Below, piece by piece: positions 1-64,000 of a DNA stretch of 64,000 bases. The stretch covers positions 1-64,000 of the forward strand of contig JAAUZD010000018.1 of the NCBI GenBank assembly GCA_014804785.1. Direction: 5' to 3'. Below the pieces are notes generated by a model that saw nothing but the letters and a program-made list of their open reading frames with translations, did no database searches and was not told where the DNA came from. Each line of letters begins with the position of its first letter. Positions within the stretch are counted from its first letter, which is position 1. Made by a program: the position numbers and the translations under genes. This DNA is from Lachnospiraceae bacterium (lineage in GTDB: Bacteria; Bacillota; Clostridia; Lachnospirales; Lachnospiraceae).

Positions 1-411
1 CTTTTCGCCTATACCGACCTTTTTGAGAAGCTCCTCGGTCTTTTTCACAAGCTCGGGGCTGTTCTTCTGTATCACAAGTGCACCTGTCATGATATTATCA
101 AATACGGTCATGTTTTCGAGCAGATAGATACTCTGAAAGACAAATCCACAGTTTTCACGTCTGAACACAGCAAGCTGATCGTTGGTATATTTCGATATAT
201 CCCTGTCACCGAAGAAGACGCTGCCGAGGGTTGGGGTATCCATTCCCGAAAGTGCATAAAGCAGAGTGGATTTGCCCGAACCCGATGCACCCATTATAAT
301 AGTGAAGTCCTTTTCCCTGATCTCAAGATCAAGATTCTTGATGATGTGCTGCTGCAAGCCGCCGCTTGAGAATGATTTGCACAATTTATCGGTATGAAGA
401 ATTGTACTCAT
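1..411 (-). CDS. ABC transporter ATP-binding protein (MacB/LolD type), 5' part only
   Basis: The reading frame starts with ATG at 409-411 and runs off the left edge, giving the first 137 residues. It shows a Walker A (GASGSGKST, about residues 41-49) and a Q-loop (FVFQSIYLLENMTVFDNI, about residues 93-110) typical of the MacB/LolD/SalX branch, ATPases that pair with an FtsX-like permease for export of peptides or lipoproteins, or for antimicrobial resistance. The signature motif and Walker B lie outside the window. A strong ribosome-binding site (GGAGGG) sits 6-7 bases before the ATG. Its partner permease would be expected to the left of the window. The transported substrate cannot be told. 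The frame is open at the window edge and is real coding sequence. Confidence 0.93.
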   Translation of the reverse strand, partial: MSTILHTDKLCKSFSSGGLQQHIIKNLDLEIREKDFTIIMGASGSGKSTLLYALSGMDTPTLGSVFFGDRDISKYTNDQLAVFRRENCGFVFQSIYLLENMTVFDNIMTGALVIQKNSPELVKKTEELLKKVGIGEK

Positions 412-520
412 ATTTATCCCTCCATAGTGATTGAAAAGAAGTTTGTGTTTCTATGGTGTTATTATACATCATATTTCGAAAAGGTCTTTATCTGTTTACT
501 ATTTGTTTCTTATCTGTTTA

Positions 521-663
521 TTAAATGGACAGTAAGGAACAATAAAAAAGCATTGCCATCAAGGAGCTTGTGGAAGGTCGTGAACTGTGCTTCGGTCAGC
601 GACTCTTCAAAGGGTATGCCGAGCTTGTAAACGAAACTCTTTGAGGTAATTTTGTCCATTTAA
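521..663. repeat. 143-bp segment bounded by 11-bp inverted repeats
   Basis: TTAAATGGACA at 521-531 is the exact reverse complement of TGTCCATTTAA at 653-663. The enclosed sequence has protein-like composition on both strands and looks different from the AT-rich DNA to its right. It could be a small non-autonomous insertion or the remains of a gene. No clear target-site duplication is seen next to the repeats. Confidence 0.45.
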
Positions 664-764
664 AGTGATGGATTTATCAAAATTTTTTTATGTCAATGAT
701 TCCATATTAAAAAATAATTAAAATGGTTGCAATTATGTATATTTTTTCTTATCATTAAACTATA

Positions 765-793
765 TTGATTGTCAATTTGTGATATTGTATATG
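765..793 (+). promoter_or_regulatory. Candidate sigma-A promoter of the chemoreceptor gene
   Basis: TTGATT (765-770), 17 bases, then TATATG (788-793) gives a plausible but weak sigma-A promoter 57 bases before the chemoreceptor start. It lies within an 8-bp inverted repeat, GATTGTCA at 767-774 and TGACAATC at 802-809, which could be an operator. No flagellar sigma-28-type promoter was seen. Confidence 0.35.
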
Positions 794-849
794 GTATATT
801 CTGACAATCGCAAATCATCTAAAGAAATCAATAGGAAAAGAGGTGCTAA

Positions 850-2217
850 ATGGCGGGAAACAGGAAAAAAACAATACTTATGAAAGCAGTTTCGCAGATG
901 AAGGCTGCTGATTACTCCAGCGTGCCTGAATTAGACAATATTTATCAGCGTCTGTTTCATGCAAGGAAGCAATTTGCGGAAATTTTTGAAATGAATATCA
1001 AAGCGGTCATGCAAATCAGTTCTCTTGATCTTACCATGCAGCATGAAACACAGAAAATCGTTGATATATCTCATAATGTTGCAAGAGCTGCCGAAACCAT
1101 CTTCGGTTCTTCCGTAGGAAATTCCAATATGGCTGGAAATGCTGACAATCAGCACGAAGAATTGACCAATACAATTGTTCAAGTTGCCTCAGAAACAGAG
1201 GAAGTCTATACAAAAATCGATGCATGTCAGAATGAGCTTACTTCCATCAAAGATCTCTCTTCACAGACCATCGACAATTCCCACAGACTGCAGGAAGATA
1301 TGGATAATCTCCTTAAAGTAATCGATTCTATGAATGAAGTCATCTCAGGTATCGAAACAATATCCATGCAGACCAATCTGCTGGCATTAAATGCTTCCAT
1401 TGAAGCTGCCAGAGCCGGCGAGGCGGGGCGCGGTTTTGCCGTTGTGGCTGCTGAAATCCGAAAACTGGCAGAAGAAACCCAGAAACTGACCGGCAATATG
1501 AGCGGCTTCGTAGAGGAAATGAAGAATGCATCCCATCAAAGTGTTGAAAGTGCTACAGGAACCATAGCAACGCTTGGAACCATGACCGAAAAGATTGGAA
1601 ATGTATGGAAACTCAACAGTGAAAACCAGATACATGTTTCAAAGGTCAATGAATCCATCAGTTCTATTGCTGCTGTCAGTGAAGAACTCAGCAGTTCCAT
1701 GAATGAGATGGAGAATCAATTAAGAGACAGCACTGAGTTTATGATGAATGTCAGTCAGGAATTAAAAAAGGCTACAGAACCTGTTGTTGGTATTGAAAAG
1801 ACTTTGGACGACACTGTAAAGCAAATGGGCTCCATGTCAGAGGATGTTTTTTTCCATTTAGAAAATGCAGAGTTTTCCAAGCATGTGCGCAATGCAGTTA
1901 CTGCTCACCAGACTTGGCTTAAGAACTTGAAAAAGATGGTAAACGAACGCGCAATCACCCCCTTGCAGTTAGATTCCACAAAATGCGGCTTTGGTCATTT
2001 TTATTATTCCATGACGCCTCAAATACCTGCCATTCGTCAAATATGGGATGCCCTCGGGGGTAAGCACCAACGATTCCATAAATTTGGAGGAGAAGTTATT
2101 TCTGCCTTAAAACAAGAAGACTATGCAAAAGCAGAACAAATATACTGTAGCGCGGAAGTATATTCAAGGGAATTGATTGCAGATCTTGAAAAAATAATAC
2201 AATATGCATCAAATTAA
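850..2217 (+). CDS. Soluble methyl-accepting chemotaxis protein with C-terminal CZB zinc-binding domain
   Basis: This 455-residue receptor has no signal peptide or membrane segment, so it should sense in the cytoplasm. The helical signalling domain spans about residues 90-320; its conserved hairpin tip ([20 protein letters not shown], about residues 177-196) contacts CheA/CheW. The last 110 residues look like a chemoreceptor zinc-binding (CZB) domain: a His in AHQTW, the KCGFGHF motif and a later KHQRFH element supply the 3His/1Cys ligands known for this family. Such receptors are reported to respond to zinc or to hypochlorous acid. The start ATG follows AGAGGTG. It is monocistronic: its 3' end faces degV across a strong bidirectional terminator. 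No other chemotaxis genes are adjacent. Confidence 0.93.
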
Positions 2218-2223
2218 AGATAC

Positions 2224-2271
2224 ATAAATTTTCAGGAGACAGGTATTACTGCCTGTCTCCTGAAAATTTAT
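2224..2271. terminator. Bidirectional terminator between chemoreceptor and degV genes
   Basis: A perfect 20-bp stem (2224-2243 with 2252-2271) closes an 8-base loop, with A/T-rich outer ends on both sides that give U-tracts in either direction. It lies between two convergent genes. Confidence 0.92.
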
Positions 2272-2276
2272 ATTGG

Positions 2277-3152
2277 TTATCTTGAATTTCCCTCAAAGAA
2301 CAATGCAATCGTCCCCGGACCGGAATGTGCGCCAATAGTTGGTCCAATATGATTAATCATAAATTCCGTAATTCCAAACCGCTTCTCAATCTCCGCCTTT
2401 ACATATTCTGCATCTTCCAGTGCATCTCCATGACTGATGAATATGATATCATTTTTTTCAAGATATCCATCAGCTACCTTTTCCTCCATATAATCAACCA
2501 GTGCATTTAAAGATTTCTTGCGTCCTCTCACCTTACTTAGAGGAATCAAATGCCCTTCGTCATCCACATGAAGAATCGGCTTAATCCCCGCAATCGTTCC
2601 GACAATAGCGGCTGCCTTGCTGACACGCCCTCCGCGATAAAGATGATTTAAGTCATCCACGGTAAACACATGAGTGAGATGAGGTACCAGTTCATTTAAA
2701 TAATCAGCCGTCTCTTCCATGGATTTCCCCTGTTTTTTCATCATAACTGCCTTATAGACAAACAATCCCTCTCCCATTGAAGCACATTTGGAATCCACCA
2801 CAATAATGCGGCAGCCTTCCTTTTCCTCCATCAATTCTTCTGCTGCAAGCATTGCATTACCGCAGGAACCGCTTAAACCGGAGGAAAAAGAAATATAAAG
2901 CAGATTTTTATTTTCTTCCAGAAATGCCTCAAAATATTCCTTATACTGCTGGGGATTTACCTGCGAAGTGGTAGGCATCTTCCCCTCCTCACGCATCAAA
3001 CGATAAAATTCCTTCCACTCCAGTTCCTTATCCTTCCCATAGGAAACTTCATCCATGATATAATTAAAATATATCAATCCAAGTTGATTTTCTTTTATGT
3101 AATCCATTGGTAAATCTGCCGTAGTATTGGTAATAATCTTAAATGCTTCCAT
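2277..3152 (-). CDS. DegV family fatty-acid-binding protein
   Basis: The 291-residue protein has the two-domain DegV fold signature. The N-terminal part carries TTADLP and TSQVNP, followed by SFSSGLSGS, which forms the fatty-acid carboxylate-binding region. The C-terminal part carries GRVSKAAAIVGTIAGIKP and the late HIGPTIGAHSGPG motif. Relatives (FakB) hold a fatty acid in the cytosol while FakA kinase phosphorylates it for phospholipid synthesis; many Clostridia have several DegV paralogues of unknown specificity. No fakA is next to it, so the partner is presumably elsewhere. The start is supported by AAAGGAG nine bases upstream. Length is typical of the family. Confidence 0.93.
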   Translation of the reverse strand: MEAFKIITNTTADLPMDYIKENQLGLIYFNYIMDEVSYGKDKELEWKEFYRLMREEGKMPTTSQVNPQQYKEYFEAFLEENKNLLYISFSSGLSGSCGNAMLAAEELMEEKEGCRIIVVDSKCASMGEGLFVYKAVMMKKQGKSMEETADYLNELVPHLTHVFTVDDLNHLYRGGRVSKAAAIVGTIAGIKPILHVDDEGHLIPLSKVRGRKKSLNALVDYMEEKVADGYLEKNDIIFISHGDALEDAEYVKAEIEKRFGITEFMINHIGPTIGAHSGPGTIALFFEGNSR

Positions 3153-3294
3153 CCTGTTTTACTCCTTTTAATCTATTCATTTCACAACTTTAACATTTTA
3201 ACATTTTTATCCAAATTTTACAAATAATACCACATCGTTTCATATCTGCCACACCCCAAAATATTATCTCTGCCGAAATTTCCTCTATAACCAA

Positions 3295-3333
3295 AACCGG
3301 TCATTCTACAATCAAAATGCAAAATGACCGGTT
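3295..3333 (-). terminator. Terminator downstream of the GerA/SpoVAF-like gene
   Basis: AACCGGTCATT (3295-3305) pairs exactly with AATGACCGGTT (3323-3333) across a 17-base loop. On the minus strand the stem is followed by TTTTGG, a short U-tract. It lies 62 bases beyond the stop of the germination gene. Confidence 0.75.
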
Positions 3334-3339
3334 CTTTTG

Positions 3340-3394
3340 TTAAAATAAACTGCCCGGCAGCGTTTGTTACAATAAGCAGCCAGCAGCGTTTGTT
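3340..3394 (-). repeat. REP-like palindromic repeat, two tandem shortened copies
   Basis: Two overlapping degenerate units (about 3340-3368 and 3366-3394) share the outer elements ACAATAAGC and CAGCGTTTGTT with the full-length copies at 40374-40412 and 42779-42817, but the central hairpin is deleted. The array begins two bases after the stop codon of the germination gene, in the same orientation relative to the gene as at the other loci. Confidence 0.7.
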
Positions 3395-3395
3395 G

Positions 3396-4814
3396 CTATT
3401 CTCTTGACCCCGGCAGCCTATATCTGAACAGTCTTTTTGAAAGCTGCTTCAAATTAAAAGGAAATAAAGGATAGACATAACTCTTTCCCGATACAGTTCT
3501 ATTTGTTACAATTGCCAGAATCAGCAGAATGACTGCTGCAATATATCCCCACACACCGAAAATTGCCGTCAGAATCAAATTGATGATACGCATGAACTTA
3601 ATCGCATAGCTGAGTTCATAACTTGCCTGCGTGTAATTAGCAATTGCCACGAATGCCATATACAGCATAACCTCTGAATTGAACCATCCGCTGTTTACGG
3701 AAAATTCTCCTAAGACGAGCGCCGCCATGACACTTAACGGAGTACTCAGCATATTGGGGGTATTTACCGCCGCAAGCCGTAAGCCGTCAATGGCAAGCTC
3801 TAAAATTAAAAACTGCCAGACCAGCGGAATATTGGTGGGTTCCTTAACCATGATAAATTCAAATCCTGCCGGTATCCACTCCGTTCTCTGCATAAGAAGC
3901 AGAAAAGTCGGTGTCAAAAAATAGGTAATAATTGCTATTAAAAACCTGGATAATCGAAGATAGGTCCCGGTAATCGGCGGGAAATAATAATCATCTGCCT
4001 CTTCCACAATGTCAAAAATAGAGGTAGGCGTAATCATCGCAGAAGGTGAATTGTCCACCAGAATGACAATGTCGCCCTCCAGAATCTGTGCAGATGCAGT
4101 GTCCGGTCTTTCCGTAAATTTAAATTTCGGAAAAGGATTATACCACTTCTTTTTATAAAGACATTCCGCCAGACTTTCCTGATTCATGGTAAGAGCATCC
4201 ACTTGTATCTGATTGATACGTTCTTTAATTTTGTCCAAAAATCCATGATCCACCCTGTCATCCATATAACAAAGTACAATATCCGTCTGTGAGCTGTTTC
4301 CGGCATGAAGCATTTCCATATGCAGCTGCGGGCTTCTGATTCTCCGGCGGATCAGCGCTGTATTAAATACAATCGTTTCAACAAATCCATCTTTAGAACC
4401 GCGCAGAACCTTATCTTTTTCAGGCTCTCCCACACTTCTTGCCGGATAGGTTCTCGAATCGATTAAAAGACAACGGTCATATCCGTCAATAAAAAGCGCA
4501 AACACCCCCGACATGATAAAATAAGTAATCTGATCCCAACTATCCTGCAAATCCACCTCTACATAGGGCAGACTGGTTTTTGACATCTCATGGACATCAG
4601 CCGGCATTTCGTCTTCTTTGATATCCATAAAATACTGCAGCATCTTCTGCATCAGCTCATCTTTGCAAAAACCATCGATAAAATACATACAGGCTTCTCT
4701 TCCGCCGATTTGTATGACCCGGTAAACAATGTCAAAATTTTGGTCTACCGCAAGACAATTATTTAAATACTTCATATTTTCAGAAAGCGACGTACTCATT
4801 TTATTTGTATCCAT
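3396..4814 (-). CDS. GerA-family spore germination protein, SpoVAF-like
   Basis: The 472-residue protein matches the GerAA/SpoVAF family: a long soluble N-terminal region (to about residue 275), the conserved LEGDIVILVDNSPSAMI segment with the following PTSIFDIVEEADDYYFPP type motif, and then about five hydrophobic segments (LIAIITYFLTPTFLLLM onwards). GerA proteins sit in the spore inner membrane and act in nutrient-triggered germination; SpoVAF works with the SpoVA dipicolinate channel. No GerB or GerC partner is adjacent, which favours a SpoVAF-like role over a complete germinant receptor, but this is inference. The ATG at 4812-4814 was chosen because AAGGAG lies six bases upstream; a longer frame begins at 4853. 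It has its own sigma-G-like promoter. Confidence 0.9.
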   Translation of the reverse strand: MDTNKMSTSLSENMKYLNNCLAVDQNFDIVYRVIQIGGREACMYFIDGFCKDELMQKMLQYFMDIKEDEMPADVHEMSKTSLPYVEVDLQDSWDQITYFIMSGVFALFIDGYDRCLLIDSRTYPARSVGEPEKDKVLRGSKDGFVETIVFNTALIRRRIRSPQLHMEMLHAGNSSQTDIVLCYMDDRVDHGFLDKIKERINQIQVDALTMNQESLAECLYKKKWYNPFPKFKFTERPDTASAQILEGDIVILVDNSPSAMITPTSIFDIVEEADDYYFPPITGTYLRLSRFLIAIITYFLTPTFLLLMQRTEWIPAGFEFIMVKEPTNIPLVWQFLILELAIDGLRLAAVNTPNMLSTPLSVMAALVLGEFSVNSGWFNSEVMLYMAFVAIANYTQASYELSYAIKFMRIINLILTAIFGVWGYIAAVILLILAIVTNRTVSGKSYVYPLFPFNLKQLSKRLFRYRLPGSRE

Positions 4815-4850
4815 AAAAAACTCCTTCCGCGCATCAATGCATTCTCTTAG

Positions 4851-4881
4851 CATTATGTGGCAAAAGGAGTATTTTTATACA
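4851..4881 (-). promoter_or_regulatory. Candidate sigma-G promoter of the germination gene
   Basis: On the minus strand TGTATA (4876-4881) is followed after 18 bases by CATAATG (4851-4857). This fits the forespore sigma-G consensus (GHATR, 17-18 bases, CATNNTA) at all positions but the last. It lies 37 bases before the chosen start, as expected for a forespore-made germination protein. Confidence 0.6.
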
Positions 4882-4900
4882 AATTGAAAATATTTTCTAT

Positions 4901-5341
4901 TTACTGTTTTCCGGTACTGCCAAATCCGCCCCGATCAGTTCCTTCCAAGACACTTACCTCCTGAAAATGAATCTTTGGCTGATTTTCAACGATCCGGAAC
5001 TGACAGATTCTGTCGTTGCAGGAAATATGCGTATCCCGCATAGCGTACACCGGCATGAACCACTGATCATTATCACCGCAGTAAGAACCATCAATCACCC
5101 CCTGATGATTCGTCTGGATGATGCCGAAATTTTTGAATGTGGAACTTCTTGGCACAACATGGGCTTCATATCCTGCCGGCAGTTCCATTGCAACCCCCAG
5201 AGGAATCAGGAAAAATTCCCCCTGTTTTAAATCTACATCCTGCGCGGCGCGAAGGTCAATCCAGTCAGACTTTCCGTCTATATAAGTAAGTTTTTCAATC
5301 TTATCAGTAAAATATTTAATCCTGATTGTTTCCATATTCAA
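4901..5341 (-). CDS. dut: dUTP diphosphatase (dUTPase)
   Basis: It hydrolyses dUTP to dUMP and pyrophosphate, which keeps uracil out of DNA and supplies thymidylate synthesis. At 146 residues it shows all five trimeric-dUTPase motifs: DLRA (motif 1), [11 protein letters not shown] (2), [11 protein letters not shown] (3, with the catalytic Asp region), DRICQFRI (4) and RGGFGSTGK (5, the C-terminal P-loop-like arm). It follows nrdG by 14 bases and is the last gene of the nrdD-nrdG-dut operon, tying dUTP removal to dNTP production. The start is probably TTG at 5339-5341, with AAAGGA eight bases upstream; the ATG two codons later lies rather far from that site. Confidence 0.95.
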
Positions 5342-5355
5342 AGAAGGAATCCTTT

Positions 5356-5865
5356 CTATGCGTAATCTCCGCAGTGCAGAACCGGAACGGAAGGATCCGT
5401 CTGCTTAAGCGTATTTTTGACATCAATCACTCTTTGGTTGCTGCTTCCCTTCCAGAGAAGCTTATTATCTTTTTTATCAATCTGAAATTCACCATCCACC
5501 AGCACGTCAATGTACTGCATAATGGAATAGTGCATGATATTTTCCCAACTATCCCCTGTATATAACCATATGGTTTTATCCGGATACTTTTCCTTGATTT
5601 CGGTTATAAAATTCCTAACATCCAGCCGGTTCGCTGCATGAAGCGGATCACCGCCTGAAAAGGTGATGCCTGAAATATAAGATTTATCTAACTGCTCGAA
5701 AATCTCCTGCTTTGCATTGTCGTCAAAAAGAAGTCCTCCAGCAGGATCCCATGTGATAGGATTATGACATTCCTTGCAGCAGTGGGAGCATCCCGAAACC
5801 CACAGCACTACGCGCAGCCCGTCACCGTTTAGCATATCGTCCTTTGTAATATTGTGATATCTCAT
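5356..5865 (-). CDS. nrdG: Anaerobic ribonucleoside-triphosphate reductase activating protein
   Basis: This radical-SAM enzyme of 169 residues installs the glycyl radical on NrdD. The 4Fe-4S cluster motif CX3CX2C is seen in [13 protein letters not shown] near residues 24-36, followed by the SAM-contacting GGDPL at about residue 72. A His-rather-than-aromatic residue follows the last Cys, as in other Gram-positive NrdG. The gene starts five bases after the nrdD stop and is clearly co-transcribed with it. Length and motifs are typical. Confidence 0.96.
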
Positions 5866-5869
5866 TTAC

Positions 5870-8047
5870 TCACATGCTCTTCCTTTCTGCAATTTCTGCC
5901 ATCTTTGCTTCGTTCAGTCTGGTATCTCCATGCACTCTGGAATAAGACAGATATCCGTTCATACGTTCAATCTTAGTCAGATTCTTACTTCCGCATACCG
6001 GACATACATCCATCTCTAATTCCTGGTGACCGCAGTCATCGCAGTAAGCAAGGGATAAGTTGACCCCTTCATAAAAGCCCATATCCATGGCTCTGCGGAT
6101 TAAAGTTTTAATCGCATCAATATTATAATCGATAGGATATTTTACATACTGTATTTTTCCGCCATTTGAAAGCTCCCAGAAACGATATTCCAGATCCTGC
6201 TTCTGGATAGGCGTGATATCTTCGGAAACATGGCAGTGGAAACTGTTGGATACATATTCTCTGTCTGATACGCCTTCAATAATCCCATATTTTGCCCGGA
6301 ATTGTTTTACCTGAAGACCGCAGAGACTTTCAGCCGGTGTTCCATAGATGGCATAAAGGTTTCCATCCTCCTCTTTAAACTCATTTACCTTCTGATTGAT
6401 ATGCTCCAGCACTTCCAGGGCAAATTCTCCATCTTCCACCAATGACTTTCCATTATACAATTCCTGCAACTCATTGAACGCAGTAATACCAAAGCTTGCC
6501 GTAGCTGATTTAAGAATCGGTTTGATTTTATCCGACAATTTTAAGTTTCCGCCTAAAAACCCGCCTTCACAATAAGCAAGCGGATTGGTGGAAGCCCTCA
6601 TTTCACCCAGATAAGCATACGTTCTTATATGAAGCTGACGGATCAGATTTAAATAGTAATCCAGCACTTCATAGAAATCCCTATTCTCCTGCTTCGCCTT
6701 TGCAAGAATCATAGGCAGATGGAGGGATACAGCCCCTATATTAAAGCGTCCCACAAAAACAGGTTTATCATTCTCATCTGCCGGATGCATACCGCCCCTC
6801 TCGTACCAGGGTGAAAGGAATGCACGACATCCCATGGGGGAAATCACCTTTCCATACTGTTTATACATACTTGCAATGTATCCCTTTCCTGTTAAAGAAA
6901 GCCAATCAGGGTACATCGTCTTTGCTGAACATTTCACACCGGCTTCAAACACCTTCTCAAGTTCTTTGCCGGGACCATGAAGATTTTCATCATACAGGAA
7001 TACAATTTTAGGGAAAAGCACTGGTTTTTTACAATCCTTTTTCCCCTGTCCTCTTCTTCTTACATTTAAAAGAGAGATGGTTGCCAGCTGTGCAAACTTT
7101 CCGGTACCGATTCCGGCTGTCACCGTAATAAAAGGATAGTCGCCGCGACTGGACGCAACTGTGTTAAATTTATATTCCCACCCTTGGAATCCCTGCTCAA
7201 ATTCACGCTTCACATCAGCATATGCCTCCGCACGTGCGGTTTCTTCATCAATACCAAGGTTTGCATATTTTTTAAGACTTCTCTGATAAGTTTTTTCTGC
7301 GTAAGGCTCTAAAATCTTATCCACTTCCGGAACTGTAAATCCGCCGTATTGCTGACTTGCCGCACTTAGAACGATATCGCCTATTACGTCAAAGGCTACA
7401 TCCAGTGTTTTAGGCTCATTATACCAGATGTTCCCCATCTCAAAACCGCCGGTCAGTACATTTGCCACATCAAAAAGACAGCAGTTCATGGTATCCCGCC
7501 TTGCCGACATATCATGCACATAAATATAACCGTCCCTGCAGGCCTGTATCTCCTCTGTAGTCATAAAAAACTTCTGATATAATTCTTTATTAAACTGATT
7601 AAAAATCAGGCTTCTCTTCGTAGATACAAGAGCGCTGTCCGTATTGGCATTTTCCTTATCTCCAACATACATGATAGACTGGCTTTTCTTGTAGACATCA
7701 TCCATCATGCGGACAAAATCCTGTTTATAATTACGGTAATCGCGATAGCTTTTTGCTACAATAGGCTTTACATCCTCAAGCGCGCTTTCCACAATATTAT
7801 GCATAATTGGAATCGGAATCTGATCCTGTTCCAGCTCATTTACTTTATCCACAACATATTGGCAGATATGTTTCTTTTCTTCATCAGTAAATTTTGTCAA
7901 AGCCCGGTAGGCGCTTTTCCCAACGGCATCAATTACTTTTTGCACATTGAAAGCTTCAAGGCTGCCATCCTTTTTTATTACTTTGACAACTCCTTCCGGC
8001 TTAAATAATGTACCGTATTCTGCAGTATTTTCCTGCATACCACTCAT
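5870..8047 (-). CDS. nrdD: Anaerobic ribonucleoside-triphosphate reductase (class III)
   Basis: It reduces NTPs to dNTPs without oxygen, using a glycyl radical and formate or thioredoxin as reductant. The 725-residue protein begins with an ATP-cone (about residues 18-105; VVKVIKKDGSLEAFNV), the allosteric nucleotide-sensing domain. The 10-stranded barrel follows. Near the C-terminus there is a zinc site of four cysteines (CDDCGHQELEMDVCPVCG) and the glycyl-radical loop SRVHGDTRLNEAKMAE at about residues 699-714. The start has TGGAGGAAATGAC before ATG. Transcription is expected from the promoter at 8141-8169 with NrdR-type operators just downstream. No class I or II reductase is in the window. 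Confidence 0.97.
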   Translation of the reverse strand: MSGMQENTAEYGTLFKPEGVVKVIKKDGSLEAFNVQKVIDAVGKSAYRALTKFTDEEKKHICQYVVDKVNELEQDQIPIPIMHNIVESALEDVKPIVAKSYRDYRNYKQDFVRMMDDVYKKSQSIMYVGDKENANTDSALVSTKRSLIFNQFNKELYQKFFMTTEEIQACRDGYIYVHDMSARRDTMNCCLFDVANVLTGGFEMGNIWYNEPKTLDVAFDVIGDIVLSAASQQYGGFTVPEVDKILEPYAEKTYQRSLKKYANLGIDEETARAEAYADVKREFEQGFQGWEYKFNTVASSRGDYPFITVTAGIGTGKFAQLATISLLNVRRRGQGKKDCKKPVLFPKIVFLYDENLHGPGKELEKVFEAGVKCSAKTMYPDWLSLTGKGYIASMYKQYGKVISPMGCRAFLSPWYERGGMHPADENDKPVFVGRFNIGAVSLHLPMILAKAKQENRDFYEVLDYYLNLIRQLHIRTYAYLGEMRASTNPLAYCEGGFLGGNLKLSDKIKPILKSATASFGITAFNELQELYNGKSLVEDGEFALEVLEHINQKVNEFKEEDGNLYAIYGTPAESLCGLQVKQFRAKYGIIEGVSDREYVSNSFHCHVSEDITPIQKQDLEYRFWELSNGGKIQYVKYPIDYNIDAIKTLIRRAMDMGFYEGVNLSLAYCDDCGHQELEMDVCPVCGSKNLTKIERMNGYLSYSRVHGDTRLNEAKMAEIAERKSM

Positions 8048-8087
8048 GTCATTTCCTCCATTCTATCTCTCATCCGTGATTCAAAAC

Positions 8088-8131
8088 CACAAAATCTAGT
8101 AATTAAAAACCACATCAGTCAAGATATTGTG
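8088..8131 (-). promoter_or_regulatory. Pair of NrdR-like boxes upstream of nrdD
   Basis: Two degenerate copies of the NrdR box lie at 8088-8101 and 8118-8131 (minus strand TACTAGATTTTGTG and CACAATATCTTGAC), matching about 11 and 10 of 14 positions of the CACTATATATTGTG-type consensus. Their centres are 30 bases apart, close to the three-helical-turn spacing known for NrdR pairs. They sit from about 10 bases downstream of the -10 box, where a bound repressor would block initiation. No nrdR gene is in the window. Confidence 0.6.
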
Positions 8132-8140
8132 CTAGTAATT

Positions 8141-8169
8141 AGTATAATGAAAGCGTATGCAGATGTCAA
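8141..8169 (-). promoter_or_regulatory. Sigma-A promoter of nrdD-nrdG-dut
   Basis: On the minus strand TTGACA (8164-8169), a 17-base spacer and TATACT (8141-8146) form a near-consensus sigma-A promoter about 94 bases before the nrdD start. Confidence 0.82.
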
Positions 8170-8219
8170 CTTGATAATCCACATAAAATCTGCCAAAAAA
8201 AACGGGAAAGAATTGTCTA

Positions 8220-9392
8220 TTATTTTTTGATCATACCACAATCTCTTATTGCTTCCACCGCAAGTTCTATTTCCTCCACCGGCAATGTAAGGGCAAAACG
8301 TACATGCCCTTTTCCCAGTTTGCCAAAACTGCTCCCCGGAGTGCAGAGCACACCTGACTTTTGAAGAAGTTCCATCACAAAATCCACATCATCTGAATAC
8401 CCTTCAGGAATTTTTCCCCAGGCAAACATGGTTCCTTGACTATCGGGGACATTCCAGCCAATCCTGCGGAGCCCTCCGCATAGCGCATCCCTTCGCCTCT
8501 GGTATTCCATACATCTTTCCCTGACTCCATCATCCGATCCCTCAAGAGCCGCTATTGCGCCATACTGGACGGGAAGAAAAGTTCCATAGTCAATCTGTGA
8601 GCGCAGCTTTTTGAAATTCTGAACCAGATATTCATTTCCTACCAGAAACCCTGCCCTGGCACCGGTGTAATTATAGCTCTTAGACAAAGAATAAAATTCA
8701 ATACAGTTTTCCTTTGCCCCTTCATACTGCAGAATTGATTTTCCTACATGCCCATCAAAAATAATGTCGGAATAAGCGTTATCATGAAGAATAATAATCT
8801 CATGTGCCTGTGCCCATGGAATCAGCTCTTCATAAAAAGAATCCGGCGCAATCTTACAGATTGGATTAAGGGGATAGGATATAATCATAAACTTTGTCTT
8901 CCGGCAGATTTCCTCATCTATACTGTCAAGATCCGGCAGATAATCATTTTCAGGTCTTAACTCATAAGTTCTCACATCTGCCATTGCCAGCGACGGACCG
9001 ATGGAAAAAATCGGATATCCCGGATCTGGCACTAGTACCACATCCCCCGGATTGCAAAGTGACAAACCGATGTGGGCAATCCCTTCCTGGGAGCCATAAA
9101 CATCTGTGACTTCTTTTTCTGTCAGGATCACATGATAGCGTTCTTTGAAACGTCTGATTACTGCCTGTGTAAGCTCCGGAAGCATCTTCAGTGCATATTT
9201 GTAGTTGGCAGAATTCTTTGCTGCATTTACAACTGCTTCCATAATGTGCGGATCTGTAGGGAAATCGGGTGTTCCAACAGATAAGTTAAATACTTTTTTT
9301 CCTGTTTTTTCTATTTCCTCTTTTTTTTCATTTAATAATTGAAAAACCCCTTCTTCATATTCCTTCATTCTGTCTGCAACTTGTAACTTCAT
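8220..9392 (-). CDS. Class I/II PLP-dependent aminotransferase, LL-diaminopimelate-aminotransferase-like
   Basis: The 390-residue protein belongs to fold-type I aminotransferases. Visible features are the PDPGYP motif, the Asn/Asp-Tyr pair in HDNAYSDI that contacts the PLP ring, and the PLP-binding Lys in SLSKSYN (about residue 230), followed by GARAGFLVG. The closest named relatives are DapL (lysine and peptidoglycan precursor synthesis) and MalY/PatA-like enzymes; the amino-acid substrate cannot be decided from sequence by eye. A longer frame starts at 9407, but GGAGGA lies inside its first codons and just before the ATG at 9390-9392, so that ATG is used. It follows the WYL-regulator gene by 11 bases and is probably in one operon with it and the HAD gene. 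Confidence 0.88.
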   Translation of the reverse strand: MKLQVADRMKEYEEGVFQLLNEKKEEIEKTGKKVFNLSVGTPDFPTDPHIMEAVVNAAKNSANYKYALKMLPELTQAVIRRFKERYHVILTEKEVTDVYGSQEGIAHIGLSLCNPGDVVLVPDPGYPIFSIGPSLAMADVRTYELRPENDYLPDLDSIDEEICRKTKFMIISYPLNPICKIAPDSFYEELIPWAQAHEIIILHDNAYSDIIFDGHVGKSILQYEGAKENCIEFYSLSKSYNYTGARAGFLVGNEYLVQNFKKLRSQIDYGTFLPVQYGAIAALEGSDDGVRERCMEYQRRRDALCGGLRRIGWNVPDSQGTMFAWGKIPEGYSDDVDFVMELLQKSGVLCTPGSSFGKLGKGHVRFALTLPVEEIELAVEAIRDCGMIKK

Positions 9393-9403
9393 TGTTCCTC
9401 CAT

Positions 9404-10411
9404 TCATAAACAGTCCGCCTGCTCATAGTTATTCATAATATTTTTCATAAAATTTACATATCCGTCTTTTACATGGGCAGGTCCTGAAAGAGTCACTTTT
9501 TCTCCAAGACCAGTAAGCCAGCCATAAAATTGCCCGCTGACTGCCGCTTTCACCCTCACACTAACAATTCCTTCTTTAATCCTGCGGATATCGATCTCTT
9601 TTCCAAAACGGTCAAATATAATTCCAATCATGCCCTCTGGCAGCTGTAAGGTCACGGTTTCCGGCTCGCCGCCAAACATTCCAAAGGTTCTATTAGTGTA
9701 CTGAGCAATATCAAATTCCTTAAAATCCTCTCCCCCCTTACGGCTCTCTTTGGATAGCTGTGTGATATGGCTCATTTTATCCACACGAAAGTGCTTGATA
9801 CGTTCTTCTTCATCATCATAGGCAATCAGATAGTAGTTTTCATCCTGCCAGGTAAGCGCCCAGGGGCTGATATGATATTTTTTCCCTTCGTGTCTCGGAG
9901 TCAGTTCCTTGTTGATATTCCATGCAAGATAATTAAAGGTTACAGGCGCATTGTCCTGTATCGCTTTATGTATACGGTCTACGTTGTAATAAATACTTTC
10001 ATTTTCCGTTTTTACTCTGCCTGCCACGAATACCTGTCTTTGCAGCTGTTTCCCTTCATAGGGACCTGCCAGTTTTTCGATTTTGGAAATCAACTCTCTT
10101 GATTTCTTCTGTGTAATGAAACGGGATGCCTGCACTGCATCCACAAGGAGTTTTAATTCCGGCAGTTCAAATTCTCTGCTTGCCAGATAATAACCGCCGC
10201 CCTTTCTCGCCTTTATGTTCACGATATCATAGCCAAAATGAATCAGGCACTCAATGTCATCATAAATGCTTTTTCTTTCAGCCGTAATGTCATAATCAGA
10301 AAGCTGCACTATGATATCCTGCGCGGAAAGACAATGAGACTCGTCTGTCTTTTCGGTGAGGATTTTGAGTATATATAACAGTTTCATTTTCTGGTTGGCA
10401 GATTTTGGCAT
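9404..10411 (-). CDS. WYL-domain transcriptional regulator
   Basis: The protein (335 residues from the chosen start) has an N-terminal winged helix-turn-helix (about residues 8-70; LSAQDIIVQLSDYDI then KSIYDDIECLIHFGYDI) and a central WYL-type ligand-sensing domain (about 130-220, with VTFNYLAW and SPWALTWQDENYYLIAYDD), plus a WCX-like C-terminal part. WYL regulators respond to nucleic-acid-type or small ligands and are often found near DNA-damage or defence genes, although here the neighbours are metabolic. GGAGGA precedes ATG at 10409-10411 by nine bases; the longer frame would need a GTG at 10435. It overlaps the end of the HAD gene by 28 bases, which suggests translational coupling. Confidence 0.88.
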   Translation of the reverse strand: MPKSANQKMKLLYILKILTEKTDESHCLSAQDIIVQLSDYDITAERKSIYDDIECLIHFGYDIVNIKARKGGGYYLASREFELPELKLLVDAVQASRFITQKKSRELISKIEKLAGPYEGKQLQRQVFVAGRVKTENESIYYNVDRIHKAIQDNAPVTFNYLAWNINKELTPRHEGKKYHISPWALTWQDENYYLIAYDDEEERIKHFRVDKMSHITQLSKESRKGGEDFKEFDIAQYTNRTFGMFGGEPETVTLQLPEGMIGIIFDRFGKEIDIRRIKEGIVSVRVKAAVSGQFYGWLTGLGEKVTLSGPAHVKDGYVNFMKNIMNNYEQADCL

Positions 10412-11097
10412 GACAGTATATCCTCCACTTCCCACAAATTCCGTATTTCATAATCGATTTTAAGCCCGGTATTATTTTCTTTTCCTTCAGGATTATACCA
10501 ACAGCACGCAATTCCGGCATTATTTCCTCCCTGCATATCGCTGGATAGCGAATCCCCTACAATTAAGACTTTGTCTTTTTGAAAATATTCTATTTTCTCA
10601 AAGCATTTTTCAAAAAACAAAGGCTTCGGTTTGGGATATCCAATTTCCTCAGAAACAAAAATATCATCAAAAATCTGATCCAATCCGGACAGATGCAGCT
10701 TATTTCTCTGGGTAGAGGATACACCGTTGGTCACAGCATACTGACGTACCTTCCCTTTCAGTTTACTGCAAAGCTGATAAGCATCATCCTTGAAATAAAA
10801 AACAGATCCCAGCGCTTTCTGATAAACCGCGTTGAAATCCTTTGATGCAATATCAGTTATGCCAAGCTGTGAAAAAAGGGTATCAAATCTTCCGGTAACA
10901 AGCTCATCTTTGGTGATTTCCCCAAGTTCATAACGTATCCAATACGCAGTATTGATTTCTCTATATTGGGTCAGAATCATATCATCTATTTTTTTGTCAA
11001 ACTGCTTAAAGCTATAACTCAGTGCATACTCCTGAGACTTTTCAAAATCCAGCAATGTCTGATCCACATCCCATAGGATGATATTAAATCTGCCCAT
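10384..11097 (-). CDS. HAD-superfamily hydrolase, YjjG-like nucleotidase
   Basis: This 237-residue phosphatase has the four HAD motifs: DVDQTLLDF (motif I, nucleophile Asp near residue 9), VTNGVSSTQRNKL (motif II), a Lys in YPKPKPLFFEKCF (III) and VGDSLSSDMQGGNNAGI (IV). The first motif and overall layout match the YjjG family, which dephosphorylates pyrimidine nucleoside monophosphates, including non-canonical ones. The annotated start at 11095-11097 follows AGGAGG by nine bases; a longer frame from 11169 has no such site and would overlap the upstream terminator. It is the first gene of the HAD-WYL-aminotransferase group. Confidence 0.88.
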   Translation of the reverse strand: MGRFNIILWDVDQTLLDFEKSQEYALSYSFKQFDKKIDDMILTQYREINTAYWIRYELGEITKDELVTGRFDTLFSQLGITDIASKDFNAVYQKALGSVFYFKDDAYQLCSKLKGKVRQYAVTNGVSSTQRNKLHLSGLDQIFDDIFVSEEIGYPKPKPLFFEKCFEKIEYFQKDKVLIVGDSLSSDMQGGNNAGIACCWYNPEGKENNTGLKIDYEIRNLWEVEDILSCQNLPTRK

Positions 11098-11156
11098 GAA
11101 AAGAAACCTCCTATTCAATACTAAATGCCAATTCGTTTCACGAATCGGTTTATTCG

Positions 11157-11185
11157 ACAAAAAGCGCAAAGCAGGCTTTGCGCTT
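11157..11185 (-). terminator. Terminator downstream of the small membrane peptide gene
   Basis: AAGCGCAAAGC (11162-11172) pairs with GCTTTGCGCTT (11175-11185) in a tight hairpin, followed on the minus strand by TTTTTGTC. It separates the MutS-like/small-peptide genes from the HAD operon. Confidence 0.82.
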
Positions 11186-11233
11186 CTTTATAAATATGAA
11201 ATTATTTCTATTTTCTACAAACAAACTTTGTCC

Positions 11234-11392
11234 TTAAGCCTTCGCAGGGTTGCTTTCATTTTCAAGCTGTTTATTTTTGCTCTTCCGCATTTTAATTCCA
11301 ATAAAAATAGCAATTCCAGCCACTACCACTATTATAGCCATTACCAGAAGATAAGATAAAAAAGAATTAAAAAATAAAATCAGATTTCCCAT
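11234..11392 (-). CDS. Small single-span membrane protein, unknown function
   Basis: A 52-residue frame from ATG at 11390-11392 to TAA at 11234-11236 encodes a hydrophobic segment (about residues 5-33; LLVMAIIVVVAGIAIFIGI) followed by a basic and polar tail (KMRKSKNKQLENESN). A Shine-Dalgarno-like AGGAAAGGG lies 12 bases before the ATG, a little far. It sits 41 bases after the MutS-like gene and directly before a good terminator, so it is probably the last cistron of that transcript. I do not recognise a family. The hydrophobic profile and the gap otherwise left unexplained are the reasons for calling it. Confidence 0.55.
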   Translation of the reverse strand: MGNLILFFNSFLSYLLVMAIIVVVAGIAIFIGIKMRKSKNKQLENESNPAKA

Positions 11393-11433
11393 ATTTTCAT
11401 AAAACCCTTTCCTGTTTTCATTAAATTATCATA

Positions 11434-13143
11434 TCATTGTGTCGGTTGATAGTCAAGCCTGTGCCACACTCCTGAGTCTAAAAAATCAGCCGCCATTTTC
11501 TCAGCTTCCTCAATGATCACTGGCTCATATCCCATGATACTAAGGAGCTTTATTGCATTCCGTGTACTTGCTCTTCCTTCCCTGATTTTATACGTGAAAG
11601 AAATATCATCCTCTTCGATTTTCTCTGAAAAATGATAATTGCAGTAAATCTTCTCCAACAGATGCGTCAGTTCAATATCATGAGTAGCTGCAAAACACAT
11701 ACAGTTATTTTTACATAAACTTTTCAAAATCTGGGTAGACGCTGCAATACGTTCTACCGTGTTGGTCCCTCGCAGCACTTCATCCACAAAACATAGAACA
11801 GGTACTCCCTTCGCCAAAGTCATATCCAGTATACGCTTGATGGCTTTAATCTCCACCATATAGTAACTGTCCCCGCCCTGCACATCATCTTTAAGGCTCA
11901 TAGAGGATGCTACGCGGAACAAGGTACTTTCATAATGGTCCGCAAGACAGGTATGAATCGTCTGGGCCAAGATACTGTTAATTGCAACCGTCTTTAAAAA
12001 GGTTGATTTACCGGATGCATTAGAACCGGTTATCAAAATACTTGTCTTTGTATGAATCCTATTTTTTACCGGATTGCTGATCAAAGGATGATACACTCCT
12101 TCCGCATTTAAGACGGTTTCCTTTGAAAACGCTGGAATACAAAAGGTCTCCAGAGATGCTCTGTATGCCCCAACTGCAATCATTGCTTCTATTTTTCCAA
12201 GAACTGTGACCATGCTGTCAATGTCCGAAATATGCTTTCTGACTTCTCTGAGCATCTGATTAAATTTAATCAAATCCAGATGAAATCCCATCCTTATAAA
12301 ATCAAGCAAAAGCTCAAGCGGATTATTCGATCCTGACATCCGTCCTCCCGACATAATCAGAAAGGAGCCTCGTTTAAAGCCATCCATGGCAGCACTGCTC
12401 TTTTTCAGAACATCAAATTCCTTTTCCATCACTTCTGTCTTGTGGGCTTTTCCTTTTAACGATTTAACTGCATCAAGGAGCCTGAACACATACGCGAAGC
12501 TGACGATATACGGATCAATCTCCTCTTTCACTTTAAAATAAGTCACGTTATTGTAAATTAGAACGCCGATCATTACCACAATCCCCAAGGGCACATCAAC
12601 AAACAGCATTCCCAAAATACTGGCAAGCAGCAGGAAAAGGGCAAGATAGTGAGGAATATTACTGCGTTCCCCCAGCCCGTCCAAATAATCCAGGTAATCA
12701 TAAATCGAGAACTTTCCTGTCCGCCCGAGCTTACGATAAATAACCTGATATGCCACTCTCTCGTCAGCATGCTCTTCAAAGAAACGAATGATTTCCTCCC
12801 TGCGCAGAAGTTCTTCCTCTTCCATGCAGGGACTCCGAAGAAGATAATAAAGATATTCTTCTCCGGCAGCTGAATAGGTATGATTCATCTCTTTGAAGAT
12901 TTCGTCCATATTCAGATCGTTCCATGTAATATCATCAATGCAGAAATCATCCCTGTGTTTTAAATAATAATGCGAGATATTCTCAAGTTGTCCGGGCTTA
13001 TACTCTCTTTGCGGCACAGTTCCAAAACCTTGATAGAGTTTTTGAATAAACTTCTTTTCTGACTGCTGATAATCATACCAGCCTTTTATCATGAAAATCA
13101 AGATAAGACCCGCCATTACTACCGCAAAAATGATGTATTCCAT
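11434..13143 (-). CDS. Membrane-anchored MutS-like ATPase
   Basis: At 569 residues this is a MutS-family protein that lacks the N-terminal mismatch-recognition domain. An N-terminal membrane helix (MEYIIFAVVMAGLILIFM) and a central pair of helices (about residues 165-205) suggest it is held in the membrane. The C-terminal half is a MutS-type ATPase: Walker A GSNASGKST near residue 373, SSMSLKDDVQGGDSYYMVEI, Walker B CFVDEVLRGT and the HD-containing ATHDIELT. Such proteins are annotated only as MutS-related; the role is unknown and mismatch repair is unlikely. ATG at 13141-13143 has GGAGTG eight bases upstream; the longer frame would start with TTG inside the preceding gene. It sits 7 bases after a chemoreceptor gene. 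Confidence 0.86.
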   Translation of the reverse strand: MEYIIFAVVMAGLILIFMIKGWYDYQQSEKKFIQKLYQGFGTVPQREYKPGQLENISHYYLKHRDDFCIDDITWNDLNMDEIFKEMNHTYSAAGEEYLYYLLRSPCMEEEELLRREEIIRFFEEHADERVAYQVIYRKLGRTGKFSIYDYLDYLDGLGERSNIPHYLALFLLLASILGMLFVDVPLGIVVMIGVLIYNNVTYFKVKEEIDPYIVSFAYVFRLLDAVKSLKGKAHKTEVMEKEFDVLKKSSAAMDGFKRGSFLIMSGGRMSGSNNPLELLLDFIRMGFHLDLIKFNQMLREVRKHISDIDSMVTVLGKIEAMIAVGAYRASLETFCIPAFSKETVLNAEGVYHPLISNPVKNRIHTKTSILITGSNASGKSTFLKTVAINSILAQTIHTCLADHYESTLFRVASSMSLKDDVQGGDSYYMVEIKAIKRILDMTLAKGVPVLCFVDEVLRGTNTVERIAASTQILKSLCKNNCMCFAATHDIELTHLLEKIYCNYHFSEKIEEDDISFTYKIREGRASTRNAIKLLSIMGYEPVIIEEAEKMAADFLDSGVWHRLDYQPTQ

Positions 13144-13150
13144 CGTCTGG

Positions 13151-14857
13151 TCACTCCACAACAAAAATTTTTATATTTTCTTCCATTTCATTTGCAATCT
13201 CATTAAGCTGCTTTGCATTTTCAGCAATACTGCTTATGATTGAACCTACTTCTGCAGAAGATGCAGATGTTTCTTCAGTACTTGCCGCATTTTCCTCGGC
13301 AATCGCCGTCAGATTCTGAACAACATCCACCACTCTGATCCTTGCTTCGTCCAACTTCTGGGTTTTTGCTGCAATGGCGCGGATCCCATCAATGGATTTG
13401 TCGATACCATCCTTCACTTCATGGAAGGCATTTTCTGTATTCACTACATTTTCGTTCTGCTGCTCGATTACCTCTTTTACCCCTTCCATCGTCTCTACTG
13501 ATTTCTCCGAATCAGAAATAAGGGAATTTATGATTCCGTCAATCTGACGTGCAGATTCATTGGACTGTTCAGCAAGTTTCTGTATCTGGGATGCAACAAC
13601 TGCAAAGCCTCTTCCCTGTTCACCTGCCCTTGCCGCCTCAATTGAAGCATTAAGAGATAACAGATTGGTTTCCTCCGCGATATCACTGATCATATCGGTA
13701 GCTTCCCTGATTTTCAATGCAGATACATTGGTGGTATTGGTCTGATCATAAATAACCTGAATCGCCTCTTTCGTCTTCTGATTAACACTGTTCAAATCAG
13801 CAATAATTTCAATTGCCTTATTGCCGGCATCACGCATTTTTCTTGCGTTTGCCCTCAAGGTTTCCACTTCTTCATTGGTCTCTTCAATCATATTGCCCAT
13901 CAAAATGACATTTTCAGTTGCCGTCTGGGTTTCCTGTGCCTGTGAAGTTGCTCCCTGGGCAATTTCAGAAATTGCTTTTTCTACCTGTTCAATCGCCAGC
14001 GCTGATTCTTCTGCACTTTTATTCATAACAGACGAAGCGTCATACAAACGACTGCTTTCTGATGCGATTGATTGAACGGTAGTCGTAAGTTTATCCCTAA
14101 GTATATTGATGGATTTTCCCATAACACCGGTTTCATCTTTTCTTTTGTCAACATAATCTTGCTGCTTACTTCTGGTAAAGTTCAGTTCAGATAACGTTTC
14201 CGTCATCTCTGTTATCTTTTCAATCGGCTTTACGATTCTAAATGCAACCAGAAGCCCTACAGCAGAACACAAAATCAAAGTGATCAGTGAGGTAATGATG
14301 CTTTTCTTTAAAATCACGTTGACATCTTCCAGAGCCTCCGCTTCATCTGCCGTAACTACCACAATGAAATCCATATTCTGACCAATATAAAACGAGGCAT
14401 ATTTCATAACACCGTTGAATTCATAAATAATTACATCAGACTCCGGTCTGGTCCCATTTGCTATTTCACCAAGAAGCTGCTTTACAGCATCATTCTCAAC
14501 CGGCTTCCCAATTTTATCTGCCGTAGGATGATAAAGCATCGAACCATCGTCTGCCACAACATATGCATAGCTTGACTCCATTCCTTCCACATGCAGATTC
14601 CCTACGATATTTGCCAATTCCTCTGCCGCCAAAATGGTTTCAGCATCAAGCAAATCAATTTCCCGATCCACCCCTTCCCCTGCTGTGAGGGCAATATCTT
14701 TCATGTAGTTCTTAAGCAGTGAGGTCTGACTTTCCTTTACGACTGACATGACTCTGGACATGCACAATATCGTTGTTGCAAGAACAGATAATACAATCAG
14801 TAAAATAATTTTCGTTTTGATAGAGCTCAACATTGGTACTTTCTGCTTCTTTTCCAT
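13151..14857 (-). CDS. Transmembrane methyl-accepting chemotaxis protein with Cache sensor
   Basis: This 568-residue receptor has a first membrane helix (about 14-34), an extracellular single-Cache-like domain (about 36-185; [18 protein letters not shown] is the typical strand with bound-ligand Asp region), a second helix (about 187-210), a HAMP domain (about 211-265) and a long signalling coiled coil with the hairpin tip [21 protein letters not shown] split over about residues 398-418. Cache receptors bind small metabolites outside the cell. The gene lies only 15 bases after the MTA/SAH deaminase gene and 7 bases before the MutS-like gene, all on one strand, so it is probably co-transcribed with nucleoside-salvage genes; a nucleoside or related ligand is possible but unproven. 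Confidence 0.93.
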
Positions 14858-14872
14858 GGTTATTCCCCTTTG

Positions 14873-16177
14873 CTATTTACGCATGATTCTTTTTATAATG
14901 TCTTCAGTTTTCTGATAAATTTCTTTGGGCTTGTCCTTTGTATGAAATTCTCCCTTTTCGTAAAGAATTTTTCCACCAACCATGGTCATGATAACATTCT
15001 GCTTACTTCCGCTATATACCAGATTTTTGGGAATATTGTGGAGGGGCCTCATATTGGGTTGATCCAAATCGATCATAATAAGATCTGCCAGTTTTCCAGT
15101 CTTTAATACATCTGCCTCTTTAAGCCCCATGGCATGGGCGCCGTTTACGGTTGCCATTTTAAGTACTTCCATGGCGTCCACAGCAGATGCATCCTTTTCT
15201 TTTAGTTTTGCCAATCCCGTCACAAGGAACATTTCGCGGAACATGTCAAGACAATTGTTGCTGGCAGGTCCATCTGTTCCGATTGCAACCTTGACTCCTG
15301 CCTCCAGGAAATCCGTTATAGGTGCAATCCCGCTGGCAAGCTTTGCATTGGATCCCGGATTGGTGACTGCATACAATCCCTTCTCTTTCATGATGGTAAT
15401 ATCTTCGGGCGTCATGTGGACACAGTGATAGCCGCCTCCGCCATAATCAAACATCCCCAAGGAATCCAGGAATGCCATGGGTGTCTTTCCATAACGCTCC
15501 CTGCACTGTGCAACTTCTTTTTCAGTTTCTGCCAGATGGGTAAAGACGGGTGCTTTATACTTATGCGCTATTTTTGCAATTTCTTCCAGCAATTCCTTTG
15601 AGCAGGTATACTCTGCATGGAAACCGATTATATAAGATTGAAGAGGACCTGCATGATTCAGTTTTCGGTACATTTCCTCTACCATTTCGGGCGACTGGCT
15701 GAAATTGTTCACAGCGCCTACCTGCACACATCTCATTCCCATATCATCAAAGGCCTGCGCAATGGATTCCGGGGTCAAATACATATCAAATACAGCGGTG
15801 ACTCCGCTTGTCAGATATTCCAGGATTGCCAGCTTGGATAACTCGTAGATATCTTCCGCAGTCAGCCCTGCCTCTACTGGAAAAATCTTATGGTTCAGCC
15901 ATTCATCCAGAGGAAGATCATCTGCATAGGATCGCAACAACGTCATCCCCGAGTGCGTATGTGCATTTTTAAAACCGGGCATCAGCAGATTCCCCATACA
16001 GTCTATTTCCCTGTCCCATATGATACATCTTCCCGGCAGTCCATCATAAATCTCATTCGGTCCTGCTCCGCTTCCTATATAAACGATTCTGTCATCCTGA
16101 ACCCAGACTTCCCCGGAGAATACATCCTGTCCTTCCTCCATTGTCAGGATTCTGGCATTATATAGTCTTATATTCAT
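14873..16177 (-). CDS. Amidohydrolase, 5-methylthioadenosine/S-adenosylhomocysteine deaminase family
   Basis: The 434-residue protein belongs to the MtaD/SsnA/TrzN group of metal-dependent deaminases. It shows the first metal site in NAHTHSGM (about residue 68), later metal or substrate His in FHAEYTC and FTHLAE, and the catalytic Asp in GTDGPASNN (about residue 301). Members convert adenosine derivatives (MTA, SAH, sometimes adenosine) to inosine derivatives and ammonia; exact preference cannot be read off. It lies 29 bases after cdd and after a purine nucleoside phosphorylase, so the set would deaminate and then phosphorolyse nucleosides. GGAAAGGA precedes the ATG. Confidence 0.9.
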   Translation of the reverse strand: MNIRLYNARILTMEEGQDVFSGEVWVQDDRIVYIGSGAGPNEIYDGLPGRCIIWDREIDCMGNLLMPGFKNAHTHSGMTLLRSYADDLPLDEWLNHKIFPVEAGLTAEDIYELSKLAILEYLTSGVTAVFDMYLTPESIAQAFDDMGMRCVQVGAVNNFSQSPEMVEEMYRKLNHAGPLQSYIIGFHAEYTCSKELLEEIAKIAHKYKAPVFTHLAETEKEVAQCRERYGKTPMAFLDSLGMFDYGGGGYHCVHMTPEDITIMKEKGLYAVTNPGSNAKLASGIAPITDFLEAGVKVAIGTDGPASNNCLDMFREMFLVTGLAKLKEKDASAVDAMEVLKMATVNGAHAMGLKEADVLKTGKLADLIMIDLDQPNMRPLHNIPKNLVYSGSKQNVIMTMVGGKILYEKGEFHTKDKPKEIYQKTEDIIKRIMRK

Positions 16178-16206
16178 AGATTAAGTCCTTTCCGGTTTTC
16201 AAGTAT

Positions 16207-16641
16207 TTAAACATTGATATTTTCCGGTCCAAAACTTTCCGGAAGCAATTCGCTTAAGCGATATTGTCTGTAATCATTTTCATCCTTTGCCACAATCACA
16301 ATAAACCGATCGGGATCTGCAAATTCGCGGATCACCTGTCTGCATACACCGCAGGGAAACGCATATTGTGTAATTTTATCCCCTCTTGGACCTCCTACGA
16401 TTGCAATTGCCTGAAATCGTCTCCATCCTTCGCTCACTGCTTTGCTGATGGCAGTTCTCTCAGCGCAGATAGTCGGTGTGTATGACGCATTTTCAATATT
16501 ACATCCTGTATAAATCCGCAGTTCATTGGTAAGAACCGCTGCTCCTACCATATAATCCGAGTAAGGGACATATGCTTTCTTTCTTGCTTCCATTGCCGAA
16601 CAGATCAGTTCTTTTACTGGTATATCTTCCATTCTGACCAT
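16207..16641 (-). CDS. cdd: Cytidine deaminase
   Basis: It deaminates cytidine and deoxycytidine to uridine and deoxyuridine in pyrimidine salvage. The 144-residue homotetrameric type is recognised by the zinc ligands and catalytic Glu in TICAERTAISKA (CAE, about residues 57-60) and the two cysteines in FPCGVCRQV, plus the N-terminal PYSDYMVGAAVLT. AGGAGAG precedes the ATG. It lies between the PNP and MTA-deaminase genes in a compact three-gene salvage set. Confidence 0.96.
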   Translation of the reverse strand: MVRMEDIPVKELICSAMEARKKAYVPYSDYMVGAAVLTNELRIYTGCNIENASYTPTICAERTAISKAVSEGWRRFQAIAIVGGPRGDKITQYAFPCGVCRQVIREFADPDRFIVIVAKDENDYRQYRLSELLPESFGPENINV

Positions 16642-16668
16642 ATTTCTCTCCTTCCAGTATATCGCTCA

Positions 16669-17490
16669 TCAGAATGACGCAATTGCCTCTGTAACCAGCC
16701 GGCAGAATAACGGCGCCGCTTGGTTGGCTGCTTCCTGAACTTCTTCATGGGTAAGAGGCTGATCCGTCATTCCTGCGGCAAGATTCGCCACACAGGAAAT
16801 ACCGCAGATTTTCATGCCCATATGATTTGCCGCAATTGCTTCCACCACTGTACTCATTCCTACTGCATCCGCTCCCAGCGTGCGGAGCATCTGAATCTCT
16901 GCCGGCGATTCAAAAGAAGGACCTGTCAGTTGGACGTAGATGCCCTCCTTAAGAGGAATACCGTATTCTTCTGCTTTTCTTTTGATGATCGACTGCAGTT
17001 CCAGGTCATAAACCGTACTCATATCAGGGAAACGGCATCCGAATTCCTCTATGTTTTCTCCAATCAAAGGGTTTGGCGCAAAACATGAAATGTGGTCTTT
17101 GATCAGCATAAAGCTTCCTGCATCAAAAGACGGGTTGATTCCCCCTGAAGCATTTGTAAGAAATAAGATTTCTGCTCCCATCATCTTAATCAGACGAGCG
17201 GGAAGCACTACATCCGAAATAGGATATCCTTCATAATAATGCACTCTCCCTTTCATGCAGACAACCGGTACATCCTTAACATATCCGAATATGAACTTCC
17301 CTGCATGCCCCGGAACAGTCGAAACCGGGAATCCATCAATCTCACTGTAAGATAATTCCGCCTTCACCTCCATGGTATCTGCATAGTTTCCAAGCCCCGA
17401 CCCTAATACCAGCGCAACCTTAGGCTTAAACGGAAGCCTGTCCTTTATACTTTCATAGCATTTTACTACCTTTTCATATATCTGGTTCAA
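16669..17490 (-). CDS. punA: Purine-nucleoside phosphorylase, trimeric type
   Basis: It splits inosine and guanosine (and deoxy forms) with phosphate to free base plus ribose-1-phosphate. The 273-residue sequence has the trimeric PNP phosphate loop VLGSGLGNYAD (about 28-38), the signature around HYYEGYPISDVVLPARLIK, the TNASGGINPSFDAGS segment and the purine-binding GPSFESPAEI with a later Asn in SCVANLAAG. The start is TTG at 17488-17490 with GAGGGAGGGG five bases before it; no ATG fits. It is the first gene of the salvage set. Confidence 0.95.
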   Translation of the reverse strand: MNQIYEKVVKCYESIKDRLPFKPKVALVLGSGLGNYADTMEVKAELSYSEIDGFPVSTVPGHAGKFIFGYVKDVPVVCMKGRVHYYEGYPISDVVLPARLIKMMGAEILFLTNASGGINPSFDAGSFMLIKDHISCFAPNPLIGENIEEFGCRFPDMSTVYDLELQSIIKRKAEEYGIPLKEGIYVQLTGPSFESPAEIQMLRTLGADAVGMSTVVEAIAANHMGMKICGISCVANLAAGMTDQPLTHEEVQEAANQAAPLFCRLVTEAIASF

Positions 17491-17577
17491 ATAAACCCCT
17501 CCCTCTTATTTTATTGTTATACCTGAATCATTGACATCGTTATTTATAATAGTACCACAAAATTCATCTGCCTGCAA

Positions 17578-17627
17578 TGAAAAGGAACCCCCTTTGCACT
17601 GGATTTGCAAAAAAGGATTCCTTTTCA
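17578..17627 (-). terminator. Hairpin directly after spoIVA
   Basis: TGAAAAGGAA (17578-17587) pairs with TTCCTTTTCA (17618-17627) enclosing a 30-base loop that holds a further partial stem (TTTGCA/TGCAAA). It begins two bases beyond the spoIVA stop. No clear U-tract follows, so it may be a weak terminator or a 3' stabilising structure. Confidence 0.45.
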
Positions 17628-17629
17628 CA

Positions 17630-19111
17630 TCATATGATAATACAGACCATGCCTCCGTTTGAATCATTAACGATTTTCTGCATGGTTTCCTGAAGTTTTA
17701 ACTGACTTTCATCTCCAATCATAGTCAGCTTGCTTGTAATTCCGTCATTCACCAATTGCTCTACCGATTTTCCGAAAATATTGGTTTCCCATATACCTGC
17801 TTCGCTCTGGCTTGAGTCGGATATAAAGCGGATTAAGTCCTGAGCCTGTTCTTCCGAACCTACAATAGGCGATATTTCTGTTTCAATGTTGGCACGTATC
17901 ATGTGGATACTTGGACTCTCTGCCCGAATCTTTACTCCAAATTTATTGCCATGCCGGATCACTTCCGGTTTATCAAGTTTAATTTCGCTCCGTTCCGGTG
18001 TCACAACGCCGTATCCCTTTTGTCTGACTGAGTCAACCGCATGCAGAACCTTTACATATTCTTTCTTCATCTTTGCCATTTCTTTCAGCACAGATAAAAG
18101 ATGATATTCATTGTCTATGGTTTCCCCTACCATATCACTCAGCATTTCATAATAATAAGCGTCATCCACTTCAAGCCATACTCTTACACATCCATCCGCC
18201 ATATCAATACTGTCCATCTTACATTTCTTGATAAAGGGTCCATCCAGGACAACTGGATTGTTCTTTACATCCCTGATGCAGTTATACTGATTCATAAGCT
18301 CTTTTACACGCTCAATCAGATCAATCTTCATTTTATGATTAGCGGGCAGCATTTCCACCCACTTGGGCATATAAAATTCAATCATGGTGAGCGGAAACTC
18401 ATACAGGATATTCTCAAGAATCTGGTTGATATCATCCTTCTTCAACTGTTCGCAATTGACCGGCATTACTGATACTTCATATTTATTTCCAATCTCTTCC
18501 GCCAGTCTTGCCGCATCCTCTCCATAAGGCTTTGCTGTATTAAGAAGAACCACAAACGGCTTTCTTAATCTTTTCAGTTCCTTTATGGTACGTTCTTCCG
18601 CCACAATATAATTCTCTCGTTTAATATCCCCAAAGCTGCCGTCGCATGTAATCACAATACCTATCGTGGAGTGATCATTGATGACTTTTCTTGTTCCGAT
18701 CTCCGCCGCCTGGGTAAAGGGAATCTCCTCTGATGACCATGGCGTTTTGACCATTCGTTCCGTTTCGTTTTCCATGTGCCCGGTGGCGCCATCCACCATA
18801 TAGCCCACGCAGTCTATCAACCTGACTCTTGCTTCAATTCCATCTCCCAGAGTCAGCTTTGCTGCCTCTTTCGGAATAAATTTAGGTTCTGTTGTGGTAA
18901 TGGTCTTTCCTCCTGCACTTTGGGGAAGTTCATCCACTACACGCTCCTTTTCATAGGATTCAGTCATATTGGGCAGGACCATAAGATCCATAAATCGCTT
19001 AATAAAAGTGGATTTACCGGTTCTGACCGGTCCAACAACACCTATGTAGATTTCTCCGCCGCATCTTAACTGGATATCTTTGTATAAATCATATTCCTTC
19101 TTTAAGTCCAT
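17630..19111 (-). CDS. spoIVA: Stage IV sporulation protein A (spore coat basement ATPase)
   Basis: SpoIVA is made in the mother cell, binds ATP and polymerises on the forespore surface as the platform for the coat, and is needed for cortex formation. The N-terminal GTPase-like domain has the Walker A GPVRTGKSTFIKRFMDL near residue 24, DCVGYMVDGA and a degenerate NTAKP in place of NKxD, as in the family. From the ATG at 19109-19111 the protein has 493 residues, almost the same as Bacillus SpoIVA (492), and GGAGG stands upstream; the longer frame from 19156 adds 15 residues not found in the family. Its leader carries a sigma-E-like promoter and two hairpins. Synteny with der-gpsA is as in Bacillus but with inserted genes. 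Confidence 0.97.
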   Translation of the reverse strand: MDLKKEYDLYKDIQLRCGGEIYIGVVGPVRTGKSTFIKRFMDLMVLPNMTESYEKERVVDELPQSAGGKTITTTEPKFIPKEAAKLTLGDGIEARVRLIDCVGYMVDGATGHMENETERMVKTPWSSEEIPFTQAAEIGTRKVINDHSTIGIVITCDGSFGDIKRENYIVAEERTIKELKRLRKPFVVLLNTAKPYGEDAARLAEEIGNKYEVSVMPVNCEQLKKDDINQILENILYEFPLTMIEFYMPKWVEMLPANHKMKIDLIERVKELMNQYNCIRDVKNNPVVLDGPFIKKCKMDSIDMADGCVRVWLEVDDAYYYEMLSDMVGETIDNEYHLLSVLKEMAKMKKEYVKVLHAVDSVRQKGYGVVTPERSEIKLDKPEVIRHGNKFGVKIRAESPSIHMIRANIETEISPIVGSEEQAQDLIRFISDSSQSEAGIWETNIFGKSVEQLVNDGITSKLTMIGDESQLKLQETMQKIVNDSNGGMVCIII

Positions 19112-19164
19112 ATCATCCTCCAGTCTTGCTTTAGCCCGTGAACCAGGCACCAGCACAAATCTGC

Positions 19165-19187
19165 CTGTGAAAAATACTTTTTCACAG
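19165..19187. repeat. Perfect hairpin in the spoIVA leader
   Basis: CTGTGAAAAA (19165-19174) and TTTTTCACAG (19178-19187) form an exact 10-bp inverted repeat around three bases, 54-76 bases before the spoIVA start and downstream of its likely promoter, so it would be in the leader RNA. It may be an operator for a DNA-binding protein or an RNA hairpin. Confidence 0.55.
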
Positions 19188-19188
19188 T

Positions 19189-19231
19189 ATTACCCCTTCC
19201 ATACTTAATTAAATGTATGTGAAGGGGTAAT
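19189..19231. repeat. Long inverted repeat overlapping the spoIVA promoter
   Basis: ATTACCCCTTC (19189-19199) pairs exactly with GAAGGGGTAAT (19221-19231), and the inner ATAC/GTAT extends the stem with small mismatches around an AT loop. It lies 38 bases beyond the stop of the metallopeptidase gene and may end that transcript, but it also contains the sigma-E-like -10 box. Confidence 0.6.
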
Positions 19232-19240
19232 GATTTATTA
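19211..19240 (-). promoter_or_regulatory. Candidate sigma-E promoter of spoIVA
   Basis: On the minus strand TAATAAAT (19233-19240) is followed by 13 bases and CATACATTT (19211-19219). The -10 matches the sigma-E CATACANT consensus fully; the -35 is a moderate match. spoIVA is a known sigma-E gene in Bacillus and Clostridia. The -10 lies in one arm and the loop of the inverted repeat at 19189-19231. Confidence 0.55.
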
Positions 19241-19268
19241 CAAGTTTGCTTTTGTTTTAATACCTGTG

Positions 19269-19793
19269 CTAAAAAACATATAAAAGTTCTGCATAATCTC
19301 TAAGCCACTTTTTGTATTGCTTGTACTCGGGGCAGATTTCTTCTACCTTTTTCAAAAAATCCGGGGAATGATCCATATGGATAAGATGACATAGTTCATG
19401 TATGACCACGTAGTCGCAGACCGGTTCCGGCGCCATAAGAATGCGCCAGTTAAAATTTAAATTTCCTTTACTGCTGCAGCTTCCCCACCGGCTTTTCTGA
19501 TCTTTGATACGGATATTATTAAAACTTACATTCAAGATTTCCGCATAGTCGTGGGCTTTCTGGGTTAAAACTTCAAAAGCCTCTTTCCGGTACCACTTTT
19601 CCATCTGTTCCCGTTTATATGCATAATCCGCCTCGTAAGGAATACATAAGAGCATGCGGTCCATTACACACTTCACCTTTGCCCTGCTCCGCTGTTCCCT
19701 AACCACCATAAGCGTCCGTTTTTCTCCCAGATAATACAGCGCATCTCCATTTTCCAGGTTTAATCTGGGAAATGTCATTCTATTTGATTTCAT
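19269..19793 (-). CDS. YgjP-like zinc metallopeptidase (M48-related, DUF45)
   Basis: The 174-residue protein has the [15 protein letters not shown] zinc-site motif (HExxH with a third His, about residues 126-140) and the preceding [19 protein letters not shown] block, both diagnostic of the YgjP/SprT-like DUF45 family. The physiological substrate in bacteria is unknown. Its ATG overlaps the tyrS stop by four bases (ATGA), so the two are translationally coupled, but no functional link to tyrosyl-tRNA synthesis is implied. Confidence 0.9.
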
Positions 19794-21013
19794 TTAAGAA
19801 TCACCTTGCGAAAATTCTTCTTACCTCGCTTTACAACTGCGCCATCTCCGGCAAAGGTGTCTTTTCCAAAAACAGCCTTTACATCTGTCACCTTTTCGTT
19901 TTCAAGAGTTACACCGCCCTGCTCGATTGCGCGCCTTCCCTCAGAACGGCTCTGCACCAGCCCGGATTTGCACAACACCGAAATCATATCAATAGTTCCG
20001 TCTGTAAAATCTTCCTCCGTAAGTTCCGAAGTGGGCATATCGGCAGCGACGCCTTTGCTGAACAATGCTCTCGCGCTTTCCTGCGCCTTTGCCGCTTCCT
20101 CTTCCCCATGAACCAGCTTGGTGAGCTCAAATGCAAGAATTTCCTTTGCCTTATTCAGCTGGCTGCCTTCCCACTGATCCATCTCCTCAATCTGACTTAG
20201 AGGCAGGAAAGTAAGCATCCGGAGACATTTGAGCACATCTGCATCCGCTACATTTCTCCAGTATTGATAAAACTCAAAGGGGCTGGTCTTATCAGGATCA
20301 AGCCATACGGCTCCCTTCTGTGTCTTGCCCATCTTCTTTCCCTCAGAATTAAGAAGAAGGGTAATCGTCATAGCATAAGCATCCTTGCCAAGTTTTCTTC
20401 TGATCAGTTCCGTTCCGCCTAACATATTGCTCCACTGATCATCGCCGCCAAACTGCATATTGCAGCCATATCTCTGAAACAGCTCAAAAAAGTCATAGCT
20501 CTGCATCAGCATATAATTAAATTCAAGAAAGCTTAATCCCTTTTCCATTCTCTGCTTATAGCATTCCGCCGTCAGCATCCGGTTCACGGAAAAGTGGGGA
20601 CCGATATCCCGGAGAAATTCAATGTAGTTTAAACCAAGAAGCCATTCGGCATTGTTCACCATAAGAGCCTTTCCCTCGGAAAAATCTACAAAACGGCTCA
20701 TCTGCTTTTTGAAACATTCACAGTTATGATCAATAGTTTCCTTAGTCATCATGGAACGCATATCGCTTCTTCCCGACGGATCACCTACCATAGCTGTTCC
20801 GCCCCCAATCAGCGCAATGGGTTTATTTCCAGCCATCTGCAGACGCTTCATCAGGCACAGTGCCATGAAATGTCCCACATGCAGAGAATCCGCTGTTGGA
20901 TCAAAACCAATATAAAAGGTCGCCTTTCCATTATTGATCAGTTCTTTGATCTCTTCCTCATCTGTCAGCTGTGCCAGAAGTCCTCTGGCTTTTAATTCAT
21001 CAAAAATCGTCAT
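19790..21013 (-). CDS. tyrS: Tyrosyl-tRNA synthetase
   Basis: It charges tRNA-Tyr with tyrosine. The 407-residue class I synthetase shows the HIGH-type HVGHF, the tyrosine-binding [15 protein letters not shown] region, a [10 protein letters not shown] segment, a KMSKS-type KMGKTQKG near residue 225 and a C-terminal S4 RNA-binding domain (about 340-407). ATG at 21011-21013 has GGAG at a proper nine-base distance; the longer frame from 21028 would place it only three bases away or inside the frame. It follows the VWA gene by 33 bases with no room for a T-box leader, unlike many Firmicutes tyrS genes. Confidence 0.97.
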
Positions 21014-21046
21014 TTTCATTTTCTCCATATCTTAGGAATTTTGTGT

Positions 21047-22252
21047 CTATTTGTTCAGCATCAGTTTTATCATTGCCTGATTCAATCCGTCCACCGTCAG
21101 CTTATACATCGGGAACAATTCTTTGATTGCTGTCTCTGCTTCTCTCCAGGGTGCGTGACCGGGCGCCATCTTAGGATTCATCCACACCACCTTTTTATAA
21201 TGCCGCTTTAAGAGCTGCAACCATTCCCATCCGGACAATCCGCCGTTTGGTCCCCTGTAATTACCGCTGGTAGAATATAATTCCTCCGGCGCCATCGCCG
21301 CATCTCCCACCACGATTACCTTGTAATCACTGTCCAGATTGCGGAACATCCAGTCCGTATCAATCCAGTCTCCATTTTCACATTCAGGGGTTTTGTAAAG
21401 TTTGGAATAGATACAGTTATGAAAATAGTAGGTTTTTACATCTTTATAGTGATTGGATTTATGCACCGCCTGAAACAATTCATTTAAAAGAGAACTGAAT
21501 GGAATCATAGTTCCTCCCGAATCCATGAGCAGCAACAGCTTCACCGCATTTTTGCGGGGCTTATCCATGACAATCTGAAGACATCCTCCATTATTACAGG
21601 TTTTATCTATGGTGCCTTCTATATCAAGCTCTGTCTTCGGAATATCCAGTTTCGTAGAGAACTGGCGGAGTTTCCTGAAAGCCAGCTGGAACTGACGGTT
21701 ATCCAGCATCCTGTCATCCCTGAAATCCCTGTACTTGCGGGCGCCGATTACCTGAAAGGCACTCTGATAGCCGGTTTTGCCGCCCACTCGGATGCCTCCC
21801 ATAAATCCCCCCATATTTCCAAAAGCAGTCTTTCCCATACTGCCGATCCAGAAGCTTCCCCCGTTGTGCTCGCTGTCCTGATCCCGCAGTCTTTCTTTGA
21901 ATTTGGCTTCCACCTCATCCTTATCGATAAACTGAATTCCGTCCTGCTCATTCATGCGGTAACGCTCTTCCTCGTCCACCATATCGATCAATTCAGACTT
22001 ATCCAGCCATTTCATCATGTTTTTGGAAATCTCATTTTCCGACTGGATTCCCTTAAAGGTTTCCTCAAAAGCCATGTCAAATTTATCAAAATCTGTTTCA
22101 CTTTTGACCAATATCATTCTTGCCAGATAATAAAATTCTGTCAGGCTGCTATTGCAAAGCCCTTTATCCAATGCCTCCTGCAAGGTGAGCCATTCACTTA
22201 AAGTGACATTCAGACCTTTTGCCTTACAGGTATAAAAGAAAGTTGAAAACAT
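21047..22252 (-). CDS. VWA domain protein, CoxE-like, partner of MoxR ATPase
   Basis: The 401-residue protein has a C-terminal von Willebrand A domain starting near residue 235 (VKLLLLMDSGGTMIPF), with a MIDAS of the D-x-G-x-T form seen in CoxE-like proteins rather than D-x-S-x-S. The N-terminal 230 residues are charged and probably helical. It follows the MoxR gene by 26 bases. MoxR-VWA pairs act as chaperone-like machines that insert metals or mature protein complexes; the client here is unknown and no obvious candidate lies beside them. GAGGTAAATGC precedes the ATG. Confidence 0.88.
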   Translation of the reverse strand: MFSTFFYTCKAKGLNVTLSEWLTLQEALDKGLCNSSLTEFYYLARMILVKSETDFDKFDMAFEETFKGIQSENEISKNMMKWLDKSELIDMVDEEERYRMNEQDGIQFIDKDEVEAKFKERLRDQDSEHNGGSFWIGSMGKTAFGNMGGFMGGIRVGGKTGYQSAFQVIGARKYRDFRDDRMLDNRQFQLAFRKLRQFSTKLDIPKTELDIEGTIDKTCNNGGCLQIVMDKPRKNAVKLLLLMDSGGTMIPFSSLLNELFQAVHKSNHYKDVKTYYFHNCIYSKLYKTPECENGDWIDTDWMFRNLDSDYKVIVVGDAAMAPEELYSTSGNYRGPNGGLSGWEWLQLLKRHYKKVVWMNPKMAPGHAPWREAETAIKELFPMYKLTVDGLNQAMIKLMLNK

Positions 22253-22278
22253 GCATTTACCTCATTCTTAAGGTGCCT

Positions 22279-23097
22279 TCAATCCAGTTTCGCTCTTACG
22301 GTTTCCAGATCCTCGTCTTTTTTTACGACCACTCCGATAAACGGAAGCTTCGCCCTTATTTCATCTGCTGAAATACCGCCGATCTGCATGGCATTAATCC
22401 AGTCGATCAGCTCCGATGTGCTGGGCTTTTTGCGAATATCGCGTAAGGATCGTATGCTATAAAATACATCCATGGCATTTTTCAGAAGGTGCTCCTCCAC
22501 ATCGGGATAATGGGTTCTGACGATTTCCTCCATCAATGCTTCATCCGGGAAATCAATGTAATGAAAAATACATCTTCTAAGGAATGCATCCGGCAGCTCC
22601 TTCTCCGCATTTGATGTTATGATAACGATAGGACGCTGTTTTGCTTTTACAGTCCGCTTGGTCTCATGGATATAAAACTCCATCTGGTCAAGTTCCCACA
22701 AAAGATCATTAGGGAATTCCAGATCAGCCTTGTCGATCTCATCAATCAGCAGAATCACCTGTTCCTCCGATTCAAAGGCTTCTCCAAGCTTTCCTAGTTT
22801 AATATAATGGGCAATGTCATTCACTCCCTCTTCCCCGAACTGTCCGTCGTACAACCTCTGTATCGTGTCATACATATACAGACCATCCTGAGCTTTGGTG
22901 GTGGATTTAATATTCCAGATAATCAGTTTTTTCCCAAGGGACTTCGCAACCGCTTCTGCCAGCATGGTTTTGCCCGTTCCCGGCTCCCCCTTGATTAAAA
23001 GGGGCTTCTGCAGAGCAATCGCTACGTTGACGCTTGCCATAAGCTGCTCAGACGCCACATAATCACTGGTACTGTTAAATTGCTGTTCGTTCATCAT
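22279..23097 (-). CDS. MoxR-family AAA+ ATPase
   Basis: The 272-residue AAA+ protein has Walker A GEPGTGKTML (about 37-46), Walker B LLIDEIDKAD (about 121-130), sensor 1 in IVITSNAEKELPDAFLRRC with the arginine finger RRC, and a C-terminal lid region. MoxR ATPases remodel target complexes together with VWA proteins. The gene is directly upstream of the VWA gene and downstream of gpsA. Two ATG codons stand in a row; GAGG lies five bases before the second (start 23094), which may be the true one. Confidence 0.92.
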   Translation of the reverse strand: MMNEQQFNSTSDYVASEQLMASVNVAIALQKPLLIKGEPGTGKTMLAEAVAKSLGKKLIIWNIKSTTKAQDGLYMYDTIQRLYDGQFGEEGVNDIAHYIKLGKLGEAFESEEQVILLIDEIDKADLEFPNDLLWELDQMEFYIHETKRTVKAKQRPIVIITSNAEKELPDAFLRRCIFHYIDFPDEALMEEIVRTHYPDVEEHLLKNAMDVFYSIRSLRDIRKKPSTSELIDWINAMQIGGISADEIRAKLPFIGVVVKKDEDLETVRAKLD

Positions 23098-23162
23098 AAC
23101 CTCATTTCTGCACCCTTGTGCCTTTCATTTTAAATGCTCAATCAATAGAGACTCTCCCGTTT

Positions 23163-24200
23163 CTACCAAGGGACTTCCACACTGTTCTGATACAATTGGC
23201 GCAAATCAATGTTCTCAACCTTTTTATCGCGAAGCATCAGTTCATTTACCGCATCCCTTGCCGGTCTGCCATCAAATAAAATTTTATTCACTTGTTCTAT
23301 GATAGGTACGGGCACGTCATATTTTTGTGCCAGTGCATATCCTGCTTTTGCAGAGTAAACGCCTTCTACCACCATTTTTACTTCTGCCATTGCCTCTTCC
23401 ATGGAAGCGCCTTTTCCGATCAAGATGCCGGCACGGCGGTTCCTGGAATGCATGGACGCACAGGTTACAATCAGATCTCCGATTCCGGTCAGTCCGTAAA
23501 AAGTTTCTATTCTGCCTCCCATACTGATACCGAGCCTTGCAATCTCTGCAATTCCTCTTGTGATAAGAGCAGCCTTGGTGTTATCGCCATATCCTAAACC
23601 ATCTGCCATACCTGCCGCAAGGGCTACTACATTTTTAAGGGCAGCTCCCAGTTCAATCCCCAGTACATCTGAACTGGTGTATACACGAAATACATTGCTC
23701 ATAAACAAATTCTGCAGATATTCCGCAGTTTCCTTATTCTTAGCTCCTACAACAATGGTTGTCGGTATTCCCTTTCCCACTTCTTCCGCATGAGAAGGAC
23801 CGGAAAGCACGGCAACATCTGCTCCCGGAATTTCCTGCTCAATAATTTCAGAAAGGGTCATCAATGTGGTCTCCTCGATTCCTTTAGCAACATTGATAAT
23901 CTTCTGACCATCTGTAATATATGGCGCCATTTTAGCGGAGGTACTTCTTGTAAACGGAGACGGAACTGCCATAACAAGCACATCCTTACCTAAAACAGTC
24001 CTCTCCAGATCCGTGGTAAACTCCATATCATCAGGCAGAATCACACCCGGGAGTTTATCTTTATGTTCGTGTTCTTTCTTTAACATACTGATTTCATCTT
24101 CCATGATGGACCATACCGTAATCTGGTTCCCATTGTTGTGAAGAAGAAGGGACAGTGCGCATCCCCAGCTGCCTGCTCCGATTATTCCTACTTTTGCCAT
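23163..24200 (-). CDS. gpsA: Glycerol-3-phosphate dehydrogenase [NAD(P)+]
   Basis: It reduces dihydroxyacetone phosphate to sn-glycerol-3-phosphate, the backbone for phospholipids, and so feeds PlsY encoded just upstream. The 345-residue protein begins with the nucleotide-binding GAGSWGCALS, has GPSHAEEVGKGIPT and the catalytic Lys region ELGAALKNVVALAAGMADG. GGAGGCGG lies ten bases before the ATG at 24198-24200; a longer frame begins at 24221. The der-plsY-gpsA order is conserved among Firmicutes. Confidence 0.97.
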   Translation of the reverse strand: MAKVGIIGAGSWGCALSLLLHNNGNQITVWSIMEDEISMLKKEHEHKDKLPGVILPDDMEFTTDLERTVLGKDVLVMAVPSPFTRSTSAKMAPYITDGQKIINVAKGIEETTLMTLSEIIEQEIPGADVAVLSGPSHAEEVGKGIPTTIVVGAKNKETAEYLQNLFMSNVFRVYTSSDVLGIELGAALKNVVALAAGMADGLGYGDNTKAALITRGIAEIARLGISMGGRIETFYGLTGIGDLIVTCASMHSRNRRAGILIGKGASMEEAMAEVKMVVEGVYSAKAGYALAQKYDVPVPIIEQVNKILFDGRPARDAVNELMLRDKKVENIDLRQLYQNSVEVPW

Positions 24201-24221
24201 AGTTCTTCCGCCTCCAATCAT

Positions 24222-24869
24222 CTACTCTTTATTTTTTTTCGTCAGATAGGTTTTTCTCTCTTCACCTTTTATAAGACGTACAATATTTTCGCGATGCTTG
24301 TAATAGGCAAGTCCTGTAAGCAATGCCGTAATAACATACATTTCCATCAAAACTGCCTTGGAAGCGCCGAACATTCCCATTTGCCCTGCAATGACCATTT
24401 CAATCATCAGTCCCGCATAAACGAGAAGAGACCCCAACGATACATAGTGGGTCAGGAAAAAGGTTCCAAAAAATACAATAACTCCCATAGGTACAAAAGC
24501 AGGATGGAAAGACAGAATCAGACCAGCTGTTGCTGCAATGCCCTTTCCTCCCTTAAATTTCAGATAAAATGGAAAATTATGACCTAAAATGGCTCCGGCG
24601 GCAGCATATAACTTCAGCAAATAGATTTCATTTGGATGTGACTGGTCAAATATCGCGCCGCAGATCACAATTGCAAGAATACACTTTATGATATCTCCCG
24701 CCAGCACAATCAACCCTGCTTTGGTGCCCAGAACACGGAGCGTATTGGTGGTTCCCGCATTTCCGCTCCCATGCTCTCTGATGTCTATTCCATGAAATTT
24801 TCCATAAATAAATGCCGTCTGAAACAATCCAAAAACATAACCAATGACAATACAGATTAACCGTTCCAC
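24222..24869 (-). CDS. plsY: Glycerol-3-phosphate acyltransferase (acyl-phosphate dependent)
   Basis: PlsY transfers an acyl group from acyl-phosphate, made by PlsX (encoded at 52584-53597), to glycerol-3-phosphate at the membrane, forming lysophosphatidic acid. The 215-residue protein has five or so membrane helices and the three family motifs, visible as GSGNAGTTNTLRVLG (motif 1), FKGGKGIAATAG (motif 2) and a late HRENIVRLIKGEE (motif 3 region). It starts with GTG at 24867-24869 preceded by AAAGGAAAG, and ends 22 bases before the gpsA ATG. Confidence 0.96.
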   Translation of the reverse strand: MERLICIVIGYVFGLFQTAFIYGKFHGIDIREHGSGNAGTTNTLRVLGTKAGLIVLAGDIIKCILAIVICGAIFDQSHPNEIYLLKLYAAAGAILGHNFPFYLKFKGGKGIAATAGLILSFHPAFVPMGVIVFFGTFFLTHYVSLGSLLVYAGLMIEMVIAGQMGMFGASKAVLMEMYVITALLTGLAYYKHRENIVRLIKGEERKTYLTKKNKE

Positions 24870-24870
24870 T

Positions 24871-26205
24871 CTATTTACTTTCCTTTCTTTCCCTTATAAT
24901 AAATTTAAGGGGTGTGCCCTTAAAGCCAAAGGCTTCCCGAATTTTGTTCTCGATGTATCTCGTATAGGAAAAATGCATCAGTTCTTTATCATTCACAAAA
25001 ATGACAAATGTCGGCGGTTTGACAGAAACCTGGGTGATATAATAAAGTCTTAACCGTTTACCTTTATCGGAAGGCGGCTGCTGAAGAGCCACAGCTTCAC
25101 TCATGATTTCATTAAGTACACCGGTTGAAACCCTCATGGAGTGATTTTCGCTCACCATATCGATCAATTCATACAGCTTCGGCAGACGCTGACCGGTCAC
25201 TGCTGAAATGAAGGTGATTTCCGCATAAGGCATATAAGACAGTACTTCCCTTATTTTTGAAGTGTATTTGTTGACCGTCTTATTGTCTTTTTCGATGATA
25301 TCCCATTTATTCACCGCGATGATTACCGCCTTGCCTCTTTCATGGGCAATACCGGCTATCTTCGCATCTTGTGAGGTTACGCCTTCTTCCGCATCAATCA
25401 TCAGAATGACAACATCTGCTCTCTCAACGGCGCTTACCGTGCGCACGATCATAAAGCGCTCTAATTCTTCTTTTATTTTATTTTTACGCCGAAGACCTGC
25501 CGTGTCAATAAAAACATACTCTTTTCCGTGATATGTGACCGGTGTGTCTACCGCATCTCTGGTGGTGCCCGCAATATCCGACACAATCAGCCTGTTCTCA
25601 CCAATCATTTTATTAATTAGAGAAGATTTCCCTACATTAGGTTTTCCCACAATGGCAATCCTGATCCGGTCATCTTCCTCTTCCGCGTCTCCCATTTCTC
25701 CAAAGTGACTGACCACTTCATCCAGCATATCTCCGATTCCAAGCTGGTTGGCGGCGGAAATCGGGTGGGGCTCTCCGATCCCCAGATTATAGAACTCATA
25801 GGTATCTGCCATATACTTTTCAAAATGGTCTACTTTATTGACTGCCAGGATGACAGGCTTGTGTGAACGGCGAAGCATATCTGCCACCTTTGCATCAGCA
25901 TCCACCAGCCCCTGCTTTACATCTACCATAAAAATAATCACATCTGCCGTGTCTATGGCAATCTGCGCCTGTTCGCGCATCTGGGAAAGAATCACGTCCT
26001 GACTGTCCGGCTCAATGCCGCCGGTGTCAATTAAAGTAAACGCTTTATCCAGCCACGTTACATCCGCATATATTCTGTCTCTGGTAATCCCCGGAGTATC
26101 TTTTACAATTGAAATCCTTTGTCCTGCCAATGCATTGAACAGCGTGGATTTCCCAACATTAGGTCTTCCTACCACTGCCACGATTGGCTTTCTTTTTTTG
26201 CTCAT
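24871..26205 (-). CDS. der: Ribosome-assembly GTPase Der (EngA)
   Basis: Der helps mature the 50S subunit. The 444-residue protein has the diagnostic two tandem G domains: first GRPNVGKSTLFN, DTGGI and NKVD; second GKPNVGKSSLINK, DTAGLRRK and NKWD; then a KH-like C-terminal domain. The ATG at 26203-26205 follows one base after the TGA of the upstream radical-SAM gene, so the two are coupled; a longer frame would need a GTG at 26226. Confidence 0.97.
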   Translation of the reverse strand: MSKKRKPIVAVVGRPNVGKSTLFNALAGQRISIVKDTPGITRDRIYADVTWLDKAFTLIDTGGIEPDSQDVILSQMREQAQIAIDTADVIIFMVDVKQGLVDADAKVADMLRRSHKPVILAVNKVDHFEKYMADTYEFYNLGIGEPHPISAANQLGIGDMLDEVVSHFGEMGDAEEEDDRIRIAIVGKPNVGKSSLINKMIGENRLIVSDIAGTTRDAVDTPVTYHGKEYVFIDTAGLRRKNKIKEELERFMIVRTVSAVERADVVILMIDAEEGVTSQDAKIAGIAHERGKAVIIAVNKWDIIEKDNKTVNKYTSKIREVLSYMPYAEITFISAVTGQRLPKLYELIDMVSENHSMRVSTGVLNEIMSEAVALQQPPSDKGKRLRLYYITQVSVKPPTFVIFVNDKELMHFSYTRYIENKIREAFGFKGTPLKFIIRERKESK

Positions 26206-26206
26206 G

Positions 26207-27583
26207 TCAGCCCATGTCCTTTCCACGTCCCGTTTTCCCTAAAACGGCATCAATAAAGTCATATCCGCTTGATTTTACAATATCTATTTTTACTTGTAAA
26301 GCATTTTTCATTTCTGTGACCGTCACATCATCCAGAAAAACTTCTTCTCCGCTCCTTAATGTATTCTGAGGCAGCAAAAGCCTTTCGCCCAAATTTTTCC
26401 CTTTCAGTTGGGATAGGATATCCTGACCTGTAAGAAGTCCGGCAACAGTAATCATCTCGCCAAAAAAATAATTGACAATCTGGTATACATGGATGGTAAG
26501 CCCAGGCACGAAATCCATCATTTTTTCTGCCATTTTAAGAATATAAGGATAAGCAATCTTTCCTGTGGCAATGGATATCTCCCGAGGCATGTAGTTTCTA
26601 TCCCGCTCCTCCTTCAAATCCTCGTCTTTCTTCCATTTTTTCAGGCCGTCCTCAAATTCATCCAGCAAAAGCCGAAGCATCCCAACGCCGTTTTCCAATT
26701 GAAGGTATCCATCATAAGTCTCTTCCAAAGGCAAATCCCTTTCCGCAGTGATATACCATTCATCACTGGCATGGATAAAGTGGATGCCATGCCTTGCATA
26801 GATTTCCTTCTGGAATCCATGTATCAGATCAAGGACTTTTTCTGCATCTTCTTTTGTAAATGGCTGCAATGGATATAATCCGTCCCGGAATTTAGAAAGC
26901 CCTACCGGTACTACTGAAACGCTTTCCAGAACCGGGATATACTCCATCAGCTTTCTGATACTATGTTCCAGTTCTTTTCCGTCATTTACTCCCTTACAAA
27001 GAACAATCTGCCCGTTCATGGTAATACCTGCCTCATAAAACCGGTCTACCTTTTTAAGCGCCTCTCCTGCAAAACGATTATTCAGCATTTTACATCGCAG
27101 TTGAGGATTCATGGTCTGAAAGGAAATATTGATTGGTGATAGGTGGTACTTGATAACTCTTTCCACATCATGCTCAGACATATTCGTAAGCGTCACATAA
27201 TTCCCCTGCAGAAAGGAAAGCCTGGAATCATCATCCTTAAAATATAAGGTTTCTCTCATTCCTTTCGGCATCTGGTCTATGAAACAGAAAATACATTTGT
27301 TGTGACAGGAGCGATAATCATCCATCAGCCCACTCTCAAACACAATTCCAAGATCCTCGTCTTCCTCCTTATCCACTTCCAGGAGCCACTGCTCTTTATT
27401 CGGTTTCTCTATCAGAATTTCAATATACTCATTTTCAACAAAATACTGATAATCAAAAATATCTTCAATTTCTTCCTGGTTGATCGAAAGAAGCCTGTCC
27501 CCCGGTTCAATGTCAAGTTCCATGGCAATACTTCCGGGCAGAACCACTTTGATCAAATGGCCTTTTTGCTGTTTTCTTTTCAT
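26207..27583 (-). CDS. DUF512 radical-SAM protein with N-terminal PDZ-like domain
   Basis: The 458-residue protein has a PDZ-like start (HLIKVVLPGSIAMELDIEPG, about residues 8-27), the radical-SAM cluster motif CX3CX2C in SCHNKCIFCFIDQMP (about residues 92-106) and the C-terminal DUF512 region with NYFFGEMITVAGLLTGQD. The family is widespread next to der in Firmicutes; its reaction is not known. The coupling with der suggests a link to ribosome or RNA maturation, but this is inference. GGAGCAG precedes the ATG. Confidence 0.92.
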   Translation of the reverse strand: MKRKQQKGHLIKVVLPGSIAMELDIEPGDRLLSINQEEIEDIFDYQYFVENEYIEILIEKPNKEQWLLEVDKEEDEDLGIVFESGLMDDYRSCHNKCIFCFIDQMPKGMRETLYFKDDDSRLSFLQGNYVTLTNMSEHDVERVIKYHLSPINISFQTMNPQLRCKMLNNRFAGEALKKVDRFYEAGITMNGQIVLCKGVNDGKELEHSIRKLMEYIPVLESVSVVPVGLSKFRDGLYPLQPFTKEDAEKVLDLIHGFQKEIYARHGIHFIHASDEWYITAERDLPLEETYDGYLQLENGVGMLRLLLDEFEDGLKKWKKDEDLKEERDRNYMPREISIATGKIAYPYILKMAEKMMDFVPGLTIHVYQIVNYFFGEMITVAGLLTGQDILSQLKGKNLGERLLLPQNTLRSGEEVFLDDVTVTEMKNALQVKIDIVKSSGYDFIDAVLGKTGRGKDMG

Positions 27584-27637
27584 GAAATATCTGCTCCAAA
27601 TCCTTCATCGATCCTTTTCTATTTTACTAGAATTTTC

Positions 27638-27666
27638 TTGACGTGTCACTAGCATAATGATATAAA
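27638..27666 (+). promoter_or_regulatory. Sigma-A promoter of prs
   Basis: TTGACG (27638-27643), 17 bases and TATAAA (27661-27666) form a strong sigma-A promoter 40 bases before the prs start, in the divergent gap with the DUF512 gene. Confidence 0.82.
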
Positions 27667-27706
27667 ATAAAGTGATATTTATTATATTTACTTTCTGGAG
27701 GTCATT

Positions 27707-28903
27707 ATGCCTAATCTACGTGAACTGGAAGCAGCCATTCCGGTTGCCCCCTTAAAACTTGTCGTTATGGATTCAGCCGCCATGCTTGGAACCAAAGTCA
27801 ACAATCATCTTGTCAATTTCAGAAGAGATGTTAAGAATATAGCCAAAAACGATCCCGCCTTTGAAGGATATGTGGCTGATAATTACATTCTGGATTCTAC
27901 CTGTTATCGCTTTGGCAGCGGAGAAGGAAAAGCCGTCCTAAATGAATCCATCCGCGGAAAGGATTTATTCATTCTTGTGGATGTCTGCAATCATAGCATT
28001 TCTTACAAAATGAACGGCTATACCAATTATAAATCTCCTGATGACCATTATCAGGATCTGAAAAGAATCATTGCGGCGGTCAACGGAAAAGCCCACCGCA
28101 TCAATGTGATCATGCCCTTTCTCTATGAAGGACGCCAGCATAAAAGATCGGGGCGCGAATCTCTTGACTGCGCTTATGCAATAGAAGAACTGAGCAATAT
28201 GGGTGTCAGCAATTTTATTACCTTTGATGCCCATGATCCAAGAGTGCAAAATGCGGAGCCGCTGCGCGGTTTTGATAATTTTACCCCGCCTTACCAGTTT
28301 ATCCGTGCTCTTCTTGCCGCTGACGACAGTCTTCTTATTGATAAAGATCATCTGATTGTCATAAGCCCTGATGAAGGCGCATTGGATCGCGCTGTTTACT
28401 TTGCAAACGTTCTGGGCGTGGATACAGGCATGTTCTATAAACGCCGTGACTATTCTACCATCATAAATGGCAAAAATCCCATTGTTGCCCACGAATTCCT
28501 GGGTGATAATATTGACGGAAAAGATGTCATCATCATTGATGATATGATTTCTTCCGGAGGAAGTATGATCGATACTGCCAGACAATTAAAAGCAATGAAT
28601 GCGAAACGTGTTTACATATGCTGCACCTTTGGACTCTTTACAGATGGGCTTGAACGTTTTGACGAGGCATATGAGAAATGCTATTTTGATAAGGTGGTAA
28701 CCACAAACCTTACTTATCAGATTCCTGAACTCAAATCCCGCCCTTACTATCTGGAAGCAGATATGAGCAAATTTATGGCTTCCATTATTGATTTTATGAA
28801 TCACGATTCTTCCATGGCAAATGTTTATACTCCCACTGAAAAGATCCGTGAGTTCCTTGCAAGCTATAATAACCGTGAAATTGCTCATTCAATTATTGAA
28901 TGA
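27707..28903 (+). CDS. prs: Ribose-phosphate pyrophosphokinase (PRPP synthase), long form
   Basis: It makes PRPP from ribose-5-phosphate and ATP for purine, pyrimidine, NAD, His and Trp synthesis. The 398-residue protein is about 80 residues longer than the standard enzyme. Equivalents of the core motifs are present: GRQHKRSGRES for the RQDRK ATP site, TFDAHDPRVQNAEP for the pyrophosphate loop, FYKRRDYS for the catalytic flexible loop and VIIIDDMISSGGSMID for the ribose-phosphate loop. The altered motifs fit the long clostridial branch. GGAGG precedes the ATG; transcription starts from the strong promoter at 27638. The gene ends in an 18-bp tandem repeat and a strong terminator. Confidence 0.93.
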   Translation: MPNLRELEAAIPVAPLKLVVMDSAAMLGTKVNNHLVNFRRDVKNIAKNDPAFEGYVADNYILDSTCYRFGSGEGKAVLNESIRGKDLFILVDVCNHSISYKMNGYTNYKSPDDHYQDLKRIIAAVNGKAHRINVIMPFLYEGRQHKRSGRESLDCAYAIEELSNMGVSNFITFDAHDPRVQNAEPLRGFDNFTPPYQFIRALLAADDSLLIDKDHLIVISPDEGALDRAVYFANVLGVDTGMFYKRRDYSTIINGKNPIVAHEFLGDNIDGKDVIIIDDMISSGGSMIDTARQLKAMNAKRVYICCTFGLFTDGLERFDEAYEKCYFDKVVTTNLTYQIPELKSRPYYLEADMSKFMASIIDFMNHDSSMANVYTPTEKIREFLASYNNREIAHSIIE

Positions 28904-28935
28904 TATTCAATTATTGAATGATATTCATTTATTGT
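28888..28935 (+). repeat. 18-bp tandem duplication over the prs stop codon
   Basis: TTCAATTATTGAATGATA occurs at 28888-28905 and again at 28906-28923, followed by a third partial unit. The first copy contains the prs stop codon TGA. Each unit contains a near-palindrome (TTCAATTATTGAA). Confidence 0.85.
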
Positions 28936-28944
28936 AATCAAAGA

Positions 28945-28985
28945 CAGGATGCCGGTTATCTATCTGACCGGCATCCTGCTCTTTT
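28945..28985. terminator. Bidirectional terminator between prs and the histidine kinase gene
   Basis: CAGGATGCCGGT (28945-28956) pairs with ACCGGCATCCTG (28967-28978), a perfect 12-bp stem, followed on plus by CTCTTTTT. The two flanking genes converge here. Confidence 0.93.
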
Positions 28986-31573
28986 TAGACTTCTTCCGTT
29001 AGCGGGAAAGTAAGATTTACTTTAAACAAATCTCCATCCATAATGATTTCAAATTTTCCTTTCTGTGCCAGTGTCAGGTTCTTGGCAATGGACAGTCCCA
29101 GACCGCTCCCCTCTGTTGTCCTTGACTCATCGCCTCTGATGAACCTTTCCGTCAGTTCCTCGGGATTTACCTTTAAGGGCTGTGCAGATATGTTCTTAAT
29201 GGAAAGCTGCACCTGTGCTGCTTCCCCTTCCGTCTGCACTCGTTCAAGATCAATATAGACTCTTGTTCCCGGCAGCGCATATTTATAGATATTGTTAAAA
29301 AGATTCTCTATTACACGCCAGATTCTTCTGCTGTCTGCCTCTATAGAAACAATTCCTTTGGGCGTATTTAAAACCGGATGCAGTGTTTTTTCTTCAAATT
29401 TTTCTGAAAACTCTCCTATCGTCTGATTCAAGAGTTCAATCAGATTGATCTTTTCCCATTGAAGTACGATATTCCCGGATGAAATCTTGGAAGCCTCCAC
29501 CAGATCATCTGTAAGTTGTTTCAGCCGCTGGGACTTTGCATCCAGCACTTCAATATACTCTTTAATCTTAGAATCCTGCACATTTTCCCGCTTGATTAAA
29601 TCCACATAATTGATGATTGAAGTCAGAGGAGTCTTAATATCATGGGACACATTGGTAATCAGATCCGCTTTCAGACGTTCATCCTTCATGCTCTTTTCCA
29701 CCGCTATCCTTACACTGTCGCCAATACTATTTACTGCACGCGCAAGCAGGAGATCGTCCCCATGCATTCCTTCTTCTTTTACCTTATGTGTCAGATTTCC
29801 ATCTTTAATCAACTCGATGCCTTCTAAAATCGACTGTTTTGCAAGGGCTGAGCGATATAGCACATATCCCGCTGCTCCATCCGCTGCAAGCAGCACAAGA
29901 CATCCCAACAGATTTCCCCCACCGGCAATCGAACCGTCAGAATTCAGATATCCTAGAACTAGTCCGCATCCCAAATTCAGTAAAACCAAAATGATAAAAG
30001 GAACCCACACTCTTAAAATCACGTTGGAACGGTCATATGCATAAGAAATCCACTTTTTGACAAATATCCCAAATCGATTTAAAAGACTGTTCTTCCATAA
30101 GCACTTTGCCCTGATCCGCCTTACAAAGCTATAATAAAAGAAAGAAAACAGGACGCTGACAAGCAGTGCAAAAGTTCCTGCCAGAATGATTTTGATGCTC
30201 TCGTCAGCAATACGCCACGGCCACCACTCTAAGCCCCTTGCGCCTCCCCAAAAAAGTCCTACGGTAATTAAAATTCCTGCAATCAGCATCATTTCCGTGG
30301 GAATATAGTCTTCAGAATGCAGCTTCACATATCTCTCACCAGTGTCCTTTCTATAAGATGCCCCTTCTTTGGCAGTAAGCAACACCAGAAGGAAAAGATA
30401 GATTCCCACACAGACAACGGCGCCAATCAGATACTGCCATAAGTAAGGAACAAAATTGTGAAAACCTACATTGGCCTGATAAAAACAGTCTTTTGCTTCG
30501 TAACCGGATTTAACGCCGATCATAATCTGAGTATCCTCCGGATAAGAATACTCGTATCCATTCAAAATATACCGCAACGTAGATTCTTCTATCAGGGTAT
30601 TAGTTTCATACTCCATATTTGCGGGATCATAATAAACATATCCGCTGCACTGACCTACCAGTTCTTTTTTCAGTTCGGAAAGCGTCTGTGTCCCAAGCTC
30701 CATATTGCTGAAGATCTGTGTATCTTTCCCTATCGTTCTTCTGATGATATATACAACATTGGAATTTCCCGAATCATAATAATCCGCATATTTTAAATAT
30801 TCGTTATAATTGATGTTTAAATCCTCTGCCGCTTTTTTTACATGATCACAAAGCTCATAATATTCCTCCCAGGTGGACACATGATCTTCTATGTTCTTTC
30901 CATCTACCGTGTGATATCTGTTATTCAGCACATTGGCATCAGCCGGATCCCTGTCTGTTATCCCCTCTTCCAGTAAATTACCGGACACATCCGTCACTGT
31001 AACGAAGCTGGAAAGGTCTGCATTTAAATAACTTACCGTACCGCCGCTGTAATCATCCAGATTTACCTTAGTTACAGTCCTTTTTCTGCTTAAGAAGCGA
31101 TCCACTTCCTCTCCGCTCATATAAATTCTTTCATAGTTAAAACCAGCCTGCGCCCACTTAATCAGATCCTCCAGATAATACCTTGCCGTAATATACTCAG
31201 ACTCAACACCGCTGTATCTGCCTGCAAAAGCAGTCACATCCACTTCCTTTTTGCCATCAAATTCCGCATCTGTTTCAAGCTGCCCTCTTATGGTTCCGTA
31301 ACAGATGATGTCAGATACGCTGTTTCCCAAAAGTGTATTGAACACTTCAGAATCCTCAAAGAGCTCATTTTGTTCCACCCCGGTCAGCCGATATGCCTGC
31401 ACACCTTTTAATGTATCTACGAATACATAGGATCTCGAAAAAACGATTGCAACAAGAACCACTGCCGCTACTATGGAAATATGCTGCACAACATGCAAAA
31501 GCGCTATGCTGACTCTGTTGTTTTTCTTTTTTCTTTTTTCCGTTTCCTTTTGCTGCTCCCTTTGCTTTTCCAT
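28985..31573 (-). CDS. Membrane sensor histidine kinase with large extracellular domain
   Basis: This 862-residue kinase has a basic N-terminus, a first membrane helix (about 24-46), an extracellular region of about 320 residues of no recognised family, then about five more membrane helices (between about 375 and 575), a HAMP-like linker and the kinase core. The HisKA motif is NVSHDIKTPLTS (about residue 647) and the ATP-binding domain shows NLFNNIYKYA (N box) and GSGLGLSIAKN (G2 box). The response-regulator gene ends 9 bases upstream and they form a pair. The multi-helix middle resembles uncharacterised Lachnospiraceae kinases related to the VanS-type group; the signal is unknown. AGGAGAG precedes the ATG. 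Confidence 0.93.
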   Translation of the reverse strand: MEKQREQQKETEKRKKKNNRVSIALLHVVQHISIVAAVVLVAIVFSRSYVFVDTLKGVQAYRLTGVEQNELFEDSEVFNTLLGNSVSDIICYGTIRGQLETDAEFDGKKEVDVTAFAGRYSGVESEYITARYYLEDLIKWAQAGFNYERIYMSGEEVDRFLSRKRTVTKVNLDDYSGGTVSYLNADLSSFVTVTDVSGNLLEEGITDRDPADANVLNNRYHTVDGKNIEDHVSTWEEYYELCDHVKKAAEDLNINYNEYLKYADYYDSGNSNVVYIIRRTIGKDTQIFSNMELGTQTLSELKKELVGQCSGYVYYDPANMEYETNTLIEESTLRYILNGYEYSYPEDTQIMIGVKSGYEAKDCFYQANVGFHNFVPYLWQYLIGAVVCVGIYLFLLVLLTAKEGASYRKDTGERYVKLHSEDYIPTEMMLIAGILITVGLFWGGARGLEWWPWRIADESIKIILAGTFALLVSVLFSFFYYSFVRRIRAKCLWKNSLLNRFGIFVKKWISYAYDRSNVILRVWVPFIILVLLNLGCGLVLGYLNSDGSIAGGGNLLGCLVLLAADGAAGYVLYRSALAKQSILEGIELIKDGNLTHKVKEEGMHGDDLLLARAVNSIGDSVRIAVEKSMKDERLKADLITNVSHDIKTPLTSIINYVDLIKRENVQDSKIKEYIEVLDAKSQRLKQLTDDLVEASKISSGNIVLQWEKINLIELLNQTIGEFSEKFEEKTLHPVLNTPKGIVSIEADSRRIWRVIENLFNNIYKYALPGTRVYIDLERVQTEGEAAQVQLSIKNISAQPLKVNPEELTERFIRGDESRTTEGSGLGLSIAKNLTLAQKGKFEIIMDGDLFKVNLTFPLTEEV

Positions 31574-31582
31574 ATGGCTCTC

Positions 31583-32275
31583 CTATTGTTTTTCAATCTT
31601 ATATCCTACTCCCCATACTACTTTTAAATATCTGGGTTCCTTCGGATTGATCTCAATTTTTTCTCTGATATGTCTGATGTGGACTGCAACGGTATTATCA
31701 GCACCAATGGCTTCCTCATTCCAGATATTTTCATAAATCTGGTCAATGGAAAATACTTTTCCCTGATTTTTCACCAGAAGAAGTAAAATATTATATTCAA
31801 TGGGAGTCAGCCTGACGCTCTCTCCATCCACCGTCACTTCCTTGGTATCATCATTGATACTAAGTCCTCCCACAGTAAACAGCGCATTGTTCTCCACATT
31901 CAGATTCCCCAACTGGGTATACCTGCGCAGATTGGATTTGACCCTCGCCACCAACTCCAATGGATTAAAAGGTTTGGTCACATAATCATCCGCTCCAATA
32001 TTCAATCCCAGAATCTTATCTGTGTCTTCCGATTTTGCTGACAGAAAAATAATCGGTATGCTGCTGTACTCCCTGATTTTCAGGGTGGCATGAATGCCGT
32101 CCAGCTTAGGCATCATGATATCTATAATGAGGAGTTGAATATTCAATTCCTTTAGCATCCTGACTGCCTGTTCGCCGTCATAGGCTTTATAAATCTGATA
32201 CCCTTCCTGGTTTAAATAGATTTCAATTGCATCCACTATTTCTTTGTCATCATCGCAAACTAAAATATTGGTCAT
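31583..32275 (-). CDS. OmpR/PhoB-family response regulator
   Basis: The 230-residue protein has a receiver domain with the acidic pair in CDDD, the phospho-acceptor Asp in IIDIMMPKLDG (about residue 52), a Ser in FLSAKSE and a Lys in VTKPFNP, followed by a winged-helix output domain (about 130-228; RLTPIEYNILLLLVKNQGKVF and DNTVAVHIRHIREKI). It should bind direct-repeat sites at target promoters after phosphorylation by the kinase encoded next. GAGGAAAAG precedes the ATG. Targets are not evident in the window. Confidence 0.96.
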   Translation of the reverse strand: MTNILVCDDDKEIVDAIEIYLNQEGYQIYKAYDGEQAVRMLKELNIQLLIIDIMMPKLDGIHATLKIREYSSIPIIFLSAKSEDTDKILGLNIGADDYVTKPFNPLELVARVKSNLRRYTQLGNLNVENNALFTVGGLSINDDTKEVTVDGESVRLTPIEYNILLLLVKNQGKVFSIDQIYENIWNEEAIGADNTVAVHIRHIREKIEINPKEPRYLKVVWGVGYKIEKQ

Positions 32276-32359
32276 ATTCTTTTCCTCTTTAACCTTTTAT
32301 CTTTTAATCTGACATTATCAGTAAACCACATAAATTTTAAGTGTTCCTTAGGAAAAAAG

Positions 32360-33217
32360 TTAAGACTTTCTTAATTCCATAAATGCCCCAAGATTCCCCC
32401 TTTTTCCTTTGCTGGCACGGTGGGAAAACAGATACTCGCTGTTGCAGCAGGTGCACAGATCCGTCACTGCAAGATGTTCACTTAAAATTCCGGCTCCCAG
32501 CAGAACCTTCTTATTTGCCTCCCAGAGATCAAGCTGATACTTTCCCGGTTCTTTTCCCTCTGACAAAAGACAGTTCCATTCTTCCGGAAAACTCTTTCTA
32601 AAAGCCTCTGCAACCTCTTCTCCCACCTCATAGCAGTCCTTACAAATGGAAGGACCGATTGCGGCAATCACATCCTCCGGTTTTGTTCCAAAAGCCTCAC
32701 GCATGTTCTTTAACATTGCCTCTCCCATCCGACAGACGGTCCCACGCCAGCCGGAATGACCAAGACCAATCGCCTCATTTTTCACATCAACAAAATAAAG
32801 CGGAACACAGTCTGCATAGGATGTGCATAATAAGATTCCGGGCACATTGGTAATAAGACCATCCACATCATCATAATCCGCCGGATAAAGTACGCCCTTT
32901 CCACAGTCCTTTTCCGTGACAAGGCGCACATTGGTAGTATGTGTCTGCTTGGAACATACAATCCTGTCAGGCGTAGTCTCAAAAATCTCTGCTATCCTTC
33001 TGAAATTTTCATCTATCGCCTCTTTATCGTCCCCTCTTGCATAACTGAGATTCATGGAGGCATAAATCCCTTTACTTACGCCTCCTTCTCTGGTAGAAAA
33101 TAAATGTCTGACCATCTCCACTTCATCCAGCAGCGGAAAGGTCAGATATTCAATCTGCTTATATTTATGAACCTTCATGGGTTCATTTTTATTATTGTTT
33201 TTCCTTAATAACTCCAT
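32360..33217 (-). CDS. pgeF: PgeF/YfiH-family multicopper-type (laccase-domain) protein
   Basis: The 285-residue protein has the DUF152 family features: FSTREGGVS, the first metal site in CSKQTHTTN, SYADCVPLYFVD and GHSGWRGT (Cys-His metal ligands), and GPSICKDCYEV. Relatives remove wrongly incorporated Ser from peptidoglycan precursors (PgeF) or act as purine nucleoside phosphorylases; both have been reported for the family and cannot be separated here. GGAGGG lies ten bases before the ATG at 33215-33217; the longer frame from 33337 overlaps yraN and is rejected. It closes the yraN-flhB-like group. Confidence 0.92.
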   Translation of the reverse strand: MELLRKNNNKNEPMKVHKYKQIEYLTFPLLDEVEMVRHLFSTREGGVSKGIYASMNLSYARGDDKEAIDENFRRIAEIFETTPDRIVCSKQTHTTNVRLVTEKDCGKGVLYPADYDDVDGLITNVPGILLCTSYADCVPLYFVDVKNEAIGLGHSGWRGTVCRMGEAMLKNMREAFGTKPEDVIAAIGPSICKDCYEVGEEVAEAFRKSFPEEWNCLLSEGKEPGKYQLDLWEANKKVLLGAGILSEHLAVTDLCTCCNSEYLFSHRASKGKRGNLGAFMELRKS

Positions 33218-33261
33218 ACTTATAACGCCCTCCTGTCCTGCCCGCTGCATCACTACGTTTT

Positions 33262-33639
33262 TTACCATGAAGCGGAGCCTCCTCCTTTTCTGTGATAGGG
33301 AAATGCATTCCGATACCAGGTAATCTGTTCCCCGCAAATTGCAACCACATCATACCGAATCTGTCTGCCCTCACATTGAGGATGGATTATTCTGTAGTAA
33401 TCCGAAACCATACAGATTTTTGCCTGCTTCGCTATCCCCACTGCCTCCTCAGGCGCCCCGGCAGATACATTTTTTCTATACTTGACCTCCACAAAGACCA
33501 GGCAGTTTTCATGCAGTCCTACGATATCGATTTCCCCCTGCCTGCATCTGAAATTCCGCTCAAGAACGATAAATCCCTTTTCTTCAAGGTAATCTGCCGC
33601 TTTGTCTTCATATATGTGTCCCGTTTCTTTTTTATTCAA
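33262..33639 (-). CDS. YraN family (UPF0102) nuclease-fold protein
   Basis: The 125-residue protein carries the UPF0102 signature: GHIYEDKAADYLEEKGF, then the restriction-endonuclease-like core GEIDIVGLHENCLVFVEVKYR (D and E-V-K catalytic-type residues). The function is not settled; a Holliday-junction or DNA-repair role has been suggested from the fold. TTG at 33637-33639 is taken as start because AAGGAG lies six bases upstream and this gives the family length; the longer frame from 33723 would overlap the FlhB-like gene. Confidence 0.9.
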   Translation of the reverse strand: MNKKETGHIYEDKAADYLEEKGFIVLERNFRCRQGEIDIVGLHENCLVFVEVKYRKNVSAGAPEEAVGIAKQAKICMVSDYYRIIHPQCEGRQIRYDVVAICGEQITWYRNAFPYHRKGGGSASW

Positions 33640-33655
33640 TCCCTGCTCCTTGTAA

Positions 33656-33946
33656 TTATTTCGCCTTATCCATCTTTGCCTTGATTTTGTCCATGGCATC
33701 CACGAACACCAGAATTTCAGCAACTACTTCGTAAAGCTCCGGAGGAATCATCTCCCCGATTTCCAGACGAGAAAGCGTATCTGCCAGTTTGTCATCACGA
33801 TGTACCGGTACTTCCGCTTCCTGAGCTTTTTCTATGATGCGCTCTGCCAGCGCTCCCTTTCCGCTGGCTATGACTCTGGGGGCATTATCCTCTGGGTCAT
33901 AAGAAAGCGCAACCGCCTGCTTTATTTTTTTCTTTTCTTCTCCCAT
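33656..33946 (-). CDS. FlhB C-terminal-domain-like protein (FlhX/YlqH type)
   Basis: At 96 residues it corresponds to the cytoplasmic C-terminal domain of the flagellar export switch FlhB: AVALSYDPEDNAPRVIASGKG, then VPVHRDDKLADTLSRLEIGEMIP. The self-cleaving NPTH site is absent because the protein starts beyond it; there are no membrane helices. In Bacillus the same short protein (YlqH) lies next to a FliK-like YlqG in this neighbourhood, as here. It may stand in for the FlhB tail in hook-length switching, though no flagellar structural genes are in the window. Confidence 0.88.
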   Translation of the reverse strand: MGEEKKKIKQAVALSYDPEDNAPRVIASGKGALAERIIEKAQEAEVPVHRDDKLADTLSRLEIGEMIPPELYEVVAEILVFVDAMDKIKAKMDKAK

Positions 33947-33987
33947 AAAATCACACCTGCCTTTTGATGCTCCGCATAAGCCGTCTC

Positions 33988-35613
33988 TCAGGCTCTCGCG
34001 TCAAAGGAATATCCCGCCAGTGCAGAAATATTTTTATTCTGCTTCAGCATTTCCTCCATCACATTCGTATTCTCATCCCGATTAACAAATTCAGCATTTA
34101 CCGAATATCCCCGTTCCTCAAGCCTCTTATTTAAGATATCAATATTCTGGGCAATCAGGTCAAGGGCGGAATCATCCTGCAGATAAAACTTGGTAGATAC
34201 CTTCCGATCATTCAGCGCAACATATACATCCAGACTTCCAAGATACTCCATATCAAGATGAAGCAGCGCACTTACGCTCCCGTCTTTCCTTGCCAGACTT
34301 TTCTTGTTGGTATAGACGAACAGTTCGCCGCTCGCATCCTTTCCTTGCATTTTCAATGGAATCTGAACATAAGTAAAGGTCTGGTTTAATTGATTCATAA
34401 AATCAATATTGCCTGTGACATTGGCAACTGCCTTTGCAAGGGGCGTATCTACTTTTGTGCTCTGTTCCAACACCTGACTTAAGCGGTTCATCTGACTGTT
34501 CAGTCGCTCGTATAGTTTATCTACACTGTGCTCTTTTCCTACCTCTTCCGGAAGCATCAGCCATTGTCTGTTCATCTCATTTTTCAGAACATTTTTAAAT
34601 TCCCTGCTTTCCAAAAGATCAAAGAATTTCTCTTTATCCGGCAAAGCATCCTCCGAGAGCATTTTTTCAATCTCATGTAGCAGCGCCTGACCGCTCATGC
34701 GGTTCTGCGCAACTGCTCCTACGATCTTATCAGGCACCTCTGCCTGTTTTAGCGCCTTTACCAGCTCATTTAGTTCATTTTCAGGAAGCAACGGCTGCTC
34801 TACGCGGACTTCGGGCAGGATATTCTTGTCAGCGGCAGCTGAAGCTACAGCATCCTCCCCTTGACCTGCCGGATTTGCTATTATCTGTTCATCACCTTCC
34901 GCTCCCGTCTCCTCCATAGTATCTATCAAGGCACCCAGCACCTCTTTATAAAACTGAAGTCCCTGTGAAATCTCTCCGCTGCCCGTCATTTCCTGAAAAC
35001 TCTGGGTAAATGCATCTGCAATGTCAGAAAGGCTTTCGCCCAGCTGATGCTGGTAATTTTTATATGCCTCAAATTGGAAAATATTTTCTTTGGTAATGGG
35101 CAGATTCATTCTCTGCATCTGTACCAGTGTCTGAAGATCGACCTGCGGATTTGCATTGATAATACGGTTCATCTGGTATAATGACTGTTTGTCAATCGGA
35201 AGTCCCTCCTGCATCATTGCCTTAACCATTCCGGCTGTGATATTCGTCTCCGGAATACCTGCCGCCTGCAATGCCTTAGATACATTGGGATCCTGACTTA
35301 GATTTTCAAACAAGGGACTTAAAATGACTTTGCTGTTACTATTATTTTTTATTTGAAAGGTCAATATCTGTCCCGGCTGGGCCGACATACTTCCTTCCAG
35401 TTTTGCCTGTAATAATTGATTATCACCGATTGCAATCAAAATATCGATTCCATCACGCATCAACACCTCCCCAGCAATCGACTGCCCGGGCACCTTGCCC
35501 AAAATGGCATCCATGCCGTTTTTCAGTCCCTGCTCCATTGAAGATGCGCTTTCTGCATTCATATTCTCAGCAAAATTCTGATTAATTTGATTTACATAAG
35601 ACGAAAGTCTCAT
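33988..35613 (-). CDS. FliK-like hook-length-control domain protein (YlqG type)
   Basis: The 541-residue protein has no signal peptide. The first 220 residues are rich in Gln, Asn and Met; the C-terminal third (about 370-500; FTYVQIPLKMQGKDASGELFVY split by others, then LHLDMEYLGSLDVYVALNDRKVSTKFY) matches the FliK C-terminal domain, which in flagella contacts FlhB. It lies beside a short FlhB-C-like gene and downstream of rnhB, the same order as ylqF-rnhB-ylqG-ylqH in Bacillus. A role outside flagella is possible. AAAGGAG precedes the ATG. Confidence 0.8.
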   Translation of the reverse strand: MRLSSYVNQINQNFAENMNAESASSMEQGLKNGMDAILGKVPGQSIAGEVLMRDGIDILIAIGDNQLLQAKLEGSMSAQPGQILTFQIKNNSNSKVILSPLFENLSQDPNVSKALQAAGIPETNITAGMVKAMMQEGLPIDKQSLYQMNRIINANPQVDLQTLVQMQRMNLPITKENIFQFEAYKNYQHQLGESLSDIADAFTQSFQEMTGSGEISQGLQFYKEVLGALIDTMEETGAEGDEQIIANPAGQGEDAVASAAADKNILPEVRVEQPLLPENELNELVKALKQAEVPDKIVGAVAQNRMSGQALLHEIEKMLSEDALPDKEKFFDLLESREFKNVLKNEMNRQWLMLPEEVGKEHSVDKLYERLNSQMNRLSQVLEQSTKVDTPLAKAVANVTGNIDFMNQLNQTFTYVQIPLKMQGKDASGELFVYTNKKSLARKDGSVSALLHLDMEYLGSLDVYVALNDRKVSTKFYLQDDSALDLIAQNIDILNKRLEERGYSVNAEFVNRDENTNVMEEMLKQNKNISALAGYSFDARA

Positions 35614-35640
35614 CGGCTCTCCTTTCCATCCGCTTTTGCC

Positions 35641-36399
35641 CTACAGGAAATTTTGAATAAAACTTCTGCGATGTATAGGGGTCGGTCCTAACTTTTTAAG
35701 TGCATCGATATGCGCCTTTGCCCCATACCCTTTATTGGAAGCAAATCCATACTCGGGAAAGACAGAATCATACTGCACCATCAACCTGTCTCTGGTTACC
35801 TTTGCAATAATGCTGGCAGCGGCAATGGAAATGCTTTTTGCATCCCCCTTAATAATCGGTACCTGTTTTACTGAAATGCCGGGAATCGTCACCGCATCAT
35901 TTAAAAGAATATCCGGCGACGGGTGAAGCTTTCCCACAGCCTCTCTCATTGCTTCATAGGTTGCCTGCAGGATATTGATTTCGTCAATCCTCTCTGGAGA
36001 TACGAATCCAAGCCCTGTAGATACCGCTTTCTCCATGATTTCTTCATACAACTCTTCTCTATTTTTTTCGGTCAGTTGTTTGGAATCATTAAGATATAAA
36101 ATATCACAATCCTTCGGCAGAATCACTGCCCCGGCAACTACCGGTCCCGCCAGCGGTCCTCTTCCCACTTCATCTATACCGCAGATATAGGAAAAGGAAC
36201 GATATTGGTTCTCATATTCCTTCATTTTTTCTGTCCGTTCCAATTCCTTCTGATAATCCTGTATTCTTTTTTTTGCCCTGCTTAAAAGCGCCTGCACTCC
36301 TACACGCGTATCTGCACTGTATTTGTCTATAAAGGCAGGCAGCTCATTGATACTGGCTGCCTGCAGACTCTTCTTGATCTCATTTATCTTTTGCTCCAT
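35641..36399 (-). CDS. rnhB: Ribonuclease HII
   Basis: It nicks DNA at embedded ribonucleotides and degrades RNA-DNA hybrids. The 252-residue protein has a roughly 70-residue N-terminal extension typical of Firmicutes RNase HII and then the catalytic core beginning CGIDEVGRGPLAGPVVAGAV (Asp-Glu pair), with further acidic residues in LNDSKQL and ILLNDAVTI, and AAASIIAKVTRDR. It is followed by the FliK-like gene after 27 bases. Confidence 0.96.
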   Translation of the reverse strand: MEQKINEIKKSLQAASINELPAFIDKYSADTRVGVQALLSRAKKRIQDYQKELERTEKMKEYENQYRSFSYICGIDEVGRGPLAGPVVAGAVILPKDCDILYLNDSKQLTEKNREELYEEIMEKAVSTGLGFVSPERIDEINILQATYEAMREAVGKLHPSPDILLNDAVTIPGISVKQVPIIKGDAKSISIAAASIIAKVTRDRLMVQYDSVFPEYGFASNKGYGAKAHIDALKKLGPTPIHRRSFIQNFL

Positions 36400-36433
36400 A
36401 TTTACTGCCTTTTCCCTGACTGTTATCTGTTCC

Positions 36434-36973
36434 TTATTGATGCTTGATCATTCCCATTTTATCAAAGGGCCATATCCGCACCCATGCTTTCCCGATCAAA
36501 TCATCCCGTTGGACATTGCCCACTACCGGATCACGGCTGTCAGAACTGTTGTTCCGGTTATCTCCCATGACAAAATATTCATCTTCTCCCAGGACAATAG
36601 GCTCATATGCCCTTCCCGGATCCGTAATCACTTCTTTTCCGTATGGCTCATTCAAGATTTCATCATCTATATAAATATTTCCATCATCATCGATATAGAT
36701 GGTTTCCCCAGGAAGACCGATGATCCGCTTGATATAATAAGGTCTGTCCGCATATTGAAAAGGAAATACGACGATATCAAACCGCTGTGGATCCTTAAAC
36801 CGGTAAGAAATCTTATCTATGATCAAATTATCTCCGTCACTCAGCATAGGCTCCATAGAACCGCCAGAGACCTTCGTGCGCTGCCCCACATAGGTAACGA
36901 TCAGAAAGGTGACAACAAGCACCCCAAGCAGATATAAACTTGTGCCTAATATCTCTTTTACTTTTTTCTTCAC
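36434..36973 (-). CDS. lepB: Signal peptidase I
   Basis: It cleaves signal peptides from secreted proteins at the outer face of the membrane. The 179-residue protein has one N-terminal membrane helix, the catalytic Ser in GGSMEPML (about residue 36), the catalytic Lys in YIKRIIGLPGE and the GDNRNNSSDSRD box. The start is taken as GTG at 36971-36973, in a four-base GTGA overlap with the rbgA stop and seven bases after GGAGG. A second signal peptidase gene lies on the other side of rbgA. Confidence 0.94.
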   Translation of the reverse strand: MKKKVKEILGTSLYLLGVLVVTFLIVTYVGQRTKVSGGSMEPMLSDGDNLIIDKISYRFKDPQRFDIVVFPFQYADRPYYIKRIIGLPGETIYIDDDGNIYIDDEILNEPYGKEVITDPGRAYEPIVLGEDEYFVMGDNRNNSSDSRDPVVGNVQRDDLIGKAWVRIWPFDKMGMIKHQ

Positions 36974-37821
36974 TGCCACTCCTCCGGATGCTCTAATGTA
37001 ATCCTTCCGATTTTGCCGCTTCTGAAATCATCTAAAATCATTGCAGAACCTCTTGCAATATCAGGCATTTCGCCCTTTTGGAAGCAACGTCTTCGGATAC
37101 AGATTTCCTCAAGATTCTTATATGCATCCTCATTTGTATTTATTTGATAACGTTCCTGCAACAAAGCAGGATATTGCTGCTGCAGATAACGGATCACCGC
37201 TGTAGCCAATTCATCCACATGCAGGATTTCATCATTAATCGATCCAATCATGGCAAGCCGTTCGCCCACCTTTTGATCTTCAAATCGCGGCCACAAAATG
37301 CCGGGGGTGTCTAGAAGTTCCAAACTCTTATTAAGGCGTATCCACTGTTTTCCTTTGGTAACACCCGGTTTATTTCCCGTCTTGGCACATGCTCTTCCTG
37401 CAAAAGAATTGATAAAGGTGGATTTTCCTACATTGGGAATGCCCACCACCATGGCACGAACCGGTCTTCCAATGATTCCCCGTTTCCTGTCACGCTCAAT
37501 TTTCTCCCTGCAGGCCTCCTGCACCAGCGGCTGGATACTCTTAATCCCTGCCCCCGTCCTAGAGTTGATTTCCTGCACAAAAAAACCATTTTCTTTAAAG
37601 TATTCGGTCCAGAGATTATTATATCTTGCATCAGCTAAATCAGCCTTATTTAACAGAATCAGCCTTGATTTATTCCTGCCAAGTTCATCTATATCAGGAT
37701 TACGGCTGCTCATGGGAACCCTTGCATCCACCAATTCTATCATTAAATCTATCAGCTTGATATCTTCCTGCATCATTCGCCTGGCTTTTGTCATATGCCC
37801 CGGATACCATTGATAATTCAT
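36970..37821 (-). CDS. rbgA: Ribosome biogenesis GTPase RbgA (YlqF)
   Basis: RbgA assists late 50S assembly. The 283-residue GTPase is circularly permuted: the G4 motif (LNKADLAD) precedes G1 (GIPNVGKSTFINSF) and G3 (DTPG), with GNKPGVTKGKQW between as the switch I region. The N-terminal YQWYPGHMTKARRMM is diagnostic, and the C-terminal ANTAR-like domain contacts 23S rRNA. AAGGAG lies seven bases before the ATG. Confidence 0.97.
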   Translation of the reverse strand: MNYQWYPGHMTKARRMMQEDIKLIDLMIELVDARVPMSSRNPDIDELGRNKSRLILLNKADLADARYNNLWTEYFKENGFFVQEINSRTGAGIKSIQPLVQEACREKIERDRKRGIIGRPVRAMVVGIPNVGKSTFINSFAGRACAKTGNKPGVTKGKQWIRLNKSLELLDTPGILWPRFEDQKVGERLAMIGSINDEILHVDELATAVIRYLQQQYPALLQERYQINTNEDAYKNLEEICIRRRCFQKGEMPDIARGSAMILDDFRSGKIGRITLEHPEEWQ

Positions 37822-37837
37822 GTATGTACTCCTTATC

Positions 37838-38422
37838 CTATTTTACCAATCCCATACTGTCTTCACTGCTGCTCATCTTAAACCATACTTTTCCAGTAAT
37901 TGTTTCCTTGCTTATCGGTCCTATATTGCCGGAACGGCTGTCCTCACTGAAATTACGATTGTCTCCCAGTACGAAATACTCATCACTTCCCAGCAGAATT
38001 TCCGTATCCGCTATGCCTGCGTCCGCTATTTTATCATATGATTCGTCTTCCACAAGAAGTTCACCGTTTATATACACATAACCGCCTATAATCTGTATCC
38101 GCTCCCCTGGCAGTCCTATGACCCTTTTTACATAGTAATGGGCATTTGGATTTCCGTTGGGTAAAAATGCAACCACATCTCCCCTATGGGGCGATAGGAC
38201 TTTAAAAACAAATCTGTTGATCAAAACTTCCTGTCCATTATACAAAGCGGGTTCCATGGATACTCCAATCATACTGATTTTCATTCCTACCGAGAACACG
38301 ATAACAAAAGCTAACAAAATGGCAGCAAAACAATAAAAGCATGTTCCAAATATCTCTCTTATCATTTCCTTGCTGATCCACTTTTTCTTTTCGTAAAAAC
38401 TTAATCCTTTGTGTCTTGCCAT
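37838..38422 (-). CDS. lepB: Signal peptidase I, second copy
   Basis: The 194-residue paralogue has a longer basic N-terminus, one membrane helix (about 23-47; CFYCFAAILLAFVIVFSVGM), the catalytic Ser in GVSMEPALYNGQEV, the Lys in YVKRVIGLPGERI and GDNRNFSEDSRSG. It starts the rnhB-side gene group after the rplS terminator and precedes rbgA by 16 bases. Having two signal peptidases with rbgA between them suggests a local duplication followed by divergence; the proteins differ clearly in the N-terminal region. Confidence 0.94.
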   Translation of the reverse strand: MARHKGLSFYEKKKWISKEMIREIFGTCFYCFAAILLAFVIVFSVGMKISMIGVSMEPALYNGQEVLINRFVFKVLSPHRGDVVAFLPNGNPNAHYYVKRVIGLPGERIQIIGGYVYINGELLVEDESYDKIADAGIADTEILLGSDEYFVLGDNRNFSEDSRSGNIGPISKETITGKVWFKMSSSEDSMGLVK

Positions 38423-38506
38423 GTGATTGTTCCTTATTTTATCTGCAAAAGCATTTTCTTAAATAAGCCGCACCGGATTTATTTTATCATATTTTGTTGC
38501 ATAAGA

Positions 38507-38536
38507 AAAGGACAATTGCGTAACCAATTGTCCTTT
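38507..38536 (-). terminator. Terminator of rplS
   Basis: AAAGGACAATTG (38507-38518) pairs perfectly with CAATTGTCCTTT (38525-38536) across a six-base loop. On the minus strand it is followed by TCTTATG after CTTTT, fifteen bases beyond the rplS stop. Confidence 0.88.
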
Positions 38537-38550
38537 GGTTCTTATGTTTG

Positions 38551-38895
38551 TTATTTAATAGCTTCTTTTACCTTTGCCTTTTTACCTACGCGGTCTCTTA
38601 AGTAATTCAGTTTTGCTCTTCTTACTTTACCTCTGCGCACAACCTCAATCTTTTCTACATTAGGTGAATATACAGGCCATGTCTTTTCAACGCCTACGCC
38701 GTTGGATGTTTTTCTTACCGTAAAAGTCTCTCTGGCGCCGGTTCCCTGTCTTTTTAATACAACGCCTTCAAAAACCTGGATTCTTTCACGATTTCCTTCC
38801 TTGATCTTGCCATATACCTTAATGGTATCGCCTACATTAAATTCTGCTACTTCTTTGAACTGTTCAGCTTCAATGCTTTTAATAATCTCGTTCAT
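38551..38895 (-). CDS. rplS: 50S ribosomal protein L19
   Basis: L19 lies at the 30S-50S interface. The 114-residue sequence is typical: [41 protein letters not shown] and the basic tail [25 protein letters not shown] split across its last 30 residues. It follows trmD with a 121-base gap that holds its own promoter and a leader. Order rpsP-khpA-rimM-trmD-rplS is conserved in Firmicutes. Confidence 0.98.
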
Positions 38896-39016
38896 ATCAA
38901 ACCTCCATTTGTTTGGTAACTCATCAGATGTTCTTAATACACAGGTAACAGAGGACCATCACAATTTCGCAACATTAATAATTTACCATAGTACGGTTAA
39001 AATTGCAAGCAATATT
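38896..39016 (-). promoter_or_regulatory. rplS promoter and leader, possible L19 autoregulatory leader
   Basis: On the minus strand TTGCAA (39003-39008), 17 bases and TAAATT (38980-38985) make a moderate sigma-A promoter just after the trmD stop. The remaining leader of roughly 75 bases holds a repeated GTTACC element and a short CATC/GATG hairpin. Firmicutes rplS genes often carry an L19 leader here; I cannot confirm a match to that RNA family by eye. Confidence 0.35.
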
Positions 39017-39784
39017 TCATTTTTTCATCTTTTTGCGCTGTCTGGCTTCCTTCTTTGCCTTCTTTATAAAATATTCCTGGTTTTCTTCCGCCCATTTTTC
39101 ATATAAATCAGGACGTTTTTCTCTTGTCTTTTCAATCGACTGCTCCAGTCTCCACTCATCCACTTTTTTATGATCGCCGGAAAGCAAAACCTCAGGTACC
39201 CTTTTATTATGCCATATTTCCGGTCTTGAGTACTGGGGATATTCAAGGAGGTAATTGCTGAAACTTTCTGTCTCGCCTGAATCTTTATTGCTAAGAACGC
39301 CGGGAACCATCCGGGATATTGCGTCAATCATCACCATTGCCGGCAATTCCCCGCCGGTAAGTACATAATCTCCGATAGAAATATAATCTGTAACGATTTC
39401 CTCCAGCACTCTCTCATCAATCCCTTCATAATGACCACAGAGAAAAATCAGATTTTCTTCCTTTGCAAATTCCTTCGCCATAGCCTGATGAAAGGTCCTG
39501 CCCTTCGGGGTGACATAGATGACCTTTGCCCCTGCGCTTCCTTCAGATTGAATTTTGCAAAGCACAGCTTTCCATGCATCGAAAACCGGCTGAGCCTGCA
39601 TCAACATGCCTGCCCCTCCCCCATAGGGATAATCATCTACCTTTTTATGTTTATTTATCGTATAATCCCTGATATTAACGGCCTCAAGGGAAATAATTCC
39701 TTTATCCATCGCCCTTCCGATAATACTGGTACCAAGCCCCTGCATGATCATTTCAGGGAACAGTGTAAGCACATGAAAATTCAC
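39017..39784 (-). CDS. trmD: tRNA (guanine-N1)-methyltransferase (m1G37)
   Basis: TrmD methylates G37 of several tRNAs and prevents +1 frameshifting. The 255-residue SPOUT enzyme has PYGGGAGMLMQAQPVFDAW, GHYEGIDERV and the deep-knot SAM site SIGDYVLTGGELPAMVMIDA. It starts with GTG at 39782-39784, preceded by GGAAAGAATGAGATT. It follows rimM after 27 bases in the expected order. Confidence 0.97.
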   Translation of the reverse strand: MNFHVLTLFPEMIMQGLGTSIIGRAMDKGIISLEAVNIRDYTINKHKKVDDYPYGGGAGMLMQAQPVFDAWKAVLCKIQSEGSAGAKVIYVTPKGRTFHQAMAKEFAKEENLIFLCGHYEGIDERVLEEIVTDYISIGDYVLTGGELPAMVMIDAISRMVPGVLSNKDSGETESFSNYLLEYPQYSRPEIWHNKRVPEVLLSGDHKKVDEWRLEQSIEKTREKRPDLYEKWAEENQEYFIKKAKKEARQRKKMKK

Positions 39785-39811
39785 AATCTCATTCTTTCCT
39801 ATTCTTTAAAA

Positions 39812-40321
39812 TCAATCTAAAAGCCCGTCAAGCACATGTACGGTCATCCTGCCCTCTTCCAGATTCACATTCAGGATACAGTCTTTAATCGCCGGAAGCA
39901 GAAGTTCTCTCCCATCCTCCAGCCTAATGACATATACGTCATTGGCGCCGGTTTGGATGACATCCGTAAGTCTCCCCTTAAGGGCATCATCCTCAGAAAT
40001 AACCTCGATACCAATTAAATCCGCAATAAAATATTCGTCTTTTTTCAATTTCACTGCATTTTCCCGGGTAACAAAAAGACTTTTTCCCTTATATTTTTCA
40101 ATATCATTGATATTGTCATAATCTTTGAATTTTAATATTACAAACTGCTTAAAAAACTTTACGGACTCTATCTCAAGACAAAGCCTCTCCTTCCCTGTAT
40201 CAAGCAGTACTTCTTTCAGTTTCTTGAATCGTTTTGCATCATCTGTTGTGGGAAATACCTTCACTTCTCCTTTAATTCCATGGGTTGAAGAAATAATCCC
40301 CACCTGAAATAAATTTTCCAT
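39812..40321 (-). CDS. rimM: 16S rRNA processing protein RimM
   Basis: RimM binds ribosomal protein S19 and helps mature the 30S head. The 169-residue protein has the N-terminal RimM domain ([19 protein letters not shown]) and a C-terminal PRC-barrel ([12 protein letters not shown] to [13 protein letters not shown]). GAGGTATCAGA precedes the ATG. It follows khpA across a 91-base gap that carries a REP-like repeat and a hairpin. Confidence 0.96.
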
Positions 40322-40344
40322 TCTGATACCTCATAAAACTCGCA

Positions 40345-40367
40345 AACCGCACGCAAAGCGTGCGGTT
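40345..40367 (-). terminator. Intra-operon hairpin between khpA and rimM
   Basis: AACCGCACGC (40345-40354) and GCGTGCGGTT (40358-40367) form a perfect 10-bp, GC-rich stem with a three-base loop. The U-tract after it on the minus strand is poor (TGCGAGTTTT), so it may attenuate or protect the upstream RNA rather than terminate fully. Confidence 0.45.
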
Positions 40368-40373
40368 ATGTGA

Positions 40374-40412
40374 TTACAATAAGCTGACCCGCAAAGCGTG
40401 GCAGCGTTTATT
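40374..40412 (-). repeat. REP-like palindromic repeat, full copy
   Basis: The 39-base unit begins TTACAATAAGCTG, has an imperfect 10-bp stem closed by AAA (CCCGC AAA GCGTG core), and ends GGCAGCGTTTATT. It matches the copy at 42779-42817 at 35 of 39 positions. It abuts the khpA stop codon. Confidence 0.8.
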
Positions 40413-40640
40413 TTAGACGATTTCCACGTCTACCCTTTGATTTTCTTTGGATGATGCTGCTTTTACTACAGAACGGATCGCTTTTGCAATCCTGCCCTGT
40501 TTTCCGATTACTTTTCCCATATCAGATGCAGCGACATGAAGTTCAATGGTAATATGCTTACCTTCTTCCTTCTGGGTTACAATAACCTCATCCGGATGAT
40601 CAACAAGTGCTTTTGCAATTACTTCAACTAATTCCTTCAT
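40413..40640 (-). CDS. khpA: KH-domain RNA-binding protein KhpA (YlqC)
   Basis: The 75-residue protein is a single type II KH domain with the RNA-gripping GKVIGKQGRIAKAIR (GxxG as GKQG, about residues 52-55). KhpA pairs with KhpB/Jag in Gram-positives and affects division, cell length and small-RNA action. It lies between rpsP and rimM as in most Firmicutes. GGAGGTGGACT precedes the ATG. Confidence 0.96.
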   Translation of the reverse strand: MKELVEVIAKALVDHPDEVIVTQKEEGKHITIELHVAASDMGKVIGKQGRIAKAIRSVVKAASSKENQRVDVEIV

Positions 40641-40672
40641 AGTCCACCTCCAAGAGAGTTGCCGATTCCGTA

Positions 40673-40918
40673 TTATTTTTCAATACCTGCCTGCTTGAAA
40701 ATCTTGCTGACAACTTCTGTAGGCTGTGCACCGTTTGCAAGCCACTTTTTAGCCAGTTCTTCATTTACATGAAAAGTGCTGGGATCTGTGTTTGGATCGT
40801 AAGTTCCGATTTCCTCGATACATCTTCCATCTCTGGGGGATCTGGAATCCGCAACGACGATTCTATAGAAAGGAGCTTTCTTCTGACCCATTCTTCTTAA
40901 TCTGATTTTTACTGCCAT
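40673..40918 (-). CDS. rpsP: 30S ribosomal protein S16
   Basis: S16 is an early-assembly protein of the 30S body. The 81-residue sequence starts [20 protein letters not shown] and has [21 protein letters not shown]. The ATG at 40916-40918 is used with GAGGTG upstream; a frame starting three codons earlier would need a GTG inside the ribosome-binding region. Confidence 0.98.
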
Positions 40919-40999
40919 GTTTTTCACCTCACATTAAATATTATGATTTATTTTGAAAAGAAACAACTTACGAAAATCGGCCGTTTCCATTTTCAACTT

Positions 41000-42355
41000 T
41001 TAAAAAGGGAACCGCATCTTACCAAAACCGCCCCTGCGTTTTCCGCCCATGAGACCGGGCATCTGTTTCATCATCTTCTGGGACTGCTCAAACTGCTTTA
41101 CAAAACGGTTCACCACTGCCATATCCACCCCGGCGCCTCTTGCAATCCTGCTCTTTCTGCTCAGATTCAGAAGCTTAGGATTTTTTCTTTCCTCCGGCGT
41201 CATACTGAGGATGATTGCTTCTGTTCTTGCAAGTTGTTTTTCATCTATCATAGATTCTATATCGCCGAGCTGCTTTCCCATGCCGGGCATCATACTTAAA
41301 ATACTTGTAAGCCCGCCCATATTGCGCATCTGTTTCATGCTCTCTAAGTAATCTTCAAAATCAAACTTGCCCTTTTTCATGCGGGCAGCCATTTCTTTTT
41401 CTTTCTCTTCATCTATTGAGATGCTTTCCTGTGCTTTTTCAATTAAAGACAGCACATCCCCCATCCCTAAGATACGGCTTGCCATTCTTTCAGGATAAAA
41501 CTGCTCTAAGTCTGAAAGTTTTTCACCCATGCCCACATATAGAATCGGTTTGCCGGTAACCGCTTTGACGGAAAGAGCCGCACCGCCTCTGGTATCGCCA
41601 TCCATCTTGGAAAGAACCACTCCGCTTATTTCTATCTGGTCATCAAACTCTTTTGCCACCGTGACTGCATCCTGACCGGTCATGGCATCCACCACCAGCA
41701 GCGTCTGATGAACATCCACCTGCTCCTTAATCGTCTTCAGCTCCGTCATCATATCCTCGTCAATATGAAGACGTCCGGCGGTATCCAGTATCACCACGTT
41801 GTGACCATTCTTTCTGGCATGCTCAATTGCTGCCTTTGCAATATCCACAGGACTTTGATTTTCTCCCATGGAAAAGACATCCACCTGTTGTTTCTCTCCG
41901 TTAATCTGCAGTTGCTTGATCGCCGCCGGCCTGTAGACATCACAGGCTACAAGAAGGGGCTTTTTCCCTTTTAATTTCAACTTGCCCGCAATCTTTGCCG
42001 TTGTGGTCGTCTTACCTGCCCCCTGCAGACCGCACATCATAATCGTGGTAATCGATTTACCTGGCTGCATCTGAATCTCAGTGGTTTCAGAACCCATCAG
42101 GGCAACCATTTCCTCATTTACGATCTTAATGACCATCTGCCCTGGATTTAATCCATTCATCACATCAGATCCAATGGCTCTTTCTTCCACTGCCTTTATA
42201 AACTGCTTCACTACTTTGAAGTTGACATCCGCTTCTAAAAGCGCCAGTTTTACTTCCTTAAGGGCAGTCTTCACATCCTCCTCAGTAAGTCTGCCCTTAC
42301 TGCGGAGATTTTTGAATACATTTTGAAGTTTATCTGTTAAACTTTCAAATGCCAT
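41000..42355 (-). CDS. ffh: Signal recognition particle protein Ffh
   Basis: Ffh binds signal sequences of nascent membrane and secreted proteins together with SRP RNA and hands ribosomes to FtsY (encoded at 47100-48038). The 451-residue protein has the N domain, a GTPase G domain (GLQGAGKTTTTAKIAGKL, DVYRPAAIKQL, DTAGRLHIDED, TKMDGDTRGG) and a Met-rich M domain at about 325-451. It follows ylxM by three bases, the conserved regulator pair. The tail is rich in Gly, Arg and Lys. Confidence 0.98.
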   Translation of the reverse strand: MAFESLTDKLQNVFKNLRSKGRLTEEDVKTALKEVKLALLEADVNFKVVKQFIKAVEERAIGSDVMNGLNPGQMVIKIVNEEMVALMGSETTEIQMQPGKSITTIMMCGLQGAGKTTTTAKIAGKLKLKGKKPLLVACDVYRPAAIKQLQINGEKQQVDVFSMGENQSPVDIAKAAIEHARKNGHNVVILDTAGRLHIDEDMMTELKTIKEQVDVHQTLLVVDAMTGQDAVTVAKEFDDQIEISGVVLSKMDGDTRGGAALSVKAVTGKPILYVGMGEKLSDLEQFYPERMASRILGMGDVLSLIEKAQESISIDEEKEKEMAARMKKGKFDFEDYLESMKQMRNMGGLTSILSMMPGMGKQLGDIESMIDEKQLARTEAIILSMTPEERKNPKLLNLSRKSRIARGAGVDMAVVNRFVKQFEQSQKMMKQMPGLMGGKRRGGFGKMRFPF

Positions 42356-42358
42356 GAA

Positions 42359-42700
42359 TCACAGCTCCTCTAATATCTGACGGGATAAAAAACTGACTTT
42401 CTGTATCAGTTCTTCCCTTGTGGTTTTTGTGTCAGCGCTTAATTCCTGAAGCTGACTTATATTGTCCTTTATTTTCATAAAACGCTGCACAAGATGTAAC
42501 TTATCTTCATAATCCTGCAAAGTGCGGTTACAGCGCCTTACCAGATCATGCACTCCCTGGCGGGAAATTCCGTTTTCCTTCGCAATTTCTGCCAGTGACA
42601 GATCATTGTAAACCACATCTTCATATATCTTTTTCTGATGCTCTGTAAGCAGTTCCCCATAAAAATCATATAACAGTCCCTGCTCAACAATCTTCTCCAT
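42359..42700 (-). CDS. ylxM: YlxM family helix-turn-helix protein (UPF0122)
   Basis: The 113-residue protein has a sigma-70 region-4-like helix-turn-helix ([20 protein letters not shown] then [20 protein letters not shown]). YlxM lies upstream of ffh in nearly all Firmicutes and modulates SRP assembly in some species. The ATG at 42698-42700 has AGGTGATTGCAT before it; a TTG two codons earlier is less likely. Confidence 0.95.
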
Positions 42701-42732
42701 ATGCAATCACCTAAAGTAGAATACTACAAAGG

Positions 42733-42770
42733 AATAAGGATGTCAAGCATTTTTGCTTGACATCCTTATT
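42733..42770 (-). terminator. Terminator between the AraC-type regulator and ylxM
   Basis: A perfect 17-bp stem (42733-42749 with 42754-42770) closes a four-T loop. It lies about 50 bases beyond the AraC-type gene stop. The U-tract on the minus strand is short, while the plus side reads TCTTTTTC, so it may act mainly as a strong barrier. Confidence 0.8.
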
Positions 42771-42778
42771 TCTTTTTC

Positions 42779-42817
42779 TTACAATAAGCTGGCTCGCGAA
42801 GCGTGGCAGCGTTTGTT
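42779..42817 (-). repeat. REP-like palindromic repeat, full copy
   Basis: The unit begins TTACAATAAGCTGG, has the stem around CTCGC GAA GCGTG and ends GGCAGCGTTTGTT. It ends three bases before the stop codon complement of the AraC-type gene (42821), the same placement as the other loci. Confidence 0.8.
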
Positions 42818-42820
42818 CAT

Positions 42821-43699
42821 TTACAACAATCTGGTCCTCGCAACCTGACAATGCTTGTCAGAATCTGCTGAGGGCATCTGACCAAGCAGCTTTTTATATG
42901 CCCTGCTGAAGGTAGAATAATCCTTAAAACCGCATTCCATACTGGCTGCTGTGGCGCTCATTCCTGTCAGAATCAGATTTTTCGCCGCCAAAATACGCTT
43001 TTCAAGTATATACTGATGCATGGAATAACCTGTTTCCTCTTTAAATTTACGCATCATATGATACTTGCTTAAATAGAATCTGGCAGACAGCGTTTCTATC
43101 GAAAGATCTTTCCCAAGATTTTCATTGATATAATGAATCATTTCCACAATCTTTTTATCATACCTTGCCATCTTGTGAAAAACTTCCGGATAATCGATAC
43201 AACACCTGTTCAATTCAATCATTAGCTTGAGAAATAAGATTCTGCTGTACATATCCCGGGCGTATCCGTCGTCCTTATCAGCGCTTTCAATCAACCTGAC
43301 TGTTTCATATAGACTCCTGCTCATGGCAGGAGACAGGCGGATTACATTTCCCTGTTCCCTGCCAGCCATTTGAAAACAAAGATCAAGTCTTCCCTCCGGG
43401 CTGGAATGCTCGTCCAGAAAGTCGCTTGAAATATAGAATACATATCTTTCGTACATGACATCTGGCTCAACGAAGGGTTTATGTATTTCTCCCTTATTGA
43501 TCAGAAGGATATCATGGGGTTCTAACTGATAGGTTTTACCTTCGATATGGTATTCCACCTTGCCCGAAATGAACCAGATCAATTTGTGGAAATCATGATA
43601 GTGATAAACATAATCTCTGGGCTTGCTGTCCTTCAGATAAAACATTTTAAATTTTTCCAGCAGGTACCCGCTTTTAACTGACTCCCGGATTTCTTCCAT
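42821..43699 (-). CDS. AraC-family transcriptional regulator with cupin sensor domain
   Basis: The 292-residue protein has an N-terminal AraC-type cupin (about 15-100; YHYHDFHKLIWFISGKVEYHI and DILLINKGEIHKP) and a C-terminal double helix-turn-helix (about 185-280; DLSIETLSARFYLSKYHMMR and AASMECGFKDYSTFSRAYKK). Such regulators usually control carbohydrate or metabolite genes. It follows the GH25 gene by five bases and is probably co-transcribed with it; a link to cell-wall turnover is possible. No target operator is evident. Confidence 0.93.
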   Translation of the reverse strand: MEEIRESVKSGYLLEKFKMFYLKDSKPRDYVYHYHDFHKLIWFISGKVEYHIEGKTYQLEPHDILLINKGEIHKPFVEPDVMYERYVFYISSDFLDEHSSPEGRLDLCFQMAGREQGNVIRLSPAMSRSLYETVRLIESADKDDGYARDMYSRILFLKLMIELNRCCIDYPEVFHKMARYDKKIVEMIHYINENLGKDLSIETLSARFYLSKYHMMRKFKEETGYSMHQYILEKRILAAKNLILTGMSATAASMECGFKDYSTFSRAYKKLLGQMPSADSDKHCQVARTRLL

Positions 43700-43704
43700 C
43701 CTCT

Positions 43705-44805
43705 TTATTCACTGTCCTTTGCATAATCCTTCATACCTACATTCAAATCAACATTCCCTGTGATTCCCGATATTTTCCCTTTTGAGGAATATTGCCAGAT
43801 TGCAAACTCATAAGGGAAATAAACGGAAGTATCATAATAAGCAAACCATTTATCATATTCTTCAATCTGCTCCATGTCCAGCATGATCATAAAAGTCTTC
43901 AAGTTCCCATAAATCATAGGAGTGTATCCAGCTTCTTTAATTGTTTCACAAAAGGCAATTGCAGCCTTGGTGTACTCCTCCTTCGTCATATTGGCGGTTC
44001 TTGCCGAATCGCTGCCGGTTTCTTCCAGATCCAGCACGACCGGATAGGTAACTTCATAAGGCTCAATCAAATCCAGTAAGAACCTGGCTTCTTCCCTTGC
44101 TTCCTCCTCTGTCATTGCCTGGGTATAAAAATAAACACCTGCCTGGATGCCATTGTCGGCAGTCCCTTCCATATTATCTGCAAAAAATTCATCCTCCACC
44201 AGCTTTCCCTCTGAACTTCCTCTGTATCCTGCACGGATAAATGCATAAGAAACCCCATCTTCCGAAACTCTCTTCCAATCAATCTTTCCCTGATGCTTTG
44301 ACACATCAATTCCTTTAATTGAAAGAACAGTACCGGCATCATCCGTGTAAACGATTTCATTGTCATCCTGAGCGATGAAATGATCATACACATAATCATG
44401 CTTTTTTAAGTTTTCTTCTATCGGGAAAAAGGAGTATGCCCCGTCTGCCGAAACAACCACATCCTCAGGGAAAAGCGCCCTGAGAACAGAGACAGTACTA
44501 TCCCCTGTGCTCATCATCTGTTTTAACTCATTTAGGGTATTTTCCCGTTCTTTCTCCTCTGCCGTAAGGACTGCTTCCCTAGTATAGGAATCCAAATCAG
44601 CCTGTGTGTAAATATATTCATCCTGTATGTCTTCTATTTCCTTGAGTCTGCTCATGACTTCCTGGCTCTCATTTCTTAAGCTATAATTCTGTAAAACCAG
44701 AACGATGCACCCCGTCAGCGCCGCCAGAGTAATCAAGCTGAAAATAATATTGTTAATCAGACCAATCTGCTGCTTTCTTCTGTTCTTTTTTGCTGCTTTA
44801 CTCAT
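43705..44805 (-). CDS. Membrane-anchored GH25 lysozyme-like muramidase
   Basis: The 366-residue protein has a basic N-terminus and one membrane helix (about 17-36; NIIFSLITLAALTGCIVLVL), a coiled linker and a glycoside hydrolase family 25 domain (about 160-360): IKGIDVSKHQGKIDWKRV with catalytic-face Asp, YAFIRAGYRGS, PVVLDLEETG with the Asp/Glu pair, and AIWQYSS. GH25 enzymes cut the beta-1,4 bond between MurNAc and GlcNAc. It is likely displayed on the outer face of the membrane. Transcribed from the promoter at 44856-44884, with the AraC gene downstream. Confidence 0.92.
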   Translation of the reverse strand: MSKAAKKNRRKQQIGLINNIIFSLITLAALTGCIVLVLQNYSLRNESQEVMSRLKEIEDIQDEYIYTQADLDSYTREAVLTAEEKERENTLNELKQMMSTGDSTVSVLRALFPEDVVVSADGAYSFFPIEENLKKHDYVYDHFIAQDDNEIVYTDDAGTVLSIKGIDVSKHQGKIDWKRVSEDGVSYAFIRAGYRGSSEGKLVEDEFFADNMEGTADNGIQAGVYFYTQAMTEEEAREEARFLLDLIEPYEVTYPVVLDLEETGSDSARTANMTKEEYTKAAIAFCETIKEAGYTPMIYGNLKTFMIMLDMEQIEEYDKWFAYYDTSVYFPYEFAIWQYSSKGKISGITGNVDLNVGMKDYAKDSE

Positions 44806-44855
44806 CTTCTCTTCTGAACCTTTCCTGATGAAATCTTTTCTTATTTTACCAGATA

Positions 44856-44884
44856 AGTATATTATGAAATCAAATCATTTTCAA
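44856..44884 (-). promoter_or_regulatory. Sigma-A promoter of the GH25 gene
   Basis: On the minus strand TTGAAA (44879-44884), 17 bases and TATACT (44856-44861) form a strong sigma-A promoter about 50 bases before the GH25 start. Confidence 0.8.
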
Positions 44885-44924
44885 TTGTTTATCCCTTCCA
44901 TTTTCATCATTCCGCTTATTTGTC

Positions 44925-45782
44925 CTACAATTTTTCTCCAAAGTAGCTTTTATATCCTTCTCCATAAATCTCCGTTGCGCTGGATACAATCATAAATGCG
45001 CTTGCATCCTCCTGCTTTACGATTTCTTCTACCTTATAAGCATTCTGCTTTTTGACCACACAGAATATGACCTGCTTGTTCTCTTTTTTATATGCTCCCG
45101 TTCCGGAAAGATATGTCACGCCAATATTCAATTCTTTTAAAATACGTTCTGTGATGACAGACGGCGTATTACTGATGATATAAATCATTTTTGCCTCATC
45201 CCTTCCATACAAAACGAGATCCAACATCTGTGATGTTACCACAGCCGATATGGCACTGTAAAGAACGGTGTCAATATTCCCAAACACAATACCTCCGATT
45301 CCAATAATGATCGAGTCGATCACAAGAAATATTGTTCCTGTTTTCAAATGGGGTTTTTTCAGCTTCAGACATTTTACGATAATATCAGTTCCACCCGTAG
45401 TTGCTCCCGCCCTGAGCACATAACCAAGCCCCAGCGCTACAAGTACGCCGCCAAATACCGCTCCCAAAAGAGGTTCCCTTGTCAGGGGTTCCATCCTCTG
45501 AAAAAAATTAGTCGCAGTGGAGGATACAAAAATTGCATACAGGGTGGAAAGAATAAATTTCCATCCAAATTTCCATGTTCCCAACCCTATGATTGGAATA
45601 TTAAGAATCAAGAACAAGGTTCCTGTCTCCATCGGAAGAACACGGCTTAAAATAATGGAAAGACCGGACACCCCGCCTGGCGCAAGATTGTTAGGATCGA
45701 TAAAGAGACTGATGCCCGCTCCAAATAAAACCGCTGCAACAGTGATTACAACATACTTTTTCAATAATTTTGCGAACTGCAT
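44925..45782 (-). CDS. YitT family membrane protein (DUF161/DUF2179)
   Basis: From the ATG at 45780-45782 (GGGAGAAG upstream) the protein has 285 residues: about five or six membrane helices in the first 200, beginning VVITVAAVLFGAGISLFIDP, with the conserved NLAPGGVSGLSI and GATTGGTDIIVKCLKLK segments, and a cytoplasmic DUF2179 domain at the end (VTYLSGTGAYKKENKQVIFC). The function of the family is unknown. A much longer frame upstream to 46052 lies antisense to nothing useful and runs through the ilvA terminator, so it is rejected. Confidence 0.92.
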   Translation of the reverse strand: MQFAKLLKKYVVITVAAVLFGAGISLFIDPNNLAPGGVSGLSIILSRVLPMETGTLFLILNIPIIGLGTWKFGWKFILSTLYAIFVSSTATNFFQRMEPLTREPLLGAVFGGVLVALGLGYVLRAGATTGGTDIIVKCLKLKKPHLKTGTIFLVIDSIIIGIGGIVFGNIDTVLYSAISAVVTSQMLDLVLYGRDEAKMIYIISNTPSVITERILKELNIGVTYLSGTGAYKKENKQVIFCVVKKQNAYKVEEIVKQEDASAFMIVSSATEIYGEGYKSYFGEKL

Positions 45783-45812
45783 ATGTCTTCTCCCTTTCCC
45801 ACTTATGCTAAA

Positions 45813-45850
45813 TAAGAAAACCGTACACTTTATAGTATACGGTTTTCTTA
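45813..45850 (-). terminator. Terminator of ilvA
   Basis: TAAGAAAACCGTA (45813-45825) pairs perfectly with TACGGTTTTCTTA (45838-45850) over a 12-base loop, 20 bases beyond the ilvA stop. It ends the plsX-to-ilvA run of genes. Confidence 0.85.
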
Positions 45851-45870
45851 TGAAAAATACAAATAACAGC

Positions 45871-47094
45871 TTAAATGTTCGTCCTGACCTGCTTCGGCTG
45901 ATATCCGTTCTGTTCAAGCGCCTGCATGATCTGATGTTTATGTTCCGTTCCAAATGCTTCAAGAGTAATGCGCAGTTCCACAGCGGCATTTCTATTGATG
46001 GATACGAACTGATTATGCTCCAGCTTGATGACATTGCCGCTTTGCTTTGCAATCACATCTGCCACATGGCTTAGCTCTCCCGGCTTGTCGGGAAGGAGCA
46101 CAGACACCGTAAAGATACGGTCTCTCATGATAAGCCCCTGCTGTACCACGGAAGACATAGTGATTACATCCATGTTTCCGCCGCTCAAGATAGACACTAT
46201 TTTTTTCTTTTTTACATCCAGATGCTTTAACGCCGCCACCGTCAAGAGACCGGAATTTTCAACCACCATCTTGTGATTTTCAACCATATCCAGGAACGCT
46301 ACTACCAGTTCTTCATCCGGTATTGTAATGATATCGTCCAGATTTTTGCAAAGATAAGGGAATATCTTTTCTCCCGGTGTCTTCACCGCAGTACCGTCGG
46401 CAATAGTGCTGACATGATCCAATGTAACCACCTTGCCTGCCTTGATGGATGCCTTTAAACAGCTTGCACCTTCCGGCTCCACTCCGATTACTTTAATCTT
46501 GGGGTTTAAGAGTTTGGCAAGCGTAGACACACCTGTGGCAAGACCGCCGCCGCCCACCGGCACCAGAATATAATCCACCAGCGGAAGTTCTTTAAAGATT
46601 TCCATGGCGATGGTACCCTGTCCGGTTGCAACTGCCGAATCGTCAAAAGGATGAATGAAGGTATATCCATTTTCCTTGGCAAGTTTATAAGCATGCTCAC
46701 ACGCCTCATCATAGACATCACCGAAAAGAACCACCTCTGCGCCGTAGCTTTTGGTTCTGTTTACTTTAATCAGAGGGGTCGTAGTGGGCATGACAATGAC
46801 CGCTTTGACACCATAGCATTTTGCCGCATAAGCAACTCCCTGCGCATGATTGCCTGCGGAAGCAGTAATCAGACCTTTCTCCCTCTCTTCTTTTGAAAGT
46901 GTGCTCAGCTTATAATAAGCGCCTCGTAACTTATATGCACCCGTAAACTGCATGTTTTCAGGCTTTAAATAAACTTTATTTCCAGTCTGTACACTATAAA
47001 AATCACTGTACACCAGCTTTGTTTCCTGGGTCACTTTTTTGACAGTTTCAGATGCCTCTTCAAACTTTTCTAAGGTCAGCATTTTCTCTTCCAT
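45871..47094 (-). CDS. ilvA: Threonine ammonia-lyase (threonine dehydratase) with C-terminal ACT domain
   Basis: It converts threonine to 2-oxobutanoate and ammonia, a source for isoleucine or for propionate-type catabolism. The 407-residue fold-type II PLP enzyme has the PLP Lys in FTGAYKLRGAYYK, the Gly-rich PVGGGGLATGVS phosphate loop and a C-terminal ACT-like domain (about 325-400). The size and single ACT domain resemble the TdcB-type clostridial enzyme as much as classic IlvA. AGGAGG lies ten bases before the ATG at 47092-47094; it begins six bases after the ftsY stop complement and may be co-transcribed with ftsY. Confidence 0.93.
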   Translation of the reverse strand: MEEKMLTLEKFEEASETVKKVTQETKLVYSDFYSVQTGNKVYLKPENMQFTGAYKLRGAYYKLSTLSKEEREKGLITASAGNHAQGVAYAAKCYGVKAVIVMPTTTPLIKVNRTKSYGAEVVLFGDVYDEACEHAYKLAKENGYTFIHPFDDSAVATGQGTIAMEIFKELPLVDYILVPVGGGGLATGVSTLAKLLNPKIKVIGVEPEGASCLKASIKAGKVVTLDHVSTIADGTAVKTPGEKIFPYLCKNLDDIITIPDEELVVAFLDMVENHKMVVENSGLLTVAALKHLDVKKKKIVSILSGGNMDVITMSSVVQQGLIMRDRIFTVSVLLPDKPGELSHVADVIAKQSGNVIKLEHNQFVSINRNAAVELRITLEAFGTEHKHQIMQALEQNGYQPKQVRTNI

Positions 47095-47099
47095 GGTAA

Positions 47100-48038
47100 T
47101 CAATCCTCCTGTAACGTCTGTTCACCTACATCAAATAATGCATTTACAAACTGTTCTGAATCAAACTTCTGCAGATCATCCAATTTTTCGCCTACTCCAA
47201 TATATTTGACCGGTATATTCAGCTCCGATTGAATCGCAACTGCAATACCGCCTTTAGAAGTCCCATCCATTTTCGTCAGGATAATACCTGTAAGATCTGC
47301 TGTTTCTCCAAACTCTTTCGCTTGATTTAATGCATTCTGGCCAGTAGTTCCATCCAATACAATCAGATTTTCCCGATGAACGCCCGGGAACTCCCTGTCT
47401 ATGATGCGATTCATCTTTTTCAATTCTTCCATCAGATTCTTTTTATTGTGGAGCCGTCCTGCCGTATCGCAGATCAGCACATCCACATGTCTTGCTTTTG
47501 CTGCATTCACTGCATCATAGACCACACTTGATGGATCAGCGCCCTGGGCGCCTGTGATAATATCCACCCCTGCACGGTTTGCCCATTCGGTAAGCTGTTC
47601 GCAGGCTGCTGCCCTATATGTATCTGCAGCCGCAATCAGTACTTTTCTGCCCTGGCTTTTCAAAATGCCTGCCAATTTGCCTACTGAAGTCGTTTTCCCT
47701 ACTCCATTTACACCAATAATCAGCATAATCGACTGCTTCTGTTCAAACTCATAGGCGGTCTCCTCCACCTTCATCTGCTCTTTAATGCTCTCGATCAAAA
47801 ACGACTTACACTCTGCCGGCTCCTTGATATGGTTTTCTTTTACCTGTCTCCTTAATCTGTCCAGAATATCGCTTGTGGCATTTACACCGATATCCCCCAT
47901 GATGAGTATCTCTTCCAGTTCTTCATAGAAATCCTCGTCAATGGAAGAAAATCCGCTGAAAACAGAATCAATCCCGTGAACAATGTTGTTTCTCGTTTTG
48001 CTTAAGCCCTCTTTTAATTTACTGAAAAATCCTGCCAT
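47100..48038 (-). CDS. ftsY: Signal recognition particle receptor FtsY
   Basis: FtsY docks Ffh-bound ribosomes at the membrane. The 312-residue protein has the short N domain without a long acidic A domain, as in Gram-positives, and the SRP GTPase motifs GVNGVGKTTSVGKLA, DTYRAAACEQL, CDTAGRLHNKKNLM and TKMDGTSKGG. Its ATG overlaps the smc stop by one base, so translation is coupled. Confidence 0.98.
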   Translation of the reverse strand: MAGFFSKLKEGLSKTRNNIVHGIDSVFSGFSSIDEDFYEELEEILIMGDIGVNATSDILDRLRRQVKENHIKEPAECKSFLIESIKEQMKVEETAYEFEQKQSIMLIIGVNGVGKTTSVGKLAGILKSQGRKVLIAAADTYRAAACEQLTEWANRAGVDIITGAQGADPSSVVYDAVNAAKARHVDVLICDTAGRLHNKKNLMEELKKMNRIIDREFPGVHRENLIVLDGTTGQNALNQAKEFGETADLTGIILTKMDGTSKGGIAVAIQSELNIPVKYIGVGEKLDDLQKFDSEQFVNALFDVGEQTLQED

Positions 48039-51000
48039 CAGTCATCCAGCTCCTTATCAATCAGATTTACACTTACCAGTGTAGAGACACCCTTTTCCTG
48101 CATGGTAATACCATACAATCTGTCAGCCTTTTCCATCGTACCGCGTCTGTGCGTAATTACAATAAATTGTGTGTTTTTTGTCAGCTTATGTAAATATTTT
48201 GCAAACCGCGCAACATTGTTTTCGTCCAGTGCCGCCTCGATCTCATCTAAAAGGCAGAAGGGAGAAGGCTTCAGATTCTGGATGGCAAACAAAAGTGCAA
48301 TTGCCGTGAGCGCCTTTTCACCGCCGGAGAGCTGCATCATATTCTGCAGCTTCTTTCCCGGAGGCTGCGCTATGATACGGATACCTGCCTCCAGGATATC
48401 CTCATCCTCCATAAGTTCCAGCGTTCCCTTTCCGCCTCCGAATAATTCCTTGAATACTTTATCAAACTCTCTTCCTATTTCGGCAAATTTTTCGTTGAAC
48501 TGATTGCGCATAGCGGTATCAAGCTCTACGATAATCCCCTCCAACGTCTTTTCTGCCTCCACAAGATCATCGTGCTGTGTTTTTAGGAACACATACCGCT
48601 CCATCAGGTTCTTATAATCTTCAATGGCATTGACATTGACATCACCCAGCTTTCTGATCTGGTCTTTCAAAGAAGCAATTTCCTTCTTCATGGCAGAGCG
48701 GTCAGTCATCTCTTCATTTCTAAGAGATGCAGCGTCCGAAAGGGTGATCTCATATTCATCCCACATATAATTAATCTGGTTTTCCAGCGCCTCCTGAAAT
48801 TTTTCTTTCTGGGAATTTAACCGGTATACTTCCTTATCCAGTCCTGTCATCTTCTCAGCCAGCGCTTCTCTGTCCGTAAAGAAATTCTTCTGCTTTAAAG
48901 AAAGCTTCTCCTTCTTCTCCACATCTTCCTTAAGTTTCTTTTCCGTATCTCCCTGAGTGGTGTGGGAGGCGGCAATCGTTTCCTCTATGGATGCTATGTC
49001 GTTTTGCTTCTTTTCCGTATCCTCACTGCTTTGCTTAAGACCCTCATTGATTTCCTCCAGTTCCTTTGCAAAGCGGTCGATCTCGCCGTCAATACGATTC
49101 ACATTCTGTTGATGGAAATCCTGCTGTTGCAGCATTTTTTCCACCTCCACATCCCATTCTGAAACATGAGCGGACTGCTCGGATTCTTCCTTCCTCGCCT
49201 CCTCCAGTTCCACCTGGAATTTTCTGATCTGCTGTTCCACCTTTTTCTCTAAAAGTTCGGAATCTTCCAGTTCTTTTTGGATTTCCTGTTTATTTGACCG
49301 GATTTCCTTGATCTGGTTTTCAATCTCCCTCTCTTCCGCTTTAAGTTCCATGGAACCTTCTGAAGCTTCGTCCTTGCGCTCCTGAGCCTTGATCACATTC
49401 AATCTGGCCGTATTTTGTTCAATGAACTTCTTCTGCAGCGAAGCCTTGTCCTCTTCCAGACTTAAACGGAGTTTATTTCTCTCCTCCTTTGTCTGCTCAA
49501 TCTCATTTAAAAGAGTGTCGATCTCCATCAGATACTTTTTGACTTTGCCTTCCAACTCTTCCATCTCTCTTCTCCGTCCAAGAAGATTACTGTTATTTTT
49601 AAAGGCACCGCCGCTGATGGCACCGCCGGGCACCAGAAGTTCCCCTTCAAGGGTTACCATACGGATTCCATAATCGAATTTTCTGGCAATCTTAACGGCA
49701 TGATCCACATGATCGACTACCACGATTCTGCCCAGCATTGCTTTCGCCACGTTCTTATATCTGTCCTCTATGGAGACAAGTTCATCCGCCATGCCGATAA
49801 CGCCTTCTTCCTTCAGCGCATCCTGGTTTTTAAACTCCTGTGGTCTGGTAATGCTGGTAAGGGGCAGGAATGTCGCCCGTCCGGCTTTCGTCTGTTTCAG
49901 AAACGCAATCATTCTTTTGGCTGTTTCCTCATCATCTGTGACAATATTCTGGATGTTGCCGCCCAGCGCCGTTTCAATGGCGGTCTCATACTTCTTATCT
50001 ACTTTTATGATGTCTGCCACAACACCGATGATTCCTTTTTCGCGTTCCTTGCATTCCATCACCTTCTTAACACTGCCGCCATACCCTTCATAGCGTTCCG
50101 TAAGATTGGTGAGGGCTTCCAGCTTAGATTTTTCCTGATGATAACTTACCTGGGTATCCCGCAGTTTTTGATCTTTTCCTGCAAGTTCCTCCCTGATAAG
50201 AGCCAGTTTTTCTTCCTTCTGTTCCTGGGAATCATTTAACGCATGGATATCATTGTTGATACGCTCAAATTCTTCCTGCAGGTTTTTAATGACCTCTTCC
50301 TGCGCCGCCTCATCCGACTTAATGCGGAGAATCCTTGAGGTAAGTTCCGCCTTCCTGATATTGATCTGCTCCGTCATGGTGTCATAACGTCCCAGTTTTG
50401 ATTTTATGGTCGCCCTTGAATTCAAAGCCTCTATGATCGTGTTCTTTCCGGCTTCAATATCATTGTTCAAGCCCTCTATCCGGCTTTGGACGGCAAGCAA
50501 TTTTTCTCTTGCTTCGTTTCTTGCATTTTCAATCTCAGCAACCTGCTCGTCGATTACCTTCTTATCTGCAAGAATCGTTTCCTTCCCTTTTAGCTTTTCC
50601 TCCATCTCTTTCGTGACGGTTTCTCTTCGGGATGTAAAGTGCTCCTCATTGCTCTTTGCGGATTTGATCTGCTCCCGCAGCACATTGATCTCGCCTTCCA
50701 GCTTGCCGCGGAGCATGCTGGTATCAGACAAAGAAGTACGTTCAGCCAAAATGGTTTCATCCAATATTTCAATCTGTCCCTGAATCTGTTCATACTCCTC
50801 TTTGATCTTTTCGTATTGCTGTGTGGTCTGTTCCAGATCACCGCTGGCAATTTCAAATTTCTCGTTGGCATCTTTAAGCTGTTCCTGTAAATGACCATTT
50901 TCCAGCAGGAACATGTTTACATCCAGAGTCTTTAGTTCCTCTTTCTTTTTTAAATAGACTTTTGCCGTTTCTGACTGCTTTTCCAAAGGGCCTGTCTGCT

Positions 51001-51598
51001 TTTCAAGCTCTGAGAGAATATCGTTGACACGGACCAGATTCTGCTTTTCGTCTTCCAGTTTTTTCTGGGCAGCCACTTTACGCTTTTTAAACTTTACGAT
51101 ACCGGCAGCTTCATCAAAAAGTTCTCTTCTCTCCTCCGGTTTTCCGCTTAAGATCTTATCAATCTGTCCCTGTCCAATGATAGAATACCCTTCTTTTCCG
51201 ATACCCGTATCATAAAACAACTCATTAACATCTTTTAATCTGCAGGGTGCACCATTTAAGAGGTATTCACTTTCACCGGAACGATAGATCCTCCTTGCCA
51301 CAGTCACCTCTTCAAAATCAATGGCAAGCTGATGATCCGAATTGTCTAATGTGATTGCCACATAAGCGTAACCTAAAGGCTTACGCATTTCTGTTCCCGA
51401 AAAAATGACGTCCTGCATGGACGCCCCGCGAAGCTGCTTGATTCTTTGTTCTCCCAGTACCCAACGGACGGCATCAGCAACATTGCTCTTGCCGCTGCCG
51501 TTAGGTCCTACGATGCCCGTAATGCCATTATGAAACTTGAACACCAGTTTATTTGCAAAGGACTTAAATCCATGAATCTCAATACTTTTTAAATACAT
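48038..51598 (-). CDS. smc: Chromosome segregation protein SMC
   Basis: SMC forms the condensin ring with ScpA and ScpB. The 1186-residue protein has an N-terminal ATPase half (GPNGSGKSNVADAVRWVLG, about 32-50), long coiled coil, a hinge around residues 505-660 (GIIGVVADIIKVDKKYETAI), return coiled coil, and a C-terminal half with LSGGEKALTAIALLFAI and CLLDEIEAALDE. The ATG at 51596-51598 gives the usual SMC N-terminus MYLKSIEIHGFKSF and the standard length; a longer frame from 51754 would overlap rnc. AGGTG precedes it. The gene lies between rnc and ftsY as in Bacillus. Confidence 0.98.
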   Translation of the reverse strand: MYLKSIEIHGFKSFANKLVFKFHNGITGIVGPNGSGKSNVADAVRWVLGEQRIKQLRGASMQDVIFSGTEMRKPLGYAYVAITLDNSDHQLAIDFEEVTVARRIYRSGESEYLLNGAPCRLKDVNELFYDTGIGKEGYSIIGQGQIDKILSGKPEERRELFDEAAGIVKFKKRKVAAQKKLEDEKQNLVRVNDILSELEKQTGPLEKQSETAKVYLKKKEELKTLDVNMFLLENGHLQEQLKDANEKFEIASGDLEQTTQQYEKIKEEYEQIQGQIEILDETILAERTSLSDTSMLRGKLEGEINVLREQIKSAKSNEEHFTSRRETVTKEMEEKLKGKETILADKKVIDEQVAEIENARNEAREKLLAVQSRIEGLNNDIEAGKNTIIEALNSRATIKSKLGRYDTMTEQINIRKAELTSRILRIKSDEAAQEEVIKNLQEEFERINNDIHALNDSQEQKEEKLALIREELAGKDQKLRDTQVSYHQEKSKLEALTNLTERYEGYGGSVKKVMECKEREKGIIGVVADIIKVDKKYETAIETALGGNIQNIVTDDEETAKRMIAFLKQTKAGRATFLPLTSITRPQEFKNQDALKEEGVIGMADELVSIEDRYKNVAKAMLGRIVVVDHVDHAVKIARKFDYGIRMVTLEGELLVPGGAISGGAFKNNSNLLGRRREMEELEGKVKKYLMEIDTLLNEIEQTKEERNKLRLSLEEDKASLQKKFIEQNTARLNVIKAQERKDEASEGSMELKAEEREIENQIKEIRSNKQEIQKELEDSELLEKKVEQQIRKFQVELEEARKEESEQSAHVSEWDVEVEKMLQQQDFHQQNVNRIDGEIDRFAKELEEINEGLKQSSEDTEKKQNDIASIEETIAASHTTQGDTEKKLKEDVEKKEKLSLKQKNFFTDREALAEKMTGLDKEVYRLNSQKEKFQEALENQINYMWDEYEITLSDAASLRNEEMTDRSAMKKEIASLKDQIRKLGDVNVNAIEDYKNLMERYVFLKTQHDDLVEAEKTLEGIIVELDTAMRNQFNEKFAEIGREFDKVFKELFGGGKGTLELMEDEDILEAGIRIIAQPPGKKLQNMMQLSGGEKALTAIALLFAIQNLKPSPFCLLDEIEAALDENNVARFAKYLHKLTKNTQFIVITHRRGTMEKADRLYGITMQEKGVSTLVSVNLIDKELDD

Positions 51599-51605
51599 AT
51601 AACAC

Positions 51606-52298
51606 CTACTTTTCCGGCATCTCGGCAAGCAACACCTGATAGGCCGCCTGTTGTTGTGCAGATTTTTTATTCCGTCCCTGACCTCTGCCCACTGCTTCAC
51701 CGTCAATTCTAATCTCCACAGTAAATACTTTGTCATGATCCGGTCCTGTTTCACTTACCAGTTCATAGGTAATATTCCTACCCTGCTTCTGCATTTTTTC
51801 CTGAAGCAACGTTTTACTGTCATAAAAAAGCTGCTTGTTTTCCAAGTCGGAAAGAATATATTTTTTGATAAATTTATCTGCCTCTTTAAGCCCGCCATCT
51901 AAATACACAGCGCCTATCACAGCTTCCATCACATCTGAAATGATAGAATCCCTGTTTCTGCCTCCGGTTGCCTCTTCTCCCTTTCCAAGCAGAATATAAT
52001 CGCCAAGGGACAATTCTCTGGCACAAAAAGCAAGCGCCGGTTCACAGACCATGGAAGAACGAAGCCGTGTCATTTCTCCCTCCGACATTTCCGGATAAGT
52101 TTCAAAAAAGAACTGGCTGGAGAGCAGTTCTAAAACCGCATCTCCTAAAAACTCCAGTCTTTCATAATCTATAAATTTATTGATTTTCTGTTCATTAGAA
52201 AAAGAGCTATGGGTCAAGGCCTGCAAGAGCAGCTCTTTGTTCTTAAACTCATAACCTATTTTTTCTTCCAGTTTCTTCAATTCTTCCTGTTTATACAT
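51606..52298 (-). CDS. rnc: Ribonuclease III
   Basis: It cleaves double-stranded RNA in rRNA maturation and regulation. The 230-residue protein has the signature ERLEFLGDAVLELLSS near residues 45-60, later acidic residues in DVMEAVIGAVYLDGG, and a C-terminal dsRNA-binding domain (about 155-226; GRGQGRNKKSAQQQAAYQVL). AAGGGTGAAAT precedes the ATG. Confidence 0.98.
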   Translation of the reverse strand: MYKQEELKKLEEKIGYEFKNKELLLQALTHSSFSNEQKINKFIDYERLEFLGDAVLELLSSQFFFETYPEMSEGEMTRLRSSMVCEPALAFCARELSLGDYILLGKGEEATGGRNRDSIISDVMEAVIGAVYLDGGLKEADKFIKKYILSDLENKQLFYDSKTLLQEKMQKQGRNITYELVSETGPDHDKVFTVEIRIDGEAVGRGQGRNKKSAQQQAAYQVLLAEMPEK

Positions 52299-52315
52299 AT
52301 TTCACCCTTTCGGAC

Positions 52316-52339
52316 AAAAAAGCCCATATCGGGCTTTTT
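52316..52339 (-). terminator. Hairpin after acpP
   Basis: AAAAAGCCC and GGGCTTTTT (52317-52325 and 52331-52339) form a short stem with a five-base loop and a U-tract on the minus strand. It overlaps the acpP stop and stands before rnc, so it should reduce rather than abolish read-through, giving acpP a higher message level. Confidence 0.75.
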
Positions 52340-52568
52340 AGTTCATTGCATTTTTGATCAGATTTACTGCTTCTTCCACAGTTGTTATTTTTTCTGCACC
52401 TTCAGCCGGAATTTCAATATCGAATTCTTCCTCTATTCCCATTATAATCTGAAAAACATCTAAGGAATCAGCTCCAAGGTCGTCTACAAAAGTGGTCTCC
52501 ATCGTGATTTCTTCAGGGTCGACGTTGAGTACGTCAGCAATTACTTGTTTTAATTTTTCAAACTCCAT
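52338..52568 (-). CDS. acpP: Acyl carrier protein
   Basis: The 76-residue carrier holds growing fatty acids on phosphopantetheine attached to the Ser in [11 protein letters not shown] (about residue 36). It is acidic and helical throughout. It follows plsX by 15 bases; the plsX-acpP pair, followed by rnc-smc-ftsY, is a Firmicutes-type order. Confidence 0.98.
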
Positions 52569-52583
52569 TTCTCAATTTCCTTT

Positions 52584-53597
52584 CTAATTTTCTTCCATTG
52601 TGATTTTTTCTTTTATTTTTTGATTGATATTCTGTTCTGTAAAAGTGATACATTGCAGAATAGAATTTTTGATTTCAACCGCCTTGGAACTTCCATGAGT
52701 CTTAACCACAAGACCGTTCAAGCCAAGCATCGGTGCACCGCCATACTGTTCTAAGTCAAATGCTTTTAATGTTTTCTTCAGTGCCGGCTTAACAAGCAGG
52801 GCTCCTATTTTGCTTCGAAGCGAGGTCATCATTCCTTCTTTTACTTTTTTGATTAGCGTGCCCCCTACTCCTTCATACATTTTTAATATGACATTTCCTA
52901 CAAAAGCTTCACACACAATCACATCTGCATACCCGGCAGGAATATCCCGGGCTTCAATACTTCCCACAAAATGGATATCGGGACAGTTCTTTAAAAGCGG
53001 ATAGGTTTCTTTCACAAGGGCATTTCCCTTCTCTTCCTCTGCGCCAATGTTCACAATTCCGACCCTAGGGTTCTTTACACCCATGACGCTTTCCATGTAT
53101 ACAGAACCCATTTTGGCAAACTGTACAAGATGAGAAGGTCTTGCATCTACGTTGGCACCGCAGTCAATCAGCAACGCACAGCCGTTTTCGGTAGGAATAA
53201 GCGGTGCGAGGGGCGGTCTTTCCACTCCCTTAATCCTTCCAACGATTACCTGCCCTCCCACTAAAGTAGCGCCCGTACTACCTGCTGAAACATAGGCATC
53301 ACAAGTTCCGTCTTTTACAAGGTAAAATGCTTTTACAATGGAGGAATCCTTCTTTTTGCGGATTGCCATAACCGGCGGCTCAGCGGTTTCGATTATCTCA
53401 GATGCATTTACCACTTCCACCTGCTCCTTTTGATACGAATACTTTGCAAGTTCCTGGTTTATCAGTTCTTCCTGACCTGTCAGATAAACCTTCACGTGAC
53501 TGTTCTCATTTACTGCATCTATGGCACCTTTTACGATTTCAACAGGTGCATTATCTCCACCCATGGCGTCAACTGCTACATTTACAAATTCTGCCAT
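52584..53597 (-). CDS. plsX: Phosphate acyltransferase PlsX
   Basis: PlsX turns acyl-ACP into acyl-phosphate for PlsY. The 337-residue protein has the N-terminal VAVDAMGGDNAPVEIVKGA motif, the GSTGATLVGGQVIVGRIKGV segment, GALLIDC-like CALLIDCGANVDARP and the late GGAPMLGLNGLVVKTHG. GGAGGTATGAAAA precedes the ATG. The promoter at 53627-53655 overlaps a perfect inverted repeat. No fapR gene is adjacent, unlike Bacillus. Confidence 0.97.
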   Translation of the reverse strand: MAEFVNVAVDAMGGDNAPVEIVKGAIDAVNENSHVKVYLTGQEELINQELAKYSYQKEQVEVVNASEIIETAEPPVMAIRKKKDSSIVKAFYLVKDGTCDAYVSAGSTGATLVGGQVIVGRIKGVERPPLAPLIPTENGCALLIDCGANVDARPSHLVQFAKMGSVYMESVMGVKNPRVGIVNIGAEEEKGNALVKETYPLLKNCPDIHFVGSIEARDIPAGYADVIVCEAFVGNVILKMYEGVGGTLIKKVKEGMMTSLRSKIGALLVKPALKKTLKAFDLEQYGGAPMLGLNGLVVKTHGSSKAVEIKNSILQCITFTEQNINQKIKEKITMEEN

Positions 53598-53623
53598 TTT
53601 TCATACCTCCATTCAAGTACTTC

Positions 53624-53655
53624 TTTACTATACTAAACCATATAGTAAAAATCAA
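53624..53655 (-). promoter_or_regulatory. plsX promoter overlapped by a 9-bp inverted-repeat operator
   Basis: On the minus strand TTGATT (53650-53655), 17 bases and TATAGT (53627-53632) form the promoter. TTTACTATA (53624-53632) and TATAGTAAA (53641-53649) are an exact 9-bp inverted repeat with an eight-base centre that fills the spacer and -10 box, an arrangement typical of a repressor site. The half-site resembles but is not identical to the TTAGTA-type FapR operator half. Confidence 0.7.
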
Positions 53656-53669
53656 GCAGAAATTTGAAA

Positions 53670-53689
53670 GCCCCGGGAAATCCCGGGGC
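53670..53689 (-). terminator. Terminator of the transglutaminase-like lipoprotein gene
   Basis: GCCCCGGGA (53670-53678) pairs with TCCCGGGGC (53681-53689), a perfect, GC-rich stem followed on the minus strand by TTTCAAATTTC. The two-base loop must open somewhat in the folded RNA. Confidence 0.85.
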
Positions 53690-53717
53690 ACATTTGAAAT
53701 AATATGATGTTTTCTGC

Positions 53718-56168
53718 TTATTCTTCCAGGCGAATGACCCCCATCCAGTAATATCCACTTATATTTTTCTGTGATTTGTCAGCTGCCTGCTGAGCAATAT
53801 TATAAAAGGCATCATCATCAATATCATAGTCCGTCCGCAGGACGGCGATCCCATCTGCAAGCAGCTGCTCTGCCAGCTGATCTGCAATTTCATCCCTTGA
53901 AAAATATCTTTCTGTGGCATGATAATATTCCAGTTCATCTTCAATTGCCATATAATCATACAGACTGCCATCCATGACAAAAGTATCGTTTTCAACAAGG
54001 GTTCCATATGCTGCCGCATCAGAAAGATTAAGCAGTGCATTATCGATGATATCGTTGTCATTGTTGGTAGCATCCACGATATACCATTCATCCCCGATTT
54101 TCACCTTGTTCCATGCATGTGGCACACTGCCCTCAAGGTAGCCGGTCACCACGATGCTGTCAAGTCCTGCCGCATCGGCAAGGAGTTTAAATGCTGCTGA
54201 ATAGCTGGCACATACGCCTACGCCGTCCACCAGAATTCCATAAGCAGTAAAAGAATCATAAAAATCTTCATCCACCTGAGTGAAATGATATTTCTCCGCA
54301 TTTTCCAGGGCAGCATCGTCATACTGCGCATTTTCACACAGATATGTGTTGATTGCCATTTCTTTTTCAAAATCGCTCATATCATCCGCCAGGATTTCAT
54401 CATTGATTTCGCTGACGCGCTCCATGATTTCCTGCTGCTTTTCCGCTGTCTTTTCACGGTCAAAATCATAGTCAACATACAAGATTCTTTCTTCAGTGTC
54501 TATACTCCCGCCCTGTACACCCAGGACCAGAGGATTCTGGTACTGTGCCTCAAAAAAAGCATCAATTACCAGCTGGGTATCAGCGGCTTCCGGAAAATCC
54601 GAAAGGTCAATCACACTTTTCGTTTCCAGCATATGAATTGCAATATATTCGCTCAAGGCAGAATTGGCAGTGATGTGAACAATTGTTCCTTCTTCCTGTT
54701 TTTCCTTTTCATCCCCTTTTACTTCATTTGCTGCCGAACTTTCATCTGCAGAAGGACTCTCATTTGCCGGAGGCTGCACTTCCTCCTCCACAGTAAGAGA
54801 CGGCGTCACGTTTCCACCCTTATTTTTCAGCTTTTCCTGCCGTTCCATGACAGCCTCTAAATCCGCATCCAGCGTATCCCATTTCACATCTGAGACCAAA
54901 AATTCTTCAATAAACGGCGTTTTGGACGCCTTTGCCGTGATGTAAAGAAGATAATTTTCCTCATCTCTCCGGATGCTTCCTAAGTCATATTCAAGCACTT
55001 TCTGAGAGATGCTGCCATCGCACATGGTCACGCACATAACTGCAGGCAGATCTGATACGCCTTCAATGCTATAAAAACTTTCTTCATTGCTATACGAAGC
55101 CTTCTCGGTGGGAAGCATATGTGCCAGATCTTTGGCGCTGAGCAGATTACTTATGGGCGAGCATCCTTTGCTGTTGTATGCAATTACGCCAAAATATTCA
55201 CTCCAGTATTCGTCATACTCTCCTTCCACTTGATACTCTTTTAAAAAGCTGTCAGTCTCGTCCAAATATGCTGCCATATCGTCTGACGTATAGTATTGAG
55301 TGAATCTGCTGTTTAAAAATAATACCTCTCCCTCAGATTCAAAATCTTCTGCATTGCTTACCCATTCTGTATCTTTTACATCTGCAAATACTTTTGTGGT
55401 GTCCCAAAGCCCCTCTTCATCTTTATTGACCATAAACAAAAGGTAACCTTCCGCCCCCTTCACTTCCTTCCAGCTAAATCGTGCATATCCATCTTCCGTC
55501 TGGTCAAAGACGAGGGAAGGTGCCTGGGCGATCTCGGCATTTATTTTGATCACAGTAATAACTGGAGCACTTATGGGATTGCCTGTTTGTGCATCCACAT
55601 TGGCTGCAAGATAATATTGGGGAATCGTCCCCCATCCGCATTCCTCATATTCAGTTATATAATTTCCGTTTAAATGGCTTAAGTCTATCTCGTCAGAATC
55701 GATCTCCGCGATGCCGTAAAAAGGCGGTTCAATGATCAGGATTCCAGCTTCCTCATCATATTCGTAGCTTCCTGCTTCTACTGGATATTTCAGTTCCGCA
55801 TCCTGATAAAGCACGAAACTCTCTGAGAGTTCCAGATCGGATGACCATGGGTTAAAACCGATTTCGATCCGGAGGGATTCATCTCTGTTTACCTTAATTA
55901 CATTCCCATCATATTCTCCCTCTCCTGCCGCAGCATATTTTTCCTTTAGTTCTTCCGCAAGCTGGCCGGAACCCGAATCATCTGCTGCTTCTTTTTCCCC
56001 GTCATTCTCCAATTTCCCATCATTGCTTTCTTCTGCTTCCCCTTCCTGCGCACCTATTTCTGCATTTATCTCCTCATGATCTGTACCGCCTTGTGTGCAG
56101 CCTGTCAAAAGCAATGCAGCTATAAGTCCTATTGTCATACCTGTTTTTAATAACTTTTTCAATTTCAT
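53718..56168 (-). CDS. Large lipoprotein with C-terminal transglutaminase-like domain
   Basis: The 816-residue protein has a lipoprotein signal (LIAALLLTGCTQGG, lipobox Cys at about 24), an acidic, Glu/Ser-rich linker to about residue 75, beta-rich central domains of no recognised family (about 80-460), a Pro/Ser/Glu linker (about 465-500) and a transglutaminase-like domain (about 520-770). Its Cys-His-Asp triad reads GVCASYSAAF, PHAWNKV and YIVDATNND. It should act outside the membrane, perhaps in protein or wall cross-link processing; catalysis is unproven. It lies 107 bases after the anti-sigma gene with a possible ECF promoter between, so it may be a regulon member. Confidence 0.85.
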   Translation of the reverse strand: MKLKKLLKTGMTIGLIAALLLTGCTQGGTDHEEINAEIGAQEGEAEESNDGKLENDGEKEAADDSGSGQLAEELKEKYAAAGEGEYDGNVIKVNRDESLRIEIGFNPWSSDLELSESFVLYQDAELKYPVEAGSYEYDEEAGILIIEPPFYGIAEIDSDEIDLSHLNGNYITEYEECGWGTIPQYYLAANVDAQTGNPISAPVITVIKINAEIAQAPSLVFDQTEDGYARFSWKEVKGAEGYLLFMVNKDEEGLWDTTKVFADVKDTEWVSNAEDFESEGEVLFLNSRFTQYYTSDDMAAYLDETDSFLKEYQVEGEYDEYWSEYFGVIAYNSKGCSPISNLLSAKDLAHMLPTEKASYSNEESFYSIEGVSDLPAVMCVTMCDGSISQKVLEYDLGSIRRDEENYLLYITAKASKTPFIEEFLVSDVKWDTLDADLEAVMERQEKLKNKGGNVTPSLTVEEEVQPPANESPSADESSAANEVKGDEKEKQEEGTIVHITANSALSEYIAIHMLETKSVIDLSDFPEAADTQLVIDAFFEAQYQNPLVLGVQGGSIDTEERILYVDYDFDREKTAEKQQEIMERVSEINDEILADDMSDFEKEMAINTYLCENAQYDDAALENAEKYHFTQVDEDFYDSFTAYGILVDGVGVCASYSAAFKLLADAAGLDSIVVTGYLEGSVPHAWNKVKIGDEWYIVDATNNDNDIIDNALLNLSDAAAYGTLVENDTFVMDGSLYDYMAIEDELEYYHATERYFSRDEIADQLAEQLLADGIAVLRTDYDIDDDAFYNIAQQAADKSQKNISGYYWMGVIRLEE

Positions 56169-56250
56169 TTTTTATTCCTGTACCTTTCCTTCATAAGCCT
56201 TCCCAATATATGGGAACAGGCTCAAATTTGAATGATTACTTCTACATTAA

Positions 56251-56278
56251 ATACTGAAGGACTGTCAAAAAAGTTTCA
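56251..56278 (-). promoter_or_regulatory. Candidate ECF-sigma promoter of the lipoprotein gene
   Basis: On the minus strand TGAAAC (56273-56278), part of TGAAACTTTT, matches the classic ECF -35; sixteen bases later CAGTAT (56251-56256) is a poor match to the CGTA/CGTC -10. It overlaps the stop codon of the anti-sigma gene. Confidence 0.35.
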
Positions 56279-56950
56279 TTTTTCTTTTTTTATTTTTTGA
56301 TACAGGTAATCAATAAATTCCTTCTGGGTTACATTTATTCCTATCACTTCATAGATCTTATTATTTTTTTCATAGACAGCCTGATATCTCATATCTTCTG
56401 ACTTCAGGACAGAAACATAAATTTTCTGTTCTCCGATATAAGACCAGCTATCCTCATCAATTTCAGGCGCGAAAGCAGTTCTTTCTGTTAAAAATTTCAA
56501 TTCTCCTCCGCTTTCTGATTCTGTCACTTCTATCAGTTCCGCTTCTTCCTCATCAAATGAGCCGCTTACCGATTCCCCCTGTCCAATCACTGCCTGACCT
56601 GCATTTGGAGAGATGGAAATCACAACTCTGTCCGGCAGGAAGCGGATCATTCCATTTTCCAATGCTACTTCATCATAGAAAACATCCTCCTCCATTGGAG
56701 TGATATATGATATTCCCTCAGACCGTAGTACTGCAATCACGAGAATTGCCGCGCATAGTGCGACAACAGCGGTTCCATAATACCAGACGGTGCGTTTTAC
56801 TTTGCGGGAATTGCCGTCTTCTTTCTCCAGATGTTTCTCTTCTGCAAGCATCCTCTTTAACGTATCATTTTTTAAGTCTTCCGGTGCTTTCATATTTTGA
56901 TATGCATTCCTGAATTCTTCATTAAGGACCTGATCTTCAAATGACATCAT
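56276..56950 (-). CDS. Putative membrane anti-sigma factor
   Basis: The 224-residue protein has a soluble N-terminal segment (about 60 residues, FEDQVLNEEFRNAYQNMKAP), one membrane helix (about 64-84; YYGTAVVALCAAILVIAVL) and an extracellular C-terminal domain of about 135 residues that resembles DUF4367-type tails. Its position directly after an ECF sigma gene, with a 14-base overlap, and its topology support an anti-sigma role. The two ATG codons at 56950 and 56947 follow AGGAGG; a longer frame from 57124 lies within the sigma gene and is rejected. Confidence 0.8.
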   Translation of the reverse strand: MMSFEDQVLNEEFRNAYQNMKAPEDLKNDTLKRMLAEEKHLEKEDGNSRKVKRTVWYYGTAVVALCAAILVIAVLRSEGISYITPMEEDVFYDEVALENGMIRFLPDRVVISISPNAGQAVIGQGESVSGSFDEEEAELIEVTESESGGELKFLTERTAFAPEIDEDSWSYIGEQKIYVSVLKSEDMRYQAVYEKNNKIYEVIGINVTQKEFIDYLYQKIKKEK

Positions 56951-57449
56951 TGCTTCCTCCTTCCTCAAGATTTTTCCGCAAAAGTTTCCGTCCTCTGGCA
57001 AGCAAAGTCTTGATACTATTTTCCTTTTTGTGAAGCAGCTCTGAAATCTCCCGGACGGAATATTCTTCATAGTAATACAGATATAACGCCATCGAATATT
57101 TTTTCGGAAGCTTCTGAAGCTCAATCAGCAAATCGTTTTCCTTCTGTTCATAAATCTTTTCTTCTCCGACAGTTTCCTCTTCCATTCCCTGGGTTGTCCG
57201 GTTCCATGTACTTGCAACTGTCGTCTTGGCACAGTTTGATGCAACCCTGATCAACCATGCCTTTAAATGTTCTTCGCTTACAATCTTATCCTTGTTCCTC
57301 ACCAGCCGCAAAAAGGTTTCCTGAAATGCATCCTTCGCATCTTCCACATTTCCTGTGATAGTCATGCATATTCTATATACCATATCCGCATGCCGTTCTA
57401 TCGCATCATCCAATACGAGATCATACTTATTATTATCGGGTGAATTCAT
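56937..57449 (-). CDS. ECF-type RNA polymerase sigma factor
   Basis: The 170-residue sigma factor has region 2 (about 15-80; HADMVYRICMTITGNVEDAKD, then DAFQETFLRLVRN and LKAWLIRVASN) and region 4 (about 110-165; LPKKYSMALYLYYYEEYSVR then EISELLHKKENSIKTLLARG). GGGAG lies seven bases before the ATG at 57447-57449; the longer frame lacks such a site. The next gene encodes its likely membrane anti-sigma factor and the third a lipoprotein, an arrangement that suggests a cell-envelope stress response. Confidence 0.93.
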   Translation of the reverse strand: MNSPDNNKYDLVLDDAIERHADMVYRICMTITGNVEDAKDAFQETFLRLVRNKDKIVSEEHLKAWLIRVASNCAKTTVASTWNRTTQGMEEETVGEEKIYEQKENDLLIELQKLPKKYSMALYLYYYEEYSVREISELLHKKENSIKTLLARGRKLLRKNLEEGGSNDVI

Positions 57450-57536
57450 ACTTGTACTCCCTGCATACCACAGACCATGTCTAGGTACCACGTTTATATT
57501 TTTCTCATATCTTATTTTAATTAACAGAATGTAAAA

Positions 57537-57563
57537 AAAGCAATCCACTTATTGGATTGCTTT
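57537..57563 (-). terminator. Terminator of rpmF
   Basis: AAAGCAATCCA (57537-57547) pairs with TGGATTGCTTT (57553-57563), followed on the minus strand by a run of seven U residues. It lies 15 bases past the rpmF stop. Confidence 0.92.
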
Positions 57564-57577
57564 GTTACCAGTTAAAA

Positions 57578-57757
57578 TTAATCAACACTGATGATTTCTT
57601 TCTTGTTGTAAGAGCCGCATGCTTTGCATACTCTGTGAGGCACCATCAGCGCGCCGCATTTGCTGCACTTAACTAATGTAGGAGCACTCATTTTCCAGTT
57701 TGCTCTTCTTTTATCTCTTCTGGCTTTTGAAGATTTATTCTTAGGACAAATAGACAT
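57578..57757 (-). CDS. rpmF: 50S ribosomal protein L32
   Basis: This 59-residue gene reads from ATG at 57755-57757 to TAA at 57578-57580. The product begins SICPKNKSSKARRDKRRANW and has the zinc-ribbon type CSKCG and CKACG pairs of Cys-containing L32. It follows yceD by two bases; yceD-rpmF is a near-universal pair. The zinc-binding form rather than a Cys-free paralogue is present. Confidence 0.97.
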   Translation of the reverse strand: MSICPKNKSSKARRDKRRANWKMSAPTLVKCSKCGALMVPHRVCKACGSYNKKEIISVD

Positions 57758-57759
57758 CG

Positions 57760-58284
57760 TTACACCTCCTTATCCGCGTTAAAGATATCTTTAATAGCTG
57801 CCATTCTGGGATCCGGAACAAATGTATCGCATCCGCATTCTCCCTCGTTTAAGTTGTGCCCACACTGCTTACATATTCCCTTGCAATCTGGCTTGCACAA
57901 TATCTTAACAGGCATATTAACTAAGATTTCACTATTCAGGAAAGCTTCTGTATCCAGTTCATACCCAAGCATAAAGTCCTGCTCGTCCTGATCATACATT
58001 TGTTGATCTGCCTCCGGCGAGAACACTTCCTGCTCAAATTTCACATCCAAAGGCTGTTCTATCATCTGCAGACATCTGTCACATGGGACTTCCAATACCA
58101 ATTTGATGCTTCCCTTAATCAGGACTTTTCCGGTTCCCACATTAGAAAAAATCATATCCGCAGGAGATTTATCAAGAATCTTATAGTCATTTCCCATATA
58201 GGAAAAGATGTCCGGCTCATATATGAGACTTTCTCTTCTATCTTTTCCCTCAGACGTAAATACATCAGTCAGATTGATCAACAT
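57760..58284 (-). CDS. yceD: YceD/DUF177 family protein
   Basis: The 174-residue protein has the DUF177 pattern: a beta-rich N-terminal part (LVLEVPCDRCLQMIEQPL, with a CxxC) and a C-terminal cysteine cluster CKPDCKGICKQCGHNLNEG, then DPRMAAIKDIF. The family is linked to rRNA and ribosome maturation and precedes rpmF in most bacteria. The ATG at 58282-58284 has GGGAG six bases upstream; a start eleven codons earlier has none. Confidence 0.93.
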   Translation of the reverse strand: MLINLTDVFTSEGKDRRESLIYEPDIFSYMGNDYKILDKSPADMIFSNVGTGKVLIKGSIKLVLEVPCDRCLQMIEQPLDVKFEQEVFSPEADQQMYDQDEQDFMLGYELDTEAFLNSEILVNMPVKILCKPDCKGICKQCGHNLNEGECGCDTFVPDPRMAAIKDIFNADKEV

Positions 58285-58316
58285 ATTAAGCTCCCTATGA
58301 ATCACACACTCAAACA

Positions 58317-58345
58317 ATTATAACGATGGTTATGAGATTTGTCAA
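58317..58345 (-). promoter_or_regulatory. Consensus sigma-A promoter of yceD-rpmF
   Basis: On the minus strand TTGACA (58340-58345), 17 bases and TATAAT (58317-58322) match the sigma-A consensus at all twelve positions, 33 bases before the yceD start. Confidence 0.92.
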
Positions 58346-58392
58346 TACCTGCGCCAAATTATTTTTGAACAGTTTTATTTTGGCAGTAGCAG

Positions 58393-59595
58393 TTAAATCA
58401 GCGCTACCGTTTCCCTTGCAATTGCAAGTTCCTCATTAGTGGGTATGACAAAAACCTTGGTTCTGCTTTCGGGAGTCGAAATCAATACATCCTCCCCTCG
58501 TATAGCATTTGCTTCCTCATCAAGTTCTATCCCCAAATATCCAAGGTGGGATGCAACCATGGTTCTGGTAAGCGGATTATTCTCTCCGATGCCTGCGGTA
58601 AAGCAGATAACATCCACGCCATTCATCGCCGCTGTATATGCTCCCACATATTTTGCCACCCTGTAAGCAAATGCCTTCATTGTCCTTATGGCAGCAGGAT
58701 CACCTGCGCGATATGCTTTCTCCAGATCTCTGAAATCAGAGGAAAAACCGCCCGATAAGCCCAGCACACCGGACTCTTTATTCAACACATTTAAAATTTC
58801 ATTTACAGACTTACCTTCTTTATTGCATAAAAATTCAATGATAGCAGGATCCAGATCACCTGAACGTGTGCCCATGATAAGTCCCTCCAAAGGAGTAAGC
58901 CCCATGGAAGTATCTACGCATCTGCCATTCTTTATCGCGGAGATGCTTGCCCCGTTCCCTAAGTGGCAAACGATGATTTTCAAATCCTCGTATTCTCTTT
59001 TTAACAATTCGGCTGCCCTGTGCGATACGTAAGAGTGGCTGGTGCCGTGGAAACCATATCTCCTGATTTTATAATCTTCATAATAGCGGTATGGAATTCC
59101 ATACAGATATGCTTCCTCCGGCATCGTCTGATGAAATGCAGTATCAAAAACGGCTGCCATAGGTGTCTTTGGCATCAATTCCATGCAGGCTCTAATTCCA
59201 ATCAGATTTGCAGGGTTGTGAAGCGGCGCAAGGTCATTGCACTTTTCAATAGCCTTTATAACCTCCTGCGTAATAATGGTGGAAGATGCAAAATCCTCTC
59301 CGCCATGTACAATCCGATGCCCTACTGCCCCAATCTCGTCAAGGCTCTTTACCACGCCGATTTCAGCATCCGTCAATGTATCCAGCACAAGCCCTACCGC
59401 CTGGGTATGATTTTTCATGGGTGTCACAGTTTCCTTTTTCTCACCGCCTGCCGGCGAATAAGTCATCTTACCCCCCTCAATACCGATTCTTTCACAAAGT
59501 CCTTTTGCGATTACTTCCTCCGATTTGGAATTGATCAGCTGGAATTTCAGTGAAGAACTGCCACAGTTGATTACCAGAACATTTATATCTTTCAT
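58393..59595 (-). CDS. ackA: Acetate kinase
   Basis: It interconverts acetyl-phosphate plus ADP and acetate plus ATP, the energy-yielding last step of acetate formation. The 400-residue protein has VLVINCGSSSLKFQL at its start, AVFDTAFHQTMP, GFHGTSHSYVSHRA, the phosphate loop HLGNGASISAI and CFTAGIGENNPLTR. It follows pta by 42 bases in one operon. GGAAAGGAAAAAAG precedes the ATG. Confidence 0.98.
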   Translation of the reverse strand: MKDINVLVINCGSSSLKFQLINSKSEEVIAKGLCERIGIEGGKMTYSPAGGEKKETVTPMKNHTQAVGLVLDTLTDAEIGVVKSLDEIGAVGHRIVHGGEDFASSTIITQEVIKAIEKCNDLAPLHNPANLIGIRACMELMPKTPMAAVFDTAFHQTMPEEAYLYGIPYRYYEDYKIRRYGFHGTSHSYVSHRAAELLKREYEDLKIIVCHLGNGASISAIKNGRCVDTSMGLTPLEGLIMGTRSGDLDPAIIEFLCNKEGKSVNEILNVLNKESGVLGLSGGFSSDFRDLEKAYRAGDPAAIRTMKAFAYRVAKYVGAYTAAMNGVDVICFTAGIGENNPLTRTMVASHLGYLGIELDEEANAIRGEDVLISTPESRTKVFVIPTNEELAIARETVALI

Positions 59596-59637
59596 CTTTT
59601 TTCCTTTCTATCCGTTTCATCCAAATTGCTAAATTTA

Positions 59638-60639
59638 TTATGCAAGTTGTGCCTGAACAGCCGTAAGTGCAACGACACCAACGATATCCTGCCAGGAACA
59701 TCCTCTTGACAAGTCATTGACAGGTTTTGCGATTCCCTGAAGCATTGGTCCGTAGGCTTCCGCATTTGCAAGCCGCTGCACCAGTTTATATCCGATATTT
59801 CCGCAATCCAGATTGGGGAAGATCAGCACATTTGCCTTGCCGGCAACCTCACTTCCCGGTGCCTTGGACTTCGCTACTTGGGGGACCAGCGCAGCATCTG
59901 TCTGTAACTCGCCGTCCAACATAAGGTGGGGATACTGTTCATGCGCAATTCTGGTAGCTTCGACCATTTTATCTACCAACGCATGCTTGGCGCTTCCCTT
60001 GGTGGAATGGGACAGCATTGCAATAATCGGCTTCGCTCCCACCAGGCTCTTAAAACTTTTAGCAGAAGTGTCTGCAATTGCTGCCAGTTCCTCTGGCGTA
60101 GGATCCTGATTCAATCCGCAGTCAGCAAATAGGAAAGTCCCATTTTCGCCAAACTCACAATTCGGCACACACATCAGGAAAAATCCTGAAACCAGCTTTA
60201 CGCCTGGCGCCGTCTTTAAAATCTGTAGTGCAGGCCGCAGCGTATCCGCTGTTGCGTGGCAGGCACCGGCAACCATACCGTCGGCATCATTTGCCTTTAC
60301 CATAATGACACCGAAAGTAAGATAATCACTGAGAAGGATTTCTCTTGCCTTTTCAAGCGTCATACCTTTATTCTTTCTCGTCTCATACAACAAATTCACA
60401 TAGTCATCCAGTTTATCGCACAACTCGGGATTGATGATCTTAACACCATCAAGTTCTATCTCCAGCCACGTAGCGCCGTCCATGATCTTCTCCTCATTCC
60501 CGATCATGATAATATCTGCAATCCCCTCTTTTATAATGTGTGAAGCTGCAATCAAGGTTCGCTTGTCCGTTGTCTCGGGCAGAACAATTGTCTTTCTGTC
60601 CATCCGTGCCTTGTCCTTTATCACATCAATATATGACAT
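59638..60639 (-). CDS. pta: Phosphate acetyltransferase
   Basis: It makes acetyl-phosphate from acetyl-CoA. The 333-residue short-form enzyme has only the catalytic PTA domain: KTIVLPETTDKRTL, GMVAGACHATADTLRPALQI and the late FPNLDCGNIGYKLVQRL, GPMLQGIAKPVNDLSRGC. ATG at 60637-60639 has GGAG seven bases upstream; frames from 60705 and the ATG two codons earlier are less suitable. The promoter is at 60673-60701. Confidence 0.97.
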   Translation of the reverse strand: MSYIDVIKDKARMDRKTIVLPETTDKRTLIAASHIIKEGIADIIMIGNEEKIMDGATWLEIELDGVKIINPELCDKLDDYVNLLYETRKNKGMTLEKAREILLSDYLTFGVIMVKANDADGMVAGACHATADTLRPALQILKTAPGVKLVSGFFLMCVPNCEFGENGTFLFADCGLNQDPTPEELAAIADTSAKSFKSLVGAKPIIAMLSHSTKGSAKHALVDKMVEATRIAHEQYPHLMLDGELQTDAALVPQVAKSKAPGSEVAGKANVLIFPNLDCGNIGYKLVQRLANAEAYGPMLQGIAKPVNDLSRGCSWQDIVGVVALTAVQAQLA

Positions 60640-60672
60640 CCCCATTCTCCTTTCATAACCCAACTTATTGTA

Positions 60673-60701
60673 ATTATATTTCAAACCGCTTTTCACGGCA
60701 A
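60673..60701 (-). promoter_or_regulatory. Sigma-A promoter of pta-ackA
   Basis: On the minus strand TTGCCG (60696-60701), 17 bases and a perfect TATAAT (60673-60678) stand 34 bases before the pta start. Confidence 0.75.
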
Positions 60702-60859
60702 GCATATCCTTGTAAAAAATTGTGTAAATTTTAATACATAATTTGCCTCTTTTCGGGTTTTGTGATACATTTTAAATGATAAACCTATTGTTTGACAGGA
60801 CGTATTTCCCTGTCAGGTCAAATATAGCATCTTTATGCCGGAAAATGCGAGGATAATTC

Positions 60860-62119
60860 GTGAAAACTACTGCCATAATAGCCGAATATAATCCATTTCA
60901 TAATGGTCACCAATATCATATCGAGGAGACAAGGCGCCAGACTGACGCCGATTTCATTCTTGTACTTATGAGCGGCGATTTCGTTCAGCGCGGCGCGCCA
61001 GCGCTCTGCAACAAATATATCCGTACAAAGATGGCGCTTCTTGGCGGTGCTGATGTTGTAATCGAGCTGCCGAGCCTTTACGCTCTTTCTAGTGCGGAAT
61101 TTTTTGCCGGCGGCGCAGTCACTCTGCTGAATCAGTTAAATGTAGTCGATACTTTATCCTTTGGCAGCGAGTCCGGAAATCTGTCTCTTTTTGAGAAAAG
61201 TGCCCGCACCATGATTGAACAGGCGGATCTTTTGACCACCAGAATCAGAGCAGGTTTAAAAAATGGCTTCCATTACCCGGCTGCAAGAGCAGATGCAATG
61301 TCAGAACTTTTCATCAACCATTCAGACGCAGACGAGCTCAATGCACTTTTTACATATCCAAATAATATTCTTGGGCTGGAATACTGCAAAGCGCTGCGGA
61401 CCCTCAAAAGCTCTATCCAGCCTTTCACCTTAAAACGTGAAGATGCCGGTTATCACAATACCTCTGTTTTAGATCATGTTTCCAGCCATATCTCTGCTTC
61501 TGCCATAAGAAATGCTTTAAGCCAGACTCCTGAGGTGGTTGCAGAGTATGTTCCCCATGAAGTGTACCAGCTTCTTTCGGAAAACAACCTTCTTGCATCC
61601 TTTCTCACAGAGGATGCTTTTTCCATGGTGCTTTATTACAAATTACAGACAGAAAAAGAACAGGGATTTTCCCAGTTTCTGGATTGCACACCCGATTTGT
61701 CTGATAAAATATGTAAAAATCTTCCAGATTTTACCGGATTTACTGATTTTTGCCATCTTCTAAAGTCAAAGGAACTGACTTATACAAGAATCAGCCGCGT
61801 ACTGATGCATATTTTGTTCAATATCAGAACACCTGAATATTTTCGTCCGCCCCTGCTTTTAAGGAGCCTTTTTGTTCCTTATGCCAGATTGCTCGGTTTT
61901 AAGAAAGAAGCGGCTCCGCTCCTTTCTGCCATAAAAAAAAGCAGCCAGATTCCGCTGCTTTCCAAACTTGCTGATGCCGGTTCCCTTCTAAATGATGATG
62001 CCTACGCCTTATTACAGCAGGATATCCTCTGCGCGTCCATTTATGAATCAGCGGCATTCCACTATACCGGAAGGTCCCCATTAAACGAACTAAAGCAGTC
62101 ACCGATTATCCTTCCATAA
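60860..62119 (+). CDS. tmcAL: tRNA(Met) cytidine acetate ligase TmcAL (YlbM)
   Basis: TmcAL uses acetate and ATP to acetylate the wobble cytidine of elongator tRNA-Met. The 419-residue protein begins AIIAEYNPFHNGHQYHI with the HxGH nucleotidyltransferase motif, followed by MSGDFVQRGAP and ALYALSSAEFFAGG-like residues. It starts with GTG at 60860-60862 with GAGG nine bases upstream. It is divergent from pta across a 220-base gap that holds a weak TTGCCT-17-TACATT promoter and an inverted repeat near 60795-60830; use of acetate links it by theme to pta-ackA. Confidence 0.94.
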   Translation: MKTTAIIAEYNPFHNGHQYHIEETRRQTDADFILVLMSGDFVQRGAPALCNKYIRTKMALLGGADVVIELPSLYALSSAEFFAGGAVTLLNQLNVVDTLSFGSESGNLSLFEKSARTMIEQADLLTTRIRAGLKNGFHYPAARADAMSELFINHSDADELNALFTYPNNILGLEYCKALRTLKSSIQPFTLKREDAGYHNTSVLDHVSSHISASAIRNALSQTPEVVAEYVPHEVYQLLSENNLLASFLTEDAFSMVLYYKLQTEKEQGFSQFLDCTPDLSDKICKNLPDFTGFTDFCHLLKSKELTYTRISRVLMHILFNIRTPEYFRPPLLLRSLFVPYARLLGFKKEAAPLLSAIKKSSQIPLLSKLADAGSLLNDDAYALLQQDILCASIYESAAFHYTGRSPLNELKQSPIILP

Positions 62120-62187
62120 CCAATTGCCCTGAAAGATCTTTGCCGTATATCAAGCACTTTCATGCCTAGTAAATCCTCTTATTGATA

Positions 62188-63474
62188 TTAAAACACAATC
62201 CGATCCCGCCCTTGATTTTTCCCAAGGTAGAGTTTTGCATCAGATTCCCTGATGATATGATCGATTTTTTCTTCGCTGCCTTCCACAACTCCAAATGTCA
62301 TCGTGACGTGGATTCCCTTTTCATCATTATAGCTTACATCTTTTCTGCGGATATTCTCCATCAACGCCTCAACAGACTTCACCGCAGCTTCCAGATGATA
62401 GCCCTGAAAACCCAGGAGAAACTCCTCACCGCCCCACCTTGCAGCAAATCCTTTTCCGTGCATATGTTCCTTCAACTGGTCTGCAAGATGAATCAAGACA
62501 ACATCACCGCATTCATGACCATAGGTGTCGTTCACCTTCTTAAAATAGTCAACGTCCCCAAGTGCAATACAAAACGGTATTCCTGATTGCATGTATTCAT
62601 CTTGTATCTGCCTTAGCATCTTTTCTCCGCTCCGCCTGTTGTAAAGTTTTGTCAGGATATCCTGTTCCACCAGTTCTCTTAAAGATTTCTGCATCTTTAA
62701 CGCGTGCTTTCCCATCTCCCCCAATTCATCGCTTCGTTTCAATACATGGGAATCAAGCTCCGCATGCAGGTTTCCATTTGTAACTTTTTCCAGAAAGCCT
62801 TCAATCTTTCGTATTGCACCGACCAACTGCCCTGAAAACCGTATCGTAAAAAAACCGGCAAGCAGGATAGCTGCAATCGCCAAAAGTAAGATAGGCATGA
62901 TTGCATGAAGGACAAGCCCCTTTACATATGCAGACGGTTTCCCTACAAAGATCATTCCAACACAACTGCCATCAGAATTGATAAGCGGTGCATAATAGGA
63001 GAAATATTTTTTATCACCAATTAATGTGCTTGCAAAAAACGCTTCCTCCCCGCTTTTCAATACTTCCTTTGTCACCACCTCATTCGCTTCCGTACCAATC
63101 ACACGCTCTCCCTGCGCATTCTCAATCGTCGTGAGAATACGCACATTTTGATAAAAAAGAGTAACATCTGCATCTGTATACGCTTTCACCCTGTCAATAA
63201 TGGAAAAATCATTACTAATCTGATGCTCTCCTTTGAACAGTAAAATAGCGCCATCCTCATTTACTATGCTGTAGTCACCAGGATATAAATCATCATAGAT
63301 CATTAAAATGGTATTGCATAAATTTTTTAGCCCCTTCTGCGCTTCCTGTCCTATAGAATCCCCTAGACTTTTCGTACAAAAAGCCGTTATGACCATTACC
63401 AACAAAACAATCGGTATAATCGTAATTCTAAGCAATGCCCAATATAAACTATTTTTCTCAATTCTTTTCTTCAT
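62188..63474 (-). CDS. Membrane diguanylate cyclase with Cache-type sensor and GGDEF domain
   Basis: The 428-residue protein has a first membrane helix (about 10-32), an extracellular single-Cache-like domain (about 33-195; ends in a SYYAPLINSDGSCVGMIFVG strand), a second helix (about 205-225), a HAMP-like segment and a GGDEF domain (about 265-428) with the active-site RWGGEEFLLGF. No RxxD inhibitory site is seen five residues before GGEEF. It should make cyclic-di-GMP in response to an external metabolite. GGAGG precedes the ATG at 63472-63474. The gene follows that of a solute-binding protein by 26 bases, so the two probably share a transcript. Confidence 0.93.
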   Translation of the reverse strand: MKKRIEKNSLYWALLRITIIPIVLLVMVITAFCTKSLGDSIGQEAQKGLKNLCNTILMIYDDLYPGDYSIVNEDGAILLFKGEHQISNDFSIIDRVKAYTDADVTLFYQNVRILTTIENAQGERVIGTEANEVVTKEVLKSGEEAFFASTLIGDKKYFSYYAPLINSDGSCVGMIFVGKPSAYVKGLVLHAIMPILLLAIAAILLAGFFTIRFSGQLVGAIRKIEGFLEKVTNGNLHAELDSHVLKRSDELGEMGKHALKMQKSLRELVEQDILTKLYNRRSGEKMLRQIQDEYMQSGIPFCIALGDVDYFKKVNDTYGHECGDVVLIHLADQLKEHMHGKGFAARWGGEEFLLGFQGYHLEAAVKSVEALMENIRRKDVSYNDEKGIHVTMTFGVVEGSEEKIDHIIRESDAKLYLGKNQGRDRIVF

Positions 63475-63500
63475 CCATCCCTCCAGCGATTTCATGGATT

Positions 63501-64000
63501 CTAACGGTTCTCATTTACATAAATCTGTACCCTGCTCTGGATGATGGCCGCTACATCCTTTGCGCTCTTCTGCCCTGCAAAATACGGCGCAGCCTCCTCA
63601 TTAATGATGTTCTCCAATGTATCATCCTGTTTGTAAACCTGCGTAAAGCTGTAGAGCTGCTCCATTACTTCTTCAGCCTCTTGCTCCGTCATTGGCGAAA
63701 TAGGAATTTCCTCGCCGCCTATATAAATTATATCTTCATATTCTACTTTATTTCCATTTTCATCCAGATAATAGGGCTTCTTCATTGCTTCCTCTGCAAG
63801 CTCACTAAGCCGCTTTATGCTGATTGGAAAATCGTAAATAATATTTTCTTTCTGATACTCATCCGTAAGAAAAATCCTCAGGAATTCCCATGCCCCTTCT
63901 TTATTTGCTGACTTTGAGGACAACGCAAACTGTAGATTCGGTGAAATGACAGTGCCGTCTTCATTGGAAGAAGGGAACCCAATCATAGTAATCTTTTCTC
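63501..64000 (-). CDS. Extracellular solute-binding protein, C-terminal part
   Basis: The frame is open to the right edge of the window; about 166 C-terminal residues are visible. The segment GAWEFLRIFLTDEYQKENI is the late motif of family 1 (sugar-type) ABC solute-binding proteins, where an acidic helix follows the ligand cleft, and TMIGFPSSNEDGTVISPNLQ is the preceding strand. The beginning, including any lipoprotein signal, lies outside the window, as would any permease genes. It ends 26 bases before the diguanylate cyclase start. The ligand is unknown. Confidence 0.85.
   Translation of the reverse strand, partial: EKITMIGFPSSNEDGTVISPNLQFALSSKSANKEGAWEFLRIFLTDEYQKENIIYDFPISIKRLSELAEEAMKKPYYLDENGNKVEYEDIIYIGGEEIPISPMTEQEAEEVMEQLYSFTQVYKQDDTLENIINEEAAPYFAGQKSAKDVAAIIQSRVQIYVNENR

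Follow-up and report, generated by a model that had tools for sequence, protein, structure and literature searches.

The imperfect palindromes that lie next to three genes of a Lachnospiraceae bacterium are members of one real repeat family, for which chance is excluded, and the reading of this family as a mobile hairpin with a preference for terminators is well supported. The analysis shows the following: a 37-nt unit is present in one genome and absent from a near relative, units follow a preferred target and keep one orientation to the hairpin that precedes it, they form in-phase arrays, and the two arms of their stem covary.

The window, by which we mean the whole stretch of DNA analysed, comprises 64,000 nt (positions 1-64,000, forward strand) of contig JAAUZD010000018.1 from Lachnospiraceae bacterium GCA_014804785.1. 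Throughout, W denotes the orientation in which a unit reads TTACAATAAGC...CAGCGTTTGTT. Units, preceding hairpins and adjoining genes are listed by position.

3296-3332, hairpin, followed by TCTTTTG, ahead of the double unit at 3340
3340-3394, + strand, double unit, head-to-tail and fused (27 and 28 nt), hairpin centre deleted in both; the second is 3367-3394, 29 bits
3396-4853, - strand, GerA-type spore germination ORF, 3' end 1 base from the double unit
40345-40367, perfect 10-bp hairpin ahead of the unit at 40374
40374-40412, + strand, full unit in W orientation, between the khpA stop and the hairpin at 40345-40367
40413-40640, - strand, khpA, stop directly abutting the unit (0 bases)
42736-42767, terminator hairpin upstream of the unit at 42779, 14-bp stem, scored terminator-like on both strands
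42768-42780, + strand, T-rich tract and junction TT, presumed insertion target of the unit at 42779
42779-42817, + strand, full unit in W orientation, consensus copy, 3 bases off the stop of the AraC-type ORF
42821-43699, - strand, AraC-type regulator ORF, stop 3 bases from the unit

A preliminary description of this DNA had reported two full copies identical at 35 of 39 positions, a third site made of two fused, centre-deleted copies, outer 11-mers common to all copies and, in the full copies, mismatches at the same two positions and AAA or GAA loops; all of this is confirmed, the mismatches falling at 14/28 and 16/26. At the 42779 site, read in the W sense, the T-run of a terminator-like hairpin comes before the unit.

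The same description proposed a search of the whole genome, which finds more than the copies in the window: a covariance model derived from 18 copies matches 46 places in the 3.97-Mb genome at E<=1 and 27 at E<=1e-3. The 11-mer TTACAATAAGC by itself would not be convincing proof of a family; with two mismatches allowed it was found 37 times against 22 expected, and 1 of 100 shuffles was equally high. Within the genus, the model detects units (E<=1e-3) in 29 of 37 genomes, with 1 to at least 145 per genome where present. These counts are lower bounds, as no genome had more than 150 candidates scored and tandem neighbours were in part missed (for example, the second units at C20:65216 and C22:58944 of the window's genome). 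Carriers among the matches listed for the exact pattern include Parablautia intestinalis, P. muri and the Lachnospiraceae strains 1XD21-87, 28-4 and 1xD8-48. A family-wide draw of 299 genomes, searched with stricter filters, gave matches in eight genomes from 7 of 298 genera; two of the eight belong to the unit's own genus. The repeat is concentrated in that genus, with relatives scattered across the family. Plasmid and phage collections gave no unit matches, an exact-pattern search of IMG/VR found no unit, the window has no Rfam 15 match that exceeds the gathering score, and the titles and abstracts searched (preprints being outside their scope) contained no paper describing this repeat.

The unit consists of ACAATAAG, an imperfect hairpin and CGTTTGTT, and its final TTTGTT is itself a target-like sequence. 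For structural analysis, 90 diverse units were picked from 245 distinct ones, a choice that makes the set rich in degenerate copies; 88.3% of stem cells are paired. Double changes fill 54 cells against 21.6 after shuffling, and none of the 500 shuffles was as high; counted by pair, nine show a double change against 6.7, and 30 of 500 shuffles were as high. Of all 245 distinct units, 180 close the stem with A-T, 10 with T-A, five each with G-C and C-G and 12 with G-T; the non-pairing combinations A-C, T-T and A-A account for 14, eight and three. Mismatch 16/26 is pyrimidine-pyrimidine in 222 of the 245 and mismatch 14/28 purine-purine in 160; mismatched hairpins are what HUH transposases of the REP and IS200 type recognise. 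Departures from pairing in the stem are about equally often G.T (137) and A.C (115), so that either strand could be the one that folds.

Units sit directly 3' of T-rich sequence with the consensus TTTRTT. Public contigs (L090-L169) supplied 93 arrays, 69 of which hold a single copy. T occupies each of positions -5 to -2 ahead of the unit in 68-85% of them. Directly upstream, 66% of the arrays have a stem of 8 bp or more; the corresponding figures are 23% for the right side, 21.5% for sequence further out and 18.5% for shuffled sequence. Lowering the minimum stem to 6 bp reduces the contrast (74% upstream versus 29% right, 32% further out and 43% shuffled), and roughly one array in three lacks a clear upstream hairpin. 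Stems of 8 bp or more also mark 23 of 37 strict-pattern unit sites, as against 205 of 990 (20.7%) empty sites, T-rich and intergenic, drawn from loci that carry units (Fisher p=1e-7).

Units are mostly intergenic and near gene 3' ends. Relative to W, the genes flanking an array are sense on both sides in 42 cases, antisense on both in 21, convergent in 18 and divergent in two (90 arrays, minus seven inside an ORF call; ORF calls were mechanical). Because orientation to neighbouring genes varies, hairpin and T-tract are the constant reference: to these the unit keeps one orientation, while its relation to the gene is variable. Where the gene is antisense, as with all three in the window, the unit stands between stop codon and terminator; for sense genes it is positioned past the terminator. 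An orientation fixed relative to the gene, as first described, is therefore true of the three window sites (all W on the + strand, with the adjoining genes on the - strand) and not of the 90 public-contig arrays, where both orientations are common. Placement exactly behind stop codons fares similarly. It is seen in the window (1, 0 and 3 bases) and is strong in this genome, where 10 of 15 distinct arrays facing an antisense gene have a near-zero stop distance (best 30 of 46 matches; counted by hand, with L061 corrected by hand); it does not extend to a general rule, since near-zero distances in other genomes occur at 3 of 18 unit sites and 50 of 545 empty T-rich sites, which is no clear enrichment. 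Of 90 arrays, 60 have a positive GC skew in the W sense (p=0.002), a bias that tracks gene orientation (56 of 90); convergent regions divide 10 to 9, with no bias apparent. Elements of the IS608 type prefer the lagging strand.

Turnover, suggested earlier by the deleted copies, is supported by presence and absence of units between two near relatives, genomes G006 and G027, which are 96.9% alike over 2050 bases of a single locus. Of 28 loci queried (13 and 15), the search found no ortholog for nine (L278, L270, L279, L284, L290, L351, L355, L357 and L358), the partner of L290 being recognised by eye as L349. The alignment stopped short of the unit at L354 and L361, and the partner of L362 carries another insert. 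Eleven further sites, paired directly or by eye, bring the comparable sites to 27; by reading of the alignments, the unit is absent from the partner at ten of these, some of these absences resting on messy alignments (L359, L286 and L265). At L365/L395 and L368/L393 the length difference is exactly 37 nt, located after TTTATT: the filled site reads GGAATTTATT / ACAATAAG...GCGTTTGTT / TCGATAATC and the empty site GGAATTTATT / CCCATAATC, with no target duplication beyond TT. L073 and L310 differ by two units versus none. Gain and loss are inseparable here because only two genomes were compared, and some differences could be loss between TTTGTT repeats. At the AraC locus, 29 loci were fetched from relatives, 20 with both flanks; the profile finds the unit in none of the 20, while the hairpin core GTCAAG..CTTGAC is kept in 19. 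One of these loci, L259, has a loose pattern match upstream of the hairpin, without a profile score.

Arrays have an in-phase period of 37 (36 in some variants), start behind a T-tract and reach 22 units. All 42 pairs of neighbours within 300 bases are direct and none is inverted, which does not support BIME-like pairing. In the longest array (L315:3250-4200, genome G002), AAAGCG and AAAACG variants are interspersed and in part alternate, a pattern that suggests growth by more than one unit per step. A sister family, CATAAGGATG...CATCCGTTGTT, has the stem GGATG/CATCC and, as read by eye, the same mismatch positions and a similar loop. Ten of its 22 pattern matches, some of the 22 being chance matches, lie directly behind an A-type end; this position fits the rule that the TTTGTT end of a unit serves as target. 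In other genera (L336, L342 and L338) a relative keeps the plan but with compensating bases: it starts with CCAA, ends with TTTGGT and lies behind GT. A CCAA...TTTGGT type is also found behind CT or AT in the unit's own genus (L083-L085).

We consider it probable that the units are very short, non-autonomous mobile elements, 37-nt DNA hairpins that insert 3' of a T-rich target through a putative trans-acting enzyme. A new copy would enter directly 3' of TTTRTT, preferably in the tail of an intrinsic terminator and in fixed orientation to it; beside antisense genes this would spare the protein and change the 3' UTR only. Because the right end of the unit, TTTGTT, resembles the target, a later copy could land behind an earlier one, and direct head-to-tail arrays would result. 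We infer two further components, a guide-pairing step and the enzyme. The hairpin foot carries ACAA and AATAA, which may act as guides by pairing with TTGT and TTATT at the cleavage sites, as happens in IS200/IS605 and REP elements. Closing pairs and target agreement offer this idea mixed support: among 39 units whose first base is other than A, the penultimate base is the Watson-Crick partner in 15, G.T in nine and T-T in ten, and the target base matches the unit end in 10 of 27 first units with a non-T penultimate base. The enzyme would most likely be a single-strand transposase of HUH/Y1-like type; it may have been lost in the meantime or have diverged too far for the models to recognise.

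A resident source for such an enzyme could be the IS200/IS605 TnpA proteins, mobilising the units in trans as MITE-like derivatives. In common with IS200/IS605 ends and MITEs, the unit has a single sub-terminal hairpin, inserts 3' of a short target and leaves no target duplication, and has at its foot bases that could pair with the cleavage sequence; in IS608-type elements guide sequences pair with the cleavage sites. Y1 transposase matches number 34, in 21 of the 37 genomes, and correlate weakly with unit number (rank correlation 0.34, p=0.04; 0.21 once genome size is corrected for). Against this, 5 of the 17 genomes with at least ten units have no Y1 match (G004, G020, G029, G030 and G034, two of the five being at most 88% complete), and G034 carries 65 units at 94% completeness. 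Moreover, the compared IS200 copies of the genus have other hairpins and other end sequences in all five pairs (borders are BLAST limits, and the right end of L217/L219 was not reached), and in the unit, unlike in IS200/IS605, a single hairpin serves both ends of 37 nt. We regard this derivation as unlikely.

That the units are REP/BIME elements proper, spread by a genome-encoded RAYT (TnpA-REP), was the reading first proposed. Its descriptive part is supported: like the REPs, BIMEs and REPINs that accompany TnpA-REP in E. coli and Pseudomonas, the unit is a short dispersed imperfect palindrome with conserved mismatches, of REP-like size and high copy number, mostly intergenic, near 3' ends and subject to turnover, with a possible guide-like sequence at its foot. 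Spread by a RAYT, inverted pairing and a gene-fixed orientation are not supported. The RAYT model NF047646 is over its cut-off in 0 of 37 genus genomes, with weaker matches in 13, and is over it in 1 of 14 genomes of a control set. All ten Y1 matches tested as proteins (of 34) are IS200 equivalogs with a RAYT score below cut-off or none. A TnpA-REP gene flanked by units was looked for as earlier suggested: 30 of the 34 Y1 loci yielded one weak unit match, and the only Y1 match of the window's genome (L031, C52) has an internal stop and no unit near it. Reading of the translations places a tnpB-like ORF beside that match and a MerR-type regulator near it. As to the hairpin, PMC6006769 describes a GT[AG]G tetranucleotide at the REP foot and classes (2.6 and 3) without it; PMC3733652 describes REPs as inverted pairs (REPIN/BIME), with head-to-tail dimers existing too. 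In the unit consensus the foot has no GT[AG]G on either strand, GTGG occurring inside the stem only, and, again unlike REPs, units prefer terminator T-tracts and form in-phase direct arrays. The RAYT reading is largely refuted for these genomes, and as an account of the family it is very improbable.

Alternatively, the unit could be an immobile functional element of mRNA 3' ends, such as a terminator module, a processing site or a protein-binding site, fixed by selection. Its position near terminators, the covariation of its stem and its closeness to stops in this genome would all be expected of such an element. Orthologous gene ends lack it, however, as at the AraC locus; it comes and goes between two near relatives; it lies past the terminator of sense genes; and it ranges from 0 to 145 matches per genome in one genus. 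We judge this explanation highly improbable. Insertion by a group IIC intron reverse transcriptase is very unlikely: such introns target terminators and T-tracts, and the unit shares this type of target, hairpin plus T-tract, but it is 37 nt long without ribozyme or RT, the group II RT model has no match in the unit-rich genomes G031 (145 units), G033 (127), G005 (80) and G034 (65), of which G033 and G005 are 88-89% complete, and its matches do not follow unit number (rank correlation 0.10, p=0.54).

The enzyme expected for REP-like repeats was thus not found in the genomes searched, and no autonomous partner gene is apparent among 553 ORFs within 400 bases of units (231 loci, many overlapping), the larger ORF clusters resembling, by eye, transporters and regulators. 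CRISPR repeats and VNTR arrays are likewise direct repeats of about 37 bases; unlike these, the unit has no spacers, occurs mostly as single dispersed copies, and forms arrays that start at a target tract. In sum of likeness, the unit behaves as a REP does and its insertion resembles that of an IS200/IS605-type element, yet it fails tested defining features of both. It may represent a new class of terminator-homing micro-element, a single hairpin with its own target at one end that builds head-to-tail arrays behind terminators and is moved by an enzyme that is neither RAYT, IS200 TnpA nor group II RT. Several sister families of one clade, whose stems differ while their mismatch positions agree and their closing pairs compensate in part, would then depend on one such enzyme; we advance this tentatively, as it goes further than we would call probable.

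The best-known REP-type repeats are those of proteobacteria that have a RAYT. A similar but differently built Lachnospiraceae family, with a sharp target rule and no detected RAYT, is a natural system in which single hairpins stand at exactly known sites, and the spread of REP-like repeats without a visible transposase becomes directly testable. The family would give these gut bacteria, relatives of Parablautia, fast-changing 3' ends and markers in the form of tandem arrays.

Two observations concern individual sites in the window. At 42757-42785 (+ strand) the unit's TTACAAT forms a -10-like hexamer 17 bases after the TTGACA of the terminator stem, an 11/12 promoter match; units might carry a weak W-strand promoter to some sites. 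The genes khpA and rimM usually share one operon, and here a strong hairpin and a unit (40345-40412) stand between them.
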